Source: a virus
Strand: one strand, 5' to 3'
Virus record (IMG/VR): IMGVR_UViG_3300026097_001200
Location: 41,332-105,331 of that record
DNA length: 64,000 nt
Under the pieces are notes generated by a model that had not been told where the DNA came from, made no database searches, and saw only the letters and a program-made list of their open reading frames with translations. Below, piece after piece: positions 1-64,000 of this stretch (position 1 is the first letter of the stretch; every line of letters begins with the position of its first letter). Made by a program: the position numbers and the translations under genes.

Positions 1-526
1 ATTTAGAATCAGGCAGGTTTGGCATATCGAGTATTTTATTTCTCCAGGATTTAACTGTATAAACTGGTTCTGGTATATATTTAGAAAATTCAGGCTCTAC
101 CACTGACGCCTGCCCTTCTACTAAAAAGATATTATCAATTTTAAATTCAGAAATAATATCACTTATTTCTCGATAAACTTTTTTAGCTGTAATATGTACT
201 AGGTCATGTAATTTCCATTCCCAATTGTCAATTGGCCATCCATTTTTTTCCTGTGATGGATTAATTAGAAAACTATTTAAATCTCTGATTGGTGTAGTAT
301 GAAACCATACTATTAAATCAGGTTTTTCCAATTTTAAAATAAAATTTTTATATAAGTTCCATGAGTGATAATTGGACATACCAATTGTACCAAAATTATA
401 AACAGCGCATCCTTTTTTTTCTAATAAACCAGTTAAATGTCCATTTACCAAAGTGGTAGTTCCGGCACAGCGCCACATCGATTCTGCCCAACAATCACCT
501 AGTATTACAATTTTTTTTTGATTCAC
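1..526 (-). CDS. SGNH/GDSL-like hydrolase, 3' end cut by window
   Basis: Read from a GTG at 526 (VNQKKIVILGDCWAES...), open to the window edge, about 175 residues visible. The first beta strand followed by GDCWAES resembles block I of SGNH hydrolases (GDS with the nucleophilic Ser replaced or shifted), and the downstream Asn-Phe-Gly-Thr-Ile-Gly-Met-Ser-Asn stretch resembles the Gly and Asn blocks. Such proteins are usually acyl or acetyl esterases acting on carbohydrates. The GTG overlaps the stop of the upstream small gene (GTGA), so the two are translationally coupled. The C-terminal Asp-x-x-His block lies outside the window, so catalytic competence cannot be judged. Two other SGNH-like genes occur at 26187 and 33216. 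Family assignment is moderate; substrate unknown. Confidence 0.6.
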   Translation of the reverse strand, partial: MNQKKIVILGDCWAESMWRCAGTTTLVNGHLTGLLEKKGCAVYNFGTIGMSNYHSWNLYKNFILKLEKPDLIVWFHTTPIRDLNSFLINPSQEKNGWPIDNWEWKLHDLVHITAKKVYREISDIISEFKIDNIFLVEGQASVVEPEFSKYIPEPVYTVKSWRNKILDMPNLPDSK

Positions 527-663
527 CCTTGTCCTCGGTAGCGTTTTTTAACTGTGTTTTTACCTTTATAACTGCTACGAGGACTATGTCCTATACTGGT
601 ACGTTTTTTTACACTGCGTTCACTGATTAATGTACTTTGCGTTGAAGATTTTTTTGTTGCCAT
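523..663 (-). CDS. small very basic protein, 46 aa
   Basis: Starts ATG at 663 (MATKKSSTQSTLISERSVKK...) and ends TGA at 523-525, overlapping the GTG of the next gene. It is rich in Lys, Arg, Ser and Thr with almost no acidic residues, a composition typical of nucleic-acid-binding or virion-packaged small phage proteins. It lies 3 bp after the stop of the dioxygenase-like gene, in the same minus-strand run. I do not recognise a family. Reality is supported by tight coupling on both sides and biased composition. Confidence 0.6.
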   Translation of the reverse strand: MATKKSSTQSTLISERSVKKRTSIGHSPRSSYKGKNTVKKRYRGQG

Positions 664-666
664 AAT

Positions 667-1311
667 TTACCTATTTTTTAATAATACTGTTAGACCTAAT
701 AGCATGCTGTATCTATCTTGTCTTGTACGATTCCACCCATCGTGCCATGTATTCCAGTCATTTGCATGAAACCACCCTTGGCCAAAATCACTAGGAACCT
801 GTAGTGGGTTATTTCTTTGTGGGTCGTCGTAAAACATAGTACAATGATCTATGCTATCGTGATCTGTAAAATATACCATGCCGGTGCCAATTAGCAATCG
901 ATAATCACAGTGAATACCATTTTCAAATCCTGGTTTGTCCAGTGTAAACTCGGCGTGTAGTTCACTGTTTTCCATCATCATATCAGATGTCATGCCCCAG
1001 CGACTGGTAAATTCTTCTTTTTGAGAGTATAGTGCATCAATTACTTTGCGTTTTGCTATATCTGTGCCAAAATAACGAATAACCTGTTGTAGCATTGGGC
1101 TATCAGGGCGATGTACTTTGTAGCGATACCCTCCCCACATGTCATGGTCGATTTTAGTTTCCACGCCATATGGATTCCATGATTCTTTTTTAAGCTCATC
1201 GACTATATCGGGCTGGGTGTGACCGTTACTAAAAGATATCTGTAGAACCTTGCTATCAATAGGTTCTAAATCAAAAAAGATGTTGTCTAATGTATTAAAA
1301 TAATCGTACAT
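667..1311 (-). CDS. putative Fe(II)/2-oxoglutarate dioxygenase-like protein
   Basis: 214 aa from the ATG at 1311, preceded by an AAGGA ribosome site. A longer reading from a TTG at 1341 would overlap the upstream gene by 26 bp and is less likely. His134-x-Asp136, distal His190 and Arg200 have the order and spacing of the 2-His-1-carboxylate facial triad plus 2OG-binding Arg of prolyl-hydroxylase/phytanoyl-type folds. The C-terminal half aligns by eye with the next gene upstream (1316-1933), so the two are tandem paralogues. Phages often carry such oxygenases; the substrate here is unknown but the neighbours are carbohydrate and rSAM genes. Confidence 0.6.
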   Translation of the reverse strand: MYDYFNTLDNIFFDLEPIDSKVLQISFSNGHTQPDIVDELKKESWNPYGVETKIDHDMWGGYRYKVHRPDSPMLQQVIRYFGTDIAKRKVIDALYSQKEEFTSRWGMTSDMMMENSELHAEFTLDKPGFENGIHCDYRLLIGTGMVYFTDHDSIDHCTMFYDDPQRNNPLQVPSDFGQGWFHANDWNTWHDGWNRTRQDRYSMLLGLTVLLKNR

Positions 1312-1315
1312 GCTT

Positions 1316-1933
1316 CTACGTCCTTTGTAAGTGTGCTCCAATGTTATTTTCTTCTTGACTTGAATTATACAACCATATCAATATACTGTATCGATCGTCG
1401 TTGGTGTTATTTTTTCCAGCATGCCATATTTTTTCTGGGATTGCCCAACCTTTACTGAATTCAGTACTACTAATATAAATTGGGATATTATCATGTTCAT
1501 TGGCGTAAAACTCAGTAGCTCTGTTACTATCTAATTCTTGATTTAAATAGATCATAGCAGACAGCCATACGCGATCAGGATCGTAGTGTTTGCCGACGTG
1601 ATACCCAGGCTTGTCTTTTGTTAATGAAACATATAGTTTTCCGTACTCATTGATTTCATTTAAACTTATATCAAGATTATGTGATACTACAATCTCAGAT
1701 AAAATCGCCTTTACAGTATCACTACCGAGATATTGTATTATTTGTTGTAATTTTGTGCAGGATATATCTGTACAACGCTGTCTGTAGCATGCAATATATG
1801 TATTCTGATCTAAGTCCTCCCATGATTCCGAACGCAACGAATCATGCAATTCTTCTTTGGTAAAAGGACAGCAAAGAGATAGTTCTAACGGGAGGCCATT
1901 GCCGTTATCTATGCATGTTAAAGAAAAATCCAT
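1316..1933 (-). CDS. putative Fe(II)/2-oxoglutarate dioxygenase-like protein (paralogue)
   Basis: 205 aa, ATG at 1933 immediately after the stop of the rSAM gene, with a GGAGAC ribosome site. His116-x-Asp118, His171 and Arg181 match the triad spacing of the downstream paralogue (HxD, about 54 residues, His, 10 residues, Arg). The shared phrase Thr-x-Asp-Lys-Pro-Gly before the HxD supports a recent duplication with strong divergence elsewhere. Position directly after an rSAM gene suggests that both act in the same pathway. Function beyond a non-heme iron fold is inferred. Confidence 0.55.
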   Translation of the reverse strand: MDFSLTCIDNGNGLPLELSLCCPFTKEELHDSLRSESWEDLDQNTYIACYRQRCTDISCTKLQQIIQYLGSDTVKAILSEIVVSHNLDISLNEINEYGKLYVSLTKDKPGYHVGKHYDPDRVWLSAMIYLNQELDSNRATEFYANEHDNIPIYISSTEFSKGWAIPEKIWHAGKNNTNDDRYSILIWLYNSSQEENNIGAHLQRT

Positions 1934-3190
1934 TTACTCTTGTCTCCATTCACGATCCAGCCAAGGAAATAAAGATCGCCAATCTGTGCCGCGTCTGCGG
2001 TCGATTTCATCTAGATATACCTGTAGATCTTGTATTCTCTCAACTCGTCGTATGCTGTTACTTATCTGCTGTTTAATGCCTTTCATGTGATCTTGTGCGT
2101 TGGTGTCTTTCATTTCGGCGATAATAGCATCTATGTCGTCCTCAAAAACTCCAGCTCCAAATATTGCTGGATCCATATGCGGCGGTGCCATTACTGTCAT
2201 AAAACTGTAGTTGATTGGATTGTGAGGCGGTCTTTTTTGATTCCATTCGTTGATTTTTCTAACCAATTCGGGAGCAGTTTTTATTGTAAGAGGACTGATT
2301 GCAGCATTGACACACTGCACTACCCAGGGCTTTTCTAACAAATATGTAAAGTTATCTTCCCATTCTTGTAAATCCAATCCCCAGCGAACATACTCTTCCT
2401 GCGGTCCCCAGCTGTCTAGACTTCCGGTTATTTGCAGTCTTTTAAGAGCACCTTTTTCTACCATCTGCTCGAACCGATCTATATATGCACGAAACTTTTT
2501 AGTTGGCACCTTGAGATTGGTAATAATATTAAAAGTGAGTTCAGGATTTGGGTGGCTTTCCCAGAAGTCAATGCTGAGATCAAACTCCTTTTGAAAAAAG
2601 GGTTCACCTCCTAATATTTGATAGTAGCGTATCTTTTTGTATCTGTCTTTGTCATGTAGATACTGCCAAAAGTCTGCCAGCTGTTGCTCGTAGTTTTCGT
2701 TTTTTTGACTCCAGTTGGCTATGTGTACACTGCCGTGTTTGAAGTCTCCAAACCGTTTAGTTTCTTCTTCCCACTTGGTACTGAAGTGCCCGCCGCAGTA
2801 GAGACAGGCCATGTTACATACATTGTTAAAATAAACTTCTAGTATTGTAGGCACTACTTCGTTGGTTTCTGGGTCTTCAAACAGTTCTTCTGGCGTTCTG
2901 TCTTGGTCGTGTCCTGCTTGCAGTTGATACAGTCTGTCACTGACACCTCCTGCTTCTTCGATTTTTTGGCAGTACTGACAGCCCTCTTGCGGCCATTCAC
3001 CGCGGCGCATTATTTCTCTGGCACGGACCTTGTTAGGAAGATTATGAAAACTTGCAAAGTCATCCAGTGGAATAGCTGCTTGATCAGTTCTGTGACAACT
3101 ACTGCTAGTGCCTTGTCCTAGATATACTGTGCTCCATGCCCACTTTAACAAGCAAGCTGTATCACCTTTTACTGGAAATATTTTTGACAT
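1934..3190 (-). CDS. radical SAM protein, subfamily B (N-terminal Cys cluster)
   Basis: 418 aa. The radical SAM motif CNMACLYC binds [4Fe-4S] with Cys125, Cys129 and Cys132, followed by a Gly-Gly-Glu-Pro motif typical of the SAM-binding strand. The N-terminus has Cys13, Cys32 and Cys71-x2-Cys74 ahead of the core. The same layout (Cys-x-x-x-Lys-Trp ... Ser-Cys-His ... Cys-x2-Cys) recurs in the genes at 41304, 42719 and 46673, so I call this subfamily B. Such enzymes resemble the twitch/SPASM-type rSAM proteins annotated in marine phages. The gene stands apart from the main rSAM cluster, beside two oxygenase-like genes. Substrate unknown. Confidence 0.85.
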   Translation of the reverse strand: MSKIFPVKGDTACLLKWAWSTVYLGQGTSSSCHRTDQAAIPLDDFASFHNLPNKVRAREIMRRGEWPQEGCQYCQKIEEAGGVSDRLYQLQAGHDQDRTPEELFEDPETNEVVPTILEVYFNNVCNMACLYCGGHFSTKWEEETKRFGDFKHGSVHIANWSQKNENYEQQLADFWQYLHDKDRYKKIRYYQILGGEPFFQKEFDLSIDFWESHPNPELTFNIITNLKVPTKKFRAYIDRFEQMVEKGALKRLQITGSLDSWGPQEEYVRWGLDLQEWEDNFTYLLEKPWVVQCVNAAISPLTIKTAPELVRKINEWNQKRPPHNPINYSFMTVMAPPHMDPAIFGAGVFEDDIDAIIAEMKDTNAQDHMKGIKQQISNSIRRVERIQDLQVYLDEIDRRRGTDWRSLFPWLDREWRQE

Positions 3191-3197
3191 GTTGTAA

Positions 3198-4328
3198 TTA
3201 TGAGCTTTCTATTTGATGAATAACTTCTTGTAACTGTTGATCAAAATTTAAAAACGCATTATGCAAAATTTTGTTTCGATTAACAAGTAATTTTAAATTA
3301 TGATAATGTATACGTTCTAACTCAGGTATCACCGACTCCCAGTCAAACTCTGATAAATGTTGCATCAGTTCAACAATAGCATCGGCTCTTTCTTGGTAGG
3401 TAGGCAGTGAGTCATAGTCTTCACTCCAAAGAGATTCATAAGTCATAAATCCCATTTTGCGCAGGTTTGTTATGAAGTGTTTTGCCCCATATATTACAAA
3501 AGGAATACCAGTAAAAAGTGCTTTTGTAGTTTTTTCTGTTATAGCAAAATTATCTACTTGGTCATCTGCAATCTGTGTTTCCACAACAAGGTACAGTCTA
3601 GCCTGATTATATAGATCAATTGGCGGCGACTCGCTAATGGCAATTGTATCTTGTAATTGCTGTCTATCGCTCCAGTTAAAATCGGGCGTCCTTTCAAATT
3701 GTATATCATGCTTAAATATAGTGACGTTACCTCGGAGATTATTACAAATACTCAAAGCAAAAGAATCTTCGGGTATCTTGTTTTTTATTTTCTTAACTAA
3801 GTAGGTTCGCTCTGGTCTCCCGGATCCTATCAACGAAACAAAATCAACAGTTTTTTCACTACGGAAATCGTAAAATTTATCATTGTTTTGATTAGGAAAA
3901 TTGAAAACTGGATCGAAAAAATCTACGGTAGCCAGTTGATACAGAAGGAAAGGCCAGTAAATGTTTACGTAATGTATTTTTTCCCCGAGCCAATTGAATA
4001 TCGGATGGTCGTCAGCAGAAAACTTATCACCAGTAACAAATATATAAACACAGTCTGATTTTAATTTAAACAAGGTAGGCATGTGTTCAGCACTAAAACG
4101 ACGAACTCCTTCAGACATGTTGAAAAAAAATTTTATCTTTGCAGGATCGTTATTAATTGTTTCAGCAGAATCTTGTACAGAAAAAACTGGATAGTGTCTG
4201 TTGTTAAAAATCTCAGGCACTGAGTGTGTAGTTGAATATAAGTTAGAATATTTGTGCCACCTGGCATAAACCTTTATAAACAGGTTAGCTAAATGCGAAT
4301 CACTGACATTGTTTAACGGAAGTAACAT
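3198..4328 (-). CDS. exostosin-like glycosyltransferase-type protein
   Basis: 376 aa. The C-terminal block (Thr-Glu-Lys-Thr-x-Lys-Ala ... Ile-Pro-Phe-Val ... Gly-Phe-x-Thr ... Trp-x-Glu-x-Tyr-Asp) is shared with the proteins at 30014 and 48933. It resembles the nucleotide-sugar-binding end of GT47/exostosin-like glycosyltransferases found in phage genomes. No signal peptide or membrane segment is seen, so it should act in the cytoplasm. The gene is AT-richer than its rSAM neighbour, suggesting separate acquisition. A CTAAATAT late-promoter-like box lies 6 bp before the start. Sugar donor and acceptor unknown. Confidence 0.55.
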   Translation of the reverse strand: MLLPLNNVSDSHLANLFIKVYARWHKYSNLYSTTHSVPEIFNNRHYPVFSVQDSAETINNDPAKIKFFFNMSEGVRRFSAEHMPTLFKLKSDCVYIFVTGDKFSADDHPIFNWLGEKIHYVNIYWPFLLYQLATVDFFDPVFNFPNQNNDKFYDFRSEKTVDFVSLIGSGRPERTYLVKKIKNKIPEDSFALSICNNLRGNVTIFKHDIQFERTPDFNWSDRQQLQDTIAISESPPIDLYNQARLYLVVETQIADDQVDNFAITEKTTKALFTGIPFVIYGAKHFITNLRKMGFMTYESLWSEDYDSLPTYQERADAIVELMQHLSEFDWESVIPELERIHYHNLKLLVNRNKILHNAFLNFDQQLQEVIHQIESS

Positions 4329-4333
4329 GAAAA

Positions 4334-4341
4334 ATATTTAG
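4334..4341 (-). promoter_or_regulatory. late-promoter-like box CTAAATAT
   Basis: Read on the minus strand the box is CTAAATAT, close to the T4 late -10 TATAAATA. It faces the gene starting at 4328, with only about 5 nt between box and ATG, which would give a nearly leaderless transcript. One of nine such boxes in this window. Confidence 0.4.
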
Positions 4342-4381
4342 TGCTTTGTTTTTACTGTCTTAACAAACAAATAAGTACACT

Positions 4382-4984
4382 ATGCATACTATTTTTAAAA
4401 ATAATCATCCTGCGCTGACGTTTTTTTATATTCCAAAAACTGCTAGTGTGTCATTGGGAGCAGCGTTGTATACTGCGTTCTCGCCAGGATTAAAAAATAT
4501 CAAATTGAAGAAAATTTCTGACGTACCTCATGCTAATATGCACAATCTGACTAGCAAAGACGATGTTGCAAACAATAGAGTATGTGTTCTGCGACACCCG
4601 TACGATCGAGCAAAAAGTCTATGGCAACATTCTTCTAGAAGAGTTGATACTGCGTGGGCAAGTGATTCATTTGAACTATTCTTAATAAAACGATTTCACG
4701 AAACACACACATTGCTGCCAAACACTGAACTTGACTTAGATAATTTTAATTTTTTTGCACCTCAATGGCACTGGGCACAACATTGCAATATACGTCTAGA
4801 CTTTAACAATCTACATCACGACTTTAACAATATTTTAACTGAATATGTATCTCCAGGCACTTACAATTTACCTAGGAAAAACGTGTTGAACAGCAAGGAC
4901 AGTGTTGATCTAAAACGATATCATAAAACTCTAATACGAAAAATATACGCAGATGACTTTGAACATTTAGGCTTTATACCTTAA
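4382..4984 (+). CDS. sulfotransferase family protein
   Basis: 200 aa. Residues 17-25 (IPKTASVSL) match the 5'-phosphosulfate-binding loop of PAPS-dependent sulfotransferases, and VCVLRHPYDRAKSLW near 67-81 matches the 3'-phosphate-binding motif with Arg71 and Ser79. Length suits the small carbohydrate sulfotransferase type (Sulfotransfer_2). The predicted reaction is transfer of sulfate from PAPS to a hydroxyl or amino group, probably on a sugar. No signal peptide is present. It stands between a glycosyltransferase-like gene on the other strand and a solute-binding protein. Family call is firm; acceptor unknown. Confidence 0.8.
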   Translation: MHTIFKNNHPALTFFYIPKTASVSLGAALYTAFSPGLKNIKLKKISDVPHANMHNLTSKDDVANNRVCVLRHPYDRAKSLWQHSSRRVDTAWASDSFELFLIKRFHETHTLLPNTELDLDNFNFFAPQWHWAQHCNIRLDFNNLHHDFNNILTEYVSPGTYNLPRKNVLNSKDSVDLKRYHKTLIRKIYADDFEHLGFIP

Positions 4985-4988
4985 CACA

Positions 4989-4996
4989 CTAAATAC
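4989..4996 (+). promoter_or_regulatory. late-promoter-like box CTAAATAC
   Basis: CTAAATAC lies between the sulfotransferase stop and the solute-binding-protein start at 5028, leaving room for a leader with the purine-rich GAGAGAGA ribosome site. It resembles the T4 late -10 element. Confidence 0.5.
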
Positions 4997-5027
4997 GATT
5001 CGTATTGCAATATTAGAGAGAGATCTT

Positions 5028-5987
5028 ATGACAACTTATAACCTAAACTGGGTGATTGCCCATGAACCAAAATACCTCTTTTACAGAGTGGCAGAAGACT
5101 TTGCTAACCTGGTTAAAGAGTACGCCGGCGATGATCTTGACATCAATGTCAATGTACTAACCGACGAAGAATACAATGCCAAGTACGATCCTAAAGTACC
5201 AGTAAACAGACACAATCTCTGGAAGCTGTTACAAGACGGTGATGTGCAAATTGCACAGATGCAGACAACCAGTCTTGCACGTCAGTTCAATCCAGAAATG
5301 CATGTGCTTGATCTGCCATATCTTTTCCGTGACCACGATCACGCTGCAAAAGTTCTGGAAGGTGATGTTGGTGTTGAACTGTTAAACAAGTTTGACGAAG
5401 ACAGCAAGATCAAGGGTCTGGCTTACACCTACAGCGGAGGCTATAGACTGCTTCCGAGTACTCAGCGTGTAACCAGCCTAGGCGAACTGGCTGGACTGCC
5501 AATTCGTGCAGGACTCAGCCAACAGGCTAGAGAAGCTATTGAAATGCTAGGCGGTGAAGCTGTGCCAGCTGACACAGAACAAACCTGGGAACTGGCCAAA
5601 ACCGGTAAAGTACAGGCTGCTGAATATGTTACACAGCGCATCTACCCAGATCGTTGTGACGAGTGGATCAAGAGCATTGTTCACACAGAGCACAGCTTGT
5701 TCCTTACCAGCATTGTTGTAAACCAAGATTGGTTCAACAGCCTGCCGCAAGCTGTTCAAGATGTGTTCATGAAGGCCGCATTACAAGCAGCTCGCAACGA
5801 ACGTGAACTAAGTTTAAAAGACGGCGAAACAAACCTACGCAAACTGGAAAGCGAAGGTGTAAACATTGTTTACCTTAGCGAAGAAGAAGAAGCAGAATTA
5901 CATGCACGAGCGGCAGAAATCCGCAAAACTCATGCTGAAACTGTGTTCTCTCCAGGCTTGGTAGACAGTATAGAAAATACCCATTGA
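5028..5987 (+). CDS. TRAP transporter solute-binding protein (DctP family) lacking signal peptide
   Basis: 319 aa. The N-terminus begins directly at the mature fold (Leu-Asn-Trp-Val-Ile-Ala-His-Glu-Pro) and shows the DctP/SBP_bac_7 pattern. Features include Gly-Asp-Val-Gln-Ile-Ala near 71-76, the Asp-Leu-Pro-Tyr-Leu-Phe segment near 95-100, and the Gly-Leu-Pro-Ile-Arg160 segment whose Arg normally salt-bridges a substrate carboxylate. Family members are periplasmic, but no hydrophobic leader precedes this start and the preceding bases are a ribosome site, so the product should stay cytosolic or be packaged. No TRAP membrane subunits are nearby. GC content and codon use resemble the core phage genes, suggesting long residence. 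Confidence 0.8.
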   Translation: MTTYNLNWVIAHEPKYLFYRVAEDFANLVKEYAGDDLDINVNVLTDEEYNAKYDPKVPVNRHNLWKLLQDGDVQIAQMQTTSLARQFNPEMHVLDLPYLFRDHDHAAKVLEGDVGVELLNKFDEDSKIKGLAYTYSGGYRLLPSTQRVTSLGELAGLPIRAGLSQQAREAIEMLGGEAVPADTEQTWELAKTGKVQAAEYVTQRIYPDRCDEWIKSIVHTEHSLFLTSIVVNQDWFNSLPQAVQDVFMKAALQAARNERELSLKDGETNLRKLESEGVNIVYLSEEEEAELHARAAEIRKTHAETVFSPGLVDSIENTH

Positions 5988-6012
5988 CAAAGACCAATCT
6001 CCCACGTATACT
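5984..6012 (+). promoter_or_regulatory. sigma70-type promoter (TTGACA-N17-TATACT)
   Basis: TTGACA at 5984-5989, 17-bp spacer, TATACT at 6007-6012. The -35 box overlaps the stop codon of the solute-binding protein. It drives the small HTH-like gene at 6045. A 9-bp inverted repeat (AATCTCCCA 5996-6004 and TGGGAGATT 6033-6041) flanks the -10 and start region and could be an operator. Confidence 0.85.
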
Positions 6013-6044
6013 ACATGTAATATGTTGTGTACTGGGAGATTACT

Positions 6045-6248
6045 ATGAGTGCTATGAGTGCAACTATTTTCGAAATTCAAGAATATCTACGTGAAGGCAA
6101 GCTTGGTCACAAGCAAATTGCCGAAAAGCTGGGTGTATCATTGACCTGGGTAACAGACGAAGCAAATGCCATGTATGGTGCTACCAGCAGTGAACCAGAC
6201 TTTGGTCCAGTGGAATACGTATATCCAGGATCAGATCCACAAATCTAA
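6045..6248 (+). CDS. small putative helix-turn-helix protein
   Basis: 67 aa from the ATG at 6045 with a GGGAG site 8 bp upstream; a GTG at 6027 would lie too near the predicted transcript start. Residues around Gly-His-Lys-Gln-Ile-Ala-Glu-Lys-Leu-Gly-Val-Ser read like the first helix, turn and recognition helix of an HTH, followed by an acidic and proline-rich tail. It has its own strong promoter, as expected for an early regulator. A DNA-binding role is inferred only. Confidence 0.6.
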   Translation: MSAMSATIFEIQEYLREGKLGHKQIAEKLGVSLTWVTDEANAMYGATSSEPDFGPVEYVYPGSDPQI

Positions 6249-6253
6249 ATATC

Positions 6254-6271
6254 AAAAAGGTTGACCTTTTT
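6254..6271 (+). terminator. short hairpin overlapping next promoter -35
   Basis: AAAAAGG (6254-6260), TTGA loop, CCTTTTT (6265-6271) form a perfect 7-bp stem just after the stop at 6248. The U tract lies in the stem's 3' arm, so termination would be weak. The loop and 3' arm contain the TTGACC -35 box of the following promoter. Confidence 0.4.
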
Positions 6272-6289
6272 CGTAACTGATCATATACT
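6261..6289 (+). promoter_or_regulatory. sigma70-type promoter (TTGACC-N17-TATACT)
   Basis: TTGACC at 6261-6266, 17-bp spacer, TATACT at 6284-6289. It stands 31 bp before the ATG at 6320 and heads the run 6320-7716. Confidence 0.85.
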
Positions 6290-6319
6290 ATATGTATAGT
6301 GAAGTTACGAGGGTTAAGC

Positions 6320-6691
6320 ATGTTGCAAGTAAAAGACACCACCGAATCCACAAACAAGCGTTTTTCTGTAATAGATATCAACAGTCGTGCTCGTGCAGCG
6401 TATCGCGCTAATCGCAGTTTTTTCGACAGTCAAGCACATCAAGCAAAAGTAAACGCTGTAGATAATATACTTCGCAATTTGGTATTTGCCTATACCAATG
6501 CTTACCAAACAGCTCGTCCTCAAACACGCCGTAAACCAGCCCACACAGAAGTCAAATACGATCGTGTAGTGCAGTACAGCGTAAAAGAGCACAATACACG
6601 CAAACAAACTGCACTAGCTCAATTAGAGGAGCTAGGGTTAACACTTGTTTACAAACCACGCACCAACAGCTACAGTGTTCATGTAGCATAA
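6320..6691 (+). CDS. unknown basic phage protein
   Basis: 123 aa from ATG 6320, preceded by ACGAGGG; an upstream GTG at 6299 would be too close to the -10 box. The protein is Arg, Lys and Gln rich, mostly predicted helical, with no recognised motif. It opens the operon headed by the 6261 promoter, so it is likely expressed early. No function assigned. Confidence 0.65.
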   Translation: MLQVKDTTESTNKRFSVIDINSRARAAYRANRSFFDSQAHQAKVNAVDNILRNLVFAYTNAYQTARPQTRRKPAHTEVKYDRVVQYSVKEHNTRKQTALAQLEELGLTLVYKPRTNSYSVHVA

Positions 6692-6704
6692 CAGGAGCTA
6701 GTAA

Positions 6705-6893
6705 ATGTCATATCTATCAACAGATGAAATGATCAAAATCTTGATCGATCGCATTGGAGATCATCTGCATGATCCAGAACCACAATCAGATCAGTGTTTG
6801 GAGGAACTCCCACAGCCAACCAAGTTGATGTTGTTGCGAGAACTGCGAAACACATACAATCAATATCGTGCAATCATGTCGGGTGATCAATGA
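6705..6893 (+). CDS. small unknown protein
   Basis: 62 aa, preceded by AGGAGCTAGTAA. Acidic, helical, no recognised family. Its stop overlaps the start of the HAD gene (ATGA), indicating coupled translation. Confidence 0.6.
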   Translation: MSYLSTDEMIKILIDRIGDHLHDPEPQSDQCLEELPQPTKLMLLRELRNTYNQYRAIMSGDQ

Positions 6894-7474
6894 AAGACAA
6901 GGTAATCTTAGTAGACTGCGACGGTGTGTTGCTGGACTGGGAATATGCGTTTGATCAATGGATGAAACGTCATGGATACTCAGTGAACTCCGTTGGGCAT
7001 TACAAGATGCACTACAAATACGGTATTGATGGCCGTGAAGCTAAACGACTGATTCGCATGTTCAACGAAAGCGCACAGATTCGCAAACTACCGCCCCTGC
7101 GTGATGCTATCCATTATGTAAAACGATTGCACCAAGAACACGGCTATATTTTTCACGCTATCACAAGCCTCAGCAACGAAGTGTATGCACAGCATCTACG
7201 CACCAAGAATCTGCGTGAGATGTTTGGCGACAGCGTGTTTGAACGTTACGTGTATTTGGATACTGGTGCAGACAAAGACTCAGCACTGGCTGAGTATACT
7301 AACACTGGCTGTTGGTGGGTAGAAGACAAGCCTGAGAATGCAGTAGAAGGCGCCAGGTGCGGATTAGAATCAGTGTTAATGCATCATGAGCATAATGCAG
7401 ACTTTGACACAACCAATCTCAATATAACTCGAGTAAGAAACTGGAAGGGAATTTATGAACTTGTCACTGCTTGA
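6890..7474 (+). CDS. HAD-superfamily phosphatase (5'-nucleotidase-like)
   Basis: 194 aa. Motif I VDCDGVLLDW carries the nucleophile Asp9 and acid/base Asp11. Ala-Ile-Thr-Ser gives motif II, a Lys in the Ala-Asp-Lys-Asp-Ser segment is the likely motif III residue, and Trp-Val-Glu-Asp-Lys-Pro-Glu-Asn supplies motif IV. Size and layout match phage HAD proteins related to 5'(3')-deoxyribonucleotidases, which dephosphorylate nucleoside monophosphates in the cytoplasm. It sits in an early operon, consistent with nucleotide salvage. The exact substrate is not determinable. Confidence 0.75.
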   Translation: MKDKVILVDCDGVLLDWEYAFDQWMKRHGYSVNSVGHYKMHYKYGIDGREAKRLIRMFNESAQIRKLPPLRDAIHYVKRLHQEHGYIFHAITSLSNEVYAQHLRTKNLREMFGDSVFERYVYLDTGADKDSALAEYTNTGCWWVEDKPENAVEGARCGLESVLMHHEHNADFDTTNLNITRVRNWKGIYELVTA

Positions 7475-7716
7475 TCGTGTAGTAGAAACTGGTGTACGAC
7501 TGTATGCCGAAGGGGAAAACAGCTCAACTGTGTGGCAGTTTGTGGATCGAAAACTTCACCAGATCCAGGCCCAGCGACCAGCCTTTTGCTGAATTCAATC
7601 TAGCAAGAGATACTGCGTACACTCGCTTGATCAGCATGGGCGTAATGGATCAAGAGCCAACCTGGACAGAAATTTTAGACTCTATAAACAGCATGCTGGA
7701 CCGCGAAAAAGTTTAA
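7455..7716 (+). pseudogene. small unknown gene split by a +1 frameshift
   Basis: The ATG at 7455 with a GGAAGGGA ribosome site opens a 45-codon frame (MNLSLLDRVVETGVRL...) that stops at 7590-7592. From about 7582 the neighbouring frame continues (Pro-Phe-Ala-Glu-Phe-Asn-Leu...) to a stop at 7716 with normal phage composition. Removing one T from the TTTT run at 7584-7587 joins both into an 86-residue protein. So either the assembly has an indel, the gene is broken, or a programmed frameshift is used. Reading the 3' part as a separate gene from the ATG at 7492 gives an unnatural N-terminus. Confidence 0.55.
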
Positions 7717-7734
7717 TTCTTTTTCTTAAAAAGG

Positions 7735-7763
7735 TTGACACACAGCCCGGGTTTTAGTATTAT
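7735..7763 (+). promoter_or_regulatory. sigma70-type promoter (TTGACA-N17-TATTAT)
   Basis: TTGACA at 7735-7740, 17-bp spacer, TATTAT at 7758-7763. It heads the run of small genes 7796-8892 and possibly the tRNAs that follow without a gap. Same AAGGTTGACA context as the other promoters in this window. Confidence 0.85.
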
Positions 7764-7795
7764 GTATATGTAGGGTTTGAAATAAGGTTTTTGAT

Positions 7796-7909
7796 ATGTC
7801 AGATTTAGCTTACACTCAAAATTTTATCGATGTTGCTATTTTAAGCAGTATCTTAATAGCTGGTGTTGTTTATCTTGCCAACAAAGGTGAGTTATTTAAA
7901 AAATGGTAA
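7796..7909 (+). CDS. small single-pass membrane protein, 37 aa
   Basis: ATG at 7796, AAGG site upstream, stop TAA 7907-7909 overlapping the next ATG (TAATG). Residues about 10-26 (Phe-Ile-Asp-Val-Ala-Ile-Leu ... Val-Val-Tyr-Leu) form one hydrophobic helix, followed by a Lys-rich tail, suggesting N-out/C-in topology in the host inner membrane. It is the first gene after a strong promoter, so probably early and abundant. Unrecognised. Confidence 0.65.
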   Translation: MSDLAYTQNFIDVAILSSILIAGVVYLANKGELFKKW

Positions 7910-8058
7910 TGCGTAAGATCAAGATAGCAAAAACATTTGTGTTTTTTGACGACAAGTTTTCATTGATTGTAAGCGCACCAAAAGACCAATTCAGCCTGCT
8001 TCCAACTTGGAAAGCCAGAGTGTTAGAAATTCGTGAGTATCAAGGAGAGTTAATATGA
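7909..8058 (+). CDS. small unknown basic protein, 49 aa
   Basis: ATG at 7909 overlaps the previous stop; an in-frame ATG at 7903 is an alternative. The frame ends TGA 8056-8058, overlapping the next ATG (ATGA). Coupling on both sides supports a real gene. The product is Lys and Phe rich with no motif recognised. Confidence 0.6.
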   Translation: MRKIKIAKTFVFFDDKFSLIVSAPKDQFSLLPTWKARVLEIREYQGELI

Positions 8059-8459
8059 CCTTATTGCAGCACATCGAGTCACTGAATGCCAAAGCGGATC
8101 TGATGATGGAGCAGGAGCCTGGACTGTGGATGAGCAAGTACACTGATGACTTGAGTCATTGGGCTGAGATGGGTGTCTACACTGTAGAGGACTTCAAACG
8201 TAATGAGCTGATCAATGGCATCAGTGATGCGTCGAAAGACCTCTATGGTTGCCGCATGCGTCTTGCTTGGGACGAAATGGATATTGAGGATCTGGAACAG
8301 ACCTACGAGAATATCTGTTACCAGCTCCGTCTTCAGTTTGAGCAAGAGCAGGAGTGGGAGCGCGAGCAGGCTGAAGAAGCTCGGATCGCCGCACAAGGTT
8401 TACAGCCAGACTGCGAGCCATTGCCTTACGAAGAATATGCTGATTTGGAGACTGCATAA
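8055..8459 (+). CDS. unknown acidic phage protein
   Basis: 134 aa, preceded by AAGGAGAG. Strongly acidic and helical. A Glu/Gln/Trp-rich segment near residues 95-110 could form a short coiled coil. No family recognised. It overlaps the previous gene by 4 bp and the next by 1 bp within one operon. Confidence 0.7.
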   Translation: MTLLQHIESLNAKADLMMEQEPGLWMSKYTDDLSHWAEMGVYTVEDFKRNELINGISDASKDLYGCRMRLAWDEMDIEDLEQTYENICYQLRLQFEQEQEWEREQAEEARIAAQGLQPDCEPLPYEEYADLETA

Positions 8460-8695
8460 TGAAAAGCGAACTTGAACTTGCAATTGATCGCATGATCGAT
8501 GCACAAAAAAAACTGTACGGAGCAGATGCATACCTGTATGCCACAGCCAATCTACAAGGTGCGTTGGTAGGATCTGCCGCTGCACTCAGTGACTTTATGG
8601 TTGACAGCTTGATTGAAACATTTAACGATCGTGCAAAAAAAGTTGAACAAGAAGCAATCATCAAAGCATTTAATCAAGAGGTTCCAATTGTATGA
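8459..8695 (+). CDS. unknown small helical protein
   Basis: 78 aa, start overlapping the previous stop (TAATG). Predicted helical, alternating acidic and basic residues, with a small-residue-rich middle (Gly-Ala-Leu-Val-Gly-Ser-Ala-Ala-Ala). Function unknown. The 4-bp overlap with the next gene keeps it in the same operon. Confidence 0.65.
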   Translation: MKSELELAIDRMIDAQKKLYGADAYLYATANLQGALVGSAAALSDFMVDSLIETFNDRAKKVEQEAIIKAFNQEVPIV

Positions 8696-8892
8696 GTTAT
8701 TTGCTCTTATCGGTTGCGCTAGGATTAGAAATTTCTTATACTAGCAAGAATGTTTGTCAAGAAGCACTTGAACAGGTGCGAGAGCAGGACAGCAAAGCAA
8801 TTTGTATTCCTGCAGGCAAAGACAAAACCAGTGAACAGTTTGATCTATTTTTAAACATGATTGAACAGTTACAAAAAGTTGAACAGAAATAG
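8692..8892 (+). CDS. unknown small protein
   Basis: 66 aa with a short hydrophobic N-terminus (MSYLLLSVALGLE) and two Cys (at about 22 and 38). The N-terminus could be a weak membrane or export signal, but it lacks a basic n-region. The last base of its TAG stop is the first base of tRNA-Trp, so the tRNA must be processed from the mRNA. Confidence 0.6.
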   Translation: MSYLLLSVALGLEISYTSKNVCQEALEQVREQDSKAICIPAGKDKTSEQFDLFLNMIEQLQKVEQK

Positions 8893-8965
8893 CCGAGTTG
8901 GTCTAATGGTATGACAGGGGTCTCCAAAACCCTTAGCGGAGGTTCGATTCCTTCACTCGGTGCCA
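8892..8965 (+). tRNA. tRNA-Trp (CCA)
   Basis: Cloverleaf folds: acceptor GCCGAGT/ACTCGGT (first pair G-U), D arm, anticodon stem GGGGT/ACCCT with loop CTCCAAA giving anticodon CCA, T arm GGAGG-TTCGATT-CCTTC, discriminator G and encoded CCA. It overlaps the preceding stop codon by 1 nt. Confidence 0.9.
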
Positions 8966-8978
8966 GTTTTAAAAGTTT

Positions 8979-9054
8979 TGGGATATAGCTCAGTTGGTAG
9001 AGCAGCGGACTGTTAATCCGCTTGTCGCAGGTTCGAGCCCTGCTATCCCAGCCA
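8979..9054 (+). tRNA. tRNA-Asn (GTT)
   Basis: Acceptor TGGGATA/TATCCCA with U1-A72 and G73, as in bacterial tRNA-Asn. D arm starts TAGCTCAGTTGG, anticodon loop CTGTTAA gives GTT, T arm GCAGG-TTCGAGC-CCTGC, CCA encoded. Confidence 0.93.
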
Positions 9055-9059
9055 TTTTT

Positions 9060-9135
9060 GCTACGGTGGCTCGAATGGTTAGGCAGAGGACTGCAAATCC
9101 TTTTCACGCAGGTTCGAATCCTGTCCGTAGCTCCA
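9060..9135 (+). tRNA. tRNA-Cys (GCA)
   Basis: Acceptor GCTACGG/CCGTAGC, discriminator U73 (the Cys identity element), anticodon loop CTGCAAA giving GCA, T arm GCAGG-TTCGAAT-CCTGT, CCA encoded. It ends 16 bp before the ClpP start. Confidence 0.92.
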
Positions 9136-9151
9136 ATTTACAAGGAAAAAT

Positions 9152-9772
9152 ATGTCACTAATTCCAATGGTAGTAGAAAGCACAGCAAAAGGCGAACGTG
9201 CTTATGATATCTACAGTAGACTGCTCAAAGAACGCATTGTCATGCTCAACGGTGTGGTAGAAGATCACATGGCCAATACCGTGGTAGCCCAACTGTTGTT
9301 TTTAGAATCAGAAAATCCAAACAAAGAGATCAGTTTGTTTATCAACAGTCCAGGTGGCGGAGTCACAGCAGGTCTCAGTATCTATGATACCATGCAGTTT
9401 ATTAAACCTGATGTAGCAACCTATGTGATGGGGCAGGCAGCCAGTATGGGATCGTTTCTAGCGCAAGCCGGTGCTCCGGGTAAACGCTATGTGTTGCCCG
9501 AATCACGTACAATGATTCACAGAGTCAGCTCAGGTACACGTGGCACATCAGGCAGTGTGCATGTGCAGGAACTGGAGTTTGAAGATCAAAAGCGACACCT
9601 AGACGAAAGCAAGAGAATCAATCAACGTTTGACTGAACTGTACGCACAGCACAACACCGCAGGAAAAACCTACGAAGATCTCTATGAAGACATGAAGTTT
9701 GACACTTTCTTAAGTGCACAGGAAGCGGTAGACTACGGTTTGGCAGATCAATTGGTAGAAAAGAGAACGTGA
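9152..9772 (+). CDS. clpP: ClpP-type serine protease
   Basis: 206 aa, about the length of bacterial ClpP. The catalytic Ser98 lies in GQAASMG, His123 in Thr-Met-Ile-His-Arg and Asp184 in Lys-Phe-Asp-Thr-Phe-Leu-Ser. The Ser-Pro-Gly-Gly-Gly oxyanion segment (66-70) is intact. ClpP forms tetradecamers that degrade proteins handed over by ClpX or ClpA; no partner ATPase gene is visible, so the host unfoldase is likely used. In phages it may act in host protein turnover or virion assembly. It overlaps the head-completion nuclease by 4 bp. Confidence 0.93.
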
Positions 9773-10140
9773 AATTCACAGCCGTTCGTGGCAGGTATCT
9801 ACCAAAAAATCCAGAAAAATACACAGGAAATGTAAACTGTATTACATACCGTAGTCTCTGGGAGAGAAGATTCATGCTCTACTGCGACAGGTCTCCAAAA
9901 ATACTGAAATGGAGTTCTGAAGAATTACACATACCTTACGTGGGCGTAGACGATCGGATACACAACTATTATCCAGACTTTGTTGTCGAGACACATGACG
10001 ATAGAACCATTGTAGTAGAAATAAAGCCTGGCTTTCAACGAGGCTGGAAGATAAACAAAGCAAAGTGGAAAAGTGCCAAAAGTTTTTGTAGTGCACTTGG
10101 GTATGAATTTAAAGTACTAACAGAAAAGGAGTTGTTCTAG
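9769..10140 (+). CDS. head-completion nuclease, T4 gp4-like
   Basis: 123 aa from a GTG overlapping the clpP stop. The sequence has the T4 gp4-like pattern: Tyr-Arg-Ser-Leu-Trp-Glu-Arg-Arg near 27-34, Tyr-Tyr-Pro-Asp70-Phe, and Glu84-Ile-Lys86-Pro. These give the PDDEXK-type nuclease core (Glu32, Asp70, Glu84-x-Lys86), also seen in TnsA-like enzymes. In T4 this protein finishes packaged heads before tail attachment. It is the best single marker of T4-type ancestry in the window. Confidence 0.85.
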
Positions 10141-10340
10141 TGACCTTGCCAGTTGAACGAAAAAATGCAGTTTTAAATGTTGAACAGTTTTTAATGGACC
10201 TTCGAGATCCTAAAAAATATCCACGTGTGCCCGGAGCAGTGCGTGAACAGGCAAGCAGATTGCTCAAGCATTATCCTAGCAAGTTTGATATGGAATCTGC
10301 GGCGGAATCCGCCCCTGATGTTTTTGGAGATAAACTTTGA
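10140..10340 (+). CDS. BPSL0761-like small protein
   Basis: 66 aa from a GTG overlapping the previous stop by 1 bp. The pattern Glu-Arg-x-x-Ala-Val, Phe-Leu-x-x-Leu-x-x-Pro, Pro-Arg-Val-Pro, and Arg-x-Leu-x-His-Tyr-Pro is what I recall for the BPSL0761 family of small bacterial and phage proteins, whose role is unknown. The match is from memory of the pattern. Coupled to both neighbours. Confidence 0.6.
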   Translation: MTLPVERKNAVLNVEQFLMDLRDPKKYPRVPGAVREQASRLLKHYPSKFDMESAAESAPDVFGDKL

Positions 10341-10738
10341 TTACCTACAGCACCAACTGGATGGGTCCGGTCAATATGCAATGGTTTGAAGAACGTGGGT
10401 TGGTTGAAAATAACAAAATCACCACATACTATTCAGCAGGTCGTATTGATATTCGTGACAGTAGTAAAGAAGGTTATGATGGCTGGAATGAATACAGTCT
10501 ACCTCCTATGCACGGTGAAGACTGGAATGACTTCAGTAGTTGGTTAGAAAGTTTTCAAACACACGAACTGTGGGAGTTTGATGACATCATAAAGTTGTAT
10601 GAAAGTGCAAGTGGTAGAAAGATCCGGTGGGCAGAGGACACTTGGTATAAGTGTTATGAATGTGGATTGGTCACAGACTTACGAAAAACTACAGTGCATA
10701 TTCACAAGATGGGTTGTAGTAGGAACTGGGATGAATAA
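10337..10738 (+). CDS. unknown protein with possible C-terminal zinc knuckle
   Basis: 133 aa if read from the TTG at 10337 that overlaps the previous stop (TTGA); an ATG at 10361 is the alternative start. The N-terminal part is Trp and Tyr rich. The C-terminus has Cys-x2-Cys (Lys-Cys-Tyr-Glu-Cys) followed by His-x-His and a Cys, which could bind one metal ion. Function unknown. Confidence 0.6.
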   Translation: MITYSTNWMGPVNMQWFEERGLVENNKITTYYSAGRIDIRDSSKEGYDGWNEYSLPPMHGEDWNDFSSWLESFQTHELWEFDDIIKLYESASGRKIRWAEDTWYKCYECGLVTDLRKTTVHIHKMGCSRNWDE

Positions 10739-11009
10739 AAAAGAAATCAATCAGATGGAATCCAAACTCAGAGAGAAACTGATGAGGGAGCGGTGGGAGC
10801 TGACCGCCAAACAAGAAGCATATGACAAGGTGAAGATGGAAAGTTTCAAAGCGAGTTCTGCTCTGGAAGGTATTAACTACAGCGAAGAAGTGTCATGTAA
10901 AGATCATCCTGATGCACCACATGGATTTGATCGCGACTCAAGTCACGCACTGGGTCGCTATGTTTGCGAGTGTGAAGGCTGGGAGCCAGAAGATGAAAAC
11001 GATCACTGA
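10731..11009 (+). CDS. unknown small charged protein
   Basis: 92 aa from ATG 10731, with AGGAACTGGG upstream and an 8-bp overlap with the previous gene. The first 45 residues are a highly charged helix; the second half has Cys, His and Asp residues (Ser-Cys-Lys-Asp-His-Pro ... Tyr-Val-Cys-Glu-Cys) that could bind a metal. Longer readings of this frame from 10599 are unlikely because they lie inside the previous gene. Confidence 0.55.
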   Translation: MNKKEINQMESKLREKLMRERWELTAKQEAYDKVKMESFKASSALEGINYSEEVSCKDHPDAPHGFDRDSSHALGRYVCECEGWEPEDENDH

Positions 11010-11214
11010 CGAAGAATACGAGTTGTTTGAGAGACTCAAAAACATTTGGATGCACAGTGCTCCTAAACAGAGCGGACGGTATTTTGTCTGTGGTGAAGGT
11101 GGTGATCGAGATACGGTGGGATTGCCTGAGAAAATTCTAGTGTGTCCAGCCTATGGGTCAGATGGCTTCGCCATATACACCAAGACCACAGACTATTCAG
11201 CACCAGGATATTGA
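10993..11214 (+). CDS. unknown small protein
   Basis: 73 aa from ATG 10993, overlapping the preceding gene by 17 bp. Pattern of beta strands with Gly-Arg-Tyr-Phe-Val-Cys-Gly-Glu-Gly-Gly. No family recognised. Part of the tightly packed block 10140-12205. Confidence 0.5.
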   Translation: MKTITDEEYELFERLKNIWMHSAPKQSGRYFVCGEGGDRDTVGLPEKILVCPAYGSDGFAIYTKTTDYSAPGY

Positions 11215-11224
11215 GGATTAGAAA

Positions 11225-11431
11225 ATGATTGAGATCAATGAAAGAACAGCTAAATTCACAGAACTTAAACCATACGACTTCACTGCCAAACCAGATGACT
11301 ACATGGAAGTCTGTGAGTGGTCAAACGGCGAAGGGGTTGATGTTAACATTAACTCAAACGGTGACCAACGATTCAGTTTAACTTGGGGTCAGTGGGAAGC
11401 GTTAAATGCATTGATAGCATACAAGGAGTAG
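11225..11431 (+). CDS. unknown small protein
   Basis: 68 aa, with GAGGATTAGAAA before the ATG. Mixed alpha/beta composition ending in a helix (Trp-Glu-Ala-Leu-Asn-Ala-Leu-Ile). Resembles small phage proteins of unknown role; none recognised. Confidence 0.6.
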   Translation: MIEINERTAKFTELKPYDFTAKPDDYMEVCEWSNGEGVDVNINSNGDQRFSLTWGQWEALNALIAYKE

Positions 11432-11434
11432 AGC

Positions 11435-11758
11435 ATGGAAATTGAATCAATGGAAGCAGAACAAGGCATCACTCCTAACAGTTGGGTTATCCTAGAAATC
11501 AATCATGAAGGCAAGCAGTTTCAAAAGATTCTGAGTGGCTGGAGTGGTGGCTATCTCGATGGTGATACATGGCGTCTGAGCAGCCCTATCAAGGAACTGA
11601 ATATACAAATCGACAGTGAGTGGATAACAGCAATCACAGAAACTGGCAGCACATATAAATTGTTAAAAGAATCTCAAGGATTGCGTATGAGCAATGCTGG
11701 AATATACAACCGACTGAAAGAACGGTTCGGTGATATGGTAGAGATAGTGGAGTTATAA
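11435..11758 (+). CDS. unknown protein
   Basis: 107 aa, start 3 bp after the previous stop, with an AAGGAG site inside that gene. Beta-rich N-terminal two thirds with Trp-Ser-Gly-Gly-Tyr turns, then a helical tail. Its stop overlaps the next ATG by 1 bp. No function inferred. Confidence 0.6.
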   Translation: MEIESMEAEQGITPNSWVILEINHEGKQFQKILSGWSGGYLDGDTWRLSSPIKELNIQIDSEWITAITETGSTYKLLKESQGLRMSNAGIYNRLKERFGDMVEIVEL

Positions 11759-12033
11759 TGTTTGAATCAGGAAAGACGTATACCAATCGATATGGAGACG
11801 AGTATTCGTGGATTGTGATCAATGATAATACCTATCGATTTGATATGACTAATAATGGTCCTAATTATGCTCGATGGGGTGGAAAAGAGGGACAAGAAAA
11901 GATGGACATGAATGATCTAGGAATGTATGACCCAAGTGGTGGCCCATATATCACGATCGGGATGGAAATTGATGGACGTCCGATCAAAAGACTTTTTATT
12001 CTAAAAGGTGTATTTGTAGAGGTGAGTGATTAA
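11758..12033 (+). CDS. unknown small protein
   Basis: 91 aa. The N-terminal half is Tyr, Asn and Gly rich (Lys-Thr-Tyr-Thr-Asn-Arg-Tyr-Gly-Asp-Glu). It looks like a compact beta fold related in style to its neighbour, but without a recognised domain. Coupled to neighbours by overlaps. Confidence 0.6.
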   Translation: MFESGKTYTNRYGDEYSWIVINDNTYRFDMTNNGPNYARWGGKEGQEKMDMNDLGMYDPSGGPYITIGMEIDGRPIKRLFILKGVFVEVSD

Positions 12034-12205
12034 ACTTCCTAAACGTAAAATATTCCGCTTTCTGGTTAATACTTTTGATCAAGTAAACTTTTTGATTCAA
12101 GATCGATTCAATCTCAATCCAAAGCGCACAATTCTAGAAGCACAGCAAGACCTTGTGACTCTCAATGAACTTGAAAGGACCATTGGCAAAAGTCTTGGCC
12201 TATAA
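12026..12205 (+). CDS. small unknown protein from GTG start
   Basis: 59 aa, GTG at 12026 within an AGAGGTGA context overlapping the previous stop by 8 bp. Basic N-terminus (Lys-Leu-Pro-Lys-Arg-Lys) then an amphipathic helix. The frame is uninterrupted, fills what would otherwise be a 180-bp gap, and its TAA is embedded in the late-promoter-like box TATAAATA. Confidence 0.5.
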   Translation: MIKLPKRKIFRFLVNTFDQVNFLIQDRFNLNPKRTILEAQQDLVTLNELERTIGKSLGL

Positions 12206-12208
12206 ATA
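12201..12208 (+). promoter_or_regulatory. late-promoter-like box TATAAATA
   Basis: Exact match to the T4 late -10 consensus TATAAATA, 6 bp before the ATG of the rSAM gene at 12215. The short distance would give a nearly leaderless mRNA. Confidence 0.55.
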
Positions 12209-12214
12209 CTGCTC

Positions 12215-13180
12215 ATGAAATTAGAAAGAGTAGTACTTGAAGTTTTCGGCGGTTGTAACTACACCTGCGACATGTGTCCGCAAAGCACAGGACGTGGTCG
12301 CGACTTCACTCGCAAAATGCCGCTGGACCTGTTTGAATCTGTGCTTGATCAAATCACTCCACGCTACGGTACTCCTGTAATCAACCTTGAAGGTTCTGGT
12401 GAGCCTACGCTAGCACAGGACCTACCACTGTATGTAGAAGCTTGCACTCGCCGTGGATTGCCCAGCTTTATGTACTGCAACGGCGCACTGCTAAAAGGCA
12501 CATTCATGCAGGATGTGGTAGACGCTGGCATTGACTTTGTGAGATTCAGCTGCATTGGCTACAACAAAGAACTGTATGCCAAGTGGATGAGCACTGACAA
12601 CTTTGACTTGGTTAAACAAAACGCTGTTGACGCACAAGCCTATATAAAACAAACCAACAGCAGTTGCGAAATCAGCAGCTATCATCTCATACTCGATCCT
12701 GACCGCATGGACTACGAAATTTCACAGTATCAAACCAACTTTATTGATCCTGTTGGCAGTGTGGGTTATATTTGGAAAATGCACAACTGGAGTGGCAACT
12801 ACCAACCATTGTACTTTAGAAATCCCAAACAGAGAAAAACCTGCGGAAGACCATTTGCACCTGAACTCACTGTGAGAGCAGGAGGACTAGATGGCAAGCA
12901 AGGAGCAGTTACACCCTGTTGTCAGACCATGGGCCCACCAAACGAAGCACTCAGTGTACTAGGACACTTTGAAGACCAAAGATTCGAAGATATCTACTGG
13001 GGAGATGCATACGAACAGCTGAGATCTGCTCACAGCGAAGGCAGATTTGACGACATTGAATATTGCAAAAACTGTGATTTTTTGTACGATGATCCCGAAG
13101 TACTGGTATGGAGCAATGATCCAAATGCCAGTGTCAACTACATGCTGGGCACTGACTTTAAACTCAGTGACTATCAATGA
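12215..13180 (+). CDS. radical SAM protein with C-terminal SPASM-like cluster
   Basis: 321 aa. CNYTCDMC at Cys14, Cys18 and Cys21 is the canonical CX3CX2C motif at the very N-terminus. Leu-Glu-Gly-Ser-Gly-Glu-Pro follows as the SAM-binding GGE-type strand. Cys235-Cys236 and Cys284-x2-Cys287 form a C-terminal SPASM-like auxiliary Fe-S site. This is the most conventional rSAM/SPASM architecture of the eleven in the window; the others with auxiliary Cys carry them N-terminally. It is probably co-transcribed with the unknown gene overlapping its stop (ATGA). Substrate unknown; SPASM enzymes often modify peptides or sugars. Confidence 0.88.
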   Translation: MKLERVVLEVFGGCNYTCDMCPQSTGRGRDFTRKMPLDLFESVLDQITPRYGTPVINLEGSGEPTLAQDLPLYVEACTRRGLPSFMYCNGALLKGTFMQDVVDAGIDFVRFSCIGYNKELYAKWMSTDNFDLVKQNAVDAQAYIKQTNSSCEISSYHLILDPDRMDYEISQYQTNFIDPVGSVGYIWKMHNWSGNYQPLYFRNPKQRKTCGRPFAPELTVRAGGLDGKQGAVTPCCQTMGPPNEALSVLGHFEDQRFEDIYWGDAYEQLRSAHSEGRFDDIEYCKNCDFLYDDPEVLVWSNDPNASVNYMLGTDFKLSDYQ

Positions 13181-14010
13181 CCGACGCAGACTTTGTATGG
13201 GCAGAACCAGAACGCATTAACACTCGTGTAGGCAGCACTCTTACTAGATCAAAAAATTCATTAAATGAAATCTGGTGGTATAAAAAACCGGGTTATATAG
13301 ATGAAACTGTGGCATATATTAAACAAGTTTGCGAGTTTACAGATTCAGACAGTTATGTTATTGAAACTACTAGCGATGCACTAAAAAACTTAGTGGATAC
13401 AGTAAACTACATGAGTGTTTACAGAATGTTCTCGGATACCATGTGGGGACTACTTGCAAATGATAAAAGGCCACGATGCTATAGATATGACTCAGACTAC
13501 ATGCCGCTTCACAACAAGTCAGACAAATCTTTTTTTTACAATCTAACTAAATTACACCAGTTTTACACCGATCCTCCGTTACTTTTTCGGACGCCTTTTA
13601 GTATTGGCGCCTTGCAGAAAAAACCTCCGTTTATGCTTGCTATTCATCCTGGGTCTTATAGACTTTTTTCTACTCTTTTTTTGCCTGAAAATATTTATTG
13701 TTGTTTGTTACTGCCAGTAGACGCACATGCATTAATCAATAATTTAAATATAGAATTCAATAAAACAAAAACTATTCTTTCAATAAACAACAAAGAATTA
13801 ATTAAAACACTGAATATTAATCTTTACAGTAACTTGCATATTTCTTGGAGTTCTCAAACAGGAATACAACTTGTCGAAAATCACTCCGAGTTAGCAGAAT
13901 ACGCAAAGCAATACGAAATCAAATGGACTGGTAGACAGTTTGTGGTAAATGATGTTATAATTGCAACACTTAAAAATAATATTTTTATTCCACCTGGCCC
14001 AATAGGATAA
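13177..14010 (+). CDS. unknown protein coupled to rSAM gene
   Basis: 277 aa, overlapping the rSAM stop by 4 bp. The first 110 residues have ordinary phage codon use; from about 13500 the gene becomes strongly AT-rich, with Asn, Lys and Ile runs, suggesting a composite origin. No motif recognised. The coupling makes it a candidate partner or substrate of the rSAM enzyme, but nothing in it looks like a precursor peptide. Confidence 0.6.
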   Translation: MTDADFVWAEPERINTRVGSTLTRSKNSLNEIWWYKKPGYIDETVAYIKQVCEFTDSDSYVIETTSDALKNLVDTVNYMSVYRMFSDTMWGLLANDKRPRCYRYDSDYMPLHNKSDKSFFYNLTKLHQFYTDPPLLFRTPFSIGALQKKPPFMLAIHPGSYRLFSTLFLPENIYCCLLLPVDAHALINNLNIEFNKTKTILSINNKELIKTLNINLYSNLHISWSSQTGIQLVENHSELAEYAKQYEIKWTGRQFVVNDVIIATLKNNIFIPPGPIG

Positions 14011-14014
14011 TAGC

Positions 14015-14725
14015 ATGGCAACAATTGAAGAGAAAGAAGAACTTGTAGATACACTCAAAGGACCAAAGTACTATCGTATCCAGATATCTGGCTATGGCGG
14101 CGAGAGTTCCTACATGAAAATCAGCAAACAAGCACATGATTTTTGGCAACAGGTTACAGAAGAAAACGGCGAAGATGATCTTGTTCAGTACATGCTCAAC
14201 GCTGAAGATGGCAATCTCGACGACCTAGAAGTAGTAGTGCCACCTGAGGCTATGTTTATGGTAGATGAAGACGGCGACGGTCGGCCATGGTACGAGCCGG
14301 TAGAAGAAATTGATCACTCGTTTGGTGCTAGTCTTCAATCCAGTTGGATCACAGTAGACGAAATTGACTCAGATGACTACAATGCAAATTATGTTGCTGA
14401 AGTCATCAACCGACAAGATATTTTAGAATTAAATGATCAACTGTGCGAAGATCACGAAATTGAGATCATATCCATGAGCTGTTGTGACGAACCCGAAGAT
14501 GCACCTTATATTGCTCAAATGTATTCAATGGAAAAGGGCTGTTTTTGGGAAAGCATTATTGAAACAACAGGCAAATTTGATCCTAAAAAACTTGTAATTT
14601 ATACTGTGGAATTTCTCAACGGCGAAGACACTATAACCGAAGTACACTACGACGGTATAGAAACAGAAAATTTCGGAGGTGATACCAACGGAAAGGGATA
14701 CACAGCCGCAGTTTGGAGTAGCTAG
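14015..14725 (+). CDS. unknown acidic protein
   Basis: 236 aa, highly acidic (Asp and Glu throughout), beta-rich. It begins 4 bp after the previous stop. A Ser-Cys-Cys-Asp-Glu-Pro segment near the middle is the only Cys pair. No family recognised. Confidence 0.65.
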   Translation: MATIEEKEELVDTLKGPKYYRIQISGYGGESSYMKISKQAHDFWQQVTEENGEDDLVQYMLNAEDGNLDDLEVVVPPEAMFMVDEDGDGRPWYEPVEEIDHSFGASLQSSWITVDEIDSDDYNANYVAEVINRQDILELNDQLCEDHEIEIISMSCCDEPEDAPYIAQMYSMEKGCFWESIIETTGKFDPKKLVIYTVEFLNGEDTITEVHYDGIETENFGGDTNGKGYTAAVWSS

Positions 14726-14737
14726 TGTACTGACTCG

Positions 14738-14745
14738 CTAAATAC
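14738..14745 (+). promoter_or_regulatory. late-promoter-like box CTAAATAC
   Basis: CTAAATAC just after the stop at 14725, upstream of a ribosome site CAGGAG (14755-14760), a mini-ORF and the RNase H-like gene. Confidence 0.5.
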
Positions 14746-14766
14746 TCTTGGCAACAGGAGTATACC

Positions 14767-14799
14767 ATGTCCATTCAATTTGTTGTCCGGAGTCGGTGA
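14767..14799 (+). CDS. possible 10-residue leader mini-ORF
   Basis: ATG at 14767 has the best-placed ribosome site (CAGGAG at 14755-14760) but reads only MSIQFVVRSR before a TGA at 14797. The next gene starts at 14808 in another frame with a weak site. It may couple translation into the downstream gene, or mark a frameshift near the true N-terminus. Confidence 0.35.
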   Translation: MSIQFVVRSR

Positions 14800-14807
14800 T
14801 CTGGACC

Positions 14808-15275
14808 ATGCGTGATATAAACTTAAATCAAGTTATTGAATATATCAATGCACAAGGTCCAGAAACCAGAATCTATCTCGGAGCCGATTCAGCTCGAATT
14901 AACAAAAACAGCACGTGGTACGCTGAATATACCGTAGCAGTGGTAGTACACATCAATGGATGCAACGGTTGTAAAATCTTTGGAGAAGTTTCTAGAGAAC
15001 GAGACTTTGACAAACGAATAAATCGGCCCGCTCTGCGCTTGATGACCGAAGTATATAAGGTCAGCGACATGTACCAACGATTAAATCCACACATTGCACA
15101 AGATATAGAAGTGCACTTAGATATCAATCCTTCTGATAAATATGCCAGTAGTGCAGTAATTCAGCAGGCAATTGGCTATATAAAAGGCACATGCAATACA
15201 ACCCCTAAGGTTAAGCCGGATGCCTGGGCAGCATCCAGTGCTGCTGACAATCTCACATCAATTTTAGCAGCATAA
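14808..15275 (+). CDS. RNase H-fold protein, YkuK-like
   Basis: 155 aa from ATG 14808; the longer reading from a TTG at 14748 lacks a ribosome site. Ile-Tyr-Leu-Gly-Ala-Asp-Ser opens an RNase H-like first strand with the metal-binding Asp, and Val-His-Leu-Asp-Ile-Asn-Pro later supplies the second acidic strand. This matches the YkuK (DUF458) type of predicted RNase H-like nucleases carried by many marine phages. The catalytic role is unproven. Confidence 0.65.
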   Translation: MRDINLNQVIEYINAQGPETRIYLGADSARINKNSTWYAEYTVAVVVHINGCNGCKIFGEVSRERDFDKRINRPALRLMTEVYKVSDMYQRLNPHIAQDIEVHLDINPSDKYASSAVIQQAIGYIKGTCNTTPKVKPDAWAASSAADNLTSILAA

Positions 15276-15279
15276 ATCT

Positions 15280-16806
15280 ATGAAAAATCATGCATTAATA
15301 TTCCAAGTTTTTGGCAGGCCCGATGAGTGGTCAGGACGACCACTGGGCGGTCACCGTATTGCTAGCTATCTTCGCAATGAACATGATTGGGACATAGAGG
15401 TTCTTGATTTTTTCAATCAGTGGACTATCGAAGAGCTACAACAATATGTAGACAGTAGGATAAACAGTCATACCAAATTTATTGGATTCAGTTTACTGTT
15501 TAGTATATGGCCGGATACAGCAGAACAACTGTGTGCGTATGTTAAAACAAAACACCCTTACATTAAGATTCTAACAGGCGGTGCAGTCCACCCGCAGTAC
15601 AAAAGCAATCTCATTGATTTCTATGTAAAAGGCTTTGGCGAAAAAGCAGTTGAAATACTGTTACAATGGCTGTTTGGCAACGGGCCTCGGCCTGTGTTTA
15701 TGTTACTCGATGCAGAAAATAGAAAAGTCATTGATGCCAACGACCAGTATCCAGCTTTTCCAATGCGCAGTTTGATGATTCAATACGAGGATAGAGACTT
15801 TATTACACCCGAGGACACCCTGGGTATTGAGTTCAGTAGAGGCTGCAAGTTTAGCTGTGCATTTTGTAATTTTCCTGTGCTAGGAGTTAAAGGTGATTAC
15901 AGTCGTGATGCAGAAGATGCATACAGACATCTCAAAGAAGCCTATGACAGATTTGGTGTGTGGCACTATGCTATTGCAGACGAAACGTTCAATGACGATA
16001 TTAACAAAATAAGAAAATTTGCTGATGTGGTAGAACGGTTACCGTTTACTCCATGGTTCGACGGCTTTGTGCGAGCAGATTTACTGTCAAGACCTCATGA
16101 CAACGAAGAACTTGCACGAATGAATGTGCGAGGTCAATTCTATGGTATTGAATCTTTTAATCATGCATCTGCAAAAGCAGTTGGCAAGGGCATGCATCCA
16201 GACAAAGTCAAACAGATTCTGTTGGATACAAAAAAATACATGGAAAGTGTAGGCACTAAAAACTATAGAGGCACAATAAGCCTGATCATAGGGCTGCCGC
16301 ACGAAAGTATTGACAGTGTGCTAGCAACAAAACAATGGTTGTTTGATAATTGGCAAACAGAAAGTTATCACGGCTTTGCACTTGAATTAACAGCCGATCC
16401 AGGAATAAAGAAAAGTAAAATAAGTGCTGAATATGAACAGTACGGATATAAACTGGTGTCGGAGAATACCAAGAACAGTTATCAAGGACGAGATGTTGCA
16501 AGAAATGGTGCTAAAATGTCTGACCATATCTTAGAGTGGGAAAATCCATACATGACCTACAATGATGCAGTGGCGCTAACAGACGAGTTTGCAAGACAAA
16601 ATCTAACAAATGATTTTAGATGCACAAACTATCATTTATCAGCATTTGGTCATTTAAATGACATAAACAAAATATTGGCTGTTCCTCGTGGGGTAACAGT
16701 AGATCATCCTGATACCTATGGTGCTCACCTGCGTCCTAAGATACAGGAAGAAATGCTACGCCTCCTAAATCAATACAAAAGTAAAAAACTTAACTGGATG
16801 TCATGA
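15280..16806 (+). CDS. B12-binding-domain-type radical SAM protein
   Basis: 508 aa. Residues 1-135 look like a Rossmann-type cobalamin-binding-like domain (Gly-Phe-Ser-Leu-Leu-Phe at 69-74, Leu-Thr-Gly-Gly-Ala-Val at 98-103), though a base-off Asp-x-His-x-x-Gly motif is not clear. The rSAM motif is CKFSCAFC with Cys189, Cys193 and Cys196, followed by Ala-Asp-Glu-Thr-Phe and Ile-Gly-Leu-Pro segments typical of the Elp3/B12-rSAM core. Family members do methylations, thiomethyl transfers or ring rearrangements. It overlaps the methyltransferase gene by 4 bp. This is the only rSAM of this class in the window. Confidence 0.8.
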   Translation: MKNHALIFQVFGRPDEWSGRPLGGHRIASYLRNEHDWDIEVLDFFNQWTIEELQQYVDSRINSHTKFIGFSLLFSIWPDTAEQLCAYVKTKHPYIKILTGGAVHPQYKSNLIDFYVKGFGEKAVEILLQWLFGNGPRPVFMLLDAENRKVIDANDQYPAFPMRSLMIQYEDRDFITPEDTLGIEFSRGCKFSCAFCNFPVLGVKGDYSRDAEDAYRHLKEAYDRFGVWHYAIADETFNDDINKIRKFADVVERLPFTPWFDGFVRADLLSRPHDNEELARMNVRGQFYGIESFNHASAKAVGKGMHPDKVKQILLDTKKYMESVGTKNYRGTISLIIGLPHESIDSVLATKQWLFDNWQTESYHGFALELTADPGIKKSKISAEYEQYGYKLVSENTKNSYQGRDVARNGAKMSDHILEWENPYMTYNDAVALTDEFARQNLTNDFRCTNYHLSAFGHLNDINKILAVPRGVTVDHPDTYGAHLRPKIQEEMLRLLNQYKSKKLNWMS

Positions 16807-17510
16807 TAGTCAAACAACCTTATAATATTCAGCTTTGGAAACAGAACTGGCAACAGTTACCTCAAGCTAAACAAATAGAAGACAGTACAGATCATTACTG
16901 TTGGAGCTATAGAGATCTATCATTTCTCAAGGCCTGGCTCAACGACACTGTGTATATACATTCAAGAGAATTTTGCATCAAGCACAATGTTACTGACATG
17001 CAAAGTTGGTACTATCTTAGTCACTTAGAAATACAAGATTCTGACACTGCTATAGATATTGGCTGCGGATTGCACCCATGGAAGCAATATTTTCCTAACT
17101 TGATTGGCATGGACAGCTGGAAGGATATAAATCCCGACATAGTTGATGTCTTTGACAAAGAGTTTTGTTTAAACAGAACAGAATTATTTGATAAAATTGT
17201 TGCAGTTAACAGTATCCATTTTGCTAGTGCATTAGAAATGGCAGATAGAATACAGTGGATTTACAACATGTTAAAACCAGGCGGACGAGCATGGATCGGC
17301 ACCAATCTTGAAACATGGTTGATGTACACCAGCCCGGAAGATTTTCCTATTATGACTCTAGAATCTGCTGTTTCTTACATTCAATCTATACTTGGAATGT
17401 GGCAAGATCTAGCAATTGTAGTTGATTATCAATTGTCTGCAGATAAACACAGCAGTATACGCAACGATCTCAACGGCAACCTCCACTTGGTATTACAGAA
17501 GCCTGTCTAG
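16803..17510 (+). CDS. SAM-dependent methyltransferase
   Basis: 235 aa. Ala-Ile-Asp-Ile-Gly-Cys-Gly-Leu is motif I of class I methyltransferases; Ile-Gly-Met-Asp gives the acidic residue after strand 2; Leu-Lys-Pro-Gly-Gly-Arg-Ala is the post-motif loop. The core starts near residue 80, with an N-terminal Trp- and Tyr-rich extension of the kind also present in the paralogue at 50832. Coupled to the B12-type rSAM gene. Substrate unknown. Confidence 0.75.
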   Translation: MIVKQPYNIQLWKQNWQQLPQAKQIEDSTDHYCWSYRDLSFLKAWLNDTVYIHSREFCIKHNVTDMQSWYYLSHLEIQDSDTAIDIGCGLHPWKQYFPNLIGMDSWKDINPDIVDVFDKEFCLNRTELFDKIVAVNSIHFASALEMADRIQWIYNMLKPGGRAWIGTNLETWLMYTSPEDFPIMTLESAVSYIQSILGMWQDLAIVVDYQLSADKHSSIRNDLNGNLHLVLQKPV

Positions 17511-17518
17511 CGTCTAGG

Positions 17519-17526
17519 CTAAATAT
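17519..17526 (+). promoter_or_regulatory. late-promoter-like box CTAAATAT
   Basis: CTAAATAT 16 bp before the ATG at 17543, followed by an AGGAGT ribosome site. This is a good arrangement for a late structural gene. Confidence 0.55.
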
Positions 17527-17542
17527 GTAACAGGAGTCACGA

Positions 17543-19978
17543 ATGCCATATATCATTAATAACACTCGCGGAGAAATTGTTGCTGTCATCCCTGACGGTA
17601 CTACCGACACAGAAGCTACTAGTTTAAGCCTTGTAGGCAAAAATGTTACACCCTACGGCGAAATTGAAACTGAAAATCTTGTAAAACATCTAGAGAATTT
17701 TGCTGACACTAACAGCCCAGAAAATCCACTAGAAGGACAAATTTGGTACGACACTTCAGAAGGCTATATCAAAACCTACACAGGTGTTCAATGGAAAAAT
17801 GTCAGCGGATTATATGTAAGTTCTACCGCGCCGAGTGTTGAGCCAAAAGTAGGCGAGTTATGGCTTGACACTGTTAACTTTCAAGTAAAGGTATATGCAG
17901 AAACAGACAGAGGACTAGAGTGGATTACCAACAACCGGGTGCCGTTCGTGACCAGCGCACCTGACGCAGGGCTAGCCGGAGACTTTTACTTTAACGAAAC
18001 ATCGCAACAGCTTTTTATCAGCGACGGTGCCAGTTGGAGTCTTATTGGTCCGCCGGCTGCCACTGGTTTTCCAGGCACACTGTGGGAGAGTGCTAGTCTA
18101 AGAGATCTCAACGGTGATCCCGAGCCGGTTATTCTTGGCAAGGTTAATAACATTGTTGTAGCTGTGGCTGCCAAAAGAGACTTTATAATTCTACCAGATG
18201 ATCGTCCCACAGGATTTACGGAATTGGTAAAAGGCATGACCTATGCCAGTGATGCTAGCATACTGGGCACACTAGAGCACGGTCTCACTCCTGGCAGTTA
18301 TATATCCGGCAACGTGTACAATGCCAACAGTGCACAAACTTGGAACATCAATGCAAGTACCAGTAGTGTAGCAAACACTGTGGTAGCTAGAGACAGCGCA
18401 GGAAGTTTCAGTGCAAACATTATTACAGGTAACCTTGCTGGCATTGCCAACAATGTGAACGGAATTGTTGCTGTTACAAACGGCGGAACAGGCGAAACAG
18501 TGTACGGCAACGGACAGTTACTGATCGGCGACGATGGCGGTCTTAGCAAAGGTACCATATCAGGGTCCGGCTCAATCACAGTAACAAACACCGCTGGTGC
18601 TATCTCTATTGGGTACAGTGGAGGTACAGGCAACGGCACTGTGAGCAGTGTGGGTATTAGTGCAGGGCCAGGCATTTCAGTGTCAGACTCGCCAGTTACT
18701 GGATCAGGCAACATCACTGTGAACAATACTGGAGTACTTGCTGTGTCGGCAGGCTCTGGCATTGATGTGTCCGAAAGCGGCGGTACTGTTACAATCAGTG
18801 CCACTGGCAGTGGAGTAACCAGTATTAATGCTGGGTCAGGCATAAGTGTATCACAGAGTACTGGCGACGTTACTATCAGTGCCACTGGAGGCGGTGGCGG
18901 TGGCGACGGTGACATGGTGCTAGCAGATGAACAGACTGTCACAGGACGCAAGACATTTACCGGTTATGACAATATTGTAGCAGGTGCATATAGGTTTACC
19001 TATCCAGAGGACAATGGGTTTTGGTATGACACCAACAATGGCAACGCTTATATTGCAGTAGCATTTGAAAACGATACTTCAAGTATTAGATTTTACCGTG
19101 ATGCTTTTCACACCGACGGGGACTCAGACCTTGGACCGCCTCCTGCACGTGGTAGTATTATCACTGCAGCAGATTTAGGGCCGGCTGTAAAAGGAGGATC
19201 TGCTATTCTTGGTGTTACCCACGCCAGTACGCCAGGATTTGGGGTAGGACTTCGCGGACAGGCAGTGAATGCTAATTTTACAGGATGCATGGTACAAAGC
19301 GAAATCGGTGCTTTAAAAGGCAAACCATACTTGCATTTCCGCGGTTATAGTGATGCATTTAGTCCGACTGTAGATGCTGTGTTCACAGTGGACAGCGGCG
19401 GTAATGTACGTTTCGACGGTGTTGCAGCTACACCAGCAGGAGACTATGCAGAATTTTTCGAATGGTCTGATGGTAACCCTGAAAACCAAGACAGAACGGG
19501 CATGTCAGTGGTACTGGAAGGCAACAAGGTTCGCATTGCACAGTCAGACGAAACTCCTGTTGGCATAGTAAGTGCTGTTCCAGGAGTGCTAGGCGACGCA
19601 CCAGAACACAGTTGGCAAGGAAAATATCTCAAAGACGACTTTGGACGTCCTGTAATGCAGGAATATACAATATATTCTTGGAAGGAAACAGTCAACGGTA
19701 GAACACTAGAGCAAACAGCAACCAGTTTAGATGATGTTGAAATTCCCGAAGATGCCGTAGCAACCACGCACGACGAAGACGGACGTCCATTCAAGACACC
19801 AATGGTAAATCCCGACTACGATCCAGAAGCAGAATACAACCCCCGCAGTGAAAGACCAGAGTGGGCACCGATTGGCTTGCTGGGCAAATTAAGAATACTC
19901 AAGGATCAACCCGTGAACCCTCGCTGGATATACATGCGCAACATCAGTGACACTGTTGCAGAATATCTTTTGATATAG
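17543..19978 (+). CDS. tail fibre or adhesin protein with Peptidase_G2-like C-terminus
   Basis: 811 aa. The N-terminal 230 residues (Val-Gly-Lys-Asn ... Gly-Gln-Ile-Trp-Tyr-Asp ... Gly-Glu-Leu-Trp-Leu-Asp) share the layout of the tail protein at 54683, so the two are paralogues. The middle (about 360-460) is a Gly/Ser/Thr repeat with recurring Ala-Gly-Ser-Gly-Ile-x-Val-Ser and Val-Thr-Ile-Ser-Ala-Thr-Gly units, ending in a Gly run. From residue 634 (Asp-Tyr-Ala-Glu-Phe-Phe-Glu-Trp) the C-terminus matches the Peptidase_G2 autoproteolytic chaperone domain used to fold trimeric fibres. It stands outside the main tail region, among accessory genes. Confidence 0.8.
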   Translation: MPYIINNTRGEIVAVIPDGTTDTEATSLSLVGKNVTPYGEIETENLVKHLENFADTNSPENPLEGQIWYDTSEGYIKTYTGVQWKNVSGLYVSSTAPSVEPKVGELWLDTVNFQVKVYAETDRGLEWITNNRVPFVTSAPDAGLAGDFYFNETSQQLFISDGASWSLIGPPAATGFPGTLWESASLRDLNGDPEPVILGKVNNIVVAVAAKRDFIILPDDRPTGFTELVKGMTYASDASILGTLEHGLTPGSYISGNVYNANSAQTWNINASTSSVANTVVARDSAGSFSANIITGNLAGIANNVNGIVAVTNGGTGETVYGNGQLLIGDDGGLSKGTISGSGSITVTNTAGAISIGYSGGTGNGTVSSVGISAGPGISVSDSPVTGSGNITVNNTGVLAVSAGSGIDVSESGGTVTISATGSGVTSINAGSGISVSQSTGDVTISATGGGGGGDGDMVLADEQTVTGRKTFTGYDNIVAGAYRFTYPEDNGFWYDTNNGNAYIAVAFENDTSSIRFYRDAFHTDGDSDLGPPPARGSIITAADLGPAVKGGSAILGVTHASTPGFGVGLRGQAVNANFTGCMVQSEIGALKGKPYLHFRGYSDAFSPTVDAVFTVDSGGNVRFDGVAATPAGDYAEFFEWSDGNPENQDRTGMSVVLEGNKVRIAQSDETPVGIVSAVPGVLGDAPEHSWQGKYLKDDFGRPVMQEYTIYSWKETVNGRTLEQTATSLDDVEIPEDAVATTHDEDGRPFKTPMVNPDYDPEAEYNPRSERPEWAPIGLLGKLRILKDQPVNPRWIYMRNISDTVAEYLLI

Positions 19979-19979
19979 G

Positions 19980-20008
19980 TTGACACGTCGGGCGTAATCA
20001 ACTATTAT
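19980..20008 (+). promoter_or_regulatory. sigma70-type promoter (TTGACA-N17-TATTAT)
   Basis: TTGACA at 19980-19985, 17-bp spacer, TATTAT at 20003-20008, starting 2 bp after the fibre gene stop. It drives the MoxR-type ATPase at 20041, which has an AAAAGGATA ribosome site. Confidence 0.88.
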
Positions 20009-20040
20009 AATAAAACATTCACTAAAAAAGGATACGCCCT

Positions 20041-21141
20041 ATGTCCACTTCTACAGAACATCGCAGTGTTACCTCTGTAGGTGCACGTAAACTTATTAAA
20101 AAATGCTTTGCTAAAAAACGTCCAATCTTTCTCTGGGGTCCTCCAGGAATTGGCAAATCTGAACTTGTCGAAGGCATTGCCAAAGAATCAAATGGTCTAC
20201 TATTAGACCTACGGTTAGGGTTAATGGACCCAACAGATGTACGTGGCATGCCCTATTACAACAAAGAATCAGGTAAAATGGAGTGGGCTCCTCCTATTGA
20301 CCTTCCAACTGAAGAACTTGCTAGTCAATATCCAGTGGTAGTGCTGTTCCTTGACGAGATGAACGTTGCGGCACCTAGTGTGCAAGCCGCGGCATATCAG
20401 TTGATTCTCAATCGTCGAATTGGACAGTATACGCTGCCAGACAATGTTGTAGTAGTTGCCGCAGGTAACCGTGAAAGCGATAAAGGTGTTACATATCGCA
20501 TGCCCACTCCGCTTGCCAACCGTTTTGTACACGTTGAAATGCGTGTGGATTATACCAGCTGGTTAGACTGGGCCACTGAGAAGGCTATTCACAAAGATGT
20601 TATTGGTTATATTTCGTTTGCCAAGCAGGATCTCTACGACTTTGATGCAAAAGCCGCTAGTAGAGCATTTGCTACACCACGGTCTTGGACCTTTGTAAGC
20701 GAGCTAATCGAAGACAACGATTTAGACGAGCAAAGCCTAACTGATCTTATTGCAGGCACGGTAGGCGAAGGACTTGCAGTCAAGTTCATGGCGCACCGTA
20801 AGGTTGCAAGTCAAATGCCTAACCCAACTGACATTCTAGCTGGTAAAGTTAAAAACCTGGAAATCAACGAAATTTCCGCAATGTACAGTTTGGTTATTGC
20901 CATGTGTTACGAACTGCGCGAGTCGCTCGACAACGACAAAGTTAACGATAAGCAGTTCCACAAGATGGCAGATCTTTTCTTCCGCTTTATGATGGATAAC
21001 TTTGAAACTGAGTTGGTTGTAATGGGTGCACGAACTGCTCTCAACAACTATCAGTTGCCTGTTCAGCCCACCAAGCTTAAAAACTTTGACGAGTTTCACG
21101 AGCGTTACGGCAAATACATTTTAGCCGCTAACGAATCGTAA
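20041..21141 (+). CDS. MoxR-type AAA+ ATPase
   Basis: 366 aa. Walker A is GPPGIGKS (33-40), Walker B is Val-Leu-Phe-Leu-Asp105-Glu106-Met-Asn, sensor 1 is Ala-Ala-Gly-Asn, and an Arg in the Pro-Leu-Ala-Asn-Arg-Phe segment is the likely finger. MoxR ATPases act as chaperones with vWA proteins, often for metal or cofactor insertion. A matching vWA/HExxH gene follows at 23031 with its own promoter. The gene ends at a strong terminator, so it forms a single-gene unit. In phages this pair's role is not established. Confidence 0.85.
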   Translation: MSTSTEHRSVTSVGARKLIKKCFAKKRPIFLWGPPGIGKSELVEGIAKESNGLLLDLRLGLMDPTDVRGMPYYNKESGKMEWAPPIDLPTEELASQYPVVVLFLDEMNVAAPSVQAAAYQLILNRRIGQYTLPDNVVVVAAGNRESDKGVTYRMPTPLANRFVHVEMRVDYTSWLDWATEKAIHKDVIGYISFAKQDLYDFDAKAASRAFATPRSWTFVSELIEDNDLDEQSLTDLIAGTVGEGLAVKFMAHRKVASQMPNPTDILAGKVKNLEINEISAMYSLVIAMCYELRESLDNDKVNDKQFHKMADLFFRFMMDNFETELVVMGARTALNNYQLPVQPTKLKNFDEFHERYGKYILAANES

Positions 21142-21147
21142 CCAGGT

Positions 21148-21202
21148 CAGGGCCGGTCTGTTAAATAACATAGGGCGAATGTTAGACCGGCCCTGTTTTT
21201 TT
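21148..21202 (+). terminator. strong Rho-independent terminator with large loop
   Basis: CAGGGCCGGTCT (21148-21159) pairs perfectly with AGACCGGCCCTG (21184-21195), a 12-bp GC-rich stem, followed by seven T (21196-21202). The 24-nt loop contains a late-promoter-like TTAAATAA box. It closes the MoxR-type ATPase unit. Confidence 0.88.
21161..21168 (+). promoter_or_regulatory. late-promoter-like box TTAAATAA inside terminator loop
   Basis: TTAAATAA, identical to the box before 24338, lies in the loop of the terminator, 44 bp before the dioxygenase start at 21213. Transcripts starting here would carry only the 3' stem arm. Confidence 0.4.
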
Positions 21203-21212
21203 GGAATAAACA

Positions 21213-22340
21213 ATGATTTACGACATACCGCAAGATTTTGTTGGGACATACGATACCACACAAATAGACTTTTCTGCTTGGGCACTAAAAACAATTCAGA
21301 AAAAATGGCCTCATGTAACTGATCTATCTACTATCCATGAAGTTTTATCTGTTAAAGAAATTGCACAAGTAACCAGATATGTACAAGACGAGACTAGTAA
21401 ATGCACAGAATTTATGTCTATGCTGGATCAATTCTTCGCTGATAATGTTTCTCCTTTACTAGACAACAATGACTATCTTGTACAACGCCAGCCTAATCTT
21501 AGATTGGTCATTCCGGATCAAGAAATACACGGACAACGCATTAATTTTCACTGCGATGCTATAGTAGGTGGCGGAAGAGGCAGCATGACTGCATGGATTC
21601 CTATCACTGATGCATACGACACCAATTCTCTGTGGATAGCAGACGTAGATATAAGCAGAGAATTGGTTACAAATTTTATACAAAAGCAATGGACTGCTGA
21701 GAAATTTGATAGTGAATGTTTAAAAGCGGCAAAAAATATTTCGCTACAACCTGGAAAATTTTTATTGTTTGATCAAGAAAGAGTGCATGGATCTATCAAT
21801 AACACTACCAATAAAACTCGTCTTAGTTTTGATGCTAGGTTTCTAGTTAAGGGGCAAGAAACTTATAAAAGAATACCTGGTGGTTATTTTCGTTTACCTG
21901 AGGATTATAAAAGAGATCAAACCACTTTACAGGATTATAACCTGCTGGTATATCTTAATCGCAACACTGAATTTACAAAACACATACCGTTTAACATGCA
22001 AAGAGCATTTATAGACTCTTATTCCAGAAAGAAAAATTTATCAAATGTAAGTGTAGATTTTTTGCCACAACAGATACACGAAGGAATGTTTTTGCACTGG
22101 CTTCCGGGTTTAGAGAATTTTATTCCGTTAAAATTTGATGGAATAATGATGTTGAGTATTTTTGCACTGCCTGATGACAAGACTCGTAGAGAATTTTTAT
22201 GTAATCTTGCTGTACAACACAATAAGAAATTATTTTTTGCCAACGAAGAATTATGCATCGAAACAGCAGAAGATATTGAAAAAATCAATGAATATTATGA
22301 ATACGCAGTATGGCAAGATGGAGATTTTCCCTGGGAATGA
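21213..22340 (+). CDS. StrG-like 2OG dioxygenase fused to sporadic carbohydrate cluster domain
   Basis: 375 aa in two parts. Residues 1-215 look like a phytanoyl-CoA-type 2OG-Fe(II) oxygenase: His113-x-Asp115, Ala-Trp-Ile-Pro-Ile-Thr-Asp-Ala, His192 and Arg203. Residues about 235-370 (Ile-Pro ... Met-Gln-Arg ... Ser-Tyr, Leu-Pro-Gln-Gln, Gly-Ile-Met-Met-Leu-Ser-Ile-Phe-Ala-Leu-Pro, Phe-Phe-Ala-Asn-Glu) fit the LIC12192-type protein of sporadic carbohydrate clusters. Those two families are normally neighbouring genes, so this would be a fusion. AT-rich compared with the MoxR gene. The second assignment rests on remembered pattern. Confidence 0.65.
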   Translation: MIYDIPQDFVGTYDTTQIDFSAWALKTIQKKWPHVTDLSTIHEVLSVKEIAQVTRYVQDETSKCTEFMSMLDQFFADNVSPLLDNNDYLVQRQPNLRLVIPDQEIHGQRINFHCDAIVGGGRGSMTAWIPITDAYDTNSLWIADVDISRELVTNFIQKQWTAEKFDSECLKAAKNISLQPGKFLLFDQERVHGSINNTTNKTRLSFDARFLVKGQETYKRIPGGYFRLPEDYKRDQTTLQDYNLLVYLNRNTEFTKHIPFNMQRAFIDSYSRKKNLSNVSVDFLPQQIHEGMFLHWLPGLENFIPLKFDGIMMLSIFALPDDKTRREFLCNLAVQHNKKLFFANEELCIETAEDIEKINEYYEYAVWQDGDFPWE

Positions 22341-22600
22341 TACTTAATAGTCAAGTAATACACGTTCCCAAAGAATGGCAAGACTCTTCATTGCCTGCTG
22401 TTGAACGTTATTACAACAACAGTGATGATTTATTAAAACAAAATCTTTGGAAAATACGACAAGAGTTTGGCACCAAAGGCCAACGTTGGTGGTGGAAAAC
22501 TGTTTTTGTAACCAACGATGAAACAAAGACTTTAGAATGGCATGTAAGGTATATCTTTAAGTGCGCACATGATGCTGTGTTATTTCAGCTTAAATATTAA
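22337..22600 (+). CDS. unknown small protein
   Basis: 87 aa from ATG 22337 overlapping the dioxygenase stop (ATGA), ribosome site CTGGGAA. Trp-rich (Arg-Trp-Trp-Trp-Lys-Thr). Coupled to the dioxygenase. Resembles the next gene in style. No family recognised. Confidence 0.55.
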   Translation: MILNSQVIHVPKEWQDSSLPAVERYYNNSDDLLKQNLWKIRQEFGTKGQRWWWKTVFVTNDETKTLEWHVRYIFKCAHDAVLFQLKY

Positions 22601-22622
22601 ACAATATTTAAGAACTATAACA

Positions 22623-22979
22623 ATGAAGTACACTGTGCAACGTCTTGACAAAAGATTCAACTATTTTGAGTGGTTTAAGTATCATATCAGCTTCAGTGCC
22701 CGCATCACTGTGAGTCAAGGACCTTTACATTTTATTGAATCGCAACAATGGTTTACAAACACATATGGATTCAGTGCTGAAATACGCATATGGCAGGAGA
22801 TAAAAACTCACTACGCAATGCGCAATCAATTCAATCTCACATCTGGGCCAGGCGATTTTAGCGACAATTTACCTTTTGCTGTAAATCCTCACTGGAGTTG
22901 GAGTAATGCTTATCGTGATTTACGAATTTATATCGCCGATGATCAAGAACTCAGTTTGTTCAAACTAGCAATAGGTTGA
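22623..22979 (+). CDS. unknown small protein
   Basis: 118 aa from ATG 22623. Aromatic-rich (Phe, Trp, Tyr), beta-like pattern, with Tyr-Phe-Glu-Trp-Phe-Lys-Tyr-His and Pro-His-Trp-Ser-Trp-Ser segments. Its TGA stop lies inside the -35 box of the following promoter. Function unknown. Confidence 0.55.
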   Translation: MKYTVQRLDKRFNYFEWFKYHISFSARITVSQGPLHFIESQQWFTNTYGFSAEIRIWQEIKTHYAMRNQFNLTSGPGDFSDNLPFAVNPHWSWSNAYRDLRIYIADDQELSLFKLAIG

Positions 22980-23004
22980 CAGCATAACCAAAATCAACTA
23001 TACT
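22976..23004 (+). promoter_or_regulatory. sigma70-type promoter (TTGACA-N17-TATACT)
   Basis: TTGACA at 22976-22981, 17-bp spacer, TATACT at 22999-23004. It drives the vWA/HExxH gene at 23031 (ribosome site GTGAGGAG). The context ATAGGTTGACA is the same as at 19980, upstream of the MoxR gene, suggesting co-regulation of the pair. Confidence 0.88.
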
Positions 23005-23030
23005 ATATACATAGAAAGTGAGGAGCATGC

Positions 23031-24296
23031 ATGTCTACTACAGCCACAAAAGACAAAAACAAACTTGCCGATCTCGTTGGTCCCACTGACCCAGATTTAG
23101 ATAGAGAAGTTCGAGAAATTCTTGTTGGCGCACGTATTGGCATGCTGTTACGTGCCAGCTTCTTTGGCAATCTTGCCACTCGACTCAAGCTAGTAAACGC
23201 CGACGAGTGGTGTCCTACTGCGGCAACAGACGGACGGCATTTTTATTACAACACTAGATTTATCAAGATGCTGAAGCCGCGAGAAGTCGAGTTTCTTTTT
23301 GGACATGAAGTATTGCATGTGGTCTATGATCACTTAGAGCGCACAGGCGATCGCGACAGAATGCTGAGCAATATTGCACAGGACTATTGTGTAAACAGCG
23401 ACCTAAAGAAACACGGTGTAGGCGAGTTTATTACCACTGTGGAATGTTTGTATGACAGCAAGTACGAAGACTGGAGTTTTGAACAGGTCTACGATGATTT
23501 GCTAGAAAATGCAGACGAATCAGCAACACAAAAAATGCTAGATAAAGTGTTAGACGAACACTTGGAAGACATCTTAGATGGCGCAGGCTCTGGACAAGAC
23601 ACCAATGACGAAGGTAAACCTGGACCGGTGAAACTCACAGATGAAGAACGTCAGCAGATCAAAGATGAGATCAAAGAAGCAATGATCAGTGCAGCGCAAA
23701 CTGCCAAAGCTAGCGATATCCCTGGCAACGTTCAACGCATGATTCAGAATCTCACTGAACCTAAGATGAACTGGCGAGATCTTTTGCAACAGCAGTTGCA
23801 AAGCACCATTAAAAATGATTATACATTTTCACGTACAAGTCGTCGCAGTTGGCACATGGATGCTATTTTACCCGGTATGGATACCACAGATGCTATCGAT
23901 ATTGCTGTAGCAATTGATATGAGTGGTAGTATCTCCGAAGAGCAAGGACGCGACTTCTTGAGTGAAGTGCAGGGTATTATGGATACGTTTACTGATTATC
24001 GTATTCACTTGTTTACGTTTGACACACAGGTTTACAATCCACAGGACTTTAACAGCGATAACATATCAGACATAACCGAATATCAATGTCAAGGTTGGGG
24101 CGGTACTAGTTTCGAATGCATCTTTGACTATCTCAAAGAAGCAGACATTGAACCCAAGAAACTGGTTACATTTACAGACGGTTATCCGTTTGGCAGTTGG
24201 GGTGATCCAGACTATTGCGATACTGTTTGGATTATTCACAGCAACGATGATCCAAATCCTCCATTTGGTACCTGGGCCAAATACGAATCACAGTAA
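23031..24296 (+). CDS. vWA-domain putative metallopeptidase (MoxR partner)
   Basis: 421 aa. The N-terminal half has a zinc-binding motif His92-Glu93-Val-Leu-His96 with a third ligand plausibly in the Gln-Asp-Tyr-Cys-Val-Asn-Ser-Asp segment. The middle (160-260) is acidic and helical. The C-terminal half is a vWA-like domain with an incomplete-looking MIDAS Asp296-Met-Ser-Gly-Ser300 and Gly-Gly-Thr-Ser later. This matches the DUF2201/vWA-like metallopeptidase type that accompanies MoxR ATPases in bacteria. Together with 20041 it forms a split MoxR-vWA module, each gene on its own early promoter. Confidence 0.85.
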   Translation: MSTTATKDKNKLADLVGPTDPDLDREVREILVGARIGMLLRASFFGNLATRLKLVNADEWCPTAATDGRHFYYNTRFIKMLKPREVEFLFGHEVLHVVYDHLERTGDRDRMLSNIAQDYCVNSDLKKHGVGEFITTVECLYDSKYEDWSFEQVYDDLLENADESATQKMLDKVLDEHLEDILDGAGSGQDTNDEGKPGPVKLTDEERQQIKDEIKEAMISAAQTAKASDIPGNVQRMIQNLTEPKMNWRDLLQQQLQSTIKNDYTFSRTSRRSWHMDAILPGMDTTDAIDIAVAIDMSGSISEEQGRDFLSEVQGIMDTFTDYRIHLFTFDTQVYNPQDFNSDNISDITEYQCQGWGGTSFECIFDYLKEADIEPKKLVTFTDGYPFGSWGDPDYCDTVWIIHSNDDPNPPFGTWAKYESQ

Positions 24297-24323
24297 AAAA
24301 ATACAATACGGGCATACAGGCGG

Positions 24324-24331
24324 TTAAATAA
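24324..24331 (+). promoter_or_regulatory. late-promoter-like box TTAAATAA
   Basis: TTAAATAAC 6 bp before the ATG at 24338, in the only gap between 23031 and 27056. It would start the run 24338-27056. Confidence 0.4.
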
Positions 24332-24337
24332 CAAACT

Positions 24338-24586
24338 ATGGAAAACACTGAATCAGAAATCAATCTAAAAGTCGAAGATCTTGCAGTAATCAAGAGTATT
24401 ATTGAAGTAGTAAGCCAACGTGGAGCAATCCAGCCTGACGAAATGTCAACAGTTGGTGTTGTCTACGACAAGCTTAATATATTCTTGTCATCGCTTGCAT
24501 CAGACCCACAAGCAGAAGTGTCCAGGGAACAACCCGAAGCTGAAAAACCAGTTACACGTTCTGCTAAAAAAACACCCAAGGAGTAA
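24338..24586 (+). CDS. unknown small acidic protein
   Basis: 82 aa. A helical first 55 residues (Leu-Ala-Val-Ile-Lys-Ser-Ile-Ile-Glu-Val-Val) then a disordered Pro/Glu/Lys tail. It has the look of a small conserved marine-phage protein; I cannot name a family. Confidence 0.6.
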   Translation: MENTESEINLKVEDLAVIKSIIEVVSQRGAIQPDEMSTVGVVYDKLNIFLSSLASDPQAEVSREQPEAEKPVTRSAKKTPKE

Positions 24587-24589
24587 AAC

Positions 24590-25231
24590 ATGTTTGTAAA
24601 ACACATCGGTAAACACGGTGACCGAAAGGTTGCGGTGGTGTTTCGTAAAGTGCCAAATGAAGATCACATGGCATTAGTATGTTACACAGAAACATTAAAA
24701 ACAGAAATGCAAGACGCTCTCATGCGAGCCGTAGAAAGTGAGCCAGGGCAACAAGCACTTGACCTGGGCGAAGCACTGCAACGAGCAATGAGTCCAGATG
24801 GACGCCCAATTCTAGAAGTATTGCATGTAGAAGGCAAAATCAAAAAAGTGTCCTGTAACCAAGTAATCATGACACCAAGTCCTAACAACACTGTTAGATT
24901 AGATGAGCTTAATACTATTCTGGATCAACTTGAGCAAGGTGGCGAAGCAGTACAAAAGCTTGCTGAAATTGATCAAAACAGCGGACTGGTTGATCCAAGT
25001 GCACAGCGCAGAGCACAGGAAATTATAGGAGCCGCAAACAACACACTGAATCCAAACGATGGATTATCTGATGAAGCACTTGCCGAAAACTTTGAGAGTC
25101 AAGCGGCAAAAATGGAAGCAGAAGCAAAAGGTCTACTAGAGGAAGCCAAACGACTAAAAGGCGAAGCCAAGGCACTAAAGCCAAAGCGCACTACCACTAG
25201 AAAGAAAAAGACCGCAGATGTATCTCAGTGA
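24590..25231 (+). CDS. unknown protein with coiled-coil, Lys-rich tail
   Basis: 213 aa, AAGGAG ribosome site. N-terminal beta-rich part (1-95), helical middle, then an Ala/Glu/Lys helix (about 165-200) that reads as a coiled coil ending in a Lys/Arg/Thr cluster. Similar tail-ended proteins occur next to structural or nucleotide genes in T4-type marine phages, with no known role. Overlaps the next gene by 14 bp. Confidence 0.65.
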   Translation: MFVKHIGKHGDRKVAVVFRKVPNEDHMALVCYTETLKTEMQDALMRAVESEPGQQALDLGEALQRAMSPDGRPILEVLHVEGKIKKVSCNQVIMTPSPNNTVRLDELNTILDQLEQGGEAVQKLAEIDQNSGLVDPSAQRRAQEIIGAANNTLNPNDGLSDEALAENFESQAAKMEAEAKGLLEEAKRLKGEAKALKPKRTTTRKKKTADVSQ

Positions 25232-25520
25232 TGACTTCATTGAACGATGGGAAAGTTTGATTCAAGAAATTGAAGTCACAACTATTCCCATTGAATGTAT
25301 TGCTAAAATTCTACTCAAGCTGGAAGGTCGTCGACAAAAGACTATTAATGTAACAAAATTAGTCAAAGACGGCTTGAGCTACGAGGATGTCGAAGATTAT
25401 GTCAACACCACAATGATCGAACTCGATGACGAGATAACTAGCATGAAGTTTACTCTCAATGTTGAACGTGTTGCAGAAATGGTTCAACCTTTAACAGATA
25501 AATTATTAGAAAAATTATGA
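25218..25520 (+). CDS. unknown small helical protein
   Basis: 100 aa, acidic and helical, overlapping both neighbours (14 bp and 4 bp). It directly precedes thyX and shares its transcript. No motif recognised. Confidence 0.6.
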   Translation: MYLSDDFIERWESLIQEIEVTTIPIECIAKILLKLEGRRQKTINVTKLVKDGLSYEDVEDYVNTTMIELDDEITSMKFTLNVERVAEMVQPLTDKLLEKL

Positions 25521-26206
25521 ATGTAAAACTTGTAAGTTACAGTCAGCCAAGCTCTGGCTTTTTAAATGAAGGACTAGAAGATGTTCAGGATCTTATTGCA
25601 TTTGCGGCAAGAGTATCTAACCCATCAAATCAACTTAATACTGAGACCTCTGAGCGGTTACTCAACTACCTTGCAAAGCATAAACACTGGAGCCCATTTG
25701 AAATGGTATCTGCTTGCCTAGAGATTGAAACCACTCGCGACATTGCAAGACAGATCCTACGTCATCGATCGTTTTCATTCCAAGAGTTTAGTCAGCGTTA
25801 TGCTGATCCGACAAAAGACCTTGCATTTGAAATACGAGAAGCAAGATTGCAGGATAAGCAAAATCGTCAAAATTCAATTGAATTAGACGAGGACAGTCGG
25901 TATGATACTGAATTGAAAACAGAATGGGCATTGGCTCAAGAACGTGTTATCATTGAATCTAGAAAAGCATACACCTGGGCCATCGAAAACGGCATTGCAA
26001 AAGAACAAGCTAGGGCAGTATTGCCAGAAGGGTTAACTGTGAGTCGCATGTACATGAATGGCACGATTCGTAGTTGGATTCACTATATTGAATTACGTGG
26101 AGACAACGGCACACAAAAAGAACACATGGAAATTGCCCGTGCTGTTGCAAAAGTAATTGCAGATATTTTTCCTTTAAGTTCACAGTATGTTGACTCCTCT
26201 ATATAA
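25517..26206 (+). CDS. thyX: flavin-dependent thymidylate synthase
   Basis: 229 aa, normal ThyX length. The signature Arg82-His83-Arg84-x7-Ser is present as RHRSFSFQEFSQRY (82-95), and Arg-Ala-Val-Leu-Pro-Glu-Gly plus Asn-Gly-Thr-Ile-Arg-Ser-Trp form the dUMP/FAD-binding C-terminal part. It converts dUMP to dTMP with methylene-tetrahydrofolate, NADPH and FAD, supporting phage DNA synthesis. thyX is frequent in T4-type marine phages. It overlaps the SGNH gene by 20 bp. Confidence 0.95.
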   Translation: MNVKLVSYSQPSSGFLNEGLEDVQDLIAFAARVSNPSNQLNTETSERLLNYLAKHKHWSPFEMVSACLEIETTRDIARQILRHRSFSFQEFSQRYADPTKDLAFEIREARLQDKQNRQNSIELDEDSRYDTELKTEWALAQERVIIESRKAYTWAIENGIAKEQARAVLPEGLTVSRMYMNGTIRSWIHYIELRGDNGTQKEHMEIARAVAKVIADIFPLSSQYVDSSI

Positions 26207-27056
26207 CAAAAAACCTGACAGAATATTTGCGTTTGGGTGTAGTTTCACAAGTTACAAATGGTCAATGTGGCCAGAGATTATTCATTATGCCACTGGCATT
26301 CCTACATATAACTACGGTCGTATGGGAGCAACCAATCACTATATTGTGAATCAAATAGTGCTTGCAAACAAGCTGCATAAATTTTCCAGTAATGATCTTG
26401 TGATTGTGGTCTGGACTGAGCCAAACAGACACGAAAACCTGCATAATCACAGCGGAAAATCTTTCTTAAAGTGGGAAAGATACCCTAGCATAGAAATTTT
26501 AGATTATGCGATAGGAAAAATGATTAATCAACTTAACGACGTTGCAACAACAATGTCGTATCTCGATGCTACAAGAGCACAGGTTCATTACTCTTCATTG
26601 AATGATTTCAGAGTAGGTCCTGAAATAGGTAAGTTCCCGGAAAGATCAACCATACTCAAGGTTTATGACAGTGAGGGTGACAGGTTTTTACCGTCGTTTA
26701 ACAATATTGTAAACTTTGATGTACGCGAAAGAGAATTAGAGCTAAAACAAGTATTCAAAGGAAAATTTTTCGATTTGCATCCTTTTCCTAATCAATCTTT
26801 ACGTTGGCTTACAACTTTATTTGACTATGACTTTTCGGCAGTTGAACGTCGAGTGCACGATCATGAGCAGGAAATCATTGACAGTATCAGGAAAGTGGTA
26901 CTAGATCCAGGTTATAGTCCTGGTCCAGAATTTCCTGGAATAAATCCTAAGGAATTACCCGACTCAGTGTTCTTATGCCCAAAAATTAATGCGTACCACA
27001 ATGATATTAGTTGGCATACGATTCTTCGTAACGGCGGCTTACCCACTCCCAACTAA
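26187..27056 (+). CDS. SGNH/GDSL-like hydrolase
   Basis: 289 aa. Phe-Ala-Phe-Gly-Cys-Ser-Phe-Thr near residues 13-20 is a block I with the nucleophilic Ser, and Asp-Leu-His-Pro-Phe-Pro near 195-200 is a block V Asp-x-His. Asn-Tyr-Gly-Arg-Met-Gly-Ala-Thr-Asn supplies the Gly/Asn oxyanion blocks. Probable acyl esterase. AT-rich compared with thyX. Its 3' end overlaps the end of the convergent 1002-aa gene by 50 bp, so both C-termini are encoded by the same DNA. Confidence 0.7.
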   Translation: MLTPLYNKKPDRIFAFGCSFTSYKWSMWPEIIHYATGIPTYNYGRMGATNHYIVNQIVLANKLHKFSSNDLVIVVWTEPNRHENLHNHSGKSFLKWERYPSIEILDYAIGKMINQLNDVATTMSYLDATRAQVHYSSLNDFRVGPEIGKFPERSTILKVYDSEGDRFLPSFNNIVNFDVRERELELKQVFKGKFFDLHPFPNQSLRWLTTLFDYDFSAVERRVHDHEQEIIDSIRKVVLDPGYSPGPEFPGINPKELPDSVFLCPKINAYHNDISWHTILRNGGLPTPN

Positions 27057-30015
27057 ATGAATCTTGTAGTTTATTTGAGTCGCCGTTGACACTAGAAAAA
27101 TAATCAAGTGCAGACTCAACTGCATGCTGTGTTACTTTACTTTCACAGGCTTTCCACTGTGATAGTCTATACTCGTTTTCTATATCAGGCAAGCTAGCTT
27201 GTAGTTTGATCGTTTCACGGAATGCAGTGCGCCATTCTGTAATCTCATCACCATACACCGCAGTGCCACTTACAACAGGTACCACTTCGTGCGCTTTTTC
27301 CATTGTAAGGTCTAACTCTGTGCCAGTACTACTGAGTAAAAGATCTTTGTTATAAGCAACAGCGGCCATGTGCCCATAGGTCAATCCTGTTGTAGGATTG
27401 TGCGCATGGAAAATATAGTGCTTGGGCTGTTGCATTCTGTCAGGTTGCCAGTTCCAGTCAAAGTCTTCGGCTACATTTAGCTTTGCAGGCACTAGAATAA
27501 ACCAATCAGTGCTTGCTAGCTCTGCGGCTTTTTTAAATGCTTCTAGTCGTCCGTTGATGCCTTCTACTACATGCAACTGTTGATTGTTTGGTAACACCGC
27601 ACGTAGACGCTGTAAATGCGTCTGTGACACCGTTTCACCGTTGCTTACAAACACTACATCCAGTGCCGATACTGGGTTATTAGCTTGTGTTTTATCTATA
27701 TAAGCATAGTCATACAACTGTGTTTTCACAACTCCGTGTGCTTCTTTTGGCACAATCACAGTGGTGGCACCACTGTCCAACGGCATAACGGTTTTAGTTT
27801 TATCTCTCCACAAGCTAACAGTAGGTATCTTGGTCGGCACAGTACCTACTGTAAACACGGTCAGCGGAGCAGCGGCAGTGTGAGTCTTTACACGATCTAC
27901 ATGACTGTTATCAGAATGCTCCACAACTGGCATTGGCCAGCGAGGCACAGATTGATCTGTTGCGTAGTTTACTGTTTCAAACCAATCCAATATCTCAATG
28001 TTTTCTATTCCATGTTTAAAGCTAGGCACATGCAGGAAGAACGTATCACCGAATTTTTGCTCGTTGCTAGGAAACACATGTAGCATGTGCTTTTGCCATG
28101 CTTCTGGCTGCCAAGAAAAATCAAAAGACTGATAATCACACACTGTGCTTGTTACCCAGATATACTCATCTGCCGCACTGTCTACTAGACGTTTAAGTGT
28201 GTCAAGATAATTGTCAAAGTACCGAGCTTGCTTAACCACGCGATAATTGTTTTGTAAATGATCAAACACTTGATCTCTTTCTGGATTGCCGTGGTCAATC
28301 ACATAAATGCTATATGCATCAGCAGGTGCATGCACTGTTTGATTTTCAACAAAATTCAAATTAGGAAACTGTTCGATACTGTCAGCCCAGCGGCAGTGCC
28401 TATCAAACTCCCAGCGGTTGATCAAAAACGTATCACTCCACTTGTTCCACTGACTGCCAAACACATGTGTCATTGATCTCTGCCAAGGCTCTGGATGCCA
28501 GTCAAAGTCAAATTCACTGTAGTCATTTTCACTGCCGATTACCCAAAAACGCTGTGTTGTGCTTTTCTTGGCACAGCGTTTCACAGTGTCTAGCACAGAG
28601 TTAAAATAGCGCACACGTTGTATACCTGGATACCTTTCTGCTAGTGCATCAAATCTGGCACCAGAACTGGCATTACTGCGATCCATGTAAAAAATATCCA
28701 GTGTTTTTATTGTTTTACTTTCTAGTGTACGCTGAGGAATATCACCTGCAAATTTGATCTCGGTGGCGCCAGGCACGGTGTAGGTTAAATTCACACTGCT
28801 TTGATAGTCTGTGCCAAAATGATATATGTATGGAGGATCGCCTGGATCAGGTATCCAGCTAAAGTCTACTGCATCTGCATCTACTTCTTCGGGTACTGTC
28901 CAGCGCCGCTGATCGGGCTGTAGTGTTGCAACAGGATCCATTATGAATTTTCTTTCTGTTGCTCCTGGCATATGATATTCAATGGTACTCATTATTTCTG
29001 CATTATGCCATTGATTACCAAACACGTAAATGTAAGGCGGATCACCAGGGTCCGGGCACCAACTACGGTCGAACTCAAACTCGAATCCGTGTTCTGGAAC
29101 ATGCCAATTTGTGTTTGTTTCTAGCAGTGTTGCACGAGGATAATCAACAAACTTGCGTTCACTGGCACCGGGCATGTGGTATTCCATGGTGGGCATAATT
29201 TCTGCATCGTGCCACTGATTGCCAAACACATAGATGTACGGTGGATCGTCAGGGTCGGGTTCCCAACTAAGGTCAAACCTGCACGGACTATACAGCCATT
29301 GCCATAATTCTCCGTTGCTTGCACAGCGAGTGGCCTTTACTTCGTTTACATATTTGCGTTCAACTGCGCCTGGCACAGTGTAGGTTGCACTTGTTCTTTT
29401 TTCAGCAGGCCACCACTGATTGCCAAACACATAGATATAAGGTGGATCTGTTGGGTTTGGTCTCCAACGGAACAGTGGATCTTCCAGCAATAAGTTGTCT
29501 TGTATTTCAAACAAAGAACTGTCGTGCTTGGTTGTAACAGTAAAATCGCTTACAAACTTTCTGCCGATTGCATCTGGCATTCTGTATTCTGCGCCGCCTA
29601 TTCTATCCCAACCCCATTCAACTGGAAATTCATAGATATACGGCGGGTCCATTGGATCAGGACTCCACTGTGAATCAATGCTAGCAGGATCAATATAATC
29701 CGGAATATACCAAAAAGCTGGATCACTGTATCTATGAAGAACTGGCAATTCATGCCACGTGGTTTCGGTGTAACCTGCCTTGGGCACTAGATATGTGCCG
29801 CCATCCAGCTGATGTTGATTAGGCCAGGCATGTCGTTGATGTGACTGCCACGGCGCAGGTTCCCAAAGAAAATCCCAGTTACTGTAATCAGATAAGTAAT
29901 CAACAATCCAACAATATCGAGTACGAGACATTTCACACGCATGATCTATATCTCTAGCACGAACAGCATGTACACCCTCGGGTGCACGATTTCCTAGGTA
30001 AAATATATCAAACAT
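27007..30015 (-). CDS. 1002-aa repeat protein with glycosyltransferase-like modules
   Basis: A Trp-rich protein. Trp51, Trp117, Trp184, Trp251, Trp319 and Trp387 mark a repeat of 66-68 residues; five units carry Pro-Asp/Asn-Pro-x-Asp-Pro-Pro-Tyr-Ile-Tyr followed by a Phe-Gly-Asn-Gln-Trp or variant, then Pro-Gly-Ala-x-Glu-Arg-Lys-Phe. Around residues 437-640 two longer divergent units read like the GT-A-type start (Leu-Asp-Ile-Phe-Tyr ... Phe-Asp-Trp-His-Pro-Glu-Pro-Trp). The C-terminal 300 residues resemble the protein at 49907 (Ala-Ala-Glu-Leu-Ala-Ser-Thr-Asp-Trp-Phe-Ile-Leu). I infer a multi-module sugar-handling protein. Its ATG overlaps the divergent gene's ATG. Confidence 0.7.
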   Translation of the reverse strand: MFDIFYLGNRAPEGVHAVRARDIDHACEMSRTRYCWIVDYLSDYSNWDFLWEPAPWQSHQRHAWPNQHQLDGGTYLVPKAGYTETTWHELPVLHRYSDPAFWYIPDYIDPASIDSQWSPDPMDPPYIYEFPVEWGWDRIGGAEYRMPDAIGRKFVSDFTVTTKHDSSLFEIQDNLLLEDPLFRWRPNPTDPPYIYVFGNQWWPAEKRTSATYTVPGAVERKYVNEVKATRCASNGELWQWLYSPCRFDLSWEPDPDDPPYIYVFGNQWHDAEIMPTMEYHMPGASERKFVDYPRATLLETNTNWHVPEHGFEFEFDRSWCPDPGDPPYIYVFGNQWHNAEIMSTIEYHMPGATERKFIMDPVATLQPDQRRWTVPEEVDADAVDFSWIPDPGDPPYIYHFGTDYQSSVNLTYTVPGATEIKFAGDIPQRTLESKTIKTLDIFYMDRSNASSGARFDALAERYPGIQRVRYFNSVLDTVKRCAKKSTTQRFWVIGSENDYSEFDFDWHPEPWQRSMTHVFGSQWNKWSDTFLINRWEFDRHCRWADSIEQFPNLNFVENQTVHAPADAYSIYVIDHGNPERDQVFDHLQNNYRVVKQARYFDNYLDTLKRLVDSAADEYIWVTSTVCDYQSFDFSWQPEAWQKHMLHVFPSNEQKFGDTFFLHVPSFKHGIENIEILDWFETVNYATDQSVPRWPMPVVEHSDNSHVDRVKTHTAAAPLTVFTVGTVPTKIPTVSLWRDKTKTVMPLDSGATTVIVPKEAHGVVKTQLYDYAYIDKTQANNPVSALDVVFVSNGETVSQTHLQRLRAVLPNNQQLHVVEGINGRLEAFKKAAELASTDWFILVPAKLNVAEDFDWNWQPDRMQQPKHYIFHAHNPTTGLTYGHMAAVAYNKDLLLSSTGTELDLTMEKAHEVVPVVSGTAVYGDEITEWRTAFRETIKLQASLPDIENEYRLSQWKACESKVTQHAVESALDYFSSVNGDSNKLQDSFSWEWVSRRYEESYAN
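28730..29865 (-). repeat. 67-residue tandem repeat, about six units
   Basis: In-gene tandem repeat of roughly 200 bp. Units align on an invariant Trp with spacings of 66, 67, 67, 68 and 68 residues. Units two to six share the Asp-Pro-Pro-Tyr-Ile-Tyr core; the first is degenerate. DNA identity is visible between units, for example the repeated CCAAACACATAGAT. Confidence 0.85.
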
Positions 30016-31141
30016 GATTAGAATTGACGAACTTTATAACAATGTGTTTTGGCCGTGGATAAGTCAAAATATACCTTTGTGTAGAATGTATTTTTGTGAT
30101 CCTCCCGGACAAAGTGATCCGGATAGTTTATATAATTATGGACATGATCTCCATGAACTACATTATATATACTTTCACGACCAAGAGCCAATTCATTTGG
30201 ACCTACACAGACCACTTTTTAACGAAGTAGCAGAACGCAGCAGAGATCTTGACTTTGACCGAGAAGCTTTTGGTAAAGCAGTTGTTACCAGTGAGCACAA
30301 CAGCGAGTTTGTTGATCAAATCTGCGAAGACTACGGCTGGCGACAATACTATTACTTTTTCCATGGCTGGGCAGCAATGGATTGGTACCGAGGATACAAT
30401 CGATCTTGGTTGATGCCCAAGCCAGAAGACAGGAAAATGAAACGCAGTTTTATTTGTCCAACTCGCATCGTAGGCGGTAAGCGTGATCATAGAGTATTGC
30501 TGGTATATCAGTTTATTAAACAGCAAATTGAAAATGCTTGGCTGAGCTGCCCAAGAACATGCCCGGTGGAAAACATTAACATAGAAGACATTGCTGCAAA
30601 GTTTAGCATGCACTATCCAGACATCGAGCAAACATTAAAAGATGCTGACTTGCCCTGGCAATTTCCTGGTGAAACAGATCACCCAATGCACAGTTGCTGG
30701 CTGAGCTTGTTTGATGAGTGTGCCGAAAGTTTAGCATATGTTGTTACTGAAACAGTGTTTTCAGGTCGTAGGCATCATTTAACTGAAAAAACATTTAAAC
30801 CAATATGTTTACAAATGCCATTTATACTGGTTGCACCGCAAGGCAGCCTAGAATATCTTAAACTCTACGGCTTTAGAACCTTTGATGATTTTTGGGACGA
30901 AAGCTACGACCAAGAACCAGACGATTATCGCAGACTAGAAAAAGTAGCTGAGCTGTGTAAAAAGATAGATAGTATGACATCTGCAGAAAGAACAGATATG
31001 TACAAGGCAATGATGCCAATCATTGAACACAATTACAATCATTTCTACCACGGAGGATTTGAAACTGTGCTTTGGACAGAACTGGAACAAATGCTAGAAC
31101 AGATGCAGAAAGATTTTAAAATAAAGGGTATTGATAGATGA
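30014..31141 (+). CDS. exostosin-like glycosyltransferase-type protein
   Basis: 375 aa. The C-terminal block Leu-Thr-Glu-Lys-Thr-Phe-Lys-Pro-Ile, Met-Pro-Phe-Ile-Leu, Gly-Phe-Arg-Thr-Phe-Asp-Asp-Phe-Trp-Asp-Glu-Ser-Tyr-Asp is the fullest version of the motif shared with 3198 and 48933. The N-terminal half has an aspartate/histidine-rich segment (His-Asp-Gln-Glu-Pro-Ile-His-Leu-Asp). Likely cytoplasmic GT-B-type glycosyltransferase. The start overlaps the divergent gene's start by 2 bp, and the end overlaps the amidinotransferase by 4 bp, so those two are coupled. Confidence 0.6.
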   Translation: MIRIDELYNNVFWPWISQNIPLCRMYFCDPPGQSDPDSLYNYGHDLHELHYIYFHDQEPIHLDLHRPLFNEVAERSRDLDFDREAFGKAVVTSEHNSEFVDQICEDYGWRQYYYFFHGWAAMDWYRGYNRSWLMPKPEDRKMKRSFICPTRIVGGKRDHRVLLVYQFIKQQIENAWLSCPRTCPVENINIEDIAAKFSMHYPDIEQTLKDADLPWQFPGETDHPMHSCWLSLFDECAESLAYVVTETVFSGRRHHLTEKTFKPICLQMPFILVAPQGSLEYLKLYGFRTFDDFWDESYDQEPDDYRRLEKVAELCKKIDSMTSAERTDMYKAMMPIIEHNYNHFYHGGFETVLWTELEQMLEQMQKDFKIKGIDR

Positions 31142-32178
31142 CATCACAAATAAAAGCGTATACTAGTTGGCAACCACTGGAAGAAGTAATTGTAGGCAAT
31201 GTGTTTACGCCAGAACACTTTGAATTTATCGAAGATCGGCAGGTATTCAATCAGCTTAGTCAGATACTTGAGGAAAGTGCCGAGGACCTGGATAATTTAC
31301 AAAAAACCATCGAAGAATACGGTGCACGAGTACGACGCCCGGATCTACCTAATGTACATCGTTTTCATGAGCAACAGATTGCCGACCAAGGTGCTCCACT
31401 GCCTCCATTGACTCCAAGAGACTGGCAGATTACACTGGGCGATAAACTATTGCGTGTATTGCCTGTACAAGAACTGGATAATATCTGTGCAGACCTAGAA
31501 ACCCATAACCCTGGACAGGTAATAAACCCGCATCAAGGAGAATGGGACGAAAATTGTGTACTCAACGGCGCAAGTGCAAGTTGCATTGTACGAGTAGGCA
31601 AAGACGTTTTCTTTGACAATTCAGACTATTTAAAACCAGAACAAACTCGCTGGATTGTCGACAATGTTCTAGGCTCAGAATATCGTATACACGAAGCTGT
31701 TACTGACGGGCACGGCGATGCTGTGTTTGCTATTCTCAAACCAGGTGTGCTATTGAGCAGCAAATGGGATGATCAGCTGGATCTAGCAGGCGACTTTCCT
31801 GGATGGGATGTTTGTAAAATCTGGGATAGTTCAATATGGGCAGCAATGGAAGTTGGCAAATTTAAACAGGAAAACTTTAACGGTCGTTGGTATGTTACAG
31901 GACAAACGCCTACTCCAGAATTTTCAAACTTTGTAGACAGTTACCTGAGTCAATGGGTAGGATTTGTGGAAGATACAGTGTTCGATGTAAACTGTTTGGT
32001 GCTGGACGAAGAAAATGTTATTTTTAGTGCATACAACAAACAGGTATTTGACTACTGCGAAAAACACAAGATCAATCCTATTGTCAGTGAACTACGACAC
32101 AGTTATTTCTGGGACGGAGGAATCAGTTGTTGTACGCAAGACCTACGTAGAAAAGGTGAGTTAGAGAGCTATCTCTAG
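31138..32178 (+). CDS. amidinotransferase (guanidino-modifying enzyme superfamily)
   Basis: 346 aa. It shows the GATM/StrB1-type pattern: [11 protein letters not shown] at 10-20, Thr-Pro-Arg-Asp-Trp at 92-96, catalytic His192 in Asp-Gly-His-Gly-Asp, and nucleophile Cys331 in Gly-Gly-Ile-Ser-Cys-Cys-Thr. Members transfer an amidino group from arginine to glycine, lysine or an inosamine phosphate. A cyclitol or amino-sugar acceptor would fit the neighbouring carbohydrate genes (inference). Coupled to the upstream glycosyltransferase. Its end overlaps the convergent ferredoxin gene by 4 bp. Confidence 0.85.
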
Positions 32179-32516
32179 CTCTCCATATAATGCTGTATAT
32201 ATTGTACCTTGCCGGGCACATCTGTCCATGATTTGTGATCTGACAACGGGTCTATTTTTTGAGTAATATTGTTATCTGCCCATTTTGCTGATAGCTCTGC
32301 ATTTATTTTAAACCAGTCAATTCCGTCATCGGGTACTTCGTCTTCTGCAACAATGGCATCCACAGGACACTCTGGAATACAAACTGCACAGTCAATGCAC
32401 TCATCAGGGTTGATTACAAGAAAGTCAGGACCTTCGTAAAAACAGTCCACTGGGCATACATCAACACAGTCTGTGTGTTTGCATTTAATACAATTGTCAG
32501 TTACTAAGTGTGTCAT
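32175..32516 (-). CDS. FdxA-type 7Fe ferredoxin
   Basis: 113 aa, ribosome site TAGGAG. Cys9, Cys17, Cys21, Cys40, Cys43, Cys46 and Cys50 (with an additional Cys12 and Cys25) fit the bacterial FdxA family carrying [3Fe-4S] and [4Fe-4S] clusters, and the roughly 50-residue C-terminal extension is the right length. It carries electrons in the cytoplasm. The upstream, co-transcribed gene is its likely reductase, and the operon contains eight rSAM genes that need a low-potential electron donor. This redox pair is unusual in a phage. Confidence 0.92.
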
Positions 32517-32523
32517 AAGTCTC

Positions 32524-33231
32524 CTAGGTTACAAATGCACGTTCAAGTACAAACGTGCCTGGATTTTTCTTATTGCCTTCAGTGTATCCATTGGATACTA
32601 AAAGATTTTTCATGTCTTGGTTGAATGCCATACTGCCGCATAACATCACTCTATCTGTTTCTGGGTTACTATTAGTCATTATAGCGCCAGATTCAATATG
32701 TTTTTGTATACGTCCTGTGTTAACAAATTCTTCCTGAGTTACTGTCGGGAAATAATCTATGTCAAGATCTTGCAAAAACTCGTGATAACTTAATAATTCA
32801 GCAGGTGTTCTCACAGTCCAGGTTACATGTACTCGTTTGTAAATATTGAAGATTTCTCCGTCTCGTAACAAACTGATAAAAGGTGCAATGCCAGTTCCAG
32901 TTGCCATTAGCCAAAGATCGTGTCCTGGTTGCACAAATTGTGTTGTTAAACTTCCTGTTGGTCGATCGCCTACTTCTATAGTATCACCAGGTTGTACATG
33001 TTGTAGTCTACTTGTTAACGGACCATCGGGTACCTTAATACTGTAAAATTCCAGAAACGGATCTCCTGGTGCACTGGTAATACTGTAAGCTCTCATGAGA
33101 TCATTATCTCCCATTCCTATCATTGTAAACTCACCAGCACGAAAAGTAAAGTCATTTGGCTTTTCTGTTCGGATCCTAAACAGTCGATCTGTGTAGTGTT
33201 CTACTTCTGTTATTTTTAATATTTCTGACAT
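32524..33231 (-). CDS. ferredoxin/flavodoxin-NADP(+) reductase
   Basis: 235 aa. Arg47-Ala-Tyr-Ser50-Ile-Thr is the FAD-binding motif, Gly112-Thr-Gly-Ile-Ala-Pro-Phe the NADP-binding loop, and Met-Leu-Cys-Gly-Ser the second NADP motif. Length and motifs match bacterial Fpr of the short (class II-like) type, ending Val-Leu-Glu-Arg-Ala-Phe-Val-Thr. It passes electrons from NADPH to ferredoxin or flavodoxin. Seven bp upstream of the ferredoxin gene in the same operon. Confidence 0.92.
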
Positions 33232-33932
33232 AACAACCTCTGTTTGACTTCCTCAGCATAATCCTGCTGATATTGCCCGGGGCAGTGATACGTAGGAAGT
33301 TTTAATTGATCATGATTTTTAAAATTTTCTATCCAAATCTTTTGAAGATTTGTTTCTGTTTCTAATGAATAATATTTTTCAAAAAACAGTTTATCAACAT
33401 CATCGCCGTAGGTTTTAAAAAATTTTTTACTCTCGGTACGATAAAACATTCTATATACAGCATCGTTGGTCGGTATCTGCAATACAGTTCTACTCCATGC
33501 TATTGCTTTGGAATTTTCACATGCTATTTCTAATGCCTTTGCAGCTACTGACATAGCTGCAAAGTCTTGCGCAGGAGTATGTGCTAATTTGTTGTAATAT
33601 TCTATGCAATCTTTATGTTCTTGAGTCTGATATTCTTTGTTACAGCTTGTAAACCATCTGTAGGTGAGTTTTTTATAAAACGGATCTTGTCCTGGTGCAA
33701 AACTAAAATCTGTTCTATAACAATCAGTAAACCCTAAAAAAATATAATCAGGATTAATTTTTAATCCTTCAAGCAGTTGACTGAGTATTCCAGTATTACT
33801 TGCGCCAGGTATTGCATAATTAGTTACTTCAAAATCACTGTTTAACAATTCACTCCAATGAGTGTTGCGATATTTTGGTGTTTGATCTTCGGCATGAAAG
33901 CTGTCACCTACTACTAGCAGTCTAGGTTTCAT
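33216..33932 (-). CDS. SGNH/GDSL-like hydrolase
   Basis: 238 aa from ATG 33932, which overlaps the carbamoyltransferase stop (ATGA); a GTG at 33941 is less likely. Leu-Leu-Val-Val-Gly-Asp-Ser-Phe is a canonical block I with the nucleophilic Ser. Asn-Tyr-Ala-Ile-Pro-Gly-Ala-Ser-Asn-Thr gives the Gly and Asn blocks. A C-terminal Asp-x-x-His is not obvious, though Tyr-His-Cys-Pro-Gly near the end is a candidate. AT-rich compared with its neighbours. Probable esterase or acetyl-hydrolase acting with the carbamoyltransferase. Confidence 0.7.
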   Translation of the reverse strand: MKPRLLVVGDSFHAEDQTPKYRNTHWSELLNSDFEVTNYAIPGASNTGILSQLLEGLKINPDYIFLGFTDCYRTDFSFAPGQDPFYKKLTYRWFTSCNKEYQTQEHKDCIEYYNKLAHTPAQDFAAMSVAAKALEIACENSKAIAWSRTVLQIPTNDAVYRMFYRTESKKFFKTYGDDVDKLFFEKYYSLETETNLQKIWIENFKNHDQLKLPTYHCPGQYQQDYAEEVKQRLLCQKY

Positions 33933-35437
33933 GGTGTACACACTCGTGTGTTATATAATTTCTCGAATCTTTGTGCATCTTCAACCGTATCAACCATCGG
34001 TTCGCCACGGATATTCAAGCTGGTGTTAAGCAACATAGGACAGTCTGTTAACACGTACCATTTCTCTAAAAGCTTTCTTATACCACTGGCGCTGTCCTTG
34101 GGTACAGTTTGTACTCTGCTGGTGCCGTCTACATGCACAATAGCAGGATACAATTCAGGATGTTTACAATAGGCAGTAACCTGCATGTAAGGACTGCTGG
34201 AAAATCCTTTGGGCATTGCAAAGTATTGATCTGCATATTCTTCCAAGATCACAGGTGCAAATGGACGAAACTTTTGACGTTTCTTAATAGTGTTTACTAG
34301 ATCTTTGATATCGTCGCCTCTAGGATCTGCTAGTAGACTTCTGTTGCCTAAAGCTCTAGGACCAAATTCAGCACCTCCGGCAGCTACACCTACAATGCGA
34401 TTTGTTAGCAATTCGTCAAGTAGTTCGTTAACTGGGTATTCACCTTCGATGCATGTACCGATGTAAGGGTGTTGCCAATTCACACGCTTACCGTAGCGCA
34501 ATGCTGCACAGCCAAGTCCGCTGCCGGCATCACCAGGATTGGGCATGATCCATACATTGTCAAAGTTGAATCCAACATTGCGATTTGCAACACAATTAAG
34601 TGCTACGCCTCCCATGTACACTAGATTCTTGCTTTTTCCCAGTTCAGCAGCTATACACATAACATCTTGAATTAATTCTTCGGTAATGGTTTGAGCTGCA
34701 AATGCTATTTCTTCGTTGCTGTAGTCTTCCCAGTGACTGGCATCTATGCCTGTGTGAAAATTTTCTCGAAACTGTAGTTTGTTGTCTTCATAGAAATAAC
34801 GCTGTTTCATCTGTGATTCAAGCATGTTGTTGCTCATAAGCGACTTGGCTTTTTCGTGTCCAAACGCTGCCATGCCCATGGTAATATATTCTTCGTCCAT
34901 TGGACGTAGACCTACACGTTGCGTAATAGCACTGTAAAACAATCCAATACTGTGAGGATATCTTTGCCCCCAGAGTTTTTTATAACGTGCTCGTCCGTTG
35001 CGATCATAGTATGCATGATATATGCTGATGGTGTCAAGTTCGCCAATGGCATCAATAACAACCACTGTGGCATCGTCATAAGGAGAAGTTTGAAATCCTG
35101 CGGCTGCATGACTGAGGTGATGCGGATAACAGCTGGTGGTTAAATTGCTGTTCCAGTGATCTCCGAGCATGAATTTTAATGTGCCGTTTAGGCTCCATTC
35201 AGACCGGGTTGGTTGTCCACTGATCCATTGTTGCATATTGTGCATCCATGGACGTTCGTAGTATGCAACATGTTCAATTGGATATTCAAAACAACGATCC
35301 ATTATGGATTTACAGAGATGCCGGTCGTGTTTATTCTTGCTGAATCTTTCACTGTGTGTTGCAAATTGGATATTGCCATCACGATCAAGCACACACACAC
35401 CTGCATCATGGAATCCTGCACTAATTCCTAGTATCAT
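33929..35437 (-). CDS. carbamoyltransferase (NodU/CmcH/TobZ family)
   Basis: 502 aa, somewhat shorter than two-domain TobZ. The N-terminal Ile-Ser-Ala-Gly-Phe-His-Asp-Ala-Gly, Ser-Glu-Arg-Phe, and His106-His-Leu-Ser-His110-Ala are the Kae1-like metal-binding features that transfer the carbamoyl group. The C-terminal Gly-Gly-Ala-Glu-Phe-Gly-Pro-Arg-Ala-Leu-Gly-Asn-Arg-Ser and Asn-Thr-Ser-Leu-Asn are the YrdC-like-partner signatures. The family O-carbamoylates sugars of Nod factors, cephamycin and tobramycin. Coupled to an SGNH gene; substrate unknown. Confidence 0.93.
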   Translation of the reverse strand: MILGISAGFHDAGVCVLDRDGNIQFATHSERFSKNKHDRHLCKSIMDRCFEYPIEHVAYYERPWMHNMQQWISGQPTRSEWSLNGTLKFMLGDHWNSNLTTSCYPHHLSHAAAGFQTSPYDDATVVVIDAIGELDTISIYHAYYDRNGRARYKKLWGQRYPHSIGLFYSAITQRVGLRPMDEEYITMGMAAFGHEKAKSLMSNNMLESQMKQRYFYEDNKLQFRENFHTGIDASHWEDYSNEEIAFAAQTITEELIQDVMCIAAELGKSKNLVYMGGVALNCVANRNVGFNFDNVWIMPNPGDAGSGLGCAALRYGKRVNWQHPYIGTCIEGEYPVNELLDELLTNRIVGVAAGGAEFGPRALGNRSLLADPRGDDIKDLVNTIKKRQKFRPFAPVILEEYADQYFAMPKGFSSSPYMQVTAYCKHPELYPAIVHVDGTSRVQTVPKDSASGIRKLLEKWYVLTDCPMLLNTSLNIRGEPMVDTVEDAQRFEKLYNTRVCTP

Positions 35438-35445
35438 GTACGGCC

Positions 35446-35574
35446 TTACTTGTAGATGAAAGGATCTCTTTTACGAAGTTCCTTGAGTTTTCGCTTATAT
35501 TGAATATGCAGTTTGATTCTGCGATATGTGTCAAGCACCCAGCGAAATGTAATAATATATTTTAACGTGTTCAT
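35446..35574 (-). CDS. small basic protein, 42 aa
   Basis: ATG at 35574 with AAGGGG site 6 bp upstream, stop TAA at 35446-35448. The protein has a short hydrophobic start then a strongly basic helix (Tyr-Arg-Arg-Ile-Lys-Leu-His ... Lys-Leu-Lys-Glu-Leu-Arg-Lys-Arg-Asp-Pro). Proteins with this Arg-Lys-Arg-Asp-Pro-Phe-Ile-Tyr ending occur in marine T4-type phages, role unknown. It fills the only gap (161 bp) between the carbamoyltransferase and the next gene. Confidence 0.65.
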   Translation of the reverse strand: MNTLKYIITFRWVLDTYRRIKLHIQYKRKLKELRKRDPFIYK

Positions 35575-35598
35575 GGTTTTCCCCTTGCACTGTAATTA

Positions 35599-36693
35599 TC
35601 AATGATCGGCCAGTGCCCGAATTTGTTGAGCCATGTAGTCTTGATCACTCCAGTGATACGAATACTCTGCATGTTGATCATTGGTACTAACACTGTGTAC
35701 ATCTAAATAATCGTTAAGCAGTGCCCAAATGGTTTCAAAATTATCTGTGCCAAAGCTAGCATGCAAGTCTACTTGCCCTATCTGCGGATGCCCAATTGTG
35801 AGACTTTTGTCCTCAGGATCAAATCCGTTTGCTATTAGCCAACTTCTAAAATCTGCCATTTCACGTTGAAAAAATTCATAGTTGCCAGGATTGTTTGCCC
35901 ATTCGATATCAAAGTCTCCGGCAGCTTCGGTTTGACTGTTCAACGATGTAGTAACCAACTCGTCAATTCTGCTGTCTCGTCCTTCGTCGTGAAATACTTC
36001 CCAGTGATGTTTACCTACAGCTTTGTTAACTCCTACAAATACACCGCCCAATGGTCTGGCCAGTGTTTCTACTCCAAACAGTTCATAGTCACTTTCGTCT
36101 AATGTAAATCTCGGAGCATTGAGCCAGCACATCAATTGACTAGGTCTACGCCACTCAGGTGCATGTAGTTTTTTACGCATGCTTAGTACAAGACTTTCGT
36201 ATTCATGGCACAGCAAATTCAGCTGACGTATGTGCCAGCGAGTCATGTCGTTTGCCTGTTTGTAATAAGGGCTGATATCTGCACTGGTTCCTTGTAGATC
36301 TTCAAAGTATCTATGCAACCAATTCATTTTTTCCTGAACCAGTTTGTGCCCGGGTAAATCCTCACCTACTGGTCCAGTGGTTATTGTGTTTTCAACTGTG
36401 AAGTGGTCATGAATAGCATAGTCCAAGTTGCTAGCGTTGATTGCTGCAATGCTGCGATTGATTTGATCGCAGATGTATTCTGCACTGCGTTCACCGTCAG
36501 GAAAGCCAAAAAAGCAATAGTTCTTTTCTAGATGTAGATCTCTGCTTAGTATTGTGTTTAGTGCGTCAAGCCATTTTCTCGACAGGCCGTTGTCGTATAC
36601 ATCAATGTGCACCGGCAACAGTGATCCTGATGTACGATTCTTTAGCTCGATTGAAATTTTATCCAATAATTGGAATTGATTGCCACCAGTCAT
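35599..36693 (-). CDS. unknown protein of rSAM operon
   Basis: 364 aa from ATG 36693; a reading from 36744 would overlap the rSAM gene by 86 bp, and a TTG at 36666 is another option. No domain recognised. It contains His/Asp clusters (Asp-Tyr-Ala-Ile-His-Asp-His-Phe-Thr and Gln-Val-Asp-Leu-His-Ala) and Trp-rich segments, so metal binding is conceivable. It sits directly after an rSAM gene, and its length is typical of an enzyme rather than a small substrate. Confidence 0.6.
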   Translation of the reverse strand: MTGGNQFQLLDKISIELKNRTSGSLLPVHIDVYDNGLSRKWLDALNTILSRDLHLEKNYCFFGFPDGERSAEYICDQINRSIAAINASNLDYAIHDHFTVENTITTGPVGEDLPGHKLVQEKMNWLHRYFEDLQGTSADISPYYKQANDMTRWHIRQLNLLCHEYESLVLSMRKKLHAPEWRRPSQLMCWLNAPRFTLDESDYELFGVETLARPLGGVFVGVNKAVGKHHWEVFHDEGRDSRIDELVTTSLNSQTEAAGDFDIEWANNPGNYEFFQREMADFRSWLIANGFDPEDKSLTIGHPQIGQVDLHASFGTDNFETIWALLNDYLDVHSVSTNDQHAEYSYHWSDQDYMAQQIRALADH

Positions 36694-37975
36694 AAATGTC
36701 TCTGTTGTGTTCCTGTAAAATATCGCCGTATCCATAGTTATCACTGCGGATACTCTCTAGTCGTAATACTCGCTTTTTACCTGCGACCAATCCTGACTGC
36801 CAGTCATCTGGCCATTGTTCTTGAAAGGTTGGCCTGTTTTTTAGCTGTAATAGTACGTCTTTTAGTGCGCCATTGGGTACGCTCTGTGATAAGCTGTCAA
36901 CTTGTTTATCTAACAATTCTCGAGGCAATGCCAATGGACTTAGCACAATATCCGGAGAGAATCCAAATACAACTTTTGCTAGTATATCCACACCCAGATC
37001 GTCGGCTAGCTGTTGCATAGGCTCTACTTCAAACAGCCCCGGCAGTGTGAGTGTGAAGTCTAATCGCATTTGTCTGCGATTTTTCTGTAGGTCTACACCT
37101 TGTTTAAAGTTATCTAAAAACTGTTGATAATTCAAGCCAGTGCGTATGTATTCGCCGATTTTACCAGTGCCATCTATGCTAGCACATATCTGCCAGTCTC
37201 GTATGTTACTGATAATGTCTTGATATAGATGCGCACCTTTGTACTCAATTCTACTGAGATTTGTATTGTACCGAGCATAAAGTCCAGGACCGTCTCCCAA
37301 TTCTACGATCCTGGACATATACCTCCAATGTTGCTCATACATTAGAGGTTCTCCGCCTACCCAATAAACTTCTTGCACCCTGTGTTCTTCAACAGCTTGA
37401 GCAAATTCAGCTTCAATCTGAGTGTCTTGAAATTTGGATATTTCTGCACGGACTTCGGGACGCATCCAATTGTTTTTAGGATTGTCCCAATCGATCATGT
37501 TGTGTTTTCGTTGTTCAGTTTCCCAGGCTGAACTCAACATGTCCCCGCAGGTTCTGCATTTAAAGTTGCAGAGATTACTGAAACGATAGTCCCAGCTAAC
37601 AGGTTGCATACTGGTATGTCCTGATTCGTCTGTGTTTTCCCATATATCGTCGTAGTGATGCTTAAACAGATGCCAGAAATAATCTCTATATACATCAGTG
37701 TTTAATAGTTTGTCATTGCACACTTCGCACTCGCTGAGGGTTTCGCCTGACATCATTCTACGGCGCACACTTTTCATGTGCTCGCTGTTCCAGTGTTCTT
37801 CTAGAGTGCTTGGTTGGTATTCGCCAGTGCCTGCGTCTGTGTCAATGTACTGTTTGAAATTCTGCGCAGGTTCTCTGCTGGCACAACACATTCTGCGCTC
37901 TGTTTGTGGACTGAGATAGGTGTGTGTCCACGGAGCCATACACAGACTGTGCGGTTTTTCTTTAGGTTTTGTCAT
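36659..37975 (-). CDS. radical SAM protein, subfamily A (CxxPW-CC-CxxC N-terminus)
   Basis: 438 aa. Core motif CNFKCRTC: Cys136, Cys140, Cys143. The N-terminus carries Cys12 (Cys-Met-Ala-Pro-Trp), Cys30-Cys31 and Cys83-x2-Cys86, the layout shared with 38381, 39601 and 44073, likely an auxiliary Fe-S site of SPASM/twitch type but placed before the core. Gly-Gly-Glu-Pro follows the core motif. Overlaps the nucleotidyltransferase upstream... downstream gene by 14 bp (that gene begins the next unit at 37962). Substrate unknown. Confidence 0.87.
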   Translation of the reverse strand: MTKPKEKPHSLCMAPWTHTYLSPQTERRMCCASREPAQNFKQYIDTDAGTGEYQPSTLEEHWNSEHMKSVRRRMMSGETLSECEVCNDKLLNTDVYRDYFWHLFKHHYDDIWENTDESGHTSMQPVSWDYRFSNLCNFKCRTCGDMLSSAWETEQRKHNMIDWDNPKNNWMRPEVRAEISKFQDTQIEAEFAQAVEEHRVQEVYWVGGEPLMYEQHWRYMSRIVELGDGPGLYARYNTNLSRIEYKGAHLYQDIISNIRDWQICASIDGTGKIGEYIRTGLNYQQFLDNFKQGVDLQKNRRQMRLDFTLTLPGLFEVEPMQQLADDLGVDILAKVVFGFSPDIVLSPLALPRELLDKQVDSLSQSVPNGALKDVLLQLKNRPTFQEQWPDDWQSGLVAGKKRVLRLESIRSDNYGYGDILQEHNRDIYDWWQSIPIIG

Positions 37976-38384
37976 TGTGTAAAGAGGCTACTCTGCGTCT
38001 TAGATCGCTGCTGCTGAACCGATGTTCTCTTTTATTGAAGTATAACTGAATACCACGCTTTTTGCAAATATCTTTGCCAGTGAAGTCATGCTCTCTGTAT
38101 TCTTCTCCAAGTATGCGCACATCTATGTGCATCATTTCTAAGATGTCTTCTAAATCTCTTTCATTTTCGTACACAACAATTTCATCTACATAGCGCACAG
38201 CCTGTAGCTGTGTATATCTTTCTACCAGTGTTTGCACAGGAGAGTTTTTGTTAGCACGGTCGCGGCTTGGATCCACTTGAAGTCCTACCATTAAGTAATC
38301 GCACTGTTCCTTTGCTTCGCGCAGCATTGCTACATGTCCTGCATGTAACAGGTCAAATGTACTACAGGTAAATCCTACTTTCAT
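37962..38384 (-). CDS. TagD-like nucleotidyltransferase
   Basis: 140 aa, the size of glycerol-3-phosphate cytidylyltransferase. Thr-Phe-Asp-Leu-Leu-His14-Ala-Gly-His17 is the HxGH nucleotide-binding motif, and His-Arg-Phe-Ser-Ser-Ser-Asp-Leu-Arg is the C-terminal (K/R)xxxSSSxxR-like motif. The family activates polyol or sugar phosphates as CDP or NDP derivatives. In this operon it could make the activated donor for the glycosyltransferases (inference). Overlaps both rSAM neighbours by a few bp. Confidence 0.88.
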   Translation of the reverse strand: MKVGFTCSTFDLLHAGHVAMLREAKEQCDYLMVGLQVDPSRDRANKNSPVQTLVERYTQLQAVRYVDEIVVYENERDLEDILEMMHIDVRILGEEYREHDFTGKDICKKRGIQLYFNKREHRFSSSDLRRRVASLHNDKT

Positions 38385-39604
38385 TGCACACCCTCATACT
38401 CAATCCATTCTGCTAATTCACTGTGATGATCTCTAAGGTCTTGACTGCGCTTGAAATCCAAGTCTCTTACCTTCATGCGTAGTATTTGTCCGTCGTGACT
38501 TGGGCCGCCGTTCATAAAATCAATTATACGCTCGAACTCTTGTTTATGCTTGGGTCCAACATCGGCACTGCGAAGTCGCTGTTCGATTTCATGTTTTGCA
38601 CGACTAGGTAATGTGCTAATACTGAAATAATAAGCTTCGTGCATCATGTTCCAGTATACAAAATCAAACTCCTGCTGGTCAATCCAATTAGCCAGTGTTT
38701 CTAGATATGTAACATTGAACACATTTACTGTGCTACATACCTGAAGTTGTATTATATCAGGGTAACGTTGTTTAAGCTCCCGGAAACGAGAGATATTCTC
38801 GTTTACTAGATTCCACTCAGCATTACTGCGTTGATACTCAAAGCGATCTTCTACATCATCTATGCTGAATGCAATCTCAACAGTCTTAAAGTGCTTCCAA
38901 AGATCTTCGCCGGATTCTGGATAAATTGTACCGTTTGTGTTGTAGTGAATTTCTACATTGTTTGCGATGCCTTTGTCAACCAAGCTTTGCAAGATGCCAA
39001 AGTGTTCTTGAATCATAAACGGTTCGCCGCCTGTGAATTCAATATAGCGTATATCATCGCTTACATTATCAAATTGATCCCAGAACGTTTCAGTTTCTTT
39101 TGGCCAGGCACCTTTTTTCAACATCTCATAGTGATAGCTGTCTTTTTTATCGCCTTCTTCTCTTCTATGAAATTGCAATTCCTCGGCAGCAAACTGTGAA
39201 CTAGACCATGAACCACAAATTCTGCACTTGAGATTACAGATGTTGCCAAGTTTGAGATCAAGAAACATCAAAGGTTTAGCATCCACAGTCCATTCCTGTT
39301 CCGGTAGCACATGTTTCAAGCGATCCAAAGTGTGCATGCGTTTACTGGTACGGCCTGCACGTTCTTCCTTCCAGCATTTCCTACATGTGCGAGGTTGCTT
39401 GCCATCTAGAAACTGTTGTCTTAAATCCTGCATGTAATCGCTGCGTTGTATTTCACCCAAGTCGCTGGCAATAAGTTCAAATTTTTCACCGTTGTTGTCT
39501 TTGATTTCGTCTTCGGCAAGACAACAAGGTCGAACTGTACCAATGGGACTGGTTTCTAAACTAATCCATGGTAATACACAAAACTGTTCGTGTGGTAAAT
39601 TCAT
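38381..39604 (-). CDS. radical SAM protein, subfamily A
   Basis: 407 aa. Core motif CNLKCRIC: Cys123, Cys127, Cys130, then Phe-Thr-Gly-Gly-Glu-Pro. N-terminal Cys9 (Cys-Val-Leu-Pro-Trp), Cys27-Cys28 and Cys74-x2-Cys77-Trp repeat the subfamily A layout. ATGA overlap with the nucleotidyltransferase gene, and 4-bp overlap with 39601. Ordered between two other subfamily A members, as expected for tandem duplication. Substrate unknown. Confidence 0.88.
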   Translation of the reverse strand: MNLPHEQFCVLPWISLETSPIGTVRPCCLAEDEIKDNNGEKFELIASDLGEIQRSDYMQDLRQQFLDGKQPRTCRKCWKEERAGRTSKRMHTLDRLKHVLPEQEWTVDAKPLMFLDLKLGNICNLKCRICGSWSSSQFAAEELQFHRREEGDKKDSYHYEMLKKGAWPKETETFWDQFDNVSDDIRYIEFTGGEPFMIQEHFGILQSLVDKGIANNVEIHYNTNGTIYPESGEDLWKHFKTVEIAFSIDDVEDRFEYQRSNAEWNLVNENISRFRELKQRYPDIIQLQVCSTVNVFNVTYLETLANWIDQQEFDFVYWNMMHEAYYFSISTLPSRAKHEIEQRLRSADVGPKHKQEFERIIDFMNGGPSHDGQILRMKVRDLDFKRSQDLRDHHSELAEWIEYEGVQ

Positions 39605-41322
39605 CGTAGTGCCTCTAATTCTGGAATTTGTTCTAGTATGTTTTCGTTTCTTATTTGATCAAGCTGATCGGTCTTGGACCAAAACTCATCTATTAGTGCT
39701 GTGTTGTCTGTGCTGTTCATAAACCGTATTGCACTTTCGAAGCCTTGGGTAGCACGTTGTAGATCATCCTGCGGACGCAACCATTCCAGGTGTTGTTCCC
39801 ATTTGTGTTGTAGTTTTGCTTTGTACTCTGCAGGTGCAATGTCAATCCTGTAATGCCTTGGATCTTGTAGTATGTTAACATTGAGATCCTGTGCACGTAA
39901 CAAACCTTTGTTGACCCAGTCTTGGTGGAAATCAGTAATATGCCATGCATTCATTATACTCAGTGTAGGACTAATATAAAAGTCCACGTCAGGACAGATT
40001 TCCAGCATCTGCTGTCTGTTGCGTTCCACGTTTGCCCAGGTAGTGCCTTTGCGAATATACTCTGCGTGATTACCCATTGCATCGAGACTGGCACCGACAG
40101 CTACACTGTCAAACTTTTTCCAGTAGTCAAACACCAGTCTATCCTTGAGTTTGACTTCAGTAAAGTTGCTGTTGTAGATTAAACGTACATCAAATCTGCC
40201 GCGACGTTCAAGTTCTTCTAAAATGTTGTAGTGTTCTATCATCAACAGAGGCTCACCGCCAGCAAAATAAATTTGCTCTACGTCGTCGATGTGCTCGACC
40301 AACTGTTCCCACATATCAGTTTCGTGTCTGCCAGCATAGATAAGCACACTGTTTTGTTTTTTCCAATCGTCACCTGCTAGCTTGGCTTGATCTTGATACC
40401 AACTACTAGAGAATATATGTCCGCAACTTCGACAGCTTAGATTACAGAGATTACTAAAACGTATGTCCCAGTAGGTCATTGAAAATTGGTCTACACTACC
40501 GTCTTGTTTGGTATCTTTGATGCGTTTAATATGGTGACCATGGTGCTTGTTTGCGCTTTGTCTTCCTGAGAAAAATCCTGCATCTTCTTGCTCATAGCAT
40601 CGAGTGCACCAAGAGTTTTCTTTTTCAGATAACATGTCTCTGCGAAGTTCGCGCATGCGCTCGCTGTTGTTTATATTCTCTAGTGTGTCCTGCTTGGCAT
40701 TACCTGCAGGGCCTTCACGCATTTCAGCATGACAGCATGGGTACACATCACCAGTGGGATATGCATGTAAATGAATCCATGGATATATACAAAAGCGTTT
40801 ACTGCCAGTGAGATAAAACTGTTCACTGTCAGTTACGTCATTGAGATTAATTTTAATTGGATTTAGACTACCGTAACGATATTCGTCTTTTTTACTAGTG
40901 GGTAATCTTTCTAATATTCTTCTATGATGTAGATCTTGTTCAACGTAGACAAATTCAACTGACACAGGGTCATTGCTTAGATCTTTTAATCGACTTTGTT
41001 GTTCTTGCCAGTGTGAGCTATTAGTTACTATTATAACAAAAAAATTGCTAATGTCAACATGGTTTAATGCCAGTTGCAGATTTTGCAACACCAGGCCCAC
41101 AGTATCATCTTGTACATAACTGTCAGTGGTAGTTGTAAACACCAGGCGTTCTTGGTCACTGTAAGCATCCTTTCGTAGTCGTGCAAGCAATTCAACCAAC
41201 TGTTGTTGCATGTCTTCGTAGTGCAATTCAACATAATAATCAAGATCAACAGTGGACACAACTGTGTAGGTTTTTTCTATACTGTTTAAGGTATTTTCAT
41301 ATTTCATAAATTGTTGTACCAT
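39601..41322 (-). CDS. radical SAM protein, subfamily A, with extra N-terminal domain
   Basis: 573 aa. Residues 1-170 form an extra alpha/beta domain with no Cys, absent from the relatives. Then the subfamily A layout follows: Cys178 (Cys-Ile-Tyr-Pro-Trp), Cys196-Cys197, Cys239-x2-Cys242, core CNLSCRSC at Cys293, Cys297, Cys300, and Ala-Gly-Gly-Glu-Pro. The added domain could bind a substrate or partner. An ATG at 41307 is an alternative start. Overlaps both neighbours (4 bp and 19 bp). Confidence 0.85.
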   Translation of the reverse strand: MVQQFMKYENTLNSIEKTYTVVSTVDLDYYVELHYEDMQQQLVELLARLRKDAYSDQERLVFTTTTDSYVQDDTVGLVLQNLQLALNHVDISNFFVIIVTNSSHWQEQQSRLKDLSNDPVSVEFVYVEQDLHHRRILERLPTSKKDEYRYGSLNPIKINLNDVTDSEQFYLTGSKRFCIYPWIHLHAYPTGDVYPCCHAEMREGPAGNAKQDTLENINNSERMRELRRDMLSEKENSWCTRCYEQEDAGFFSGRQSANKHHGHHIKRIKDTKQDGSVDQFSMTYWDIRFSNLCNLSCRSCGHIFSSSWYQDQAKLAGDDWKKQNSVLIYAGRHETDMWEQLVEHIDDVEQIYFAGGEPLLMIEHYNILEELERRGRFDVRLIYNSNFTEVKLKDRLVFDYWKKFDSVAVGASLDAMGNHAEYIRKGTTWANVERNRQQMLEICPDVDFYISPTLSIMNAWHITDFHQDWVNKGLLRAQDLNVNILQDPRHYRIDIAPAEYKAKLQHKWEQHLEWLRPQDDLQRATQGFESAIRFMNSTDNTALIDEFWSKTDQLDQIRNENILEQIPELEALR

Positions 41323-42722
41323 TCGGCTAGACGGGGGAACGTTACTGCAAAGTTCTTGTTACGTCTTCTGTCATACTGCTCAAAGAAACGTTTGAAATCT
41401 TGTTGTAAAAGCTTGATATCATTCTGCCCTTGTTGAAGTTCATAGGGCGTAAGATCATGTTTAGTTACATCTTCCTTGTGCGGATCTACTACATTGCGTA
41501 TGTATTTGCTGATACGCTGAATATGGTCTCTTTCCAAATGGTCGATTACATCTAACACATCAGTACTGGCCATGAATTCATCAATTTCATTTGCAATGGT
41601 TTCTCGGACATCTTCGGGCAACACAACAATGTTTTGAAATGTTGGGAAACGTACTGGATTAATAGTAAACATCAAATTTTTGCCCTGAGGTTTGGCGGTT
41701 TTTTTCTTTTCTACCAGCCACTTTAAAAAATCAACAAAGCCATCAGCATTTGGTGCATTAATAGTGCCAATAATACTGATATCCCCTATGTCTTTGCTTG
41801 CAATTAAACGATCAAGATTTCGTTCCCATTGTTGCCAATCCAGACCGTCCCTCACATACTCGCCCTGAGCACCAACACTTTCACTGCTAACATAAGTCCA
41901 CACAGGTAAATCTATCCTGCTGATTTTGTCTAGCATTTTGTCAACCACTTTATCGTCGTATGCAAGATTGGTTGTGATTTCAATCCTGCATGTTGCCTTG
42001 CTTGGATTTTTCTCTAGCCAGTCCAACAGTCTCCACATATGAGGGCTCATCATCGGCTCACCGCCTGTGATACGCAGTTGTTTTAAACTGGCAGCTAAAC
42101 TGTCTTCCCACCACTGAAAAAATGCTTCTGCGTACTGGTTAACTTCGTTGGGTCCACTGGTCATGCTGTCATCGCAAGGCGAAACATAATGTTGTCTGCG
42201 ATCAGTTTCCAGCCCTTCATATGCGCCGTTATTGCGCACATCAGTTGCCCAACTGCTGCTGATACTAGGACAACAATAGCTGCATGCCAACTGACAGGTT
42301 CTATCAAACGCAATTTCTAAATATAGTAAATCAACATCTTGATCAGCTGGAGCATCAAATGCTGACTGTAATTGTTCTTCACTGGCAATAGTACTTAACC
42401 AATACCTATCTGCAAGATTATTAGGATCTGTTTCTTCCATAACCCAACAAAATTGACAGTTAGCTGGTTTCTCGCCACGTTGCATCATTGCACGTTCATT
42501 TTTCTTAACTGAGGTATTGTGCAATGCTCGGGGATTTTTTTTAATCTCTTCTATATCAATTGCATGCGGTGGATTGTGATGGCAACTTGTAGTCCACCCT
42601 TGCTGAAGCCACACACTGGCATTATACCACTTAGCACCACAGAAGCTAGGACTCTTGCTGTTAAGCACTCGATCTTTCCACTCTCGGTATTCAGTGTTGT
42701 TGTAGAGTTTTATTTTTTTCAT
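41304..42722 (-). CDS. radical SAM protein, subfamily B
   Basis: 472 aa. Core motif CQLACSYC: Cys143, Cys147, Cys150, followed by Ile-Thr-Gly-Gly-Glu-Pro. N-terminal Cys28 (Cys-Gly-Ala-Lys-Trp), Cys47 (Ser-Cys-His-His-x-Pro-Pro-His) and Cys89-x2-Cys92-Trp match 42719 and 46673 closely, and 1934 more remotely. The Pro-Pro-His block may be part of the auxiliary site. Overlaps 42719 by 4 bp. Near-neighbour 42719 is its closest paralogue. Confidence 0.88.
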   Translation of the reverse strand: MKKIKLYNNTEYREWKDRVLNSKSPSFCGAKWYNASVWLQQGWTTSCHHNPPHAIDIEEIKKNPRALHNTSVKKNERAMMQRGEKPANCQFCWVMEETDPNNLADRYWLSTIASEEQLQSAFDAPADQDVDLLYLEIAFDRTCQLACSYCCPSISSSWATDVRNNGAYEGLETDRRQHYVSPCDDSMTSGPNEVNQYAEAFFQWWEDSLAASLKQLRITGGEPMMSPHMWRLLDWLEKNPSKATCRIEITTNLAYDDKVVDKMLDKISRIDLPVWTYVSSESVGAQGEYVRDGLDWQQWERNLDRLIASKDIGDISIIGTINAPNADGFVDFLKWLVEKKKTAKPQGKNLMFTINPVRFPTFQNIVVLPEDVRETIANEIDEFMASTDVLDVIDHLERDHIQRISKYIRNVVDPHKEDVTKHDLTPYELQQGQNDIKLLQQDFKRFFEQYDRRRNKNFAVTFPRLAEWYNNL

Positions 42723-44071
42723 AGTTGGGAGTACCAGCTGTTTAGATCAGGAAATGCTGTAGCAAAATCCAAGTCTCTGCGCTCGTCATACTGCGAATAA
42801 AACTTTTTAAAGTCGTTTAAAAGTTTTGGATGTTCAAAGGTTTCTGAGTGCGGAGTTTTTACAACATCTAAGTAATCTATTAAACGTTGTAGGTGATTGA
42901 TTTCGTGTTGATGTAGCAGTGTATTGTTCTTGTGAGTATTTAACCATGATTCAAGATCTTGTTTATATTTTGTGCGTATGTGGTCAGGAAATATCAACGG
43001 ACTCTGAAAACTAGGAAAACGTAAAATATTCAATGTAAAGTTAGGACGGTCCTTGCCAAACTCTGCTTTCCATTCTAGTACCCGATCTAAAAATTCAGGT
43101 AGACTGTCCAGGCATAGTGCATTGATTGTGCACATGTTATGCAAACTGCGTATTTGCGGACTGCGTACCAATAGGTCCATATTGCGTAACCATAGATTCC
43201 AATTTAATCCGTGGCGGATGTACTCAGCTTGCTGATCCATACTTTCGTTACTGGTGTAAATATCCAGTTCGATATCTTTGCAAGCATCCAGTAGTTCTTG
43301 AATCTTTTCAGTAGGCAGGCTCAAGTTGCTGTTGATAGCCAGGCGAGTTTTACTTTTTCCACGATTTTGTTTAAACCATTCAATCAGTCTCCAGGTATAT
43401 CCGCTCATCAATGGTTCGCCGCCAGTGATCCTCAATTCTTTCAGTGTGCGGTGAAGATCACTTTCCCACCAACGAAAAAATGCTTCTACATATGGGTTTT
43501 CTTCATTGATAGTAAATAGTTGTGCACTGTCATGTGGATGTGTAAAGTGATTACGACCGTCACTGACCAGTCCGTTGTATGCGCCATTGCGTTTTACGTC
43601 CTTTACCCACGTACTGGAAAATGCAGGATTACAATAGCTGCATGCCAGTTGACAGGTTCTATCAAAACTAATCTCCAGTGTTTGCAGATCTATATCTGCA
43701 TCCGGGTCTGTTTCAAAAGCAGTTTGCAGATCATTGTCGTTATAAATCACACTTTTATACACACGATCGCTGACTGCGTCACGACCCATGTCTTCTATTT
43801 TCCAACAGTACTCGCACCCAGGTGGACGCTCGCCACGCTGCATCATTGCTCGATCTTCTTTTTTCTCTGGCGTGTTGTGCAATAGCTTGGGATTATCAGT
43901 GATATCCTTTACAGGCACCAGATGCGCAGGTGGATGATGACAACTAGTAGTCATGCCCGACCCAAGCCAGATAGTAGCATTGTACCACTTGGCTCCGCAA
44001 AAACTAGCACTTTTACTGTCTAGTACTCGCTTGCGAAATTCTAAGTCTGATTCGTTGTTAAGTCTTGTCAT
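42719..44071 (-). CDS. radical SAM protein, subfamily B
   Basis: 450 aa. Core motif CQLACSYC: Cys140, Cys144, Cys147, with Ile-Thr-Gly-Gly-Glu-Pro. N-terminal Cys25 (Cys-Gly-Ala-Lys-Trp), Cys44 and Cys86-x2-Cys89-Trp. Identical core motif and matching flanks (Phe-Asp-Arg-Thr before it, Asn-Gly-Ala-Tyr after it) show a recent duplication with 41304; divergence is larger in the C-terminal third, where substrate specificity may lie. Confidence 0.88.
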   Translation of the reverse strand: MTRLNNESDLEFRKRVLDSKSASFCGAKWYNATIWLGSGMTTSCHHPPAHLVPVKDITDNPKLLHNTPEKKEDRAMMQRGERPPGCEYCWKIEDMGRDAVSDRVYKSVIYNDNDLQTAFETDPDADIDLQTLEISFDRTCQLACSYCNPAFSSTWVKDVKRNGAYNGLVSDGRNHFTHPHDSAQLFTINEENPYVEAFFRWWESDLHRTLKELRITGGEPLMSGYTWRLIEWFKQNRGKSKTRLAINSNLSLPTEKIQELLDACKDIELDIYTSNESMDQQAEYIRHGLNWNLWLRNMDLLVRSPQIRSLHNMCTINALCLDSLPEFLDRVLEWKAEFGKDRPNFTLNILRFPSFQSPLIFPDHIRTKYKQDLESWLNTHKNNTLLHQHEINHLQRLIDYLDVVKTPHSETFEHPKLLNDFKKFYSQYDERRDLDFATAFPDLNSWYSQL

Positions 44072-44072
44072 G

Positions 44073-45197
44073 TTAATATGTTACCCAGCCGTATTCAAAT
44101 TCAGGCAATACTTTAAGTATATTCCGTTTCCTAATATTATCTCTTAGTTTTATTTCCTTACAAAACTCATCCCAGAGTCCTCTATTAAAAAAATATTTTT
44201 GGTCAAGGAACTGTTTAAGTCCTGGATGCAAATCCTTAACTAATTCAATCTTGTTAACTGCACCAGCGTAAATTTCCGGGGGTAGATTGTTCCAAGTGTA
44301 TATTCGCGGAGTAAACAGTTTTGCAAAATGACAATTTAATTGTTTTTTATTTGCATATTCTACAACTTCTATTATACGACAGAAATTTAAATTTGTCACT
44401 GTACAATTAAGTGTAATGGCATTTAGATTATCAATTGTTTTAAAAGTATCTATATTGGAGTCAATGTCATTCCACTTACTAGGAAATCTAATATACTCAT
44501 TTACAGGTCCTACTCCATCAATACTTATCATGATGTCAACACTGTTGAATTTTGAAAAAATCTCCTGCCACTTTTCAGGAAACACTGTTCCGTTTGTCTG
44601 AATGCGCAAGTGTATTTCTGAACACCAATCAGGATCAGCATCAATCAGTAACTGTTGTATCTCAGGCACAATCAAGGTTTCGCCTCCACGAAGATCCAAC
44701 ACTTCTATGTCTTGCTCGACAACACTAGCAAAAATTTCACCAAGTCGCTCTGAAGTGTATTGACAATCGCTCTGTCGTGGTGTTGACTTACCTATAAGTC
44801 TGTCTTCTGCTAGTAACATAGAACTGTCTTGAGGAACACACATTAAGCATTTCAGATTGCAAAGATTGCTTACGTGAAATTCTATACGTCGAGGGAACTC
44901 GATATTTAAGTCTGCATCTGTGATATTAATAGCAGCTAGAGCTTCTGTTCTTGGTGATGTTCCGCTAGCTTCTTCCTGTACATAGCATCCATTGCAATAG
45001 CTGTTCTTTTTACCAGCAATCATGTCACTACGAAGACTAGTCATTTGGTCACTTAAGAAAAAATCTTGTATACTGTGATTATTCAATGAGTAGTCTGGCT
45101 TAGCAAAGCAACATGGTGATTGTTTTTTGTCGTTGCGAATTACTACGCTGGTAAATGCATATGGACAAATAGCTTCATTATTCTCGGTGTTTATCAC
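44073..45197 (-). CDS. radical SAM protein, subfamily A
   Basis: 374 aa from GTG 45197 with a GAGG site 6 bp upstream; it overlaps the previous gene by 20 bp. Core motif CNLKCLMC: Cys113, Cys117, Cys120, then Leu-Arg-Gly-Gly-Glu-Thr, a variant of the usual GGEP. N-terminal Cys11, Cys29-Cys30 and Cys68-x2-Cys71 give the subfamily A layout. AT-richer than the other members. Probably a separately acquired relative. Confidence 0.83.
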   Translation of the reverse strand: MINTENNEAICPYAFTSVVIRNDKKQSPCCFAKPDYSLNNHSIQDFFLSDQMTSLRSDMIAGKKNSYCNGCYVQEEASGTSPRTEALAAINITDADLNIEFPRRIEFHVSNLCNLKCLMCVPQDSSMLLAEDRLIGKSTPRQSDCQYTSERLGEIFASVVEQDIEVLDLRGGETLIVPEIQQLLIDADPDWCSEIHLRIQTNGTVFPEKWQEIFSKFNSVDIMISIDGVGPVNEYIRFPSKWNDIDSNIDTFKTIDNLNAITLNCTVTNLNFCRIIEVVEYANKKQLNCHFAKLFTPRIYTWNNLPPEIYAGAVNKIELVKDLHPGLKQFLDQKYFFNRGLWDEFCKEIKLRDNIRKRNILKVLPEFEYGWVTY

Positions 45198-46680
45198 TGT
45201 AATCCTCGATATGCTGTATTATTTTTTTATGTTTTGCGTAAGAAGCAAATCCACCATGCGCATTATCATATTCATGGTCTATGTTTTTGTATTCTTCAAC
45301 ATGCCAGTAAGGATGTAATGTATTACAACTGTCAATTGATTTTTTCATTGGCAACTCTAACCATGTACATATATGTGCTAAGGTTTCCTGCGGCGAAAAA
45401 ATTATGTCTTTTAAAAGAATTTTCTTAATGTTTCTGTTTTCAATGGCGTCGTTGAAGTGCGCAGGAAAGGCAAACAAATTGTTGGCAAAATTCAGTGCAG
45501 ATTCTTTGTGCAAGACAGTGTGTAAAGTGCGCAATACATCTTCTAATTCAAAATTTTTATTTTGTATTACAATCAAATTTTTTACTCGGGTTTGTAAATA
45601 GCCAAACCATTCGTTGATGTTTATCTTGTGTTGCTCTAAGAGCTTATTATGACTTTCGATTGATGTTTCATAAAACAGATTATCACTGTCAGTAATATGA
45701 TGTAAAACCTCCGTTAAGCATTGGCTAGCTACGCTGGTATTATGTACAATTAAATTACAGTCTGCAAGGGTTTTGTTGACTACCTGATCGTAAATCTCAT
45801 TTAATATTTTTTCTTTTTTTTCTGCAATGTAAAATACAGCAGGATAAATGTTTCTAACTTTTGGAGTAGCCAACAAGTCTACAAATTCTTGACTCTGTAT
45901 TGGTAACTGTTTTAAACAGTCATGATAAATTATGCTGTCAGTACTTGATATTGATTTTAATTGTGTTAAATGTTGCCTTATTTTTTGTTTATGTATATCT
46001 GGAATTTTTTCACGCAACACTGGATTTTTATCTCTGAACAAAGTTAGAATTTTTTCATCTTGATCTAGGTACGCCTGTCTATCCTGCCAAAAATTGATAG
46101 ATTCTTCTATCTCCTTGGTAGATCGTGCACTATTCTTATGTTTCCACCATTGACATAAGGTAGTTAACGTCTTCACTGGTCTGTTAACCAACTGTTTCAT
46201 TTTAACTACATGTAAGTTGCAGTGTTCGATACTGTTAATCTGGTTTGATGCATTTTGAAAAGTAGAGATTGCTCTTGCTAGTTCAATAACATTTGTAACT
46301 TTTGTAAAACTGCAAAAGGGCATTTCGGGTTGTCTATTGTTGAGCAATTCTAGTATGCAGTTTGTAGGATCAATGACCACTGTAGGACCCGTGTCTGCAA
46401 TTTCTAGAATGTCAGATTCTATGTCATTGACATTGTAATGTAATCTCACTATGCTACTTGTTGTGTTTGTATTTGTAAGATGATATTCATCGTGTCTATT
46501 GATAAAATTATCACGATAATTGTGTACGCTACCGTTTTCGGTTATAACGTCTTCAATGCTTTGGTAATTTAGATCATCTAACCATCCTAGTGCCCAGCAT
46601 AAAAAGTTTCCGTAATCTCCGCCTGTATGTACTACACGGAGATCAAACTGTTCGAGATATTTCAAATAGTCGTCATGCAT
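45178..46680 (-). CDS. unknown 500-aa protein, weakly sulfotransferase-like
   Basis: The N-terminus (Val-Val-His-Thr-Gly-Gly-Asp-Tyr-Gly-Asn) and the C-terminus (Leu-Ala-His-Ile-Cys-Thr-Trp-Leu-Glu-Leu-Pro ... His-Pro-Tyr) faintly resemble the ends of phage sulfotransferase-like proteins, but no clear PAPS-binding motif is seen, so I leave the function open. The sequence is AT-rich with Asn, Ile and Lys bias, unlike the rSAM genes on both sides. Overlaps both neighbours by 8-20 bp. Confidence 0.55.
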   Translation of the reverse strand: MHDDYLKYLEQFDLRVVHTGGDYGNFLCWALGWLDDLNYQSIEDVITENGSVHNYRDNFINRHDEYHLTNTNTTSSIVRLHYNVNDIESDILEIADTGPTVVIDPTNCILELLNNRQPEMPFCSFTKVTNVIELARAISTFQNASNQINSIEHCNLHVVKMKQLVNRPVKTLTTLCQWWKHKNSARSTKEIEESINFWQDRQAYLDQDEKILTLFRDKNPVLREKIPDIHKQKIRQHLTQLKSISSTDSIIYHDCLKQLPIQSQEFVDLLATPKVRNIYPAVFYIAEKKEKILNEIYDQVVNKTLADCNLIVHNTSVASQCLTEVLHHITDSDNLFYETSIESHNKLLEQHKININEWFGYLQTRVKNLIVIQNKNFELEDVLRTLHTVLHKESALNFANNLFAFPAHFNDAIENRNIKKILLKDIIFSPQETLAHICTWLELPMKKSIDSCNTLHPYWHVEEYKNIDHEYDNAHGGFASYAKHKKIIQHIEDYSDKHRE

Positions 46681-48097
46681 GATTGTTTTTACTCCTATAC
46701 TCGCACAGCTTCCACCAGTCGCTCATCTCTGGAAAAGTTTCCTGGAAGTTTGTATTTCTTCTTCGATCATGCTCGCTGAAAAATCTATAAAAGTCAGCCT
46801 GTGCACAATGTAGAAATTCTGTGTCTAAATCTTGCCCGTTTCGCATCCAGGCAATGTCACGATCCAATCTCTGTATTTCGTAGTCCTTAAATCCTTTAAG
46901 TCGTGTGTCTGCTGTTTCGGCTTGTGCAATCATCCAGCTCCACAATCTTTCCAGTTGTACTACATAGCTTTCTGGCAGTATCTGCAGGCTCTGCCACTCA
47001 GGTTGTCTTAGCACAGGAGTATCAAACCAAACTCGCTGATAGGTCTCGCTGTACACTTTACGCAAGCCCAGTATACCAGCAAATAGATCACCTAGGCTAG
47101 GAACACTGAGATTGTTCATAGTTACAATAAAAGTAAGACTGCTACGCTCTGGCACTTCATTTAAAAATTGATTGCATCTATCCCACATGAGATCAAAGTC
47201 AAGACCGTTGCGCATGTATTCTGCTTGCTTGCCCCAGCCGTCGACACTGACAAACTGCATATAGTGTTCAACATGTCCTTCGTTGCACAAACGCTTGACA
47301 TATTCTAAATATTTTTTCCACAAACGTTCATCAACGCTGAAATTACTAGTAACATTTAAATGCAATTTGGGATTAGGATTTTCCAACACATAATCAAATA
47401 CACGATAGGTATTTTTATCCATCAACGGCTCGCCACCGGTCATACGAAAGTGTTCTAGTTCTGGATATAGTTCAGGCCACCATTTCCAAAATGCTTCTAC
47501 ATAAGGATTGTGTTCTCTTGCAGGTATCGGGCGGCGATCTCCTTGAAAGTGTTTTGGGTCGTTGTGCGGTGTACTAGTAGGCCATGCACCATGTTTTTCA
47601 GTTTCTTCCATCCACGAACTACTAAACTGCGGACTGCAATAGCTGCACCGCAGATTGCATGCACTGTTAAAGTTTACTTCTACATATGCAGGATTCACAT
47701 CTTCGTCACCGGTGCTGGCAATAATATTATCAAAATCTTTGGCGGCCCACGGCTCACCTGATCTATAGTGTCTGTCGCTGAGTTTACCGTTATCCTCCAT
47801 TGCCCAACAATAGCTGCATTCTTCTGGACGTTCTCCGGCAAGCATACGTTTACGCTGTTGTTTTTTCCAAGCAGTGTTGTGCAGTGCGCTGGGATTGTTT
47901 TCGAGTTCAAGTGCATCAATTCTATGCAAAGGAGGATGATAACAACTGTTGTTATAGCCATTGGTGAGGTGTAAACTAACCTGTTTCCACTTTGCTAGAC
48001 ACATGCCAGGGCCAACCTGATTCAGTGCGTCTCGCATGTCTTCTGCGTTGGTAATAAACCCACTGCGAAAGTCTTTGTTTACTTCGTCACCTTTCAT
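46673..48097 (-). CDS. radical SAM protein, subfamily B
   Basis: 474 aa. Core motif CNLRCSYC: Cys147, Cys151, Cys154, with Met-Thr-Gly-Gly-Glu-Pro. N-terminal Cys33 (Cys-Leu-Ala-Lys-Trp), Cys52 (Ser-Cys-Tyr-His-Pro-Pro) and Cys94-x2-Cys97-Trp fit subfamily B. The Ser-Ser-Trp-Met-Glu-Glu after the motif parallels 41304/42719. Overlaps 48094 by 4 bp. Substrate unknown. Confidence 0.88.
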   Translation of the reverse strand: MKGDEVNKDFRSGFITNAEDMRDALNQVGPGMCLAKWKQVSLHLTNGYNNSCYHPPLHRIDALELENNPSALHNTAWKKQQRKRMLAGERPEECSYCWAMEDNGKLSDRHYRSGEPWAAKDFDNIIASTGDEDVNPAYVEVNFNSACNLRCSYCSPQFSSSWMEETEKHGAWPTSTPHNDPKHFQGDRRPIPAREHNPYVEAFWKWWPELYPELEHFRMTGGEPLMDKNTYRVFDYVLENPNPKLHLNVTSNFSVDERLWKKYLEYVKRLCNEGHVEHYMQFVSVDGWGKQAEYMRNGLDFDLMWDRCNQFLNEVPERSSLTFIVTMNNLSVPSLGDLFAGILGLRKVYSETYQRVWFDTPVLRQPEWQSLQILPESYVVQLERLWSWMIAQAETADTRLKGFKDYEIQRLDRDIAWMRNGQDLDTEFLHCAQADFYRFFSEHDRRRNTNFQETFPEMSDWWKLCEYRSKNNHA

Positions 48098-48945
48098 AGA
48101 TCTTTTTTATACTCTGCGTAGATTTGATCGCCGTTGTACTTTTCTGGACAGAATTTGCACTGCGGTATACTATTGCCGATATTGGCAAAGAACTGTTCTT
48201 TGTTTTCTGCGTCTACTGTTAGCGGTTGATAACTTTGCATGAGTTTTCTGTCACTGTTACTTAATTGTAATTGATACTGCGAGTCAAATTCTGGCAGCAG
48301 TGCTACCACGCCACACTTGTAGAGTTTTCCGTCTATCCAGTGGTGACAATTTTTCATGTGGCAATTGCTGTGAGCCAATTCTGGATCGCTGTTGTGTAAC
48401 CGCTTTACACCAAGTTGATCTATTATAGATCCTTGATGAAACCACCAGTTGTATTCAATCCGGGTAGCAATGCCATTGCAGTCTCGCAAAATTCTGTAAA
48501 CATTGTACGGATCATCGTTGTTTACAGTATCGATCACTGGCCCTTCTAACCATTGATGAACTCTAGAAACCACATCCGGTACATGATTTTCGTTGTGTAT
48601 ACCAACCCATACGCTAAATCTGTCTTTGTACTCTCTATTGAGATCGTAAAGATCTTGTCTGTGTTCAATTCTATAGCCATTGGTAATCAATCGCAAGTAT
48701 GTGTCGGGCCAAAGCTCAAGTATGCCGCGGCACCAATCAATTACATCTGGATTAAGCAAAGGTTCTCCACCAAGCACTGCACAGTGTCTAATAGACACAG
48801 ATTTACTCCACTCTCGGTACACAGGTTCTAAATCTGCCCAGCGTTGGCGTCCACGGAAGTTGTAGTTGTTGAATCTGTTGCAACCAGGGCAACTGAGATT
48901 GCACACATTGGTAATGTAAAATTCAGAATAATCTAATTGGTGCAT
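48094..48945 (-). CDS. radical SAM protein, short form
   Basis: 283 aa. CNLSCPGC at Cys15, Cys19 and Cys22 starts the protein, followed by Val-Leu-Gly-Gly-Glu-Pro-Leu-Leu-Asn. Cys residues near the C-terminus (Asn-Cys-His-Met-Lys-Asn-Cys and Cys-Lys-Phe-Cys) may hold an auxiliary cluster, so it resembles a compact SPASM-type enzyme, different from subfamilies A and B. It is the 5'-most rSAM of the main operon. Overlaps the glycosyltransferase-like gene by 13 bp. Confidence 0.86.
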   Translation of the reverse strand: MHQLDYSEFYITNVCNLSCPGCNRFNNYNFRGRQRWADLEPVYREWSKSVSIRHCAVLGGEPLLNPDVIDWCRGILELWPDTYLRLITNGYRIEHRQDLYDLNREYKDRFSVWVGIHNENHVPDVVSRVHQWLEGPVIDTVNNDDPYNVYRILRDCNGIATRIEYNWWFHQGSIIDQLGVKRLHNSDPELAHSNCHMKNCHHWIDGKLYKCGVVALLPEFDSQYQLQLSNSDRKLMQSYQPLTVDAENKEQFFANIGNSIPQCKFCPEKYNGDQIYAEYKKDL

Positions 48946-49913
48946 GGTATACTTGCTATAAAATCTTTGTTCATATCCAGCAAAAGCTGCCTATTGTGCT
49001 CTAGTGTGGGCAACATTTCGTTGTAGATTTTTTTGATTTCGTCGGCGGGTTTTTTGGCTAGACGATCAATTACTTTTTTAATCTCGCCTGGCTGCCAGTC
49101 AGCTGGATCTTCGGCATAACCTTCGTCCCACCATTGATTAAAAGTTTTGAATCCTAATTTTTGTAATCTATGTAAAAAATGCTGGGACCCTTGTACTATA
49201 AACGGAGTTTGCATTATGATAGGTCTCCAGATTTTTTCTGTTGGGAAAAATGTATTTCCTACATAGGAAGTTTCGCACACAATTTCTACAAAAAAATTTC
49301 TGTATTGCGAATACATGTTACAGTGTTGATTCATTAAAATTGGATACTCTACTGTTTCCTGTAATCTGATTGGACAATGCCGTAAAAAGTTTGATATAGA
49401 CGCAAGATCACCGGTTCCTTGTATTTCTACTAGAGTGTCAAGTCCAAGGTTGTTCTTATGATAATCGTCTGAGTAATCATAATGAAAAGTTTGATTTGTT
49501 TGCTGTCTATACTTGTTGAACAAGTAACTGCTTAGATCCAGTCTATGACAATTACTACGTCCTACAAAAATACCAAATGTTTTTGTAATATCTTTGTTGA
49601 TTGGTTTGTTTTCTAGTTTTTTAACAGTGTTAAAAACAAAATGATTAGGAAAAACAGTTTCGAAATTGATTTGATCAACAGACTGCTGATAGGTATTGCA
49701 ACTTGTAACAGTGATATTATCGAGATTATAATTGTGTTCTTTGCAGATACGTATCAATGAATCGAATATATCTAGATTTTCAAAAGCAGGTCCTTCAGAC
49801 AGAAGATCAATACACACAGGTTGATTGTTGCAAACAGCCGATGTAAATTGCGAAACAACTTCTATTTTGTTCCACACATAGCTGTCGCTGGTAATCAATC
49901 GTATTGTTACCAC
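48933..49913 (-). CDS. exostosin-like glycosyltransferase-type protein
   Basis: 326 aa from GTG 49913 overlapping the upstream gene by 7 bp. The block Phe-Pro-Thr-Glu-Lys-Ile-Trp-Arg-Pro-Ile, Thr-Pro-Phe-Ile-Val-Gln-Gly, Gly-Phe-Lys-Thr-Phe-Asn-Gln-Trp-Trp-Asp-Glu-Gly-Tyr is shared with 3198 and 30014. Total length is shorter because the N-terminal half is reduced. AT-rich. Sugar substrates unknown. Confidence 0.6.
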   Translation of the reverse strand: MVTIRLITSDSYVWNKIEVVSQFTSAVCNNQPVCIDLLSEGPAFENLDIFDSLIRICKEHNYNLDNITVTSCNTYQQSVDQINFETVFPNHFVFNTVKKLENKPINKDITKTFGIFVGRSNCHRLDLSSYLFNKYRQQTNQTFHYDYSDDYHKNNLGLDTLVEIQGTGDLASISNFLRHCPIRLQETVEYPILMNQHCNMYSQYRNFFVEIVCETSYVGNTFFPTEKIWRPIIMQTPFIVQGSQHFLHRLQKLGFKTFNQWWDEGYAEDPADWQPGEIKKVIDRLAKKPADEIKKIYNEMLPTLEHNRQLLLDMNKDFIASIPCTN

Positions 49914-50830
49914 CCTTCGATCTGCCTAATTACATCAATTTCACGGACCATTATACCGCGATTGACCCAATCGCTGCGATAGTGCTGTTTAAAAAATGCA
50001 CTGGCAGTGTCAGAAAAGTCAGCCAGTGGCAACTCCAGTTGTGTTGCTAGATCTTCACTTACACTGCCGATTACTTCTCTTGGATGCCGATCTTCAACTG
50101 TGGTCCACAATTCAGCTAGTTTGTCAAAGTCTTGCACATCTTTATAGTTCCAGTTGGTTAACATGGTCATGTAAGTGCCTTGCCTGGCACCTGCAATTGC
50201 CCATTCACCGTTTTCCACATCGTAGCCAACGTTGTGCCAGATAGTCAAATGATCAAGATTTCTTTTGTGAACGCTATCTTTGAATTCATCAACACTGGGC
50301 TTTGTGCCTTTGTTGAGGCACATTTTTACACCTTCTCTGAATCCTGCCCGCCATGCATGAAAAGCACTGCCATTGGGATAAGTTACACTGTAACAGTCAT
50401 GCATTGCCCAGTACAATGGATCAAAGCAAAACTCAACATCAGTGTCATCGGAGCCTGTGCTGTTTTCGTGTGTGTTCATATTAAACACAAAGTCTTTGGT
50501 CCATGAACTAACACCGCCGTTGCCGTACATCAATCCATTGACAACATTTCTAGCTCGCCAACGATAAACAGCACGTTGATATTCTTCTGTGGGCATGTCC
50601 AGCGTTTGATTGAAAAAATCAGCTTCTGGAATATTGTCACCATCAATGAGAATAAAGCGATCAGTATCTGATTCTTCAGCGGCAGCTTTGTGGGCAGCAT
50701 CGCTGCCTTTAACACCGTCTACTCGTTTGGCCCAAGGAATCATGTTTTTGATCTGAACCCAGAACTCTTCTTTCAGTGGCTCGTCGTAGGTAAGAAAAAT
50801 ACAGTCTAAATCTGCTACATCTACTTTCAT
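49907..50830 (-). CDS. GT-A-like glycosyltransferase-type protein
   Basis: 307 aa. Arg-Phe-Ile-Leu-Ile-Asp-Gly-Asp-Asn-Ile-Pro near residues 58-68 is an Asp-x-Asp-type strand of GT-A folds; the segment before it (Ala-Ala-His-Lys-Ala-Ala-Ala-Glu-Glu-Ser) resembles the C-terminal module of the 1002-aa protein at 27007. Phe-His-Ala-Trp-Arg-Ala-Gly-Phe-Arg-Glu later matches Thr-Glu-Trp-Arg-Thr-Ala-Phe-Arg-Glu there. No membrane segment. Donor and acceptor unknown. Confidence 0.6.
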   Translation of the reverse strand: MKVDVADLDCIFLTYDEPLKEEFWVQIKNMIPWAKRVDGVKGSDAAHKAAAEESDTDRFILIDGDNIPEADFFNQTLDMPTEEYQRAVYRWRARNVVNGLMYGNGGVSSWTKDFVFNMNTHENSTGSDDTDVEFCFDPLYWAMHDCYSVTYPNGSAFHAWRAGFREGVKMCLNKGTKPSVDEFKDSVHKRNLDHLTIWHNVGYDVENGEWAIAGARQGTYMTMLTNWNYKDVQDFDKLAELWTTVEDRHPREVIGSVSEDLATQLELPLADFSDTASAFFKQHYRSDWVNRGIMVREIDVIRQIEGW

Positions 50831-50831
50831 A

Positions 50832-51482
50832 TTAATGTCCTAAAATAAATCTCACACTGCCGTTGCAATTAAAGTATCCCCGTCCGTGCCAGTCATGTCC
50901 TCTTAGTTTAGGACAATCAAACATTTTTAACTTGTACCCACTCTGCGCCACTGTGTTGTAAAACTTGGTTAGTACTATATCCAAGTTATCACTGGGCAAG
51001 TTTTGCATTTGATCGAAATTAAAAGTAAACAAAAAGTCACGTTTAACAACACGCATTGCGTTGTGTATCTGCTTAGGCAAACTTTGCCAGTCGCAGTAGT
51101 GTAGACTGCCCAGTGCCATGCCAGCGTCCCAGAAGTTTTCATTGATGTCTGCATAATCTGTATCAAAGTATGCTATGTCATCCACTGTGCCGCCCGGCCA
51201 TTCTTCAGTGTCCACTCCTATAATGCCAGGAAACCAGTTTGCGAATATGTTTTCACCACAGCCTATGTCAACCACACTGTCTGGTTCACAGGTATACAGT
51301 CGATCAATATACCAGAAGATATCTCTAAAGCCAATTTTCAATCCGCTTTCATATCTATATCTAGGAGTGCTTTTTGGAATCTCTACGTCCAGTGACACAT
51401 AGTCATAGTGTTGATGTAGTCTAGCATCTAGATCAGGAAAAACTGCAAAAGTCTTTTCAGGTGAATAATTATTTACAAGCAC
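50832..51482 (-). CDS. SAM-dependent methyltransferase
   Basis: 216 aa from GTG 51482 with a GGGAG site. Val-Val-Asp-Ile-Gly-Cys-Gly-Glu is motif I and Ile-Gly-Val-Asp the strand-2 acid. Similar order and an aromatic N-terminal extension relate it to the methyltransferase at 16803, so the phage has two paralogues, one in each tailoring region. Substrate unknown; a small-molecule or sugar methyltransferase is as likely as a nucleic acid one. Confidence 0.75.
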   Translation of the reverse strand: MLVNNYSPEKTFAVFPDLDARLHQHYDYVSLDVEIPKSTPRYRYESGLKIGFRDIFWYIDRLYTCEPDSVVDIGCGENIFANWFPGIIGVDTEEWPGGTVDDIAYFDTDYADINENFWDAGMALGSLHYCDWQSLPKQIHNAMRVVKRDFLFTFNFDQMQNLPSDNLDIVLTKFYNTVAQSGYKLKMFDCPKLRGHDWHGRGYFNCNGSVRFILGH

Positions 51483-51793
51483 TGCTTTAACTCCCAGTGA
51501 TAATCTGTATCTGCAATTACCATTACATTGTTTGGTAATGTACTTGTGCCCGATGTACCTGGTACAAGTTTTGTTGGCACAGTATCATTTATCTCGACTA
51601 TTTGATTGTTTTTTATAATCACATTGTAGTTGCCTTGAGCATACTGTGCCTTGCTGATGTTAATATATTTAAAATTCAAGTCTTCCATGCTATAGCATAT
51701 AGGTTCACCGGTGCTTTCATTATAATACAATCTATATTCAACTTCAACTGAATTGAGTTGAATTTTTGCAAACTCTTGTAAAAAATCATTCAT
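51473..51793 (-). CDS. unknown small protein, possible structural
   Basis: 106 aa from ATG 51793 (a TTG at 51805 is unlikely). Beta-rich with Tyr, Asn and Thr, ending in a hydrophilic Ser/Thr/Gly stretch. Overlaps the upstream glycosyltransferase-like gene by 8 bp. Resembles small tail-associated proteins of marine phages, but I cannot name a family. Confidence 0.5.
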   Translation of the reverse strand: MNDFLQEFAKIQLNSVEVEYRLYYNESTGEPICYSMEDLNFKYINISKAQYAQGNYNVIIKNNQIVEINDTVPTKLVPGTSGTSTLPNNVMVIADTDYHWELKQCL

Positions 51794-52595
51794 AATACGG
51801 CTCAAACTGCTTGGCTAATTCTTTACAGTGATAGTGCCACAATGCACACTGTGTATATCCATTGACTCTTACTTGCCCGCTGTCGATTTCCCAGGTTAGG
51901 CTTTTATGCCACTCAGTGGGTGTGCGAACAATGTCACTTTTCATGTGAACTATCCTGGGTGATAGATTGTGCGGTAAGGTACATTTTTCGATACCACAGA
52001 TCAGTGTTGCTAGACTGTATGCAAGATCAGTGTTAGGCAATTCACCACGTGCATATTTAACAGCAGTCATTGCATCTGACCAATTATCAAAAAGCTTTTT
52101 CACTGTTACAAAAAATTTCTTTGCCATCTCGCTTTGTCGCCAATAGGTAAATGCGTTGTAAGTGTCAGGAAGATTGTTTTTATGTATTACATTTCTATAA
52201 CGACGGCACTCTACTGATTCGCCTTTAAAGTCCAGTGCACCTGTGCTTACTACTATATCTCGATGACGCAGCATATCCCAATAATGGTCAATTGGTTGTG
52301 CAATCAACATGTCAGCTTCTAACTTGATGGTTTCATGAAAAGGACTTGCAATATAACATTGCCAATCATTAGCATAGGGATTATCATCTGTGCGCAGATC
52401 ACCATAGGGCAATGTTTTAACTATGTCAAAATCGTTGTCTGCTGGTAGCTGTTTATCTGTTAGTAAACAAACAACGGCATTCTTGTGCCAGTGCTTTAAA
52501 CTACGACTTAACACACGAGCACATGTTGTATAATCCGAGTCCTGCGAATCTATAGCAACAATGAGATATCCTCGATCATGTGCGTATGCTGTCAC
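51786..52595 (-). CDS. GT-A glycosyltransferase-type protein
   Basis: 269 aa. Val-Ala-Ile-Asp-Ser-Gln opens the Rossmann-like start and Ile-Lys-Leu-Glu-Ala-Asp-Met-Leu carries the Asp-x-Asp-like element expected of nucleotide-diphospho-sugar transferases of GT8-like type. His/Lys near the C-terminus (Ile-Val-His-Met-Lys) fits the donor-binding end. Overlaps 52576 by 20 bp, forming a pair. Confidence 0.65.
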   Translation of the reverse strand: MTAYAHDRGYLIVAIDSQDSDYTTCARVLSRSLKHWHKNAVVCLLTDKQLPADNDFDIVKTLPYGDLRTDDNPYANDWQCYIASPFHETIKLEADMLIAQPIDHYWDMLRHRDIVVSTGALDFKGESVECRRYRNVIHKNNLPDTYNAFTYWRQSEMAKKFFVTVKKLFDNWSDAMTAVKYARGELPNTDLAYSLATLICGIEKCTLPHNLSPRIVHMKSDIVRTPTEWHKSLTWEIDSGQVRVNGYTQCALWHYHCKELAKQFEPYYE

Positions 52596-53364
52596 ACTGT
52601 GCCCCTAAACTGATTTTGTCAGATATGTGAATATCATTGTAGACTATAATTCTTTTTTTCTTGTCGTTGAGAGTGTAGGTAACTTCTGTGCTATAGTCTA
52701 GCAATTTAAAGTCACAGTGATGCGACACTGTGGTCATGCTCCAAGGTATATTAGTAAACTCTGGTATACGACCGCCGTTGACCATTAATAATGCCAGTGT
52801 TAGTGCATAGTCGTTTCTAAAAGGAGATTTATTAAATCTAAACAAATCACTGTAATGGCCATAGTTTTGTTCTATCATCTGCCAGGCGCTGAACACTGAC
52901 TCTGCAAATCTATTTCTTGTAAATTGACACACTGTAGCCCATACATGAGGTGTATTGGTTTTGCCGAATGTTTCTTCTTGCATGGTCAAAGGCAGATACT
53001 GATTGTTGTGAAAGCACAAAAACTCATTTTCTGAATCTAGCACTGATTTCAACTCATTACCATTGAGAAAATAATCACAGTCTAGTAACAGTGTATTTTC
53101 ATAGGGCGATAATGTGTATGCACTGCTACGAGAACGATTATACCACTGATCTCGATGTTCACTAGCATGCCAGTATCGATCTCCGCCAGAAGACTTTTCA
53201 GAATGTATTACAGTATCAAACACTGAGTTGTCGACATCAACATCACTGACCAATGTCACAGGAATATCTAGATATTTTTTTACACGTCTAGCACATTCAC
53301 TGGCTATGCTAACATAATCAATGCTGTGATTGTTGAATGCAAAAATTAGTGCGCCGGTACTCAT
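52576..53364 (-). CDS. GT-A glycosyltransferase-type protein
   Basis: 262 aa. Thr-Leu-Leu-Leu-Asp-Cys-Asp-Tyr-Phe near residues 91-99 is a clear Asp-x-Asp strand, and Ala-Phe-Asn-Asn-His at the N-terminus fits the first GT-A strand. The acceptor side is Trp- and Phe-rich. Paired with 51786 in the same operon. Likely transfers a sugar in the cytoplasm; specificity unknown. Confidence 0.68.
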   Translation of the reverse strand: MSTGALIFAFNNHSIDYVSIASECARRVKKYLDIPVTLVSDVDVDNSVFDTVIHSEKSSGGDRYWHASEHRDQWYNRSRSSAYTLSPYENTLLLDCDYFLNGNELKSVLDSENEFLCFHNNQYLPLTMQEETFGKTNTPHVWATVCQFTRNRFAESVFSAWQMIEQNYGHYSDLFRFNKSPFRNDYALTLALLMVNGGRIPEFTNIPWSMTTVSHHCDFKLLDYSTEVTYTLNDKKKRIIVYNDIHISDKISLGAQCDSIRT

Positions 53365-53666
53365 CTTTCCTGCTGAATTTTTTCATACTCGGCAAGCCAC
53401 ACATTCATTTGTTCTTGCCATCGCTGTTGTGCGGCCAATTCAAGTTCTGTTACATCAATCCTAACAGGATTAGCATGAACATCTAATATCACTGCTGATT
53501 CATCAGGACATGCTTGCAGCACATTGAGTAATTCTGGACCTGCACACCACATGCCGCCATTGTATGCAAAATGCAACTTAGCAAGCATGCGTTCTTTGAG
53601 TACTTGTTTAGCTGTTTCGTGGTCGAAACGAGATCGAATTTGATTAGAAATATCTGTAGAATTCAT
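53361..53666 (-). CDS. conserved-type small phage protein
   Basis: 101 aa. Ala-Lys-Gln-Val-Leu-Lys-Glu ... Ala-Lys-Leu-His-Phe-Ala-Tyr-Asn-Gly-Gly-Met-Trp resembles a small protein found near tail genes of T4-type marine phages, role unknown. It is the first gene of the long minus-strand operon; a palindrome covers its start codon and the promoter -10 box, so it is probably the regulated entry point. Confidence 0.65.
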   Translation of the reverse strand: MNSTDISNQIRSRFDHETAKQVLKERMLAKLHFAYNGGMWCAGPELLNVLQACPDESAVILDVHANPVRIDVTELELAAQQRWQEQMNVWLAEYEKIQQER

Positions 53667-53692
53667 GTAAGTAATTATACATGAATTCTACA
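53655..53692. repeat. perfect 15-bp inverted repeat (operator candidate)
   Basis: TGTAGAATTCATGTA (53655-53669) and TACATGAATTCTACA (53678-53692), separated by 8 bp. It spans the -10 box and the start codon of the 53361-53666 gene. No mismatch in 15 pairs. Confidence 0.85.
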
Positions 53693-53702
53693 CGTTATGC
53701 AA
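53674..53702 (-). promoter_or_regulatory. sigma70-type promoter for the minus-strand operon
   Basis: Read on the minus strand: TTGCAT (53702-53697), 17-bp spacer, TATAAT (53679-53674). The palindrome overlaps it. Transcription would start close to the ATG at 53666, giving a short or no leader. Confidence 0.6.
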
Positions 53703-53710
53703 GTTTTAAA

Positions 53711-54676
53711 TTAGCTAGTTGACCAGCTCGCGCTTTGCATTGATGGAGTGCCCCAAGATGCTGTCAAATAAGTTGTGCTTGGAGGACGAATTACATGTGT
53801 ACCTGTTAGCGTACCATTTACAGTATCATCAAAATCATCGGCTCTATCGTCGTCTAATGTGGTTGTTATTGTGATTGTTGTTGGAGTTGTGTCATTGTTT
53901 ACTCGTGCTTGTATCTGGATATAGTTCGTAGTATAGGGCGATGTATCGGCAAACTGCTTGAACAATACGGTATTAGAAGTTGTTAAATCATAAGCACCTG
54001 TACTGGTTGCAAGTGTATCGGCAGTTCCGCTGCCACCTATTTTCGTTGTTCCAGTATAGTCAGTGCCAGCAATATTTTTTGTTGATCCTAGACCTGTGAG
54101 AGCAATTGTTCCAGTTTTAGTTAACAAGTCGGTCCACTCGGCATTTTTACTGTGTCCTGATCCGCCAGCTCTGCTGTATGCTAATCGTATCATGCCGCCG
54201 GCATTGAAGAAATAACGAAACTGGTCAGGAGTGCCGAAGTCAAATGTCTGCTCCAATATTGCAGTGTTCGTCCAACTATTGGTTGTAGATATTGTACCAT
54301 TTGATGTAATATCACTGCCACTAGCAGCAGCGTTTGCACTGCTGTTGAACAGTGTGGTTAAATCTGCTTCAAATGTTGAGATTGCTTCAATGGTGTCGCC
54401 AGTGGTTGGATTAGAGATACTGGTCACAGTTGTACCAGTGTGATTTGCAATACCTGTGAATGTTCCAAACAAACTGGCCCACTGTGTTGCAGTAATGGTT
54501 GTACCTGCACTGACTGCACTGACATTACCTGTTTGTCCATATCCTTTTGCGCCACTGCCTGTTGCCCAGATAGTGTTTACATTAGGTACACTTATGTTAC
54601 CAGTGCCGTCTGCACTTCCTGTAACAAATGTGTTATACTCGTCGTCTAGAATTAAATTGCCAGCACTATATGCCAT
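53711..54676 (-). CDS. tail or virion structural protein
   Basis: 321 aa, very rich in Thr, Ser, Gly, Ala and Asn, with almost no Cys. The style (Trp-Thr-Asn ... Gly-Gly-Met-Ile-Arg-Leu ... Gly-Gly-Ser-Gly) is typical of phage fibre or decoration proteins; a Phe-Arg-Tyr-Phe-Phe-Asn-Ala-Gly-Gly-Met segment recurs in cyanophage-type structural proteins. It begins 6 bp after the stop of the fibre gene upstream. Specific role unassigned. Confidence 0.75.
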   Translation of the reverse strand: MAYSAGNLILDDEYNTFVTGSADGTGNISVPNVNTIWATGSGAKGYGQTGNVSAVSAGTTITATQWASLFGTFTGIANHTGTTVTSISNPTTGDTIEAISTFEADLTTLFNSSANAAASGSDITSNGTISTTNSWTNTAILEQTFDFGTPDQFRYFFNAGGMIRLAYSRAGGSGHSKNAEWTDLLTKTGTIALTGLGSTKNIAGTDYTGTTKIGGSGTADTLATSTGAYDLTTSNTVLFKQFADTSPYTTNYIQIQARVNNDTTPTTITITTTLDDDRADDFDDTVNGTLTGTHVIRPPSTTYLTASWGTPSMQSASWSTS

Positions 54677-54682
54677 AAAAAA

Positions 54683-56056
54683 TTACCTTATCGTTACCAC
54701 TGCTTCTACGATTTCTACATCGTCTGTGTCTTTGCTATTTAGCAAACGACCGATGATCATAAACGGTGTAGCATCTTTATCAGCAACTTCGGAAATTCCG
54801 TTGCCGGCACTGACCAGTCTGTCGCCAGCCTGCGCCTTGCCCTGAACTTTAACACCGACCCGGCCTACCAGTGCTACAGGAGGATGAGTTTCATCGGTAC
54901 CTGCTCCTGCATTCAGCAGGTACGCAGGATTTTCACTGATAACGCCAAATGCACGTTCGCTGTTTTTGTTGGCACACAGTGTAATTTCCTGTTCGCCTCC
55001 TAGCTCTACCAGTGTACCTGGTTCATAAACATCATCTGCTGCATAGCGTTCTGCTACGTCAGCGTAAAGCGCACTGGTTGAGGTTGCAAATACTCGATTG
55101 AAGTAGCTGCTTGTGCTACCAATGTTACCAGTTGCATTTGCACCAAGATTGGTAATTCCAAGAACACCAATTGTTCCCGTAGTACCGTCTACTGCGATAG
55201 CTGTGGTTTTTTCAGTGGCTTTGTTTACCTGAATATTAATATTAGCATTGGCTGTTTGGTTGTAAACATTTGCAATGCTAGTACTGGTTTGTACACTTAA
55301 CTGCAAGTCACTGTCTACACCAACACTGAGGCCGCTGTCATTTAAAATACCCAGTGTACCTGTTGTGGTATCGTTGGCAATACTGCTGAGATAGCTGCTG
55401 GCATTGGCTCCTCCGAGCTGTTGACTGTTAGTAGCAGTGCCTTGGAAAAACTGAGATTCACCTCCTACTGTGCTAGCAAGAGTAACACCAGGAAGAACTG
55501 AACTAAATCCTGTGATACTTGGATTCGGAGTAAACTGTGCATCTGGACTGACAATACTTACAACGTCGCCATTTACAATATTTTCAATAACCACGTGTGT
55601 GTTGCCAAGTGTGTCTGTGATACTGGTTGGAATAGCACCGGTGTTGCCTAATCCACTGGCTGCAACAGGTCCAATTGTTACAAAGCTTGCACCGTCGTAT
55701 GCTTTAAGCTGGTCGTTTGTGGTATCCCACCATAGATCACCTTGCTGATTTGTGCTAGGTGTTGTAGTACTAGCTGTGATTGCAGCAAGACGCTGAAATT
55801 TTGTTCCTGTGTATACTTTTAAACTGTTAGGTTGACTGGCACTTCCTGAATCATACCAAAGTTGACCTCTTAGAGGTGAACTTGGCGCAGTACTGTTGCT
55901 GCCGCTTTCTAACAGATGTATAACGTTTTCGTTAAGGAACTCACCATAACCTGCGTAGTTCTTACCAACCAAGGTCATTGAACTGTCAGTGTTAATGGTA
56001 CCGTCTGCTACTGTTGCAAACGTGGTTCCATTTGTAAGGGTAATAGTATATGCCAT
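54683..56056 (-). CDS. tail fibre protein, paralogue of 17543
   Basis: 457 aa. The N-terminal 230 residues (Leu-Val-Gly-Lys-Asn-Tyr ... Gly-Gln-Leu-Trp-Tyr-Asp ... Gly-Asp-Leu-Trp-Trp-Asp ... Ile-Gly-Pro-Val-Ala) share the repeated Gly-x-Leu/Ile-Trp-Tyr/Trp-Asp layout of the 811-aa protein at 17543. The C-terminus (Tyr-Ala-Asp-Val-Ala-Glu-Arg-Tyr ... Gly-Thr-Leu-Val-Glu-Leu-Gly-Gly) is another phage fibre end domain, different from Peptidase_G2. A GATAAATAAC box precedes it. In the main tail cluster, so likely the resident fibre. Confidence 0.78.
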   Translation of the reverse strand: MAYTITLTNGTTFATVADGTINTDSSMTLVGKNYAGYGEFLNENVIHLLESGSNSTAPSSPLRGQLWYDSGSASQPNSLKVYTGTKFQRLAAITASTTTPSTNQQGDLWWDTTNDQLKAYDGASFVTIGPVAASGLGNTGAIPTSITDTLGNTHVVIENIVNGDVVSIVSPDAQFTPNPSITGFSSVLPGVTLASTVGGESQFFQGTATNSQQLGGANASSYLSSIANDTTTGTLGILNDSGLSVGVDSDLQLSVQTSTSIANVYNQTANANINIQVNKATEKTTAIAVDGTTGTIGVLGITNLGANATGNIGSTSSYFNRVFATSTSALYADVAERYAADDVYEPGTLVELGGEQEITLCANKNSERAFGVISENPAYLLNAGAGTDETHPPVALVGRVGVKVQGKAQAGDRLVSAGNGISEVADKDATPFMIIGRLLNSKDTDDVEIVEAVVTIR

Positions 56057-56078
56057 TTAATAGGTACCTTCCGTATTG

Positions 56079-56086
56079 TTATTTAT
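56079..56086 (-). promoter_or_regulatory. late-promoter-like box ATAAATAA
   Basis: On the minus strand GATAAATAAC, 22 bp before the ATG at 56056, with a GGAAGG ribosome site between. Close to the T4 late -10. Confidence 0.55.
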
Positions 56087-56748
56087 CACGTGGAGCTCAG
56101 GTTGGTCAAGGTCTGAATTCTAATAGTGTAATCAACCTGTATCTGTCTGTTCAAACTTTTTTGCACTGGATGAAAAATCACGTGTGTGCACAGCCTAAGA
56201 TCAGTTGCACTGCCGTTCCAGGTTTTTATACCCAGCTCGTCGAACACGAAATCGCCATTTAGATCAGTGCTGTTATCGAATGCTTGTTGTCCAGCAGGTT
56301 CGCCGTAATCAAGTAAACAGCTGACCAAAATATCGCTGTATACTCTACCACTTACGTGACTAACAGTGAGTTTATTTCTAACTGGATCTGTGTTTGTGCT
56401 GCTGTTGTCGTCTACAACTTTTTGAAAAGTTTGATTGTACAACGCTGCGTTTTGTCCAGTAACATTTGGCGGCAAGTAAGTGATTACTCCTGTTGGATCA
56501 ACTGCACTTCCTCCATTGCCAAAGCTCATTGCATAAATGTAGCCAGTGTTGCGATTAGCAATAGTTTGTGCCAAACTTTCACTGAAATTTTCATAGTTGA
56601 TTGCATTACGCTTGTCAACAAAAACTTCTTCTGTATCAGGATCAAAAATTTTAATATGTCCTTCAAGCAGAACTCCTGAGTTTTCGTCAGGTACGGTCTG
56701 GTCTTGTGTTTTTTTCATATTTTGCTCTTCTTGGCTATCTTTTTGCAT
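56086..56748 (-). CDS. virion structural protein
   Basis: 220 aa with a charged N-terminal tail then Leu-Leu-Glu-Gly-His-Ile-Lys-Ile-Phe-Asp-Pro-Asp-Thr-Glu-Glu and Phe-Gly-Asn-Gly-Gly motifs. It resembles a conserved structural protein next to tail genes in T4-type marine phages. A second ATG lies 10 residues in (Met-Lys-Lys-Thr-Gln). Role probably in baseplate or tail fibre attachment (inference). Confidence 0.7.
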   Translation of the reverse strand: MQKDSQEEQNMKKTQDQTVPDENSGVLLEGHIKIFDPDTEEVFVDKRNAINYENFSESLAQTIANRNTGYIYAMSFGNGGSAVDPTGVITYLPPNVTGQNAALYNQTFQKVVDDNSSTNTDPVRNKLTVSHVSGRVYSDILVSCLLDYGEPAGQQAFDNSTDLNGDFVFDELGIKTWNGSATDLRLCTHVIFHPVQKSLNRQIQVDYTIRIQTLTNLSST

Positions 56749-56753
56749 ATATG

Positions 56754-56761
56754 TTATTTAG
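56754..56761 (-). promoter_or_regulatory. late-promoter-like box CTAAATAA
   Basis: CTAAATAAC on the minus strand between the giant gene's stop (56767) and the ATG at 56748, 5 bp before that ATG. Confidence 0.45.
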
Positions 56762-56766
56762 TTGGG

Positions 56767-59700
56767 TTATAAACCACGTATAAATCGTGCACCACCTGTG
56801 GTTTGAAGTTGTAATGGCAAATCACTACCAGGAGCATACAGAGATTGAGACTTTCTAACTCTGATCAGTATGTCTAATCCATCTGCAACAGGCTCATCAA
56901 ATGTTATAGTTACAGGATCAAGCAAGTCGACTGTGTAACCTTGCGAGACTGTGATTCCGCCCACATAAACTTCTACTTCGTCTGCGCTTCCGGCACTTAC
57001 GCCAGTGGCTGTATACTCAAGTGTGCTAGTGTCTGCGGACAGTGTGGCACTTTGATACTGATCTTGATACTCACTTTGCAGTCTTTGACTAGGTGTAGCG
57101 TCATACACAACACTGCCCGCTGAGTGGTTGAACACACCAGTGCCTGCTGTTCCTCTGCGCAGTCCTGTGACGGTGTTATTTACAAAATCTATTTCTCTGT
57201 AGGTTATTCTTTCACCGTTTACTAACAGGATTCCAAACTCGCCGTTGGCTGGATCAGCGCCAGGCAGGTTGTTTGCGTTTTCAACATAAATCACAGTAGC
57301 ATCTGTTGCTAAATCCTGTGTTAATACTGTTTGTGTTGTTGGCAACACTCTTAATAAACTGCGATTATTTCGCATGTCATCAAACAGTCTAAACTGTATG
57401 CTGTCTTGTACTCTGTTGTCTGTGTACATTGTAACAGCAATAACATCATCTGTGTCAATTGCGGGCACACTGAGTGTCAAGAAACTGGTGTCAATACCTG
57501 CGGTAACTGTGAATTCATCGCCGGGTGTAATATAGCTACCATTTACGGTAACCCAGACTGCATCTGTTTTTACACCAGCTCTGCCTAGGTCAAATTCAAG
57601 TGTCGTACTTGCTACCGCTGCTTGCCCATCGAAACTGGTTGAATCAAACGGAAACTCGTCAAACCGAGCCACTGCCGGGGTTTCAGTTTCTGTAGGTCCA
57701 ATAAACACCTTGGTAAGCATGTTTAATTGTCGACTGTCTTGGTATGTATAAACCGCAATTTCTTGACTGTCTTCTAGATTCACATTATCGTCGATAACCA
57801 ATAAGTTGCCTGTTAAACTGTAATCGCTGTCTGTGTTTACATATATCTGAACAACACTGCCTTCAGCTGGAGTAGTTGTTAATACAACAGTTCTTGGTAT
57901 ACTACTGCCGTCGTTCGGAAGAACCGTAAAATCTACTCCTAGAGTCAACGGAACGTAGTCTACGTAAACTTGAATCTGGTTGTCTGCTATACCGTTACCC
58001 GGCGTCTCACTGTTAGGATCTGTGTCAAAGCTAGTGGTGCTAGCGTCGCCGATATATTCAACACCAGTTGGAGGACGCAGTCTAGTACCGTCGACTTCTA
58101 CTAGCATGTTTTGATAGGTAGGTCCTTGACGATTCGCATCTAAATCAAACTGTCGAGAACTACCGTCAATAACGAATCGCTGAGGCGCCATTGAGCTGTA
58201 TTCATAATACGGCGTTTGATTTCCCATCACGGTGATAGCAATATAATCAGTGCTTCCGTACACTTGATCGAACACTATGTCTAGTGTTCCGTTGTCTGCT
58301 TCGGTAAGAGCAAAGTCAGTGATCTCTGCACCGTTGATGAAAATCACAGCATCTTGAACTTGATCAAAGTCCACCGGCATGTTTACAGTGTTGTCAACAA
58401 TGTTACTCCCAACCACGCTGGTTCTATCAAGTTGATTGCCACCGCCTAGACCGTATATATCTACAACAACAAAGCTTCCGGAGCCTGCACCTGCAAATAG
58501 ATCAATGGTGTGATTTATGTAATCAACTGTATAATAGGTATCTTCATACAGAGTTTGTCCACTTTTAAGGTTACGTACCACAATGTTGTAAGGAACTTCG
58601 ACACTGTTTGATCCCCAGTCCAATGTTTGATTGCCACTGGTTATTTCATAAACTCTGTGATCAACTGGCCAGGCGTGTCCTCTGTCAAGATAATCGGCAC
58701 CCGGAGTTGAACTGACCAGCATGCTTAAGGTATCAAACATGCTACCAGGTACCAATTCCTCTGGTGCATGACTGTGATAGGTGTCAATATAATCACCACC
58801 GTCTACATTAATATCATCAAGATTGGTTCCTAGATATGTGTCGCTGTAATTGCTTGAATATGCAACATCAATGTCGTATCCGCTGGTTGGGTCAATCAGC
58901 TCCCAGCCAGGCCCGTATACTTGTACTCCAGGATATTCAACTCCGTTTATTAATTGACTTAACTGTAACCCAGCATCTTCAAGATCTGGGTCATATAATC
59001 CCATGGTTCTGTCTACACCACTCAGCGTTGCCGCATCTGTTAGTGTCCAGTCATTTGGTTCGAACGTAGAGCGTCCGCTTGGGCTATTATCAATTGCAGA
59101 TTCAGTGAAAGTAAACACACTTTGTAACAATGTTTCAAAGCTTACTGTATAGTCAACACCTTCTGTTAACACAGTGCCGTTGCGAGTAACAGTGGTAGTG
59201 CTGATGTCTCCCAAAGGTACATCAACAACCACTTGATAATTGTTAATACCGCTGCTCTTCAACTCAGTTACTGTAACTACGCCGTCGGTGTCTGCTATTC
59301 TTATCAGTATTAGTGCATCTGCTGTGTAAACTTTGTTGAGATATCTTACTAGCACACCATTGTTGTATGCAACATCTGCTTGCCAACCTATGATACTTGT
59401 GGTATATTCGTTACGGTCGAATTTCATCACAGTAGACATTGTTCTCACATTGTTAACCTGCATGATCGGTCTTGCTTGAGCACCTGTACCGTTACCGCCC
59501 GAGAATGTCACTACGGGTGTTTCTGTGTATCCGCTGCCTGATGATACTATTTCCACTGAGATTACATTGCCAATGGCGTTAATTCTTGCTCTAGCCACAG
59601 CAGGTACGTCAGCATTACCCGATACTGTGACTTCTGGTTCAACAGTGTATCCGGTTCCGCCTGACACAATCTCGATACTGCTTAATGCAAGCAGATAGGT

Positions 59701-62700
59701 ACCGTACCACTGGTTGTATGGAAAACTTTGCCAAACTTCACTGCTATCAGGCAGACTGCTTTCGTATCTCAGCTCATTGTCTAGTATAGGACTTGTGAAT
59801 TTGTTCTGTGCCTCATTAAAATATGCAGGCAAATCAAAATCGGTTATATCTCCGCTGAACTGATCTTCGCCTGCGTAGGTAAGGTTGAAATCTCGTATTT
59901 TAGTTCTATAAGGTTTTACTTCGTTGATGTAGTCTCTTACAAAGTCTTGGTTGTCTGGCTTGTAGATTTGAAAAGGCTGCAACACACGCAGTGAATGGTC
60001 AACGTCAATGAGACTAGTCTTGTACAACCAATCAGGTGCAATTTGCTCACTGAGCACGTACTTGAATGTCAGTGTCACTGCTTCATTGCGACTGGCAACT
60101 AGATCGTTTATAAACAGTTCTTCGTTGATGCTTTCAATGATTCTTCTTGTTTCGACAATAGGTTCTTGGTCGAAGTATTGTGCATCAAATACTTCGCTGT
60201 CAAATCCAAATTTGCCGATGGCGTAGTCAAACACACTGTCGCTGATTTGGATTGTGCCATTTTGCACTCCTACTCGCGTCCAGGCATTATTTTGAGAATA
60301 GTTGTACAGTTCCCATTGGCCTTGACTGTTGTCTTTTACCTTGATCAATGTACCAGGTATTACACGCAAGCTTGACAAATCAGCAACGTTTTCAACTTCT
60401 TTGTATGCTACAGTGCTATTGCTATAGCCAGTGGCATACCAATTCACATAATTCCAAAATTCTGTAGTATCGTATGTTTGTACAGCTTTGAGACTAAGCT
60501 CACGGGTACTGGTGCCTTCAACTAATGTAATTTCATAAATGGTCCATCTATTTCTGTTATCACTGTCGGTGAGCACAAGGTATCTATAGCCAACGCTTTC
60601 GCTGTTGATATCTTGATAGCCTAGCTCTGTTAGATCAGCAACCTGTTTGTTCCAGCTTTTGTTTGTGTCGGTTTTTTCTGGTATAGGTTCTGCACTGAAT
60701 AGCTTGTTAAAAGTTTTGCTTTCCGCTACTGGCACGCTCTGCAACACTCTGTTGGCAAACTGAATATAGTTTTTTAGTGCAACAAGCCGATCCTCAAACA
60801 TGCTTTGTCTAGGCCTAAACTGTATGCCATATTTGTCTGCGTCACGTAAATCTGGGTCAGGCACTCGGTTTCCGTCGGTGTCTGCACCACTATAACTGTC
60901 CAAGAACTTTCGGAACAGTCTATCGTCTATGAATTGATCTGGCTTGTTTTCTTGGAACAGATCATATTCTACATGTACCGGGCTGTCATTTTTTGTTTCG
61001 TCGTACTCAACATGTAGCACAGTGTCACCGCTGCCGAGATATTGTTCAACATTGTATAGTGCTAGTGCATTATTTCGCAGTGCTGTGATATAACTGATAC
61101 CACTGCTTCTAGGATCTAAAATATACTGAGCTACAGCGTTTGTGCTTAGTGTTTTGTCATGGGATCTAGCAACAGTGTTTAAACCTGTTACCCAGAAATA
61201 ATACACTGTTTCAAAAGTGCCACTGTCGTTCAATGTTGCACTGGTACTATAACTGCTTACACTGTATGGCAATCCAGGGCCGCTGTATTGGCTAGGCGGC
61301 ACACGACTAGATGTCCATTGATAGATGTCCACACTGCTGCCTGGGAACACTGTACCAGCAGTTCGGCTGGCATAGATTGGGCTTCCTTGGTCATAGTCAA
61401 TGAATCTCACATTTTCTGTGTTCCACCAAATTTCGCCAAGGTGTTCTTGTCTCCATGGCTTGCCTACATTGTGTACACTGCCGGCGGTATAAAAAGCTGG
61501 GTCGACACTGCCATTGTAGTTGATATTTTCTGCGGCAGCGCCAAGTATCTTACCTCTCTGAGGATCAACCCAGTCAAGGTAAATTAATTCTGTTTTTGAT
61601 CTACGATCGTATAAGAACACACTGTTCAATAGATCTGTTTCAACTGCCGCTTTTTGCTGACGCTCGACAGCCCAAGCCGGCGATCTTGTTGAATTATCAA
61701 ACACGTATACACTGCCAATGTCTGCTGTGCTAAAGTCGTCAGTTCCGAGTGCACCTACCATTAACCGTCCGCTGGTTTGATTAACTGCAAATCCAAATTG
61801 ATCTGCTGGTGCTAAACTGTTGGTGTATATCAACTGCCCGAACAAGAACTTGCCTGGATTGTCCACGCTGATTTGATAACTGGGCAAATAATCAAATGTA
61901 AACACTGCGCCACATCTTGATGTATTATCTATAAAGCGTGTTGTCTTGCTGTCAAATGTGGTATCGTCATTGACCCAGGTACTAGGTGCTGTTAAATCAT
62001 TGTTTGTGGCACTTACTACTAGACTGTCGGCGTTGGTGTCAATGTCAACTACCTGTCCAAAGTAACCAAAATCAGTTGGTTGTGGTGAATAGATTGTCTG
62101 TGTATGAGCCATCGGTGCCAAGAATAATTCTGCCAATCCAGTGTCTGCAGGATTGCTTAGTCCTGGGCAAATGCGAATCTGATCAAGTTCAGACACAGCA
62201 AGCATGTTAATCACCGAGATTCTCAGTTTATTGTCAACTGCACTGGCTTGGATGTTACTCAAACCAACTGTGCCATTTATGTCATCAACAACATTGGCTA
62301 GGGTACTGCCGGTGAATTCCACATTGATGTCGTTGATTCTAACACTGTTCCCTGGAGTAACACTGGTTACTGTTTGAGCACTGGTAATTGCTCCGTATGC
62401 TCTTGCTTGATTTACCCAGCGTTCTACACTGCCAGTGTCAGGACCTTGTGTGCTGTTTTGAGGTGCACCGATATACAAACTACAGTTTGTTGGGCACTGA
62501 TCAACGGAAAATCCAAAACGTGCTTGTGCTGTAGCATCATCTGCGGTTACTGTTTGCACTAGGTTAAACTGATTGGTTTCAACGGCAACAACGTCGCCAG
62601 TGTCTAGCCCTACTCGAATCTCTCCACTTAGCGGATCTTGATAAGGAGGTATTGTGCTGGGCACAAAACTTTCACCGTGATTCGTATCACTGTTTGGCAT

Positions 62701-64000
62701 GTAAAAAGTTGTGCCAGGGTATTCAGCAAAAGTCATAGCATGTGCACCTGCGCCCATTGGGCCAGTTCCTTGGTCTGCAGATTCAGCTGCAGATTCCAAT
62801 AGATACAGTGGATAAAACAGCCCAGCATCTCCTGCGGTAGGACCGGATGCACTGGTACCATCTACATAAAATGGGCCTTGGTTGATTTCAGATAAAAATC
62901 TAACACTGTTGCCACCTACAATTTCGTATGTGCCATTGGTATACAGATCTGCATCTCGTTGACGAACGTTATTAAGGTAGACACTGGCAGTGCCGTCTAG
63001 AGTGTTTAAAAAGTCTATTGTACTGGTTGAGTCACTTTGTATCACAGTGTTAAATGCACTGCGATCAAACAGATATACAGTGCCTTCATCTGCATCTGCA
63101 CCACTACCGCCGGGTGTACCTATCATAACTTGACGGCCGTCGGTTGTTGTGGTTACACTATGCCCGAATCTAGCTGTGCTGTCTAGTCCTGCAACTGTGA
63201 TGCCGGATGACATTGGTTCATAATAGCTGATTGCGGTATAGGTTATTTCTGCACCGTCGATTGGTGCACTGGTAAACACTACTGTGCCTGCAACTGCCAT
63301 TGTGTAATCTACGCCGGCTTGCTGAATTTCTCCGTCAACGTCAATGCGAATGCTGTCGGCTGTTGTAGCTGTAAAAATGTCTCGCTTGTCAGCTCTGCCC
63401 TGCAGATCAAAAGACACACTGCTTCCGTCGCCTTCGTCTGTGGTAACTGTTCTGCGTCGAATAGTAATAGCAGTATCGTCACTGGGTGCAGTGTCAAATG
63501 TCAACAGTTGGTTGGCAAGATCCACAGTGTAGTCTGTGTAAGCTATAATATTATCGCCTAGTTGAACTTCTATTTCGGTGTCTTGATCAACAACAATAGC
63601 ATTCTGGAAGCTGTACTCAGTGGTAGTACCATCACCTGTGTAACTCACTGACTGTGATTCTAGCTCAATCAATTGATATGCATACACTGTGTTTCTACCA
63701 GGAGCACCTACATATATCCAATTGCTGTTCCGACTCATGGCAACACTGTAGCCAAACTCGTGGTTGTCAGCTGTGTGATTGGGCGGAGTTAACAGTTGAT
63801 GAGCACTGTACTCAGTTTCGTTGTCTGCTTTTCTTAAAACCAGTGCTACGCCACCGGCACCGCCTTGATCAGGTGCGCCGCTTACTGCCCATTCGTCTTG
63901 TCCAATTTTAGTGCTGAATCCCAGCTGTGAAAAATTAGCATTGTTTGCATATTCAGCTAGATTTACAATTTCGCTTCGACTGTAGAAACCTTGCTCAGTG
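56767..64000 (-). CDS. giant tail or adhesin protein with FG-GAP-like repeats, 5' end beyond window
   Basis: The frame is open to the window edge, so at least 2411 residues; an internal ATG at 63738 is not the start, since coding sequence (Phe-Gly-Tyr-Ser-Val-Ala) continues upstream. Near the visible N-terminus, FG-GAP-like repeats appear (Ala-Arg-Phe-Gly-His-Ser-Val ... Ile-Gly-Thr-Pro-Gly; Phe-Gly-Phe-Ser-Val ... Ile-Gly-Ala-Pro; Phe-Gly-Phe-Ala-Val ... Val-Gly-Ala-Leu-Gly), as in integrin-alpha-type propellers. Then come beta-rich modules with recurring Gly-Val-Asp-Tyr/Phe-Thr-Val, and a C-terminal Gly-Glu-Arg-Ile-Thr-Tyr-Arg-Glu-Ile-Asp module. A virion surface or tail protein is likely. 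Confidence 0.82.
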   Translation of the reverse strand, partial: TEQGFYSRSEIVNLAEYANNANFSQLGFSTKIGQDEWAVSGAPDQGGAGGVALVLRKADNETEYSAHQLLTPPNHTADNHEFGYSVAMSRNSNWIYVGAPGRNTVYAYQLIELESQSVSYTGDGTTTEYSFQNAIVVDQDTEIEVQLGDNIIAYTDYTVDLANQLLTFDTAPSDDTAITIRRRTVTTDEGDGSSVSFDLQGRADKRDIFTATTADSIRIDVDGEIQQAGVDYTMAVAGTVVFTSAPIDGAEITYTAISYYEPMSSGITVAGLDSTARFGHSVTTTTDGRQVMIGTPGGSGADADEGTVYLFDRSAFNTVIQSDSTSTIDFLNTLDGTASVYLNNVRQRDADLYTNGTYEIVGGNSVRFLSEINQGPFYVDGTSASGPTAGDAGLFYPLYLLESAAESADQGTGPMGAGAHAMTFAEYPGTTFYMPNSDTNHGESFVPSTIPPYQDPLSGEIRVGLDTGDVVAVETNQFNLVQTVTADDATAQARFGFSVDQCPTNCSLYIGAPQNSTQGPDTGSVERWVNQARAYGAITSAQTVTSVTPGNSVRINDINVEFTGSTLANVVDDINGTVGLSNIQASAVDNKLRISVINMLAVSELDQIRICPGLSNPADTGLAELFLAPMAHTQTIYSPQPTDFGYFGQVVDIDTNADSLVVSATNNDLTAPSTWVNDDTTFDSKTTRFIDNTSRCGAVFTFDYLPSYQISVDNPGKFLFGQLIYTNSLAPADQFGFAVNQTSGRLMVGALGTDDFSTADIGSVYVFDNSTRSPAWAVERQQKAAVETDLLNSVFLYDRRSKTELIYLDWVDPQRGKILGAAAENINYNGSVDPAFYTAGSVHNVGKPWRQEHLGEIWWNTENVRFIDYDQGSPIYASRTAGTVFPGSSVDIYQWTSSRVPPSQYSGPGLPYSVSSYSTSATLNDSGTFETVYYFWVTGLNTVARSHDKTLSTNAVAQYILDPRSSGISYITALRNNALALYNVEQYLGSGDTVLHVEYDETKNDSPVHVEYDLFQENKPDQFIDDRLFRKFLDSYSGADTDGNRVPDPDLRDADKYGIQFRPRQSMFEDRLVALKNYIQFANRVLQSVPVAESKTFNKLFSAEPIPEKTDTNKSWNKQVADLTELGYQDINSESVGYRYLVLTDSDNRNRWTIYEITLVEGTSTRELSLKAVQTYDTTEFWNYVNWYATGYSNSTVAYKEVENVADLSSLRVIPGTLIKVKDNSQGQWELYNYSQNNAWTRVGVQNGTIQISDSVFDYAIGKFGFDSEVFDAQYFDQEPIVETRRIIESINEELFINDLVASRNEAVTLTFKYVLSEQIAPDWLYKTSLIDVDHSLRVLQPFQIYKPDNQDFVRDYINEVKPYRTKIRDFNLTYAGEDQFSGDITDFDLPAYFNEAQNKFTSPILDNELRYESSLPDSSEVWQSFPYNQWYGTYLLALSSIEIVSGGTGYTVEPEVTVSGNADVPAVARARINAIGNVISVEIVSSGSGYTETPVVTFSGGNGTGAQARPIMQVNNVRTMSTVMKFDRNEYTTSIIGWQADVAYNNGVLVRYLNKVYTADALILIRIADTDGVVTVTELKSSGINNYQVVVDVPLGDISTTTVTRNGTVLTEGVDYTVSFETLLQSVFTFTESAIDNSPSGRSTFEPNDWTLTDAATLSGVDRTMGLYDPDLEDAGLQLSQLINGVEYPGVQVYGPGWELIDPTSGYDIDVAYSSNYSDTYLGTNLDDINVDGGDYIDTYHSHAPEELVPGSMFDTLSMLVSSTPGADYLDRGHAWPVDHRVYEITSGNQTLDWGSNSVEVPYNIVVRNLKSGQTLYEDTYYTVDYINHTIDLFAGAGSGSFVVVDIYGLGGGNQLDRTSVVGSNIVDNTVNMPVDFDQVQDAVIFINGAEITDFALTEADNGTLDIVFDQVYGSTDYIAITVMGNQTPYYEYSSMAPQRFVIDGSSRQFDLDANRQGPTYQNMLVEVDGTRLRPPTGVEYIGDASTTSFDTDPNSETPGNGIADNQIQVYVDYVPLTLGVDFTVLPNDGSSIPRTVVLTTTPAEGSVVQIYVNTDSDYSLTGNLLVIDDNVNLEDSQEIAVYTYQDSRQLNMLTKVFIGPTETETPAVARFDEFPFDSTSFDGQAAVASTTLEFDLGRAGVKTDAVWVTVNGSYITPGDEFTVTAGIDTSFLTLSVPAIDTDDVIAVTMYTDNRVQDSIQFRLFDDMRNNRSLLRVLPTTQTVLTQDLATDATVIYVENANNLPGADPANGEFGILLVNGERITYREIDFVNNTVTGLRRGTAGTGVFNHSAGSVVYDATPSQRLQSEYQDQYQSATLSADTSTLEYTATGVSAGSADEVEVYVGGITVSQGYTVDLLDPVTITFDEPVADGLDILIRVRKSQSLYAPGSDLPLQLQTTGGARFIRGL
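61680..63990 (-). repeat. FG-GAP-like protein repeats
   Basis: Five or so degenerate units in the 5' part of the giant gene, each with Phe-Gly-x-(Ser/Ala/Gln)-Val followed by about 10-20 residues and a Gly-Ala/Thr-Pro-type turn, then Gly-x-Val-x-x-(Phe/Trp). Spacing is irregular because beta-rich inserts separate them. Identified by eye. Confidence 0.6.

Follow-up and report, generated by a model that had tools for sequence, protein, structure and literature searches.

A conserved five-enzyme radical SAM operon in large T4-like phages, with ferredoxin and ferredoxin reductase genes as lineage-specific accessories

Introduction

What does a phage do with a long run of radical SAM (rSAM) genes, and do the ferredoxin (FdxA) and ferredoxin reductase (Fpr) genes encoded beside them supply their electrons? 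Every turnover of an rSAM enzyme costs a molecule of SAM and an electron, and 5'-deoxyadenosine is set free. Phage rSAM genes are merely listed in the available sections of PMC5332604 and PMC7029224, and the word "ferredoxin" is absent from the main texts of both. Here, a 64,000-nucleotide stretch of phage DNA (the window), taken from a virus record of 105,331 bases, was compared with related viral and cellular loci.

Radical SAM genes of the window

All eleven rSAM genes were present where the initial annotation had placed them, eight lying within 36.7-48.9 kb, and each matched PF04055 at E <= 1e-3 in a domain search (Table 1). The Pfam cut-off (29.5 bits) was exceeded by seven; those at 1934, 36659, 41304 and 46673 scored 26.2-28.1 bits, under that cut-off, and are placed by the twitch subfamily model NF033640 (cut-off 170 bits), which eight of the eleven pass. 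Outside this subfamily stand 12215 (15.3 bits), 48094 (27 bits; no named NCBIfam model passed) and 15280, which is not among the matches listed. The whole record holds 15 PF04055 matches, four of them outside the window, where a SAM synthetase gene (metK; TIGR01034, 445.9 bits, passing the cut-off of 309.4) is also found with a QueE-like rSAM gene nearby.

Most of these genes belong to a minus-strand block of 26 open reading frames running from 63738 to 32175, with junctions that overlap or span at most 44 nt, bar one 161-nt gap. The block terminates in fpr and fdxA, whose junctions overlap or measure +7 nt.

Table 1. Features of the window. Loci, number of the 80 compared loci with a best-assigned counterpart; by eye, named by inspection.
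Feature	Position	Strand	Evidence	Loci
Distal twitch rSAM	1934..3190	-	NF033640 223.8 bits	
Distal rSAM/SPASM protein	12215..13180	+	PF04055 45.3 bits, PF13186 31.6 bits	
Distal rSAM	15280..16806	+	PF04055 41.8 bits; B12-binding PF02310 27.5 bits, below cut-off 32.1	
Amidinotransferase (AGAT/StrB1/SxtG superfamily), convergent neighbour	31138..32178	+		48
FdxA, 7Fe-type ferredoxin	32175..32516	-	NF045490 151 bits, cut-off 135	
Fpr, NADPH-ferredoxin reductase-like	32524..33231	-	PF00175, PF00970 over cut-off	
SGNH-hydrolase-like	33216..33941	-	by eye; no Pfam match	1
O-carbamoyltransferase (NodU/TobZ superfamily)	33929..35437	-	PF16861, PF02543, phrog_1601	65
Conserved U356	35599..36744	-	AF2 pLDDT 88.3	69
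Core twitch rSAM A36	36659..37975	-	NF033640 292.1 bits	71
Cytidylyltransferase-like, RfaE domain II/glycerol-3-P cytidylyltransferase type	37962..38384	-	PF01467 56.1 bits	8
Core twitch rSAM B38	38381..39604	-	NF033640 337.1 bits	79
Core twitch rSAM C39	39601..41322	-	NF033640 403 bits	80 (fetch query)
Accessory twitch rSAM	41304..42722	-	NF033640 277.1 bits	4
Core twitch rSAM D42	42719..44071	-	NF033640 302.8 bits	80
Accessory twitch rSAM	44073..45197	-	NF033640 257.3 bits	2
Unassigned, within rSAM run	45178..46680	-	no match in Pfam, NCBIfam, PHROG	2
Core twitch rSAM E46	46673..48097	-	NF033640 330.2 bits	80
Accessory small rSAM	48094..48945	-	PF04055 43.8 bits	8
Glycosyltransferase-like	48933..49913	-	by eye; no match in Pfam, NCBIfam, PHROG	32
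Conserved U499	49907..50830	-	invariant DGD motif; mean column identity 73%	74
Methyltransferase-like	50832..51482	-	by eye	1
Small protein	51473..51805	-		49
Glycosyltransferase-like	51786..52595	-	by eye; no Pfam match	65
Glycosyltransferase-like	52576..53364	-	by eye; no Pfam match	61
Small protein	53361..53666	-	no Pfam match	57
Tail-fibre/virion-type genes 53711, 54683, 56086, upstream of operon	53711..56748	-		52, 42, 21
2323-aa virion structural protein heading the block	56767..63738	-	phrog_10938, 5.5e-66	

A conserved operon with five twitch rSAM enzymes

For comparison, 80 loci were fetched with C39, and gene order was read in 40 of these and, downstream of C39, in all 80. The CX3CX2C motif reported initially was invariant in the orthologues used for the five core enzymes (A36 69/69, B38 74/74, C39 84/84, D42 71/71 and E46 79/79, the phage's own copies included) and was also read in the other six rSAM proteins. 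N-terminal cluster cysteines were likewise invariant across all five orthologue sets, C39 having five such cysteines in its 84 orthologues. Four of the five core genes gave dN/dS values of 0.015-0.049; the value for B38 was not computable, dS being saturated.

Among the accompanying genes, the carbamoyltransferase scored above cut-off with both PF02543 (133 bits) and PF16861 (166.8 bits) and matched solved carbamoyltransferases, GdmN and TobZ among them; it was rejected as a NodU equivalog (NF041651, 135.9 bits against a cut-off of 1000). The predicted structure of U499 (AF2 pLDDT 85.7) aligned over approximately residues 1-160 with GT-A and nucleotidyltransferase folds (VIA Z up to 9.2; best E by Foldseek alone 1.1e-3), and a GT-A-type fold is predicted. 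The U356 model aligned with cyclophilins over 141 residues (VIA Z 8.1, rmsd 3.5), while Foldseek alone gave nothing at E <= 0.001 (best E 0.68, to kinases); tentatively, its fold is a barrel of the cyclophilin type that carries an inserted helical part. The putative amidinotransferase, to which Pfam gives no match, was assigned by comparing its profile with solved structures (best 1.3e-25), and the cytidylyltransferase-like protein scored 80.6 bits with TIGR02199 (cut-off 181.5). On the tail-fibre side, 54683 matched phrog_19602 (tail fiber), phrog_14394 (virion structural) and Peptidase_G2; 56086 matched phrog_11259 and 51786, weakly, phrog_1903, both PHROGs without a function, and no profile matched 53711. 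Conserved across the loci, then, are five twitch rSAM enzymes that are not redundant with one another, and beside them the carbamoyltransferase, U499 with its predicted GT-A fold and the tentatively cyclophilin-like U356. The operon is common to large T4-like phages, in which it adjoins tail-fibre genes.

Fpr and FdxA

Profiles and solved structures agreed that both genes at the end of the run, as first annotated, are genuine. Fpr carries FAD- and NAD-binding domains by Pfam, and its closest solved structure was the NADPH:ferredoxin reductase 2bgi (1.9e-59), with 1a8p also matched; as an E. coli-type equivalog it was rejected (NF008178, 122.8 bits against 390). FdxA was closest to Azotobacter vinelandii-type 7Fe ferredoxin I structures (best 1.5e-44), and in alignment its cluster cysteines coincide with those of ferredoxin I. 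The ferredoxin I, 2bgi and 1a8p structures derive from A. vinelandii and relatives, 2bgi from Rhodobacter capsulatus. FdxA and FPR of A. vinelandii are physiological partners; the present pair resembles them in its nearest structures (ferredoxin I and 2bgi) and differs in being phage-encoded within an rSAM operon, with an Fpr far under the E. coli-type cut-off. Relative to a related phage (G002), dN/dS was 0.064 for fpr and 0.030 for fdxA, indicating strong purifying selection.

Survey of operon-bearing records

To relate these genes to rSAM number, 51 records, this one included, were surveyed, with NF033640 matches counted at E <= 0.001. All 51 had such matches, 5-21 per record, and as early as 2017 a T4-like genome was described in which 12 genes encode rSAM proteins (PMC5332604), so the number that had first appeared remarkable is ordinary for this group. 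FdxA was found in 7/51 records, Fpr in 5/51 and both in 4/51, two of these four being the same phage; neither was found in 43/51, absences that are uncertain since the records are metagenomic fragments. The fpr-fdxA pair is therefore a lineage-specific accessory and no requirement of the operon.

Records carrying FdxA had higher raw NF033640 counts (p 0.0027), as did those carrying Fpr (p 0.048), a difference attributable to record length, as after length correction the values became p 0.18 and p 0.36, respectively. G007 and G042, with 19 matches each, had neither gene. As far as counts are concerned, fdxA and fpr thus vary independently of rSAM number, which the initial annotation had named in advance as evidence against its own proposal. 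That proposal, in which a self-sufficient rSAM factory had gained its redox chain on account of its large rSAM number and could dispense with host electrons, could draw on the operon position of fpr and fdxA, the metK and 15 PF04055 matches of the record and the raw FdxA association, but with the correlation lost, two rSAM-rich records without either gene, and NADPH in the infected cell itself coming from host metabolism, it is very improbable.

Candidate supply genes inside related operons

Fpr was also found inside the same operon, between U356 and the carbamoyltransferase, in two other lineages, one comprising L401, L402 and L405 and the other L428. These Fprs and that of the present lineage took separate positions in the tree, which implied three changes (the starred branches force three); an AU test did not reject a single clade of operon Fprs (p 0.060). 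Fpr apparently entered the operon three times.

Two further genes connected with rSAM turnover were seen within the operon, metK in 9/80 loci and a nucleosidase in 13/80, of which 2/9 and 4/13, respectively, were checked by profile. The two metK copies passed TIGR01034 with 431.4 and 430.8 bits (cut-off 309.4), and all four nucleosidases scanned matched PF01048 (42.5-52 bits, cut-off 25.1). The nucleosidase profile matched MTA/SAH nucleosidase structures, yet, relative to Pfs/MtnN enzymes, the four scanned fell below the NCBIfam equivalog cut-offs (best 80-85 bits against 129 for PRK05634, "nucleosidase") and were rejected as equivalogs. The L090 copy, with 36% identity to the reference copy, occupies another junction, and at least two acquisitions are indicated. 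A tblastn search with one query found no nucleosidase in the present record. According to PMC8102628, rSAM enzymes are inhibited by 5'-deoxyadenosine, which bacteria usually cleave with an MTA nucleosidase together with a kinase. The candidate supply genes are patchily distributed, from which we infer that they were inserted; which functions count as supply was decided after the genes had been seen.

Discussion

We consider it about evenly probable (approximately 0.5) that the rSAM operon encodes a surface, probably glycan, pathway and that Fpr and FdxA feed its electrons. The five twitch enzymes would build or modify a surface component over several radical steps; electrons would pass from NADPH through Fpr and FdxA to the [4Fe-4S] clusters of the operon enzymes, topping up the host supply during infection, and the supply genes (Fpr, SAM synthetase and nucleosidase) would have been inserted into the operon lineage by lineage. 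That the pair supplies rSAM chemistry is the interpretation we favour because of the position in the block, the purifying selection on both genes and the Fpr, SAM synthetase and nucleosidase genes in operons of other lineages. That part of the original proposal, a redox chain serving the rSAM enzymes, thus gains support, while its link to rSAM number falls away.

The alternative that fares best is that the junctions flanking the carbamoyltransferase are general cargo sites and that fpr-fdxA serve oxidative stress, 7-deazaguanine chemistry or another phage or host oxidoreductase, which we regard as possible and less probable than an rSAM supply role. Junctions that hold supply genes also carry SGNH-like (by eye), FkbM methyltransferase (by profile) and oxygenase-like (by eye) genes, so what was inserted there may be auxiliary cargo of any kind, and most operon-bearing records lack both FdxA and Fpr. 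Viral loci of the same Fpr family lie mostly near DNA polymerase (38/80) or a DpdA/TGT-like gene (22/80), with FdxA present in 3/80; FdxA viral loci have a twitch rSAM gene in the flanks examined in 12/80 cases, and elsewhere FdxA adjoins, by eye, an A-type Fe-S carrier or genes resembling FolE, QueE and metK. Twitch rSAM genes need not accompany metK: of 24 records in the DNA-polymerase set three have metK, and one of these three, G051, has no NF033640 match. None of 62 distant nucleosidase loci, 36 of them with at least 10 kb of flank, had a twitch rSAM gene in the flanks examined, pointing to another role of that family elsewhere. Against mere cargo, three kinds of gene that would suit rSAM upkeep (Fpr, metK and nucleosidase) occur in one operon, Fpr and the nucleosidase apparently more than once; purifying selection keeps fpr-fdxA in place; and twitch rSAM genes flank 18/18 close nucleosidase relatives in the flanks examined (query set included).

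Concerning the product, synthesis or modification of a surface component, most likely a glycan carried by the virion or by the envelope of the host, is favoured, judged from the neighbouring genes: the carbamoyltransferase, the amidinotransferase, the GT-A fold and some cellular neighbours. The co-occurrence of rSAM cassettes with glycosyltransferases in the pelagimyophage host recognition cluster (PMC7029224) agrees with this. Twitch rSAM enzymes occur in aminocyclitol pathways, and homologues of the aminoglycoside-tailoring enzymes TobZ and StrB1, a carbamoyl- and an amidinotransferase, adjoin twitch rSAM genes here. Among the genes as annotated, none was recognised as providing an aminocyclitol scaffold. 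Of 12 cellular twitch-rSAM loci read, three (L269, L262 and L277) had a polysaccharide-type context, with a carbamoyltransferase or glycosyltransferase beside a UDP-sugar dehydrogenase, or an ABC-2 permease; eight had none and L266 was unsettled.

Known-function SPASM/twitch enzymes often act on peptides, and the operon might instead modify tail-fibre or baseplate proteins post-translationally, with the cyclophilin-like protein handling the substrate and Fpr/FdxA still feeding the rSAM enzymes. Tail-fibre-type genes directly precede the operon, weak matches to peptide maturases appeared among the rSAM profile results, and the tentative fold of U356 would suit this role. Reading by eye, however, recognised no precursor-peptide-like gene, the carbamoyl-, amidino- and GT-type neighbours better fit small-molecule or glycan chemistry, and some cellular relatives sit in polysaccharide-type clusters, so that protein modification appears unlikely.

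Two published systems resemble the operon described here. TARA_ERS488813_N000010 (Nishimura et al. 2017, PMC5332604) is a T4-like genome of 183 kb, shares the many rSAM genes and the Fe-S theme, and was likewise proposed to support Fe-S enzymes; its support genes are an A-type Fe-S carrier, Grx and PaaD, and neither an rSAM operon nor any of Fpr, FdxA, metK and a nucleosidase is named in the available sections of that account. In pelagimyophages, the host recognition cluster (Zaragoza-Solas et al. 2020, PMC7029224) is a variable island in which rSAM cassettes and rfaE-type genes occur together with tail fibres and glycosyltransferases. It lies between VrlC and gp14; the block described here is headed by the 2323-aa virion structural protein. 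In the sections available, rSAM genes receive passing mention, without a five-rSAM core or supply genes, and that cluster is hypervariable whereas the rSAM core here is conserved.

A five-enzyme core with intact cluster ligands, accompanied by genes for electron supply, SAM supply and possibly removal of the by-product, would make the function and the limits of radical chemistry during infection testable. The natural reductant is often missing for orphan rSAM enzymes, and the operon offers a defined protein set with a natural candidate reductant for in vitro trials. More tentatively, the operon may specify a radical pathway of at least five steps to a carbamoylated, possibly amidinated surface sugar, for which phages would repeatedly assemble an upkeep kit of Fpr/FdxA to provide electrons, MetK to provide SAM and the nucleosidase to deal with 5'-deoxyadenosine. 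If such a modular kit exists, viral evolution would reveal what limits rSAM flux in the infected cell.

Radical SAM genes and organization of the minus-strand block

The source record is a linear virus sequence of 105,331 bases, possibly a fragment, and the window covers its bases 41,332–105,331; the part to its left includes genes identified by eye from the sequence, among them those for a T4-like DNA polymerase and a clamp. All eleven proteins read as radical SAM (rSAM) enzymes in the initial annotation were confirmed by profile search, and 8/11 passed the twitch-domain subfamily model NF033640, the other three being 12215, 15280, and 48094. The whole record gave 15 matches to the superfamily profile PF04055 at E ≤ 0.001, so that four fall outside the window. 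Among these four is a QueE-like protein scoring below the QueE model cut-offs; its gene is just upstream of the SAM synthetase gene of the record (metK; passes TIGR01034, 446 bits), also outside the window, with one AMP-ligase-like gene between them.

A minus-strand block of 26 ORFs runs from 63,738 to 32,175, with gaps of at most 44 nt or overlaps, save for a single 161-nt gap between the 35599 gene (U356) and the 33929 gene (carbamoyltransferase). At the head of the block are genes for a virion structural protein of 2323 aa and for tail-fibre-type proteins; next come genes that look glycosyltransferase-like by eye, then the rSAM run and the carbamoyltransferase gene, and last fpr and fdxA. 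A scan for the T4-type late promoter motif gave no match within the block; the window contains one, at 12201, versus 3.5 expected. A σ-70 scan was near chance (61 found versus 54.4 expected), and terminator-like sites numbered 21 versus 13.8 expected; 20 lay on the plus strand, and these sites played no part in the conclusions. Rfam searches gave no riboswitch or known RNA family in the block, and only three tRNAs in the window together with L082 and L083, the pieces of the record to its left.

Features of the window and of the rest of the record
Feature	Position	Remarks
A36, core twitch rSAM	36659, minus	
B38, core twitch rSAM	38381, minus	
C39, core twitch rSAM	39601, minus	
D42, core twitch rSAM	42719, minus	
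E46, core twitch rSAM	46673, minus	
Accessory rSAM	41304	best-assigned in 4/80 loci
Accessory rSAM	44073	best-assigned in 2/80 loci
Accessory rSAM, small	48094	passes no named model; best-assigned in 8/80 loci
rSAM/SPASM protein	12215	by profile
rSAM	15280	B12-binding match below cut-off
U499	49907	
U356	35599	
Carbamoyltransferase	33929	
fpr	32524	
fdxA	32175	
Amidinotransferase	31138	
tRNA-Trp, tRNA-Asn, tRNA-Cys genes in a row	8892–9135	
1002-aa protein	27007–30015	repeated unit around 'DPPYIYVFGNQW'; relatives in 22/80 loci (best 80 of 237)
Two periplasmic solute-binding-type proteins	5028–5987; L082:7071–7976	TRAP/DctP-like and TTT-receptor-like (by eye)
SGNH-hydrolase-like small proteins	33216–33941; 26187–27056; L083:16388–17083; record C1 40399–41127	by eye
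7-Deazaguanine-type set, left of window	L082:14772–16229; L083:5607–6302, 7327–7983, 10588–11457, 12848–13948	TGT/DpdA-like (by eye); FolE-like, QueD-like, QueE-like, all below model cut-offs
QueE-like protein of this set	L083:10588–11457	CNFRCQGF where CX3CX2C expected

Relatives often carry SGNH-hydrolase-like proteins resembling those of this record as cargo in their rSAM operon. The metK gene lies near the end of the 7-deazaguanine-type set. Because of the replaced motif, the third cysteine of the QueE-like protein is off its usual place; the relative in virus record G021 has CNFKCAGF. The gene order in G021 (locus L257), FolE-like, FdxA, QueD-like, QueE-like, and metK, indicates that FdxA and metK also accompany a 7-deazaguanine-type rSAM pathway.

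A conserved operon of five radical SAM enzymes

A scan with the C39 protein as bait matched 237 viral contigs, the best 80 of which were kept as loci. The core twitch rSAMs E46, D42, and C39 (the bait) were each present in 80/80 loci, B38 in 79/80, and A36 in 71/80; the recurring non-rSAM members were U499 (74/80), U356 (69/80), and the carbamoyltransferase (65/80). Gene order, compared along the operon in 40 loci and downstream of C39 in all 80, was shared by most of the 40, and many apparent losses of core genes fall at the ends of the available locus sequence. The CX3CX2C motif and the N-terminal cluster cysteines are invariant in every core rSAM sequence used. Within this phage the five core enzymes are 19–31% identical to one another, and each is mostly about 54–78% identical between phages, suggesting five functions that are distinct and old; accessory rSAMs are rare. 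Comparison of C39 by sequence with solved structures gave no match at 1e-3, and distant relatives (22–25% identity) were found in 3 of 50,697 annotated phage records, namely two Vibrio phages and one single-cell marine virus.

Redox genes and radical SAM number

Whole records were surveyed for this phage and for all 50 of the 80 loci whose records reach 50 kb, 51 in total, and all contained NF033640 matches (5–21 per record at E ≤ 0.001). FdxA was present in seven records, Fpr in five, both in four, and neither in 43. Record G001 proved to be this same phage throughout the DNA compared (19.5 and 21.7 kb), so FdxA and Fpr together in the operon represent two distinct phages among the 51. Raw NF033640 counts were higher with FdxA (p = 0.0027) and with Fpr (p = 0.048), and longer records gave more matches (ρ = 0.58); after length correction the values were p = 0.18 and 0.36, respectively, and 0.53 for FdxA with lineage collapsed. 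On this 51-record sample, the proposal that rSAM number drives acquisition of FdxA or Fpr was therefore rejected. The initial annotation had seen the ferredoxin and its reductase as belonging to the rSAM enzymes; co-occurrence gave no such tie by count, and what stands is a link by operon position.

Across the same 51 records, in tests that ignore kinship and length, FdxA goes with Fpr (4/7 versus 1/44, Fisher p = 0.0007) and with metK (5/7 versus 8/44, p = 0.008), metK being present in 13/51. A second set, chosen around DNA polymerase, took in 24 of 80 kept loci, all those on records of 20 kb or more; it includes record G002, also among the 51. NF033640 was matched over its cut-off in 12/24 of these records and at any level in 18/24. 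FdxA and Fpr occurred in 1/24, again G002, and metK in 3/24, one of the three having no NF033640 match.

Plant-type ferredoxins (Fer2, PF00111), the one family of possible substitutes covered, were found in 0/51 records and were rejected in that role. FdxA was likewise rejected as a marker of rSAM clusters: among the best 80 of at least 595 contigs, only 12/80 loci had a twitch rSAM in the available flanks. In 50,697 annotated phage records, FdxA was found in five and Fpr in 11, several of the latter bacterial-looking by name. For the viral Fpr family (best 80 of 86 contigs), eight loci had a twitch rSAM and 38 a DNA polymerase in the available flanks, the family often adjoining the polymerase; a DpdA/TGT-like gene was nearby in 22/80 and FdxA in only 3/80.

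Candidate supply genes inside the operon

The fpr gene is linked to the rSAM operon by position, not by count. In this phage and in G002, two phages with 83% DNA identity over their longest alignment, fpr–fdxA close the operon; dN/dS values are 0.064 (fpr) and 0.030 (fdxA), which are rough as dS is above 1. In loci L401/L402, L405, and L428, the same operon contains another Fpr, placed between U356 and the carbamoyltransferase; FdxA was not seen in the available sequence of these loci. A tree was built with Fprs from 78 of the best 80 loci, L454 and L455 being excluded as partial matches. It places the operon Fprs in three separate positions, and the starred branches force three changes; an AU test of a single operon-Fpr clade gave p = 0.060.

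Two other genes occupy positions in the operon. The metK gene follows U356 in 9/80 loci, directly or one gene on, and in 7/9 of these the carbamoyltransferase comes after it, not being seen in the available sequence of the other two. A nucleosidase is found at the U356/carbamoyltransferase junction in locus L090 and after B38 in twelve further loci (of 80). All four operon nucleosidases scanned match PF01048 and none passes an equivalog cut-off; the nucleosidase profile matches structures of MTA/SAH nucleosidases. Because the L090 copy shares 36% identity with the reference copy and stands at a different operon position, the nucleosidase probably entered the operon at least twice. For the C39 tree (79/80 loci), loci ending before the junctions were scored as without insert, so the change counts of six (nucleosidase) and four (metK) are too high and were left out of the conclusions.

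The nucleosidase loci were the best 80 of at least 424 viral contigs carrying this phage family, a list that misses operon cases, since L090 is not among them. As a general rSAM companion the nucleosidase was rejected: in the available flanks of 62 more distant loci (36 with at least 10 kb) a twitch rSAM was found in 0/62; 16 had a DNA polymerase nearby. The metK scan (best 80 of at least 384 contigs) gave a QueE-like rSAM nearby in 46/80 loci and a twitch rSAM in 14/80.

In rSAM chemistry generally, a [4Fe-4S] cluster takes up an electron and SAM is cleaved, with 5′-deoxyadenosine leaving. Among solved structures, FdxA is closest to ferredoxin I and Fpr to NADPH:ferredoxin reductases, and FdI and FPR are partners in Azotobacter vinelandii. 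From these likenesses, the best reading is that electrons would pass from NADPH through Fpr and FdxA to the rSAM enzymes of the operon. 5′-Deoxyadenosine inhibits rSAM enzymes (PMC8102628). The three kinds of added gene, for the redox proteins, MetK, and the nucleosidase, fit three needs of the rSAM cycle. That the junctions near the carbamoyltransferase are instead general cargo sites, with fpr–fdxA serving other ends and functionally unconnected to the rSAM enzymes, is a less likely alternative; its main argument is the unrelated cargo at the same junctions, including SGNH-like (by eye) and FkbM (by profile) proteins and others.

The number of rSAM genes, held in the initial annotation to be remarkable together with a redox chain, has a precedent in a 2017 report of many such genes in one T4-like genome (PMC5332604), and rSAM cassettes in tail-fibre islands were reported in 2020 (PMC7029224). 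In the literature covered, consisting of titles and the starts of abstracts with most subscription journals outside, we have not met a description of a phage rSAM operon with supply genes, and within that range the conserved five-rSAM core with Fpr, FdxA, MetK, and nucleosidase genes appears to be new.

Putative product of the operon

The identities of the carbamoyltransferase and the amidinotransferase are established by homology; the likeness of the latter to SxtG is homology of one enzyme only. For U499 the predicted fold is GT-A (over about the first 160 residues, VIA Z reaches 9.2), Foldseek alone giving nothing at E ≤ 0.001 (best E 1.1e-3). For U356 the tentative assignment is a cyclophilin-like barrel that carries an insertion (VIA Z 8.1), a likeness not seen by Foldseek, which alone again gave nothing at E ≤ 0.001.

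A genome scan with the C39 alignment yielded 37 cellular loci, 12 of which were examined in detail. Three, all from Bacteroidota, have polysaccharide-type surroundings. In L269 a twitch rSAM immediately precedes a carbamoyltransferase, and a UDP-sugar dehydrogenase and an ABC ATPase are nearby; in L262 a twitch rSAM has a UDP-sugar dehydrogenase and a glycosyltransferase as neighbours, and in L277 an ABC-2 permease. A possible fourth, from Acidobacteria (L266), is left out of this count; its candidate rSAM has a family-2 glycosyltransferase and an ABC-2 permease among its neighbours. The other 8/12 do not fit this picture; they include a Paenibacillus locus whose neighbouring genes look acyl-carrier and ketosynthase-like by eye, loci of Flavobacteriales surrounded by genes that by eye are of haem type, and Elusimicrobia runs of twitch rSAMs. 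In the Elusimicrobia MAG contigs L263 and L285, 4–6 consecutive large proteins (543–1078 aa) each best match C39; a third such contig, L270, has two C39-matching large proteins among other rSAM-like ORFs.

A protein is a possible substrate of the operon. A surface glycan is favoured by the neighbouring enzymes, the predicted U499 fold, the cellular loci, and the pelagimyophage tail-fibre island taken together. That island carries glycosyltransferases and rSAM cassettes, and its authors read the glycosyltransferases as changing the host surface against coinfection (PMC7029224).
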